A stretch of 17,987 bases of DNA. It comes from Candidatus Zixiibacteriota bacterium. Its GTDB lineage: Bacteria; SM23-81. The notes below the pieces were generated by a model, which did no database searches, had not been told where the DNA came from, and worked only from the letters and a program-made list of their open reading frames with translations. The stretch spans positions 1 to 17,987 of the forward strand of contig DAOVRJ010000015.1 of the NCBI GenBank assembly GCA_030628225.1, given 5' to 3'. Of this stretch, positions 1-17,987 are shown piece by piece. A program made the position numbers and the translations under genes. How positions within the stretch are numbered: the first letter of the stretch is position 1; every line of letters begins with the position of its first letter.

Positions 1-276
1 ACAGACAAGGTAAAGACTAATATCACCTTAAAGACAAGGATCTCCAGGGAAAAACCGGAATGTATTACAGTAATCCCTGTTTTTGAAAATGCCGAGCCCT
101 ACGAACGGGAACTCCACGAACTTTACGGGATACATTTTGAAGGGCATCCCAGACTGATCCCGCTTTTGCTAGAAAGGGAATATAAAATACCCCCTTTCAG
201 GAAGGATTTTGATACCAGGAAATACGTAGAAGAAGTTTTTGATAGCGTTCCGGTTGTCGAGGAGAAAATGAAGTAA
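1..276 (+). CDS. NuoC-like (complex I 30 kDa family) subunit, 3' part only
   Basis: The open frame enters from the left edge and ends at TAA 274-276, giving the last 91 residues. The segment ERELHELYGIHFEGHP is the signature of the complex I 30 kDa (NuoC / HycE N-terminal) family, which packs against the 49 kDa subunit in the peripheral arm. The following tail (FRKDFDTRKY) is also typical of the family's C-terminus. Immediately downstream lies a NuoD-like gene, the normal partner. The start and N-terminal half are outside the window, so total length is unknown. The family call is firm. Whether the complex is a quinone-type complex I, an Mbx-like enzyme or something else cannot be read from this fragment. 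Confidence 0.88.
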   Translation, partial: TDKVKTNITLKTRISREKPECITVIPVFENAEPYERELHELYGIHFEGHPRLIPLLLEREYKIPPFRKDFDTRKYVEEVFDSVPVVEEKMK

Positions 277-319
277 GAGGAGGTATACAAACTCAGATGT
301 AGAAAAATAGAATGAGGCG

Positions 320-385
320 ATGAAAAAGATTTCACAAGAACGTGATGAGTTTATGAAGAAAGCTAAAGAAGGATGGAAACTTTGA
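320..385 (+). CDS. possible 21-codon ORF between nuoC-like and nuoD-like genes
   Basis: ATG 320 to TGA 383-385 encodes a short, highly charged peptide (MKKISQERDEFMKKAKEGWK plus Leu) rich in Lys and Glu. It overlaps the first 13 bases of the NuoD-like gene, so it could couple translation between the flanking genes. The only nearby Shine-Dalgarno-like bases, GAGG at 314-317, sit just 2 bases from the ATG, which is too close. I recognise no family. It may be a leader peptide, the remnant of a lost small gene, or chance. Existence as a protein is doubtful. Confidence 0.2.
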   Translation: MKKISQERDEFMKKAKEGWKL

Positions 386-1515
386 GTAAAAATGTAAATG
401 TTGGCAAAGGCCACTCTCCAAGAGAATTAGAATTATATTTCGGTCCTCAGCATTTAGGAATGGTGGGTAATTTCAGCATCACCCTGAAGGTAGAGGGCGA
501 TAGGATTTCTGAGGCTTCTGCTAACCCCGGCTATCTCCATCGTGGTTTCGAAAAACTCATGGAATATAGAACCTGGATACAGAATTTTCCTATGGTTTGT
601 CGGATAAACGTGGTAGAGCCCGACTCGATGGAAATGGTCTACTCGATGGCCGTTGAGAAACTGGCCGGGATTGAAGTGCCGGAAAGAGCTCACTATGTAC
701 GAAGCATTTATCTGGAGCTTGCCCGGGTAGGTTCCCATCTGTTCGGTTTATGGGCTTATGCCAACATGCTTGGTTTCGATACTGTTGCTCAGTGGGCCAT
801 GTATCACAGGGACCTCGTGCTGGACCTCTTCGAAGAGCTTACCGGCGGCAGAGTGTATCACATGTACATATGGCCCGGGGGGGTAAGACGTGATTTTCCA
901 GAAGGATTCAAGGATAAAGTTGTAACCACATTGCATTCTATAGGCGGTTGTGTACCGGATTACGATGCGACCTTTTTTGAGAACCGCCTGTTTTACGAAA
1001 GGGCTAAAGGGATAGGAAAAGTAACCCGGGGAGAAGCGAAGGAAATGGGGGCGACAGGTCAAATTCTCAGGGCGACCGGGATGAAATACGATATCAGGAA
1101 AGTTGAACCTTATGCTGCTTATGACAAAGTATCCTGGGAGGTACCTACCAGAGAAGATGGCGATGCATACTCCAGGATCTGGGTGATTCGGGACGAGATG
1201 ATTGAAAGTGTGCACATGATCTTTAAATTGCTGGATGCTATGCCCGAAGGAGAGGTTTACAACAGGATTCCCAACCCGTTCAAATGGGCAATTCCACCAG
1301 GAGAAGCTTATGTTCGATGCGAGTCTTCTCGCGGTGAGCTGGGGCTTTATATGGTGAGCAACGGTAAAGACAAACCCTATCGGGTGCACTTCAGGACCCC
1401 TTCCTATCCACACGGTTTGACAGTCCTGGAAAAGGCATTAAAGAATGCCAGCATCGCCGATGTGGGAAATATTATGATCAGCTTATACGTCGTTGCTCCG
1501 GAAATAGACAGGTAA
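373..1515 (+). CDS. NuoD-like 49 kDa subunit lacking Ni ligands (non-hydrogenase)
   Basis: This 380-residue protein belongs to the complex I 49 kDa / [NiFe]-hydrogenase large-subunit family. The N-terminus has GPQHLGMVGNF (about 24-34), the counterpart of the complex I GPQHPAAHG quinone-site loop with His27 kept. NPGYLHRGFEKLME (51-64) and ERAHYVRSIYLELAR (104-118) are family blocks. Aligning it without gaps to the true hydrogenase subunit at 9583, the CGIC positions become Asn79 to Glu82, and the C-terminal CxxC becomes Val/Glu. The protein ends in EIDR, as complex I NuoD does. It therefore cannot bind NiFe and should work at a quinone or other acceptor site. It follows a NuoC-like gene and precedes a NuoI-like fusion, consistent with one peripheral arm. 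The start ATG 373 is chosen because the frame is closed upstream at 343-345. A clear Shine-Dalgarno is not evident. Confidence 0.92.
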   Translation: METLSKNVNVGKGHSPRELELYFGPQHLGMVGNFSITLKVEGDRISEASANPGYLHRGFEKLMEYRTWIQNFPMVCRINVVEPDSMEMVYSMAVEKLAGIEVPERAHYVRSIYLELARVGSHLFGLWAYANMLGFDTVAQWAMYHRDLVLDLFEELTGGRVYHMYIWPGGVRRDFPEGFKDKVVTTLHSIGGCVPDYDATFFENRLFYERAKGIGKVTRGEAKEMGATGQILRATGMKYDIRKVEPYAAYDKVSWEVPTREDGDAYSRIWVIRDEMIESVHMIFKLLDAMPEGEVYNRIPNPFKWAIPPGEAYVRCESSRGELGLYMVSNGKDKPYRVHFRTPSYPHGLTVLEKALKNASIADVGNIMISLYVVAPEIDR

Positions 1516-1527
1516 TCGATAACGTTA

Positions 1528-3405
1528 ATGGGAAATAATGCCATGGCCAAGCGAAGTTTACTCAGTCCATTAAAGTCAGTCAGATATCTTTTTAAGAAAC
1601 CGAAGACGTTGAGGTATCCGTTTGAGCTGAAGGAACCCGCACAAAGATACAGGGGTTTTCATCTCAACGATTGGGAAAAGTGTACGGGTTGCGGGAACTG
1701 CGCTGATATTTGTCCCAACGAGGCGATCAACATGGTCGAAATATCCGAGTTAGAACCCAAACTCGGGGAAAAAAACGAGAGGCCGCAATTGGATTATGGA
1801 CGATGCTGTTTCTGCGGCTTGTGTGTGGATATATGCCCTCCAGGCTCCCTGCGGCTTTCCAGGGACTATTTTCACATACACTTTGACACAGATACTTTTG
1901 TATTCATCCCCAAGGACGAAAAAACGGATAAGGAAAAATTTCTCCCCCCCGGAAAATATTCGGTGTTAAAAGCAAGCCTGTCGCACAGAAAAGAGGATTA
2001 TGAAGGGTTTGCTTCTGATCTTCGATATACCCTGTTTGAGCCTGAGCGTGTGCAAATGCCTGAAGTACCACCAGAGGAAAGGAAACTCTCCTTTATCGAG
2101 CAGGTCATCGGGTACAATAAGGAAGAGGCCAAGAGAGAGGCGGCACGCTGTCTTGAGTGTAAGCTCTGCGAGGAGGCATGTCCGGCACATATGAAGATCT
2201 CCGAATATATTCAGGCCATTTACGAAGACAAGCCCGAAGAGTCCTTGAAAAAAATATTCGAGGACAATCCCATTCCTTCCATCTGTGGAAGGATCTGTAT
2301 GAGATATTGCGAGGACGCCTGCTCATTGCGGCTGAGGGGTGAAGCTTTGGCCATAAGATGGCTTAAGAGATACGTTGCAGATACCATTAAGGACTATGAG
2401 ACAGCATTAGAACTGAGTCCAGCAGAATCCACCGGCAAAAAGATCGCTGTAATCGGTGCCGGACCAAGTGGCTTGGCGGTTGCCTACTTTTTGGTTTTGT
2501 CAGGACATAAGATTTTGGTATTTGATGATTTACCTGGTGGAGGCGGTATGTTGCGCATCGGGCCACCGCTCTATCGGTTACCCATTGAAAGCATTGATAA
2601 AGATGTAAACTATATAGCCTCTTTGGGGGTCGAATTCAAGTTCAGTACCAATGTCGGTCAAGACTTATTGTTTGAAGATCTCCTAAGGGATTATGATGCG
2701 CTTTACTTAGGAATCGGAACCACAGTGAGCCGTTCGACAAAGGTGAAAAATTTTGAAAAGTGCCTATTGGCCCTTGATTTCCTGAAAGACAATAAAATTG
2801 GAGAGAAACGCAAAGTAGGAAAAGAAGTAATCGTTATCGGTGGTGGAAATGTGGCCATGGATGTAGCTCGAGAGACTTTGAGACTTCAGAATATGCAATA
2901 TCCGGATGAAAAGGTGAGCACAAAGACGGTTTCCCTGGAGGATTGGGATATCATGCCGGCCACTGAAGAGGAAATCGAAGAGGCAAAGGTTGAAGGAATA
3001 CAATTCAATCCCGGTTGGGGCCCCAAAGAGGTTAATTTGGATGAGAAAGGCCATGTCAAAGGGCTTCTCTGCATGAAGGTAAAATCTGTGTTCGATGATC
3101 AGGGGAAATTTGCACCGACCTTTTATGAAAAAGAGGAAATGCTTCTGGAAGGCGACATGATCATCGAGGCCATTGGACAGGCGCCGGATTTTTCATTCAT
3201 ATCCGAAAAGCTTTTTGATAAACTTGAATTTACCGAAATGAGGAAGGTAAAAGTCGATGAGAATGGGATGACCTCCATCCCCGGAGTTTTCGCCGGGGGG
3301 GACATCGTCAACACCAATTTAGATGCGGTCACGGCAATTGCCGATGCAAAGATTGCTTCGGAAGGTATTAACAGATATTTTATTAAGGGTATAAAAAATC
3401 CTTGA
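1528..3405 (+). CDS. NuoI-like ferredoxin fused to GltD/NfnB-type FAD/NAD(P) oxidoreductase
   Basis: The 625-residue protein has two parts. Residues 1-110 resemble complex I NuoI, with a RYRG block at 40-43 and two 4Fe-4S motifs (C52-C55-C58-C62P and C93-C96-C99-C103P). Residues from about 185 to the end match the small subunit of glutamate synthase, NfnB and dihydropyrimidine dehydrogenase. That part carries two more Fe-S motifs (C208-C211-C214-C218P and C253-C257-C261-C265), FAD-binding GAGPSG at 310-315, NAD(P)-binding GGGNVAMD at 438-445, and C-terminal GVFAGGDIVN at 587-596. The likely role is electron transfer between NAD(P)H or ferredoxin and a membrane complex formed with the NuoC/D-like neighbours, in place of NuoE/F/G. 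No glutamate synthase large subunit is nearby, so glutamate synthesis is unlikely. ATG 1528 is taken as start. ATG 1543 is an alternative, and neither has a strong Shine-Dalgarno. Confidence 0.88.
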   Translation: MGNNAMAKRSLLSPLKSVRYLFKKPKTLRYPFELKEPAQRYRGFHLNDWEKCTGCGNCADICPNEAINMVEISELEPKLGEKNERPQLDYGRCCFCGLCVDICPPGSLRLSRDYFHIHFDTDTFVFIPKDEKTDKEKFLPPGKYSVLKASLSHRKEDYEGFASDLRYTLFEPERVQMPEVPPEERKLSFIEQVIGYNKEEAKREAARCLECKLCEEACPAHMKISEYIQAIYEDKPEESLKKIFEDNPIPSICGRICMRYCEDACSLRLRGEALAIRWLKRYVADTIKDYETALELSPAESTGKKIAVIGAGPSGLAVAYFLVLSGHKILVFDDLPGGGGMLRIGPPLYRLPIESIDKDVNYIASLGVEFKFSTNVGQDLLFEDLLRDYDALYLGIGTTVSRSTKVKNFEKCLLALDFLKDNKIGEKRKVGKEVIVIGGGNVAMDVARETLRLQNMQYPDEKVSTKTVSLEDWDIMPATEEEIEEAKVEGIQFNPGWGPKEVNLDEKGHVKGLLCMKVKSVFDDQGKFAPTFYEKEEMLLEGDMIIEAIGQAPDFSFISEKLFDKLEFTEMRKVKVDENGMTSIPGVFAGGDIVNTNLDAVTAIADAKIASEGINRYFIKGIKNP

Positions 3406-3431
3406 CAAAGCGTTGTTTGCGGTGTTATAAT
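3402..3431 (+). promoter_or_regulatory. consensus extended -10 sigma70-type promoter of the hydrogenase operon
   Basis: TTGACA (3402-3407) and TATAAT (3426-3431) are exact consensus hexamers separated by 18 bases. TG at 3423-3424 adds an extended -10. The -35 box overlaps the TGA stop (3403-3405) of the preceding gene. A start of transcription is expected near A3437/A3438, about 42 bases before the preferred GTG 3480. No operator-like inverted repeat is obvious around it, so expression may be largely constitutive. Read-through from region 1 is also possible because I see no terminator between the two clusters. Confidence 0.88.
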
Positions 3432-3479
3432 GTTTTAACATGACTTGTGAAAAATTTCTCAAGCCGGCAGGAAATGCCC

Positions 3480-4526
3480 GTGAAGGTTTTAAAGACCAAT
3501 CGCGAGAAGTTTGAGCTTTTCCTCGAGAAAATCGTTGGGGATGGTGTATTATATGCCAACGTGGAGGACGAAGAAGGCCAGATTCATTTCGAGAAGCTTC
3601 TTCTCGATCAGCTAAGCAGGGTTACCCTGGGGAAGGCCAGGGCCCTGGAGACGTCCAAAGCCTTTTTCTTCACCCCGCGAACCAAAGTGGCTGAGTATCC
3701 CTCGTCTTCCGCCCAGGAGATCACGGCTACGAAGATGACCGTGCTGGGTCTCAAAGCCTGTGGCCTGAGGGCGCTTCAGATACTGGACCGGGTATTCATG
3801 GATGACATCACGGATCCGTTTTACCAGGCCAGAAGGAAGAACAGCACCATCATCACCTGTGATTGCACCGAGCCTTGGGAGACCTGTTTCTGCACCGAGA
3901 TGGGCCATTTGCCTTATCCCGAATCCGGATTCGACCTGAACATCTCGGTTTCAAACGGCCAGATTTTGGTAGAGGTGGGTACCAAGAAGGGCGATGCTCT
4001 GGTGGCGGAGCACTCTGGATTGTTCGCCGATGCCGATAAAACCTTACTGCAGCAGAGGGAGGCTAAGCGCAAAGCAACAGTTCAACGTGTGAAGAAGATC
4101 AACGAGCGTTTCGGCATCTCCGTTCCGTATCAAAAACAGGTTAAGGAATACCTGGACAGCCCGGCCTGGAAAAAGCAGGGATTAGCTTATTCCTGTGTGG
4201 AGTGTGGAGCATGCACCCATGTGTGTCCAACCTGCCGTTGCTTCTTGCTCTTCGATCAAAAGAAGGGAGACCATGCCGAGCGAGCCATGGTCTGGGACGT
4301 CTGTTTTTATCCCGGATACTGGCGCATGGCCGGAAAGCTCACCCCCAAACCAAGACTTTTAGACCGCTTCCAGAACCGCTTTTCCTGCAAGTTTGATTAT
4401 TTTGTAGATAACTACGAGGCCATTGCCTGTACAGGATGCGGCCGGTGCATAGAGGCCTGTATGGGCAAGATAGATATTCGCCAGTGTCTCAGCGAGATTC
4501 AAAAGCTGGAGAAGTCCCCTGCATAG
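3480..4526 (+). CDS. HydB/AsrA-like 4Fe-4S protein (sulfhydrogenase beta-type)
   Basis: The 348-residue iron-sulfur protein belongs to the family of archaeal sulfhydrogenase beta subunit (HydB) and anaerobic sulfite reductase subunit A. The C-terminal part has a dicluster domain: C239-C242-C245-C249P and C317-C320-C323-C327. A third cysteine group, CDCTEPWETCFC (127-138), fits the family's additional Fe-S site. It probably relays electrons between the flavoprotein encoded next and the hydrogenase iron-sulfur chain. The open frame extends up to GTG 3447, but that start would lie about 9 bases from the predicted transcript start with no Shine-Dalgarno. GTG 3480 has AGGA at 3469-3472 at suitable spacing and gives the family-like N-terminus MKVLKTNREKFELFLEK. 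ATG 3474 is less likely. First gene of the 18-gene operon, followed after 16 bases by its HydG-like partner. Confidence 0.87.
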   Translation: MKVLKTNREKFELFLEKIVGDGVLYANVEDEEGQIHFEKLLLDQLSRVTLGKARALETSKAFFFTPRTKVAEYPSSSAQEITATKMTVLGLKACGLRALQILDRVFMDDITDPFYQARRKNSTIITCDCTEPWETCFCTEMGHLPYPESGFDLNISVSNGQILVEVGTKKGDALVAEHSGLFADADKTLLQQREAKRKATVQRVKKINERFGISVPYQKQVKEYLDSPAWKKQGLAYSCVECGACTHVCPTCRCFLLFDQKKGDHAERAMVWDVCFYPGYWRMAGKLTPKPRLLDRFQNRFSCKFDYFVDNYEAIACTGCGRCIEACMGKIDIRQCLSEIQKLEKSPA

Positions 4527-4542
4527 AGGGTTGGTTTCTCAT

Positions 4543-5367
4543 ATGGCCAAGGTACAAAACCCATATTTTCCGCAAGAAGCTGAGATCCTCGAGGTGATCG
4601 AGGAGACGCCGACCATTAAGACCTTTGTGCTTCGATCGCAGGAGCCCATACCTTTTAAGGCTGGCCAGTTTATGGAGCTCACCGTTCCGCAGCTGGGTGA
4701 AGCCCCGTTTACGCCCTCCTCTTCTCCCCATAAACCGGAGCGGATGGAGATCACCATCCTGCGTACGGGAACGGTGACCGATGCCCTGCACCAGATGAAA
4801 GCAGGTCAGCTGGTGGGCCTAAGAGGACCTTTTGGCAAGGGATATCCGGTGCAGAAATTTTACGGCAAGGAGGTCCTGGTGGTTGGTGGGGGTGTCGGAT
4901 TGGCGCCCTTGAGGTCTTTACTCTACACCTTGTTTCACAACATCGACAAATTCAAGAGGGTTTCCATAAAGTATGGAGCTCGCCAGCCTGAGGAGCTCTG
5001 TTTCCAGAGAGAGTTCGAGAAATGGGGGAAGTTGGAGGGTGCGGACATGGATGTGACCATCGATGTGCCTGCACCCGGCTGGACCGGAAAGGTGGGTCTG
5101 GTGACCACCCTGCTGGATGATCTGGACCTGGATTTGAAGAGCTGCTACGTGGTCTCCTGCGGGCCAGATGTGATGCTTAAATTCGTCACCCTTAAATTGC
5201 TGGATGTGGGATTCCGGCCCGAGCAGATTTATCTGTCCATGAACCGGAATATGAGTTGTGGTGTAGGCAAGTGTGGGCACTGTGTCGTTGGTCGCTATTT
5301 TCTATGCAAGGATGGGCCGGACATGAACTACGCTGATGTCATGGACGTACCCGGCCTTTTTGGATAG
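4543..5367 (+). CDS. HydG/AsrB-like FAD/NAD(P)H-binding oxidoreductase
   Basis: This 274-residue protein of the ferredoxin-NADP reductase superfamily matches the sulfhydrogenase gamma subunit and anaerobic sulfite reductase subunit B. The N-terminal beta-barrel (about 1-105) would hold FAD. GGGVGLAPLRSL (115-126) is the nucleotide-binding loop and CGPDVM (206-211) the conserved NAD(P) motif. The C-terminus has a 2Fe-2S motif C239-xxxx-C244-xx-C247 with C255. With the preceding HydB-like protein it should form an NAD(P)H diaphorase, the entry or exit point for pyridine nucleotide electrons, acting in the cytoplasm on the membrane complex. ATG 4543 is preferred, with GAGGG at 4526-4530. The TTG at 4531 directly abuts that ribosome-binding site. 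Cofactor preference (NADH or NADPH) cannot be decided. Confidence 0.88.
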   Translation: MAKVQNPYFPQEAEILEVIEETPTIKTFVLRSQEPIPFKAGQFMELTVPQLGEAPFTPSSSPHKPERMEITILRTGTVTDALHQMKAGQLVGLRGPFGKGYPVQKFYGKEVLVVGGGVGLAPLRSLLYTLFHNIDKFKRVSIKYGARQPEELCFQREFEKWGKLEGADMDVTIDVPAPGWTGKVGLVTTLLDDLDLDLKSCYVVSCGPDVMLKFVTLKLLDVGFRPEQIYLSMNRNMSCGVGKCGHCVVGRYFLCKDGPDMNYADVMDVPGLFG

Positions 5368-5381
5368 GGCAAGAGGTGATC

Positions 5382-7217
5382 ATGGCTTCATCGAAAGTCA
5401 ACAGCACCAGAACCATCTGTCCTTTCTGCTCGCTGCAGGATTGGCTCAAGCTGCGGTGGAGTCGTTCTACCGCGCGTTTTACCAAGGATTCTTTCATCTC
5501 CGTTGATTACGATGCGCAAAATTCCATCAACGAGGGATCCCTGTGTCCTCGGGGAAATGCCGTAGCAGAGCTAGTTGATCACCCCCAACGGCTCATCTGT
5601 CCTTGCCTGAACGGGCAGGATGTCGATTGGGAGGAGGCATTTTCTCACGCGGCCAGTTCCCTGAAGGACCTGGCCAGGAAGCATGGTCCTGAGGCTGTGG
5701 GGGTCCTGGCCGGAGGTGGGTTGACTCTGGGGGAGGCCCTGAGCCTGGAAAAGCTAGCCCGGGAGGTTTTGAAAACTCCTTATGTGGCACCCCTTTTTCC
5801 CGATGATAGCGCCGTCTTTCACAGTTTGGCCCGTCTGGGTTGGGATGTGGGTTTTAGCCTGAAAGATCTTCAGGAGCGTCAGGTGATCCTTCTGGTAGGG
5901 GATGTGTTCACAGAACATCCGGTAATCTCCAAACGGATTCTGCGGGCTAAATACAAAGATCGAGGGCATCGTCTCTTTGTCATCGATTCCATGGCCACCC
6001 CGACCACCTGGTTTGCCCATGAGCATCTTCAGCCCATCCCGGGCACAGAGGTTCTAGTTTTAGCAGGCATTGCCCAGATGCTCTCGGCCTCGGCCAGAGG
6101 AAATGCAGGGGAGTTTCCCCTAAAACTGGACCTGGGGGGCATCGCCAAGCGAACAGGTGTCTCCCAGGAGCAGATGGGTAAGGTGGCCTCGGCCTTGAGC
6201 TCTGCCTCGGATGGAGCCATTATCCAATCTAATCTATATGGTCACCAGGGCTTACCAGGAGCCTGCACTATTCTCGGGCATGCTCTGGCTCGCTTGGCAG
6301 GGGGTAAGTTCTCCTTTTTGCACCTTCCCGTATCCTGTAATAGTCGGGGGGTCTTTCAGGTTCTTTCCTCTGCAGAAAAAGGCCAGAAGGTCGTCTCCGG
6401 TCCCCAGATTTTAGAGATGGTGACTGAGGGCAAGATCAAGGGACTTTTGCTGTTTGGACTGGATCCCCTCTCGGCTGTGCCCTCGGAGAAATTGGCGGAG
6501 GTCCTGGGAAGGCTGGAATTTCTCCTGGTGGCGGATCTATTGCCGACAAATTCCACGCCGCTGGCTAACGTCCTTTTGCCGGCAGCCGCTGGACCCGAGA
6601 AAAGTGGACAGCTGCTGTATTTAAACGGTGAGAAGCAAGATTTTGAGTCTGCTATACCCGCTCCTGGCCTGGCCTGGCCCGAGAAGGATATCATCGAGAA
6701 TCTGGCCCGTAAACTATCTCCCAAACATGATTTGTCCGCCACTTCTCCAGAGATCGAGGAGAGATTGAAAGGGGGAGCTAAAACCCCCTGGATGGAGATG
6801 CTTGCAGAGGTGGAACCTGTTCTGGGCAAGAAGCTGTCTGCCGACGAGGGTAAAGAGACGGCCTATCCTCTCTTCCTGGTGCCAACCGCTGTGCCGGCTC
6901 ACCTGGGAGATGGTAGCCTCTCCAGGCATTTAAGCTGGGCGCAGAAAACCTGCGGCAGCCCCTGCATCTGGGCCAACGCCGCTCTAATGGAAAAGCTGAG
7001 GTTGGTAGAAGGAGCCCGGGTCCAGGTTTCTTCCAAAGCGGACAGGGCTATTTTCCCTCTGCTGCTGGACCGCAAACTGCCTGAAAATGTGATCGCCGCT
7101 CCGGCTCATTTTCCCCAGGTACGTAAGCTTTTTTCCTGGAAACTCGATTCCCAATATGGAGATCTGGAGCTGGGGCCTGAGCGAGTCTTGCTGTCCCTCC
7201 CGAAGGAGAGCGGTTGA
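5382..7217 (+). CDS. degenerate molybdopterin oxidoreductase-family (NuoG/FdhA-like) protein
   Basis: The 611-residue protein has the domain order of formate dehydrogenase-type enzymes without NuoG's N-terminal 2Fe-2S domain. It runs from an N-terminal 4Fe-4S segment, through MopB domains with a VLLPAAAGPEKSG block in the middle-late part, to a C-terminal molybdopterin-dinucleotide-binding barrel (roughly 500-600). The cluster motif is changed: C13PFC16 and C55PRG are kept, but the third cysteine position is Asp20. In the region where formate dehydrogenases carry the Sec/Cys-His catalytic pair (RLCHSP-like) there is only LFPDDSAVFHSLARLG, with no Cys. TGA use as Sec is not involved, as the frame has no internal TGA. 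It is therefore probably structural or electron-transferring, as in NuoG, rather than a formate dehydrogenase. ATG 5382 has AAGAGG at 5371-5376. It sits between the diaphorase genes and a HycB-like ferredoxin. Confidence 0.82.
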   Translation: MASSKVNSTRTICPFCSLQDWLKLRWSRSTARFTKDSFISVDYDAQNSINEGSLCPRGNAVAELVDHPQRLICPCLNGQDVDWEEAFSHAASSLKDLARKHGPEAVGVLAGGGLTLGEALSLEKLAREVLKTPYVAPLFPDDSAVFHSLARLGWDVGFSLKDLQERQVILLVGDVFTEHPVISKRILRAKYKDRGHRLFVIDSMATPTTWFAHEHLQPIPGTEVLVLAGIAQMLSASARGNAGEFPLKLDLGGIAKRTGVSQEQMGKVASALSSASDGAIIQSNLYGHQGLPGACTILGHALARLAGGKFSFLHLPVSCNSRGVFQVLSSAEKGQKVVSGPQILEMVTEGKIKGLLLFGLDPLSAVPSEKLAEVLGRLEFLLVADLLPTNSTPLANVLLPAAAGPEKSGQLLYLNGEKQDFESAIPAPGLAWPEKDIIENLARKLSPKHDLSATSPEIEERLKGGAKTPWMEMLAEVEPVLGKKLSADEGKETAYPLFLVPTAVPAHLGDGSLSRHLSWAQKTCGSPCIWANAALMEKLRLVEGARVQVSSKADRAIFPLLLDRKLPENVIAAPAHFPQVRKLFSWKLDSQYGDLELGPERVLLSLPKESG

Positions 7218-7218
7218 G

Positions 7219-7716
7219 TTGAACGAAAAGATTACCAGCCAAAAGGTTATCGTTCTCAATCTGGATTACTGCATCGGATGCCGCAGCTGCGCTTCCGCCT
7301 GCACCGAGAGTCACTATCAGCATCTCAATCTGGTTCATGGCCAGGTGGGAGAGCTGGCGGTTCTCCCGCACCATTGTCGCCACTGTCAGCAAGCGGCCTG
7401 CGTGGCTGCATGCCCAACTCAGGCCCTGGAGCAGGATGAGAACGGGGTCGTTCTTCGACACAACAGCCTGTGCGTTGGCTGTAGGTCCTGTGTGTACGCC
7501 TGTCCTTTCGGCGTCTTGGACGAAGAGCTTTTGCAGCATATTTCCGCGAAGTGTGACCTGTGTGTGGACCGCACCAGCCAAGGGCTTGAGCCCAGATGTG
7601 TGGCCACCTGCGTCTCCGGGGCGCTCACTTTTGAGGATTTGTCTGAGGTGTGGGAGGAAGGACGTCTGCAGGTGGGGTCGCGTATTATCTCTCGAAGCCC
7701 GTGGAAAAGAGCATAG
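7219..7716 (+). CDS. HycB/HydN-like ferredoxin with four 4Fe-4S motifs
   Basis: This 165-residue electron-transfer protein has 16 cysteines in four motifs: C18-C21-C24-C28, C53-C56-C61-C65, C85-C88-C91-C95 and C112-C115-C127-C131. That is the arrangement of HycB, HydN, CooF and the beta subunits of molybdopterin oxidoreductases. It likely links the molybdopterin-like protein and diaphorase to the hydrogenase. The frame is open further upstream (ATG 7156), but that start would overlap the previous gene by 62 bases. TTG 7219 follows the previous TGA by one base, has GGAGAG at 7205-7210, and places the first cluster at the usual distance from the N-terminus. The weak TTG start may lower its translation rate. 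Confidence 0.9.
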   Translation: MNEKITSQKVIVLNLDYCIGCRSCASACTESHYQHLNLVHGQVGELAVLPHHCRHCQQAACVAACPTQALEQDENGVVLRHNSLCVGCRSCVYACPFGVLDEELLQHISAKCDLCVDRTSQGLEPRCVATCVSGALTFEDLSEVWEEGRLQVGSRIISRSPWKRA

Positions 7717-7727
7717 AGGACGGATTC

Positions 7728-8663
7728 ATGGAAAGAGCGTTTTACCCTCTCGTTTATTTTCTTATTTTCCCCGGTTTTCTGTTCACCAGCATTATAGGAC
7801 TTTTAGCCAGCTGGGTGGACCGAAAAGTGACGGCACGGGTTCAGTGGCGGGTGGGACCTCCCTGGTATCAGCCATTCGTTGATATATTAAAGCTGATGGG
7901 CAAGGAGACCATCGTTCCCGCCGGGCACAAAGCCTCTTTTTTTCTCCTGGCGCCCTTATTGGGTCTGATAGGAGTAACGCTGGTTTCCACCATATTATGG
8001 GTGTTGAACCTGAACCCAGGCAGCAGTTTCGTGGGCGATCTGGTAGTGATCCTCTACCTGTTCACACTTCCCTCTTTGGCCGTGATCATTGGGGGGGCGG
8101 CTTCCAAGAACCCGTTGGGAGCCCTGGGGGCCAGCAGGGAGATGAAGCTCGTTTTAGGCTATGAGCTTCCTTTTCTCATCGCCATCTTTACCGTGGTCGT
8201 CAAGATCGGATCCATTCTGTTCCAGGACATTTTAGGTTTTCAACAGATCAACGGCATCATGCTCAGACATCCCTCGGGAATTATCGCCTTTGTGGTGGCC
8301 ATCATCTGTACTCAGGCCAAGCTGACCATGGTTCCCTTCGACATCCCCGAGGCCGAGCAGGAGATTTTGTCTGGACCATTTGTGGAGTACTCGGGTGCCC
8401 CGCTGGCCGTCTACAAGCTCACTCGAGCAATGATGCTGTTCACCCTGCCCGTTTTTCTGATCACCGTCTTTTGGGGCGGACTGCAGTTTTCCGGTTGGGA
8501 TCTGCTGTGGACCGTCCTTAAATATGTAGCCCTGTTGGTGATCATTATATTGATCAAAAATACAAACCCCAGGTTGAGGATCGATCAGGCCATGAGGTTT
8601 CTGTGGGGACCGGTAACGGTCCTGGCCATCCTGGGTATGGTGCTGGCGGTAGTGGGACTGTGA
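7728..8663 (+). CDS. NuoH/EchB/MbhM-like membrane subunit
   Basis: A 311-residue, strongly hydrophobic protein of the complex I subunit 1 family, with about eight membrane segments. Signatures include DRKVTARVQWRVGPPW (31-46), QPFVDILKLMGKE (48-60), ASREMKLVLGYELP (135-148) and PFDIPEAEQEILSGPF (203-218) followed by VEYSG. These acidic loops form the cavity beneath the large/small subunit interface, and the first segment of the coupling path in respiratory complex I and group 4 hydrogenases. The subunit anchors the peripheral arm to the antiporter modules. ATG 7728 is chosen with AGAGGA at 7715-7720; the ATG at 7650 would overlap the ferredoxin gene by 67 bases. No missing motif is evident. 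Confidence 0.95.
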   Translation: MERAFYPLVYFLIFPGFLFTSIIGLLASWVDRKVTARVQWRVGPPWYQPFVDILKLMGKETIVPAGHKASFFLLAPLLGLIGVTLVSTILWVLNLNPGSSFVGDLVVILYLFTLPSLAVIIGGAASKNPLGALGASREMKLVLGYELPFLIAIFTVVVKIGSILFQDILGFQQINGIMLRHPSGIIAFVVAIICTQAKLTMVPFDIPEAEQEILSGPFVEYSGAPLAVYKLTRAMMLFTLPVFLITVFWGGLQFSGWDLLWTVLKYVALLVIIILIKNTNPRLRIDQAMRFLWGPVTVLAILGMVLAVVGL

Positions 8664-8712
8664 ACTTCGCTGACCGGCGTTTGTTAAAGTGTAAAACTCT
8701 TGGAGAACAACA

Positions 8713-9126
8713 GTGGCTTTGAAAAACTGGGCGTTGAAGAAATCCCCGTGGATCTTTCACCTGTGCACCGGCTCCTGCAACAACTGCGATATAGAGCTTT
8801 TGGAATGTCTCACTCCCAGGTACGATGTGGAGCGCTTTGGTATTCTGCTGGTGGGCAGTGTCAGGCATGCCGATGCTCTGATAGTGACCGGGGCCTTGAC
8901 CCGGCAGTGTGTTCCTCGGCTTAAGGAGCTCTACGATCAGATGCCCAAGCCGGGTCTGGTGATCGCCCTGGGACAGTGTGCCTGTTCATGCAGCATTTTT
9001 AAGGGTTCATACAACATAGTCGGCCCAATAGATAAAATCGTTCCGGTGGACGTTTACATCCCGGGTTGTCCTCCCAAACCCGAGGCCATGATCTCGGGCA
9101 TCGTCAAGGCCCTGGGAAAGCTGTGA
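8713..9126 (+). CDS. group 4 [NiFe]-hydrogenase small subunit (NuoB/EchC/MbhJ-like)
   Basis: The 137-residue protein carries the single proximal 4Fe-4S cluster of NuoB-type subunits. The ligands are C22 and C25 in CNNCDIELLE, C89 in GQC and C119 in PGCPPKP. CxxCD rather than the tandem CC of complex I NuoB marks it as hydrogenase-type. It passes electrons directly to the NiFe site in the large subunit. Two further cysteines (C91, C93) follow C89. GTG 8713 is the start, with TGGAG at 8701-8705. The 49-base gap before it is the longest between any two genes in this operon, and contains no clear promoter or hairpin. Confidence 0.95.
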   Translation: MALKNWALKKSPWIFHLCTGSCNNCDIELLECLTPRYDVERFGILLVGSVRHADALIVTGALTRQCVPRLKELYDQMPKPGLVIALGQCACSCSIFKGSYNIVGPIDKIVPVDVYIPGCPPKPEAMISGIVKALGKL

Positions 9127-9154
9127 GGATACCCGGCCACTTTAAGGTGATTCT

Positions 9155-9586
9155 ATGAGCGACGGCATTCTCAAGTTGATCGAGCAGAAATTTGGCTCCC
9201 AGGTGGAGGTACAGGAGAAATCTTCCACCCGAGCTTACGTCATGGTGGAGAGATCGGTCCTGCTGGACGTGGCCAGGTTCTTGCTCCAGGAGCATAGCGC
9301 TCGTTTTTGCACTGCTTCGGCTGTGGACACTCGCTGGGGCGTTGAGATTCTCTATCACTTTTCCCTGGATTTGGCCAATAATATCGTCACCGTCAAAGTT
9401 CTGGCCAAGAAGCCTTTTCTGCAGATGGAGTCTTTGGCCAGTTTCCTGCATGCCGCTAATTGGATCGAGCGGGAAATTAACGAGATGTTCGGGGTGCAAT
9501 TCCTCGGGCACCCGGACATGAGGCGGCTCCTGCTGCCCGACGACTGGCCGGAGGGCGAATACCCATACAGGAGGACACAGCGTTGA
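9155..9586 (+). CDS. NuoC-like 30 kDa family subunit of the hydrogenase
   Basis: This 143-residue protein of the complex I 30 kDa family is recognised by WIEREINEMFGVQFLGHP followed by DMRRLLLPDDWP near the C-terminus. The N-terminal half (an alpha/beta domain with a YHF strand) is also typical. In group 4 hydrogenases it is either a separate gene, as here and in Mbh, or fused to the large subunit, as in HycE. It stabilises the large subunit. The start ATG 9155 has AAGGTGA at 9144-9150. Its TGA overlaps the TTG start of the large-subunit gene by 4 bases, so the two are probably translationally coupled. It is distinct in sequence from the NuoC-like fragment at 1-276. Confidence 0.92.
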   Translation: MSDGILKLIEQKFGSQVEVQEKSSTRAYVMVERSVLLDVARFLLQEHSARFCTASAVDTRWGVEILYHFSLDLANNIVTVKVLAKKPFLQMESLASFLHAANWIEREINEMFGVQFLGHPDMRRLLLPDDWPEGEYPYRRTQR

Positions 9587-10773
9587 GTCAAATTGTGCCC
9601 ATAGGTCCGTATCATCCTCTGTTGGAAGAGCCGGAGTTCTTCACCTTGAAGGTGGAGGGGGAGCGGGTTGTGGATATGGATGTCCGCATCGGATACAATC
9701 ATCGGGGCATCGAGAAGCTGGCTGAGAGCAAGACCTGGGACCAGGACACCTTTTTAGTGGAGAGGGTTTGCGGCATCTGTTCCACCTCTCACCCAATCGC
9801 CTATGTCAACGCCGTGGAGGATCTGCTGGAGTTGGAGATCCCGGAACGGGCCAAGTATATCCGCTCTGTGGTGGCTGAGATGGAGCGTCTGCACAGTCAT
9901 CTGTTGTGGGTTGGTCTGGCCGGGCATTTCATCGGATATAACACCATCTTCATGTGGGCCTGGAAATACCGTGAGCCAGTGCTGGAAATTTTCGAGAGGA
10001 TCACCGGCAACCGCAACCATTACGCTATGATAAGGATCGGCGGAGTCCGCAAGGATATCCTCAAGGAGGACATTCCCGATTTTCTAAAGGCCATGGACGA
10101 GCTGGCCAAAAAGAATGAGATGCTTACCAAGGCGGTAATCGACGATCCGGTTCTGCACGCTCGCCTGAAGGGAGTGGGGGTGCTGTCCAAAAAGGATGCC
10201 GTGGAGTACGGCGTTCTGGGACCCACCGCTCGCGGCTCGGGATATGATATTGATGTGCGTCGCGATGCACCATATGCCGCCTATGACCTGGTGGACTGGC
10301 AGGTTATTACGTTTCAGGAGGGGGACGTCTTTGCCAAGGCCGCCGTCCGGCTCCTGGAGAATGCCGAGTCCATCAAGATTATCAAACAATGCCTGGAGCG
10401 CCTGAAGGAGCTTCCCGAAGGCGACTTTTTCGTTCCCGTGGAAGAGATCCCCGTGGGAGAGGGCATCGGGCACGGAGAGGCACCCAGAGGGGAAGTCTTT
10501 CATTACGTGCGCTCCGATGGCTCCAATTGTCCCATTCGGCACAAGATCAGAGCGCCTACCTTTCAGAACCTACCATCCTTCAAGGCCTCCTGTATCGGCG
10601 AGACTATCGCCGATGTGGCCCTGATAACCGCCGCCATCGATCCCTGTTACTGTTGCACCGAGCGGATGGTGGCCGTCGATGTCGATAGCGGAAAGCGGCT
10701 TTTCAACGGTCAGGACCTGGTTCGGCTCTGTCAGGAGAAAACGGAGCGTATCAGGGATAAGATGAAGGGCTGA
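9583..10773 (+). CDS. group 4 [NiFe]-hydrogenase large (catalytic) subunit
   Basis: The 396-residue catalytic subunit reduces protons to H2 or oxidises H2 at a NiFe(CN)2CO centre. All four nickel ligands are visible: C63 and C66 in RVCGICSTSHP, and C355 and C358 in DPCYCCTERM. Family blocks include GYNHRGIEKL (38-47) and ERAKYIRSV. After the C-terminal motif there is a 35-residue tail beginning at Met362. In E. coli HycE the comparable tail is removed by HycI between Arg and Met in the same context, so processing after Arg361 is expected, by the protease at 17321. The TTG start at 9583 overlaps the stop of the NuoC-like gene and has CAGGAGGA upstream. The paralogue at 373 lacks all four ligands. 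Confidence 0.96.
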   Translation: MSQIVPIGPYHPLLEEPEFFTLKVEGERVVDMDVRIGYNHRGIEKLAESKTWDQDTFLVERVCGICSTSHPIAYVNAVEDLLELEIPERAKYIRSVVAEMERLHSHLLWVGLAGHFIGYNTIFMWAWKYREPVLEIFERITGNRNHYAMIRIGGVRKDILKEDIPDFLKAMDELAKKNEMLTKAVIDDPVLHARLKGVGVLSKKDAVEYGVLGPTARGSGYDIDVRRDAPYAAYDLVDWQVITFQEGDVFAKAAVRLLENAESIKIIKQCLERLKELPEGDFFVPVEEIPVGEGIGHGEAPRGEVFHYVRSDGSNCPIRHKIRAPTFQNLPSFKASCIGETIADVALITAAIDPCYCCTERMVAVDVDSGKRLFNGQDLVRLCQEKTERIRDKMKG

Positions 10774-10775
10774 TC

Positions 10776-12608
10776 ATGAATTCTTTGCTATGGCCCATAG
10801 TGGTTCCCGCCGTCGCCGGGTTTTTATGTCTGCTCATTCCCCGGAGAGTTCGGGTTGTCCGGGAGGTTTTGGCTCTGGTGGCTACCGTGTGGACCTTCGT
10901 GGTGGCCATCCAGATCTTTCGGGGTGGAGAATACTTCCTGCAGCAGGATTGGCTGCAGTTCGGCTCTTTCGCTGTGGCCTTTGACCTGAGAGCCTACCAG
11001 TTCAGCTCTTTTGTGCTGATGTTCATCGGCTTCTTCGGGCTGGTCGTGGCCAGCTATTCGGCTGCCTACATGGCCAAGAGCGATGTTGGAAAGCGCTATT
11101 ACACTTATCTGCTGTGGACGGTAGCTGCTGCATCTGGTGTGGTGTTATCAGACAACCTTATGATACTATTGATGTTTTGGGAAATTGCCACCATCCTGTT
11201 CTACCTCTTGGTTACCCTGGGAGGAACCAAGCAGTCCAGCGCGGCTGCACGCAAGAGTTTCACTATTCTGGGATTTTCCGATTGCGCTCTGCTGTTGGGA
11301 ATTGTTTTCCTATGGGCTATCGGTGGCAGTCTCAGCATCAGCCATTTGAGCGTAAAGTTGGGCAGTGGCTTTGCTTATATCACCTTTATCCTCTGTGCCG
11401 TGGGCGCTTTGGCCAAGGCTGGCGCCTGGCCGGTTCATTCTTGGGTGCCGGCCGCAGCCGAGGGCGCGCCCACGCCGGTGATGGCTTTTCTGCCAGCCTC
11501 TCTGGACAAGCTGCTGGGAATTTACCTGCTGGCCAGATTGTCCTTGGATCTGTTTATCATGGATCGGGCAATGGGGTTGGTGCTGATGATCTTGGGCGCT
11601 ATTACCATTATTTTTGCGGTGATGATGGCCCTGGTGCAGCATGATCTGAAGAAGCTACTCTCGTTCCACGCCGTGAGTCAGGTGGGCTATATGGTATTAG
11701 GCATCGGCACCGGAGTGCCCATCGGCATCATGGGCGGCTTGTTCCATATGGTGAACAACGCCATCTATAAAACCTGCCTTTTCCTGAGCGCTGGCGCCGT
11801 GGAGAAACGCGCTAAAACCACCGATCTGGTAAAGCTGGGAGGATTGGCCTCGGCCATGCCGGTGACCTTCGGGGTCACCGTCATTGCATCCTTATCAATA
11901 TCAGGGGTGCCACCTTTCAATGGATTTTTCTCTAAGTGGTTAATTTATCAAAGCCTCGTCTCTATTCAGCAGCCTATCTTTCTTATTGCGGCCATGTTCG
12001 GCAGTGCCCTGACCCTGGCCTCCTTCATCAAGGTGCTCTATTCCGTATTTTGGGGGGAGAGGCCCAAGAAGCTCCATGGAATCAAGGAAGTGGGTTTTCT
12101 GATGGCCTGGCCCATGGTGGCCTTGGCTCTGCTTTGTGTCCTTTTCGGGTTCGCGGCTCAGTACCCCCTGCAGAAGTTCATCGGTCCTGTGGTGGGCTTC
12201 AATTTCGAGGGCGTACCGGAGAAGGTCAGCATGGTAAATGCTCTGTGGAGTCCAACCTTAGCCACCGCGCTGATGATCGTGGGTCTGATGGTGGGGCTGA
12301 TCATATATCTGCTGGGTCGGGTCGGCCGTAGACGCGAGGCCCGCGCTTTCATCGGCGGAGAGGTGTTAGATACAGATCAGACTCGGGTGGCGGGAACCGG
12401 TTTCTACGATACGATTCGGAATTTAAGCGGCTTTCGAGGGGTCTATAACGATGCCGATAAGGGTGTGTTTGACCCGTATTTTCTGGGAGGTAAACTGGGC
12501 GCCAAGCTGGTGAGAGCTCTGCAGGATTTACACGACGGCGTTCTATCCTCTTATCTCTCATGGAGCCTGATTGGTCTGGGTATTCTGCTCTTTTTAATGA
12601 TGATGTGA
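10776..12608 (+). CDS. NuoL/HyfB-like proton/sodium antiporter-type membrane subunit
   Basis: A 610-residue polytopic membrane protein with the proton-antiporter M domain. Visible landmarks are Glu136 in LLMFWEIAT, Lys214 in GALAKAGAWPVHSWVP with the following PAAAEGAPTPV, and the later block HDLKKLLSFHAVSQVGYM, which holds the second half-channel residues. These charged residues form the ion path in NuoL/MrpA/HyfB. A C-terminal extension (FIGGEVLDTDQ onward) ends in one more hydrophobic helix, as in hydrogenase-linked NuoL-like proteins. With the next gene it supplies what MrpA does in one polypeptide. ATG 10776 lies 3 bases after the previous stop with GAAGGG upstream. Whether it moves Na+ or H+ cannot be told. 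Confidence 0.93.
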   Translation: MNSLLWPIVVPAVAGFLCLLIPRRVRVVREVLALVATVWTFVVAIQIFRGGEYFLQQDWLQFGSFAVAFDLRAYQFSSFVLMFIGFFGLVVASYSAAYMAKSDVGKRYYTYLLWTVAAASGVVLSDNLMILLMFWEIATILFYLLVTLGGTKQSSAAARKSFTILGFSDCALLLGIVFLWAIGGSLSISHLSVKLGSGFAYITFILCAVGALAKAGAWPVHSWVPAAAEGAPTPVMAFLPASLDKLLGIYLLARLSLDLFIMDRAMGLVLMILGAITIIFAVMMALVQHDLKKLLSFHAVSQVGYMVLGIGTGVPIGIMGGLFHMVNNAIYKTCLFLSAGAVEKRAKTTDLVKLGGLASAMPVTFGVTVIASLSISGVPPFNGFFSKWLIYQSLVSIQQPIFLIAAMFGSALTLASFIKVLYSVFWGERPKKLHGIKEVGFLMAWPMVALALLCVLFGFAAQYPLQKFIGPVVGFNFEGVPEKVSMVNALWSPTLATALMIVGLMVGLIIYLLGRVGRRREARAFIGGEVLDTDQTRVAGTGFYDTIRNLSGFRGVYNDADKGVFDPYFLGGKLGAKLVRALQDLHDGVLSSYLSWSLIGLGILLFLMMM

Positions 12609-12636
12609 GCCGGTTGAGCTGGAGGAAGACAAGCAG

Positions 12637-13200
12637 ATGCTGGTGCTGATTAGTCTATTGGTCTTTATAAACCTGGGTGCGATTATCGCCATTGAGAGCA
12701 AGTACCTGCTCTCCACGGTGATCTCCATAGGTGCTGTCGGATTTGGGTTGAGCATTGTATTCCTGCTTTTGGGAGCGCCGGACCTGGCCATTACCCAGGT
12801 GGTGGTGGAGATTCTTATCTTGATCATCCTGATTCGGGGAACGGTTACCCTGGACAACACGGCTATCGAGAAATACCGGGACACCTTCGCCATGGTGATC
12901 AGCCTGATATTCTTCGGGATGTTTCTCACCTTCGCCTATATGGCTTTCAAGGCCCTGCCCGAGTTCGGTCATCCCCTGATGAGAGTCTCTCGAGAATATC
13001 TGCAGCATGGTGTGGAGAAGACCGGTGCTACCAATATCGTCATGTCCATAATCTTGGACTATCGGGCCTACGATACCCTGGGCGAGGCCACCGTTTTGTT
13101 CACCGCCATCTTGGGGGCTTTTGTGGTGCTCAGGAGGAAGGGGCGCAAGAAGATTGGAGAGAAAGACACTACCAAGGTGGGCATTCCCGGCGAGTTTTAA
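12637..13200 (+). CDS. MrpA C-terminal-type protein (MbhD and MbhE fused)
   Basis: This 187-residue membrane protein corresponds to the C-terminal part of MrpA. Residues 1-70 match the DUF4040/MbhD unit (GAPDLAITQVVVE with Asp49 and Glu58). Residues about 85-168 match the MbhE unit (MSIILDYRAYDTLGEATV with Asp141, Asp146 and Glu150). In Pyrococcus-type Mbh these are two genes, while in Mrp operons they are the tail of MrpA, so this is an intermediate arrangement. About five or six membrane helices are expected. The acidic residues are candidates for the ion path. ATG 12637 has GGAGGA at 12621-12626. It is followed by MrpB, the normal Mrp order. Confidence 0.9.
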   Translation: MLVLISLLVFINLGAIIAIESKYLLSTVISIGAVGFGLSIVFLLLGAPDLAITQVVVEILILIILIRGTVTLDNTAIEKYRDTFAMVISLIFFGMFLTFAYMAFKALPEFGHPLMRVSREYLQHGVEKTGATNIVMSIILDYRAYDTLGEATVLFTAILGAFVVLRRKGRKKIGEKDTTKVGIPGEF

Positions 13201-13218
13201 TTTGACAAGGAGCTCGAG

Positions 13219-13725
13219 GTGACCCAGGAACCAGAAGGTATGACCTTGATCGTCAAGAGCATCGGGAGATTGGTGATCAACTTCATCATGCTGTTCGGAA
13301 TATACATCATTTTATATGGGCATCTGTCACCCGGTGGAGGGTTTCCTGGAGGAGTGATCGTGGCCACAGCCTTCATCTTGTTGATGCTGTCCTTTGGCCG
13401 GAAAACGGCCCTGCGCAAGTTCGGGGACACCACAGCTTCCCTGCTGGACAATTTTGCGGCCCTGTCTTTTTTGACCATTGGTTTTCTAGGTCTTATAGGC
13501 GGATATTTCTTCTTGAACTTCATCGATCGCGGGATCCCTTTCCAGCTTTTTAGCGCCGGAACTATCCCTCTGGCCAACATAGCCATCGGGCTGAAGGTGT
13601 CGGCCTGCCTGTATGCGGTTTTCGTGGCTTTGGCTATATTTGGCAAGGTCCTGGCTGGCCCGGAGCAGGACGGTGTAGGGCCAGCCGAAGAGAAGCCAAC
13701 AGATTCAGGAGAACACAGGCGATGA
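13219..13725 (+). CDS. mrpB: Na+/H+ antiporter subunit B (MrpB/MbhF)
   Basis: A 168-residue membrane protein with the MrpB hallmark GHLSPGGGFPGGVI (34-47) at the end of a helix, followed by several hydrophobic segments and a charged cytoplasmic tail. MrpB is part of the ion-translocating arm of Mrp antiporters and of Mbh/Mbx complexes. GTG 13219 is taken as start because AAGGAG at 13207-13212 sits at good spacing. Met8 (ATG 13240) would be the alternative and leaves the first helix intact. Its TGA overlaps the ATG of mrpC by 4 bases. Confidence 0.93.
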   Translation: MTQEPEGMTLIVKSIGRLVINFIMLFGIYIILYGHLSPGGGFPGGVIVATAFILLMLSFGRKTALRKFGDTTASLLDNFAALSFLTIGFLGLIGGYFFLNFIDRGIPFQLFSAGTIPLANIAIGLKVSACLYAVFVALAIFGKVLAGPEQDGVGPAEEKPTDSGEHRR

Positions 13726-14072
13726 TCGTTTACCTGTTGTGCAGTTTTCTTTTTGTCTTGGGCCTGTATTGCCTGGTGGCCAAGAAGAACATCATCAAGA
13801 AGATCATCGGTATCATCACCATGGAGTACTCGGTCAACCTGTTTCTCGTCTTGGTGGGATACAGGGCTCGAGGAATTGCACCTATTCTATCTAAGGGAGC
13901 CGATAAGGCCGAATTCATAGCCAAGAGCGTCGACCCCCTGCCTCAGGCCCTGGTTCTTACCGCCATCGTCATCGGTCTGGGGACCATCGCCCTTATGGTG
14001 GCCATCTGTATCCGTCTGTACGAGCGTTATGGAACCTTTGATATGACCGAGATACGAAGACTGAGAGGTTGA
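13722..14072 (+). CDS. mrpC: Na+/H+ antiporter subunit C (MrpC/MbhG, NuoK-like)
   Basis: A 116-residue, three-helix membrane protein of the NuoK/MrpC family. Glu35 in IITMEYSVNLFLV corresponds to the conserved helix-2 glutamate used in proton transfer in NuoK. The C-terminal helix (QALVLTAIVIGLGTIALMVA) is also characteristic. It sits between the antiporter-like subunits in Mrp and complex I. Start ATG 13722 overlaps the mrpB stop as ATGA, with AGGAGA at 13707-13712, so translation is probably coupled. Confidence 0.94.
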   Translation: MIVYLLCSFLFVLGLYCLVAKKNIIKKIIGIITMEYSVNLFLVLVGYRARGIAPILSKGADKAEFIAKSVDPLPQALVLTAIVIGLGTIALMVAICIRLYERYGTFDMTEIRRLRG

Positions 14073-14112
14073 CCCTGGGCGTTTGGCCAAGATTTTGGAG
14101 GAGCCAGAGTCG

Positions 14113-15585
14113 ATGAACCATATTCTTCCCCTGTTTGTCGCTGTACCGCTGGGAACGGCCTTCATAATACTCATCCTGGCCAAGGTGTGGAGAAAAGCCG
14201 GAGTTCCTTTTGCTTTGCTCACCTCCATCTGCCTGGTGATTTTTTCTGTCTCCGTTATTGGCCAGGCCAGCATCTATCGTATGGGCAACTGGCCACCGCC
14301 CTGGGGCATCGTTTTGGTCCTCGACGGACTGAGCACACTTCTGCTTTTAACCATCAGCGTGATCAGCTTTTTTGCCCTCCTTTTCTCCATTCGGTACATG
14401 GACCGATATACGGCCAAGCCGAAATTTTACGCCCTGTTCATGCTGTTAGTGGCCGGCATGAACGGTGTGGTTCTCAGCGGAGACTTTTTCAACCTGTTTG
14501 TCTTTCTGGAAATTGCCTCCATCGCCTCCTATGCCTTGGTTGCCTTCGGCTGTGAGGAAGAGGAACTGGAGGCTTCCTTCAAGTATCTGATCCTCAGCGG
14601 AGTGGCCTCTACCTTCATTCTGTTAGGCATCGCCATTCTATACAGCCTTACCGGGACCCTGAACATGGCGGACGTAGCCCGGACCATCGGCAACATGCCT
14701 GCCAACAACGCCGTGCTATTCGCCATCTCCATGTTTCTCATGGGATTCGGTCTTAAGGCGGCCCTGGTCCCCTTTCATCCCTGGTTGCCCGACGCCCATC
14801 CCGCGGCGCCGGCGCCCATCTCAGCAATGTTGTCGGGAGTGCTGATTAAAGCACTGGGCATGTACGTTTTGATCCGGTTGATCTTCAACGTCTTCGGTCT
14901 TTCTCCGTTCCTCTCCAGTGTGCTCATGATCCTGGGTGGTCTATCCATGGTGGTGGGAGGTTTGTTGGCCATTGGACAGGATGATCTGAAACGATTGCTG
15001 GCTTATTCCAGCATCAGCCAGATCGGCTATGTGGCTGTGGGCCTGGCCCTGGGTACCCCCCTGGGGATCATGGGTGGTCTGTTTCATCTGATCAATCATG
15101 CCACCTTTAAGTCCCTGTTGTTTTTGTCAGCAGGGGCCATTGAATACAGCACTGATACCAGAAAGCTGAGCAAGATGGGCGGGTTGAGCAATCGCCTGCC
15201 GGTGACTACCACTTCCGCAGCCATTGGCTTTTTGTCCATCTCCGGCATTCCACCCCTGAATGGGTTCTGGAGTAAGCTGATCATCATCATCGCTCTGGTC
15301 CAGGCCGGCCATTACATTCTCGCCTCTGTGGCGGTGCTGGTCAGCTTTCTGACCATCCTCTACTTCATGAGGGTCCAGCGCCATCTGTTCTTCGGGGATT
15401 TGCCGGCCAAGCTGGCCAAGATAACGGAGGTGCCCTATCTCATGCGGGTCTCGCTGGTGTTGCTGGCCATCATGTGTCTGGCCATGGGGCTGCTTTATCC
15501 CTTCCTGTCCGGCACTATTCTGGACCCGGCACGAGATGTGATCTTGGAAGGCACTGCCTACGTGCACAGGGTTTTCGGCGTTTAG
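14113..15585 (+). CDS. mrpD: Na+/H+ antiporter subunit D (MrpD/MbhH, NuoN-like)
   Basis: A 490-residue polytopic antiporter-like subunit, the second in the operon beside the NuoL-like protein at 10776. Glu133 in FVFLEIASIASYAL, Lys215 in GFGLKAALVPFHPWLPDAHP and Lys246 in GVLIKALGM are the charged residues of the central ion path. QDDLKRLLAYSSISQIGY is the family block of the second half-channel. PAAPAPISAMLSG is typical of MrpD. The frame is open back to TTG 14083, but ATG 14113 has a strong GGAGGA Shine-Dalgarno ending near 14102 and starts directly at the first membrane helix, so I chose it. Confidence 0.94.
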   Translation: MNHILPLFVAVPLGTAFIILILAKVWRKAGVPFALLTSICLVIFSVSVIGQASIYRMGNWPPPWGIVLVLDGLSTLLLLTISVISFFALLFSIRYMDRYTAKPKFYALFMLLVAGMNGVVLSGDFFNLFVFLEIASIASYALVAFGCEEEELEASFKYLILSGVASTFILLGIAILYSLTGTLNMADVARTIGNMPANNAVLFAISMFLMGFGLKAALVPFHPWLPDAHPAAPAPISAMLSGVLIKALGMYVLIRLIFNVFGLSPFLSSVLMILGGLSMVVGGLLAIGQDDLKRLLAYSSISQIGYVAVGLALGTPLGIMGGLFHLINHATFKSLLFLSAGAIEYSTDTRKLSKMGGLSNRLPVTTTSAAIGFLSISGIPPLNGFWSKLIIIIALVQAGHYILASVAVLVSFLTILYFMRVQRHLFFGDLPAKLAKITEVPYLMRVSLVLLAIMCLAMGLLYPFLSGTILDPARDVILEGTAYVHRVFGV

Positions 15586-15613
15586 GAAGGTCTGAGAGAG
15601 AGGGACGACAGAG

Positions 15614-16102
15614 ATGGCCAACAGAATTTTCCAGTTTCTGATCATCTTCATTCTCTGGCTGCTGCTCACCTGGTCTCTGACTGTGCAGGAGATCATCGTG
15701 GGCGTAGTGGTTGCCTTGCTGCTGAGCATATTGCTCTCTGACGTCTTTGTTCGGGGAGGGGGGAAATTTGTCCAGCCGGCGCGCTACTTCTGGTTTCTGG
15801 TCTATCTGCCGCTTTTCTTCTACTATGTGTTCCGCGCCAACTTTGATGTGGCCTACCGTGTGCTTCATCCGGAGATGCCCATTAGGCCGGGCATCGTCAA
15901 GGTGCGCACTACCCTGAAAAGCGATATGGCAAAAGCCTTTCTGGCGAATTCCATCACCCTGACCCCGGGCACCTTGACCGTGGACATCGTCGGTGATCAC
16001 CTATATGTGCACTGGATCAACATCGTGACCGAGGACCCGCAGGAGGAGACGGAGGTTATCGTCAGGAAGTTCGAGGGTTACCTGAGGAGAATTTTCGAAT
16101 GA
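15614..16102 (+). CDS. mrpE: Na+/H+ antiporter subunit E (MrpE/MbhA)
   Basis: A 162-residue protein with two or three N-terminal membrane helices and a cytoplasmic C-terminal domain. The MrpE signature NSITLTPGTLTVDI followed by LYVHWINI is clear near residues 115-137. It has a structural role in Mrp antiporters and Mbh-type hydrogenases. Start ATG 15614 follows a purine-rich GAGAGAGGGA stretch (15595-15604). Its stop overlaps the start of mrpF as ATGA. Order E-F-G after D matches the standard Mrp operon. Confidence 0.94.
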   Translation: MANRIFQFLIIFILWLLLTWSLTVQEIIVGVVVALLLSILLSDVFVRGGGKFVQPARYFWFLVYLPLFFYYVFRANFDVAYRVLHPEMPIRPGIVKVRTTLKSDMAKAFLANSITLTPGTLTVDIVGDHLYVHWINIVTEDPQEETEVIVRKFEGYLRRIFE

Positions 16103-16353
16103 TCGTGCTGATTATCCTTTTAGTCCTCTGCTGTTTTATGTGCCTGTACCGCATCGGCGCCGGCCCCACTCCACCGGACCGAACCGTAGGTATAGACACC
16201 CTGGGCACTTTGGTGGTCGGTTTTTGTGCCTTCACGGCCATCATCACAGGCAAAGAATGGTACATGAACGTGGCCATTTCCTGGGCTTTGCTGAGCTTTA
16301 TCGGCACCATCGCCCTGGCCAAGTTTTTGGAGGGAAGGGGATTCGATGAGTGA
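16099..16353 (+). CDS. mrpF: Na+/H+ antiporter subunit F (MrpF/MbhB)
   Basis: An 84-residue, three-helix membrane protein with the MrpF motif GAGPTPPDRTVGIDTL (21-36), including the conserved Asp that is proposed to be part of the Na+ path. It overlaps mrpE by 4 bases and mrpG by 8, so the three are very probably co-translated. A GAGGAGA ribosome-binding site at 16084-16090 precedes ATG 16099. Confidence 0.94.
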   Translation: MIVLIILLVLCCFMCLYRIGAGPTPPDRTVGIDTLGTLVVGFCAFTAIITGKEWYMNVAISWALLSFIGTIALAKFLEGRGFDE

Positions 16354-16684
16354 GATCATCGGCATCGTGGTCATCTCCATGGGAGTGGCCTTTGATCTAT
16401 TCGGGTGTATCGGGCTGGTTCGGCTTCCAGACATCTACAATCGCCTTCAGGGAGCCACAAAGTGCGTGACCCTGGGAACCTGTTTGATCCTGCTGGGAGT
16501 TCTGATTCATTCCGGGGGTGCCATGGGCGCCAAGGCTTTGCTCTGTGCCATCTTTATTCTGTTGACTTCACCCACAGGTGCTCATGCCCTGGCCAGAGGT
16601 GCTCATAAGTCCGGAGTTAAACTCTGGGAAGGAAGCGTGATGGACAAGTACGCCGATGATAAAGAGGGAGAGCTGGATCGGTAA
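16346..16684 (+). CDS. mrpG: Na+/H+ antiporter subunit G (MrpG/MbhC)
   Basis: A 112-residue protein with three membrane helices and the MrpG motif GLVRLPDIYNRLQGATKCV (22-40), in which LPD-Y-RL and ATK are conserved. A charged C-terminal tail follows the last helix. ATG 16346 is preceded by GAAGGGG and overlaps the end of mrpF by 8 bases. It completes the set of Mrp subunits in this operon. Confidence 0.94.
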   Translation: MSEIIGIVVISMGVAFDLFGCIGLVRLPDIYNRLQGATKCVTLGTCLILLGVLIHSGGAMGAKALLCAIFILLTSPTGAHALARGAHKSGVKLWEGSVMDKYADDKEGELDR

Positions 16685-16702
16685 TTCTGGGAGGTTGACC
16701 GT

Positions 16703-17317
16703 TTGAGAAAGCCCAAGCTGAGGGAGCTAAAAGAGGCCATCACGGCCGTTATTAAGGGGCCCTATACCAGCAAATTCCCCAAGGAGCCCGCCGTGGTGTC
16801 GGAACGTTTCCGCGGCCTGCCTAAATATCATGAGGATGATTGTGTCCTCTGCGGGGCCTGTGCGGAGGTCTGTCCACCGGGAGCCATCGAGATGATCCAG
16901 GAGCGCCTTGAGGATGGAACTGCGAAACGGCGCATGGTGCTCCATTATGATATCTGTATTTTCTGCGGTCAGTGTCAGCGAGCCTGCATCACAGATAAGG
17001 GAATCATTCTCAGCAACGAATTCGACTTGGCCCTCTTTGATCACACAGAGGCTCTGGAGACGGTGGAGGACGAGCTGCTGGTCTGTGAGGTCTGTGGTGA
17101 GTTCATAACCAGCCGCAAGCACGCTCTGTGGATTGCCCGGAAGCTGGGGCCCATTGCCTACGCTAACCCCAATTTGATCTTGGCTTCTCAGGAGGAGTTG
17201 GGTTTGGTGGACGAGATTGGACCCAGACCAGAGAGACCTTTAAAAAGAAACGACAACATGCGGTTTCTGTGCCCGCGCTGCCGGCGGAATTTAATTCAGA
17301 CGGATGAGTGGGGATAG
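16703..17317 (+). CDS. NuoI/HycF/MbhN-like ferredoxin subunit with C-terminal CxxC pair
   Basis: This 204-residue peripheral-arm iron-sulfur protein has a NuoI-like core with two 4Fe-4S motifs, C47-C50-C53-C57P and C85-C88-C91-C95. It relays electrons to the small subunit's proximal cluster. After the core, residues 128-131 (CEVC) and 190-193 (CPRC) form two CxxC knuckles about 60 residues apart, which could bind zinc or iron as a ribbon or rubredoxin-like site. NuoI itself lacks this extension; HycF-type proteins may carry something comparable. TTG 16703 is the start, with GGGAGG at 16689-16694. Its position after mrpG, distant from the other hydrogenase genes, resembles the mbh order, where mbhN is last. 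Confidence 0.92.
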   Translation: MRKPKLRELKEAITAVIKGPYTSKFPKEPAVVSERFRGLPKYHEDDCVLCGACAEVCPPGAIEMIQERLEDGTAKRRMVLHYDICIFCGQCQRACITDKGIILSNEFDLALFDHTEALETVEDELLVCEVCGEFITSRKHALWIARKLGPIAYANPNLILASQEELGLVDEIGPRPERPLKRNDNMRFLCPRCRRNLIQTDEWG

Positions 17318-17320
17318 ATC

Positions 17321-17791
17321 GTGGTCCTGGCCCAGTTGAGAGAGTGCCTGCGGGGAAAGGTGGTTATCGTCGGAGTAGGTAACTCCTTGAGGGGTGACGA
17401 TGGGTTGGGACCTTGTTTGATCCAACAGCTGCGCAGGAGGGTGACAGCACCTCTTTTTGACTGTGGTTCGGTGCCGGAGAATTTTCTGGGCCCTATCCGC
17501 CGTCAGCATCCAGACACAATTCTGGTGCTGGATGCCGCTGATTTCTCAGCGGACCCTGGTGAGGTGAGGATTTTCGATTCGAATACCTGGCGAGGTGGAG
17601 GGCTGTCCACACATAATTTTTCCCTGGATTTATTTGCCGATCTTCTGGTTGAGAGCACAGGTGCCCGGGTGTATCTGCTAGCTGTTCAACCGAAACAAAT
17701 TGGGTTTGGTCAGGCCATGAGTACCGAGGTGAAAGAGGGTTGCCGAAAGCTCCGGCAATGGTTGTTGTCCTCCCTGGGTGACCAGAGTTGA
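17321..17791 (+). CDS. hydrogenase maturation protease (HycI/HyaD family)
   Basis: This 156-residue Ni-dependent endopeptidase removes the C-terminal tail of a [NiFe]-hydrogenase large subunit once the NiFe centre is inserted. GVGNSLRGDDGLG (18-30) is the family N-terminal motif; the DD at 26-27 is of HycI type, where HybD has DE. Asp71 in LVLDAADF and His98 in STHNF complete the expected nickel-contacting set. Its natural substrate is the large subunit at 9583, which has a 35-residue tail after DPCxxCxxR. GTG 17321 is the start, 3 bases after the ferredoxin stop. Last gene of the operon, 30 bases before the terminator. Confidence 0.94.
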   Translation: MVLAQLRECLRGKVVIVGVGNSLRGDDGLGPCLIQQLRRRVTAPLFDCGSVPENFLGPIRRQHPDTILVLDAADFSADPGEVRIFDSNTWRGGGLSTHNFSLDLFADLLVESTGARVYLLAVQPKQIGFGQAMSTEVKEGCRKLRQWLLSSLGDQS

Positions 17792-17820
17792 TTGCGTCTC
17801 CCATAGTGCTGTTCACTTGT

Positions 17821-17847
17821 GATCTGCCTGCGGGCAGATTTTTTATT
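17821..17847 (+). terminator. intrinsic terminator closing the hydrogenase operon
   Basis: A perfect 7-bp stem, ATCTGCC (17822-17828) with GGCAGAT (17833-17839), encloses the loop TGCG. A run of T follows (17839-17844, then ATT). G17821 and T17840 can add a wobble pair. It lies 30 bases after the protease stop codon, as expected for a Rho-independent terminator on the + strand. Confidence 0.9.
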
Positions 17848-17987
17848 GTCACGGTCTGCCCCGATGAGACTGGACACCATAAATTAAGGGACAGGCCGGG
17901 TCGATATGCGCAAATTTCTCTTGTTTTCTTCCCCTTAAGGTGTTATTATTTGAAATATTCCGGTCTGGTTAACGGATAGGGAGACAT

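Follow-up and report, generated by a model that had tools for sequence, protein, structure and literature searches.

The window analyzed here, the whole 17,987-nt stretch of a Candidatus Zixiibacteriota contig, contains an operon of 18 genes that all lie on the + strand between 3447 and 17791 and are spaced by –8 to +49 bp. The genome assembly to which it belongs comprises 2.34 Mb in 306 contigs and is 92% complete. The features of the operon and the profile and PDB matches that characterize them are as follows.

3402–3431, +: promoter TTGACA-18-TATAAT with TG before the –10 element; 12/12 match; kept in the sister genome (L118/L023)
3447–4526, +: gene 1, HydB/AsrA-like Fe-S protein (NF040829/NF040833; PDB 9nez_B)
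4531–5367, +: gene 2, HydG/AsrB-like diaphorase with FAD, NAD(P) and [2Fe-2S] (PDB 9nez_C)
5376–7217, +: gene 3, FdhA/NuoG-like (Mo-like) protein without the catalytic Cys/Sec-His (PF00384)
7219–7716 (start approximate), +: gene 4, HycB/CooF-like polyferredoxin (PF13247; 7z0s_B among PDB matches)
7728–8663, +: gene 5, NuoH/MbhM/HycD-like (PF00146)
8713–9126, +: gene 6, NuoB/MbhJ/HycG-like small subunit (PF01058; four invariant Cys)
9155–9586, +: gene 7, NuoC/MbhK-like (PF00329)
9583–10773, +: gene 8, NiFe hydrogenase large subunit, NuoD type (PF00346+PF00374)
10776–12608, +: gene 9, NuoL/MbsH'/MrpA-N-like antiporter subunit (PF00361; PDB 7qru_D, 6cfw_H, 6u8y_X)
12637–13200, +: gene 10, fused MbhD+MbhE, equivalent to the MrpA C-terminal part (PF13244+PF20501)
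13219–13725, +: gene 11, MrpB/MbhF (PF04039)
13722–14072, +: gene 12, MrpC/MbhG (PF00420; MrpC models)
14083–15585, +: gene 13, MrpD/MbhH (PF00361; 6cfw_H, E 5e-82)
15614–16102, +: gene 14, MrpE/MbhA (PF01899)
16099–16353, +: gene 15, MrpF/MbhB (PF04066)
16346–16684, +: gene 16, MrpG/MbhC (PF03334)
16703–17317, +: gene 17, NuoI/HycF-like (NF009053 over most of the protein; 7z0s_F as second PDB match)
17321–17791, +: gene 18, HycI-type maturation protease (TIGR00142/PF01750)
17821–17840, +: intrinsic-terminator-like hairpin followed by a T-run; conserved in L023

A first-pass annotation had described 18 genes running in one direction between a promoter and a terminator. All of these genes were found, and the identities proposed for them were borne out by profile and domain matches. 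The likely start of the HycB-like gene was revised to about 7219 and that of nuoH to 7728; for hydB, position 3480 is a likelier start than 3447, given an RBS-like AGGAAA and a promoter that reaches 3431. The promoter reads as an extended sigma-70-type element (12/12). When the window, L023, L024 and L118 were checked, a second perfect copy was found solely at the same place in Zixibacteria SM23_81, L023 and L118 being counted as one promoter site because they overlap. Both the promoter and the terminator thus recur at equivalent places in this sister genome, whose NuoD is 88% identical to that of the window. We infer a single transcript across all 18 genes; judged by its sequence, the operon is intact and of the membrane-complex type.

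Catalytic core, electron input and membrane arm

The large subunit carries its Ni-Fe ligands in the motifs C63xxC66 and C355xxC358, which are kept in 89–90 of 90 homologues. About 35 residues follow the last ligand motif and form a C-terminal extension that is likely cleaved. The proximal-cluster cysteines of NuoB are conserved in all 86 sequences (86/86), and gene 17 encodes two 4Fe-4S motifs and an extra CxxC...CxxC, with 12 invariant Cys. NuoD-type CxxC ligands, NuoB/C/H/I-like partners and a maturation protease, the hallmarks of the energy-converting NiFe group 4, are therefore all present. The best PDB matches of the large subunit are Mbh (6cfw_L) and then HycE (7z0s_E). In the tree, the large subunits of the operon form a single clade (41 rows, SH-aLRT 99), and its sister clade (SH-aLRT 96–99) comprises HycE together with loci L030 and L031, which carry HydB/HydG as well, with Mbh placed outside. 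Because the branches of HycE and the other references are long, and with few 4a references in the tree, the sister relationship to HycE of formate hydrogenlyase (FHL), a new placement, is moderate evidence, and the HycB- and HycF-like subunits would fit an FHL-like ancestry. The operon probably encodes a single multisubunit complex, an energy-converting NiFe hydrogenase of group 4 that is bound to the membrane and belongs to the loosely defined, Mrp-linked '4g' kind, a label taken over from relatives so named. A search of viral contigs with the large subunit gave zero matches.

The best PDB match of HydB, a 4Fe-4S protein with 15 invariant Cys, is the beta subunit of P. furiosus soluble hydrogenase I (SHI; 9nez_B, E 2e-41), and that of HydG, with its four cluster Cys conserved in 78 of 78 sequences, is the SHI gamma subunit (9nez_C, E 2.5e-54). 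This closeness, together with the conservation of the Fe-S cysteines, points to NAD(P)H as one of the partners, the preference for NAD or NADP being one that sequence does not decide. Ferredoxin could enter at HycB or NuoI. A ferredoxin-only, Mbh-like enzyme, beside which HydB/HydG would catalyze a separate side reaction such as AsrAB-like sulfur or sulfite reduction, would accord with the matches of HydB/HydG to AsrA/AsrB models, with the HydDB description of group 4g as 'ferredoxin-coupled (putative)' and of undetermined role (PMC5037454), and with the use of ferredoxin by Mbh (PMC8415708). We nevertheless consider it unlikely, as profile annotation found no AsrC among the operon's genes, HydB scores higher with sulfhydrogenase models than with AsrA, and in almost every intact locus HydB-HydG come immediately before the genes of the relay. 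Nfn-like bifurcation was also considered and is unsupported, because the operon encodes one FAD protein and no GltD-like partner; a GltD fusion sits in the cluster upstream of the operon.

In the membrane arm, every Mrp domain is present and could be matched to the MBH/MBS/Mrp correspondence table of PMC8415708. According to that table, MBH lacks the MrpA-N/MbsH' part, which is supplied here by gene 9; PDB scores do not separate MrpA-N, NuoL and MbsH' as its nearest relative. Both antiporter subunits (genes 9 and 13) keep their key lysines almost without exception. The TM5 glutamate is retained in gene 13 (MrpD) and is kept in gene 9 of the window (Glu136), a site occupied by Gly in 62 of 76 aligned gene 9 sequences. 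Nine gene-13 rows with 'G' at TM5 most likely come from gene 9 of truncated loci and not from MrpD.

A formate dehydrogenase-like subunit without catalytic residues

The AF2 model of gene 3 (pLDDT 83) has the fold of formate dehydrogenase and nitrate reductase (FDH/Nap; Foldseek, VIA-align; Z 28–32), and the Mo-like proteins encoded within the operons fall into a single clade (100/100) that is separate from true FDHs. The catalytic Cys/Sec-His is absent in every in-operon member aligned, and on this active-site alignment an assignment as formate dehydrogenase was rejected. In the window and its nearest relatives, an Asp replaces the third cluster Cys. Four genomes with this Asp variant (G000, G001, G002 and G006; 92–98% complete) contain no MoaA over the cut-off, no MoaC and no MoeA, and all three are present in G021 and G041, which lack the Mo-like subunit. 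MoaC and MoeA are present in the genomes of L069 and L108, whose Mo-like subunit retains four Cys; neither was found in the Saganbacteria genome (L075), and the small genome of L117 has MoeA, with MoaC unmatched. For gene 3, then, neither of the properties of a molybdenum bis-PGD enzyme, a catalytic Cys/Sec and a supply of Moco, was found.

Since the catalytic Cys/Sec-His and MoaA/MoaC/MoeA are missing, the Mo-like subunit in the organism of the window is almost certainly cofactor-free, a conclusion new to this study. The 'NuoG-like molybdopterin relic' of the first-pass annotation was an apt description of an FDH-type fold without catalytic residues or Moco genes, and the subunit parallels NuoG of complex I. 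Also new here is that the subunit is optional in this operon type: besides the window, its gene is present in 6 of the 77 loci in which the site could be judged. In every comparison, its product ranks first or close to first in divergence among the operon's proteins. An active Mo/W enzyme, acting on formate or another substrate and making the complex an Mrp-linked formate hydrogenlyase, could appeal to the FDH fold and PF00384 match, to an invariant Asp near the metal-ligand position and to the Moco genes of the L069 and L108 genomes. We regard this reading as highly improbable, given the missing catalytic pair, the missing Moco genes of the Asp-variant genomes, the rapid divergence of the protein and its absence from most relatives.

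In gene 9, Glu or Asp occupies the TM5 site in six of seven Mo-bearing loci and in 3 of 58 loci without the Mo-like gene, a correlation that is strong in raw counts but represents 2–4 independent contrasts and is not significant. With so few contrasts, the pattern that most relatives appear to have lost the gene 9 glutamate and that the Mo-bearing subtype mostly retains it is a new lead and not a result; it suggests two complete pump units in the subtype of the window. Tentatively, the Mo-bearing subtype may be an FHL-like machine that combines a metal-less FDH as scaffold or Fe-S relay, a sulfhydrogenase-type diaphorase input and a two-pump Mrp arm. Such a 'hydrogenase complex I' would interconvert NAD(P)H, H2 and a Na+ gradient with a stoichiometry unlike that of the majority subtype, which has neither the Mo-like subunit nor the TM5 Glu.

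Distribution and relationship to known systems

In a scan of named genomes, a relative of the large subunit was confirmed on 569 stretches, and the best 80 of the 569 were kept. By their titles, these 80 belong to Omnitrophota, Bacteroidota, Cloacimonadota, Zixibacteria, Saganbacteria/Margulisbacteria, Planctomycetota, Nitrospirota, Latescibacterota, Desantisbacteria, Elusimicrobiota, Aerophobetes, Hydrogenedentes, Fermentibacteria, Spirochaetes, Clostridia and Chloroflexota. Dozens of genomes, spread over more than a dozen phyla, show the same gene order. On profile annotation, an identical 16-gene core (HydB-HydG-HycB-NuoH-B-C-D-NuoL-MbhDE-MrpB-C-D-E-F-G-NuoI, ignoring an inserted Mo-like gene) was found in 41 of 87 loci, 30 of which have HycI next. 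The remaining loci are mostly cut by contig ends, so the arrangement is far from chance, and its conservation over many phyla argues for one assembly.

Co-transcription of two separate entities, an Mrp antiporter acting on its own and a complex of hydrogenase and diaphorase, appears quite improbable. The canonical A to G order of the Mrp genes would suit it, as would two loci in which the hydrogenase genes have no adjacent Mrp, namely L080 and L026 (in the latter, HydB to NuoD are followed by NuoI and the protease). However, the Mrp genes are embedded in the operon, since in most loci they are followed by the hycF/nuoI-like gene and the protease, and in the solved structures of MBH and MBS, Mrp is an integral part. 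We therefore favor a single complex, though to judge from L026 some lineages may have a separable arm.

The operon does not represent a new kind of system, because the same inventory has already been described (PMC6349859), as have Mrp-linked group 4g hydrogenases (PMC8542988). The account of Saganbacteria RX5A given in 2019 describes a group 4 NiFe hydrogenase region, termed 'enigmatic', in which Mrp subunits occur together with cooF, asrA, asrB and a molybdopterin oxidoreductase that could not be classified, the hydrogenase being related to Zixibacteria and Omnitrophica sequences (PMC6349859). That inventory, as the paper describes it and not gene by gene, is the same as in the window, and a Saganbacteria relative in our set (L075) has the same genes (Mo-like, cooF, asrA, asrB, NiFe group 4 and Mrp). 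That paper left the nature of the Mo protein open; for the lineage of the window, the question is answered by a subunit that is optional and very likely cofactor-free. In the part of PMC8542988 that concerns them, Mrp-linked hydrogenases of Cloacimonadota and Omnitrophota are named group 4g, and the same phyla carry the operon (L053, L067 and L059); diaphorase genes do not come up in that part. From Atribacteria, a report describes a hydrogenase bound to the membrane that has an oxidoreductase next to it and Mrp genes on its flanks (PMC6469976), and it may be what the first-pass annotation referred to as 'Hun', a hydrogenase name that was not found in the literature searched, the Atribacter paper included. 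No locus titled Atribacteria is among the best 80 of the 569 named relatives, and the literature searched yielded no biochemistry for any member of the operon type.

Four known systems share modules with the operon. P. furiosus MBH (group 4d) has the large subunit, the NuoH-type subunit and the MrpB-G/MbhD-H parts in common with it but lacks HydB/HydG, HycB and the Mo-like protein, and the NuoL/MbsH'-like subunit, all of which are present in the window; the contrast drawn earlier, that Mbh has no diaphorase, thus extends to the NuoL-like subunit. The two antiporter subunits, HydB/HydG and a large subunit that branches with HycE rather than Mbh place the operon outside group 4d. E. coli formate hydrogenlyase (4a) offers HycE in the sister clade and counterparts of HycB, HycF, HycI and the FdhF fold. 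It contains no HydBG and, as had been noted for Hyc/Hyf, no Mrp, whereas the FdhF-like protein of the window lacks the catalytic residues; with neither Cys/Sec-His nor Moco genes, the active formate dehydrogenase of group 4a is missing here. P. furiosus MBS/Mbx shares two large antiporter subunits (H and H') and the Mrp parts but has no NiFe site, and the large subunit of the window has all four Ni ligands. SHI (group 3b) shares the HydB and HydG homologues but is a soluble enzyme whose catalytic part belongs to group 3 and which has no membrane arm. As the operon joins modules of MBH, MBS, FHL and SHI, one structure of its complex would connect all four and inform the question of how complex I arose.

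Proposed function and genome context

From these modules, the complex is likely to be an H2-evolving NAD(P)H/ferredoxin:H+ oxidoreductase coupled to H+/Na+ translocation, for which we infer donors, direction and stoichiometry. The earlier proposal of an ion-coupled, NAD(P)H/ferredoxin-linked hydrogenase accordingly stands as the likely function, with NAD(P)H as donor and the direction of pumping still at the level of proposal. Electrons from NAD(P)H would enter through HydG and then HydB, and/or those from ferredoxin through HycB or NuoI, to pass along an Fe-S relay of the HycB-like, NuoI/HycF-like and NuoB subunits and reduce protons to H2 at the NiFe site. The free energy would be exchanged through NuoH and the arm for outward movement of H+, with the MrpE/F/G part moving Na+, and the Mo-like subunit, as a cofactor-free FDH relic, would serve at most as a scaffold or holder of an Fe-S relay. 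Energetically, H2 formation from NAD(P)H is uphill or close to zero except at a very low pH2, and pumping with NAD(P)H only would therefore be unfavorable. With NAD(P)H as the lone donor, the ion gradient may instead be spent pushing electrons to H2, or the enzyme may be reversed. The H2-evolving complex would be a leading candidate for reductant disposal and a sodium gradient in many uncultured anaerobic phyla.

Group 4 enzymes can work in both directions, and the genome has Rnf and a V/A-type ATP synthase, as would befit an uptake direction in which a Na+/H+ gradient drives H2 oxidation and reduces ferredoxin or NAD(P)+. Direction is, however, fixed by no gene of the operon, and the Mbh and FHL relatives evolve H2; we hold uptake to be unlikely, and keep H2 evolution as the preferred reading.

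The two genes before the promoter (373–3405) close another cluster, which in the sister genome consists of hyp genes, Mrp, two antiporter subunits, NuoH, NuoB and NuoC, a NuoD that lacks Ni ligands, a DUF59-like protein and a fusion of NuoI with GltD. The upstream NuoD of the window is closest to MbsL of MBS (E 1e-102). By its predicted products, the cluster ending at 3405 is the true MBS relative of the window, encoding an MBS-like complex, an assignment that is new here and that places two Mrp-linked complexes back to back. In support of the proposed function, the genome of the window encodes HypD and RnfC, and the K subunit of its V/A-type ATP synthase has the PGTQ/QGK/E residues of the Na+ site of E. 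hirae NtpK.

Modularity of the hydrogenase operon

The operon is modular. In L026, L080 and L115, three loci from related genomes, the hydrogenase genes and those of the sulfhydrogenase-type diaphorase pair HydB/HydG have no Mrp arm adjoining downstream, and in L115 an Mbh-like cluster adjoins them. A few kilobases 5' of the operon, L049, L055 and L057 (two Clostridia-titled genomes and one unclassified) carry FDH-like genes whose Cys-His active site is intact, which possibly indicate a formate link in that lineage:

L049, 349-2418: FDH-like gene
L055, 756-3530: FDH-like gene
L057, 558-2627: FDH-like gene

The upstream MBS-like cluster

The 3' end of a second Mrp-linked complex-I-like cluster, of the non-hydrogenase type, precedes the operon:

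Window 1-3405: NuoD-like protein lacking Ni ligands, followed by a NuoI-GltD fusion (PRK13984)

The closest relative of the NuoD-like protein is MbsL of the P. furiosus MBS. In the sister genome, Zixibacteria SM23_81, the reverse strand of L118 (1638-12733) encodes a complete MBS-like set together with a DUF59-like protein and hyp genes. The upstream cluster has a GC content of about 0.45 and the hydrogenase operon one of about 0.54, with the step at about 3000-4500 in the window; the two may have different histories.

Distinctive residues of individual subunits

In gene 9 (10776-12608), the NuoL-like subunit, the TM5 Glu is Glu136. This position is Gly in 62 of the 76 aligned family members, whereas nearly all Mo-bearing loci have Glu, a difference that may mark a functional split within the family. 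The NuoI/HycF-like subunit (16703-17317) contains an additional invariant CxxC...CxxC (C128, C131, C190, C193), possibly a rubredoxin-like or Zn site. One large subunit probably contains selenocysteine:

L031, 9610-10767, reverse strand: group 4 large-subunit gene that contains an in-frame TGA

In the N-terminal CxxC (ERICGI*GTVH), this TGA stands exactly at the position of the second Cys and probably encodes selenocysteine.

Other energy-metabolism genes outside the window

L125 (G000:C228): NuoF-like, NuoG/FdhA-like (lacking the catalytic Cys), NfnA-like and GltD-like proteins in one cluster
L128, 1447-2160: K subunit of a V/A-type ATP synthase, bearing PGTQ, QGK and Glu residues

A weak FeFe-hydrogenase-domain protein is encoded near the L125 cluster (C228:12756-13442). 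The cluster may be similar to Caldicellulosiruptor Nfn-ABC (9bov), a bifurcating enzyme. The residues listed for the K subunit resemble the Na+ site in NtpK of Enterococcus hirae.
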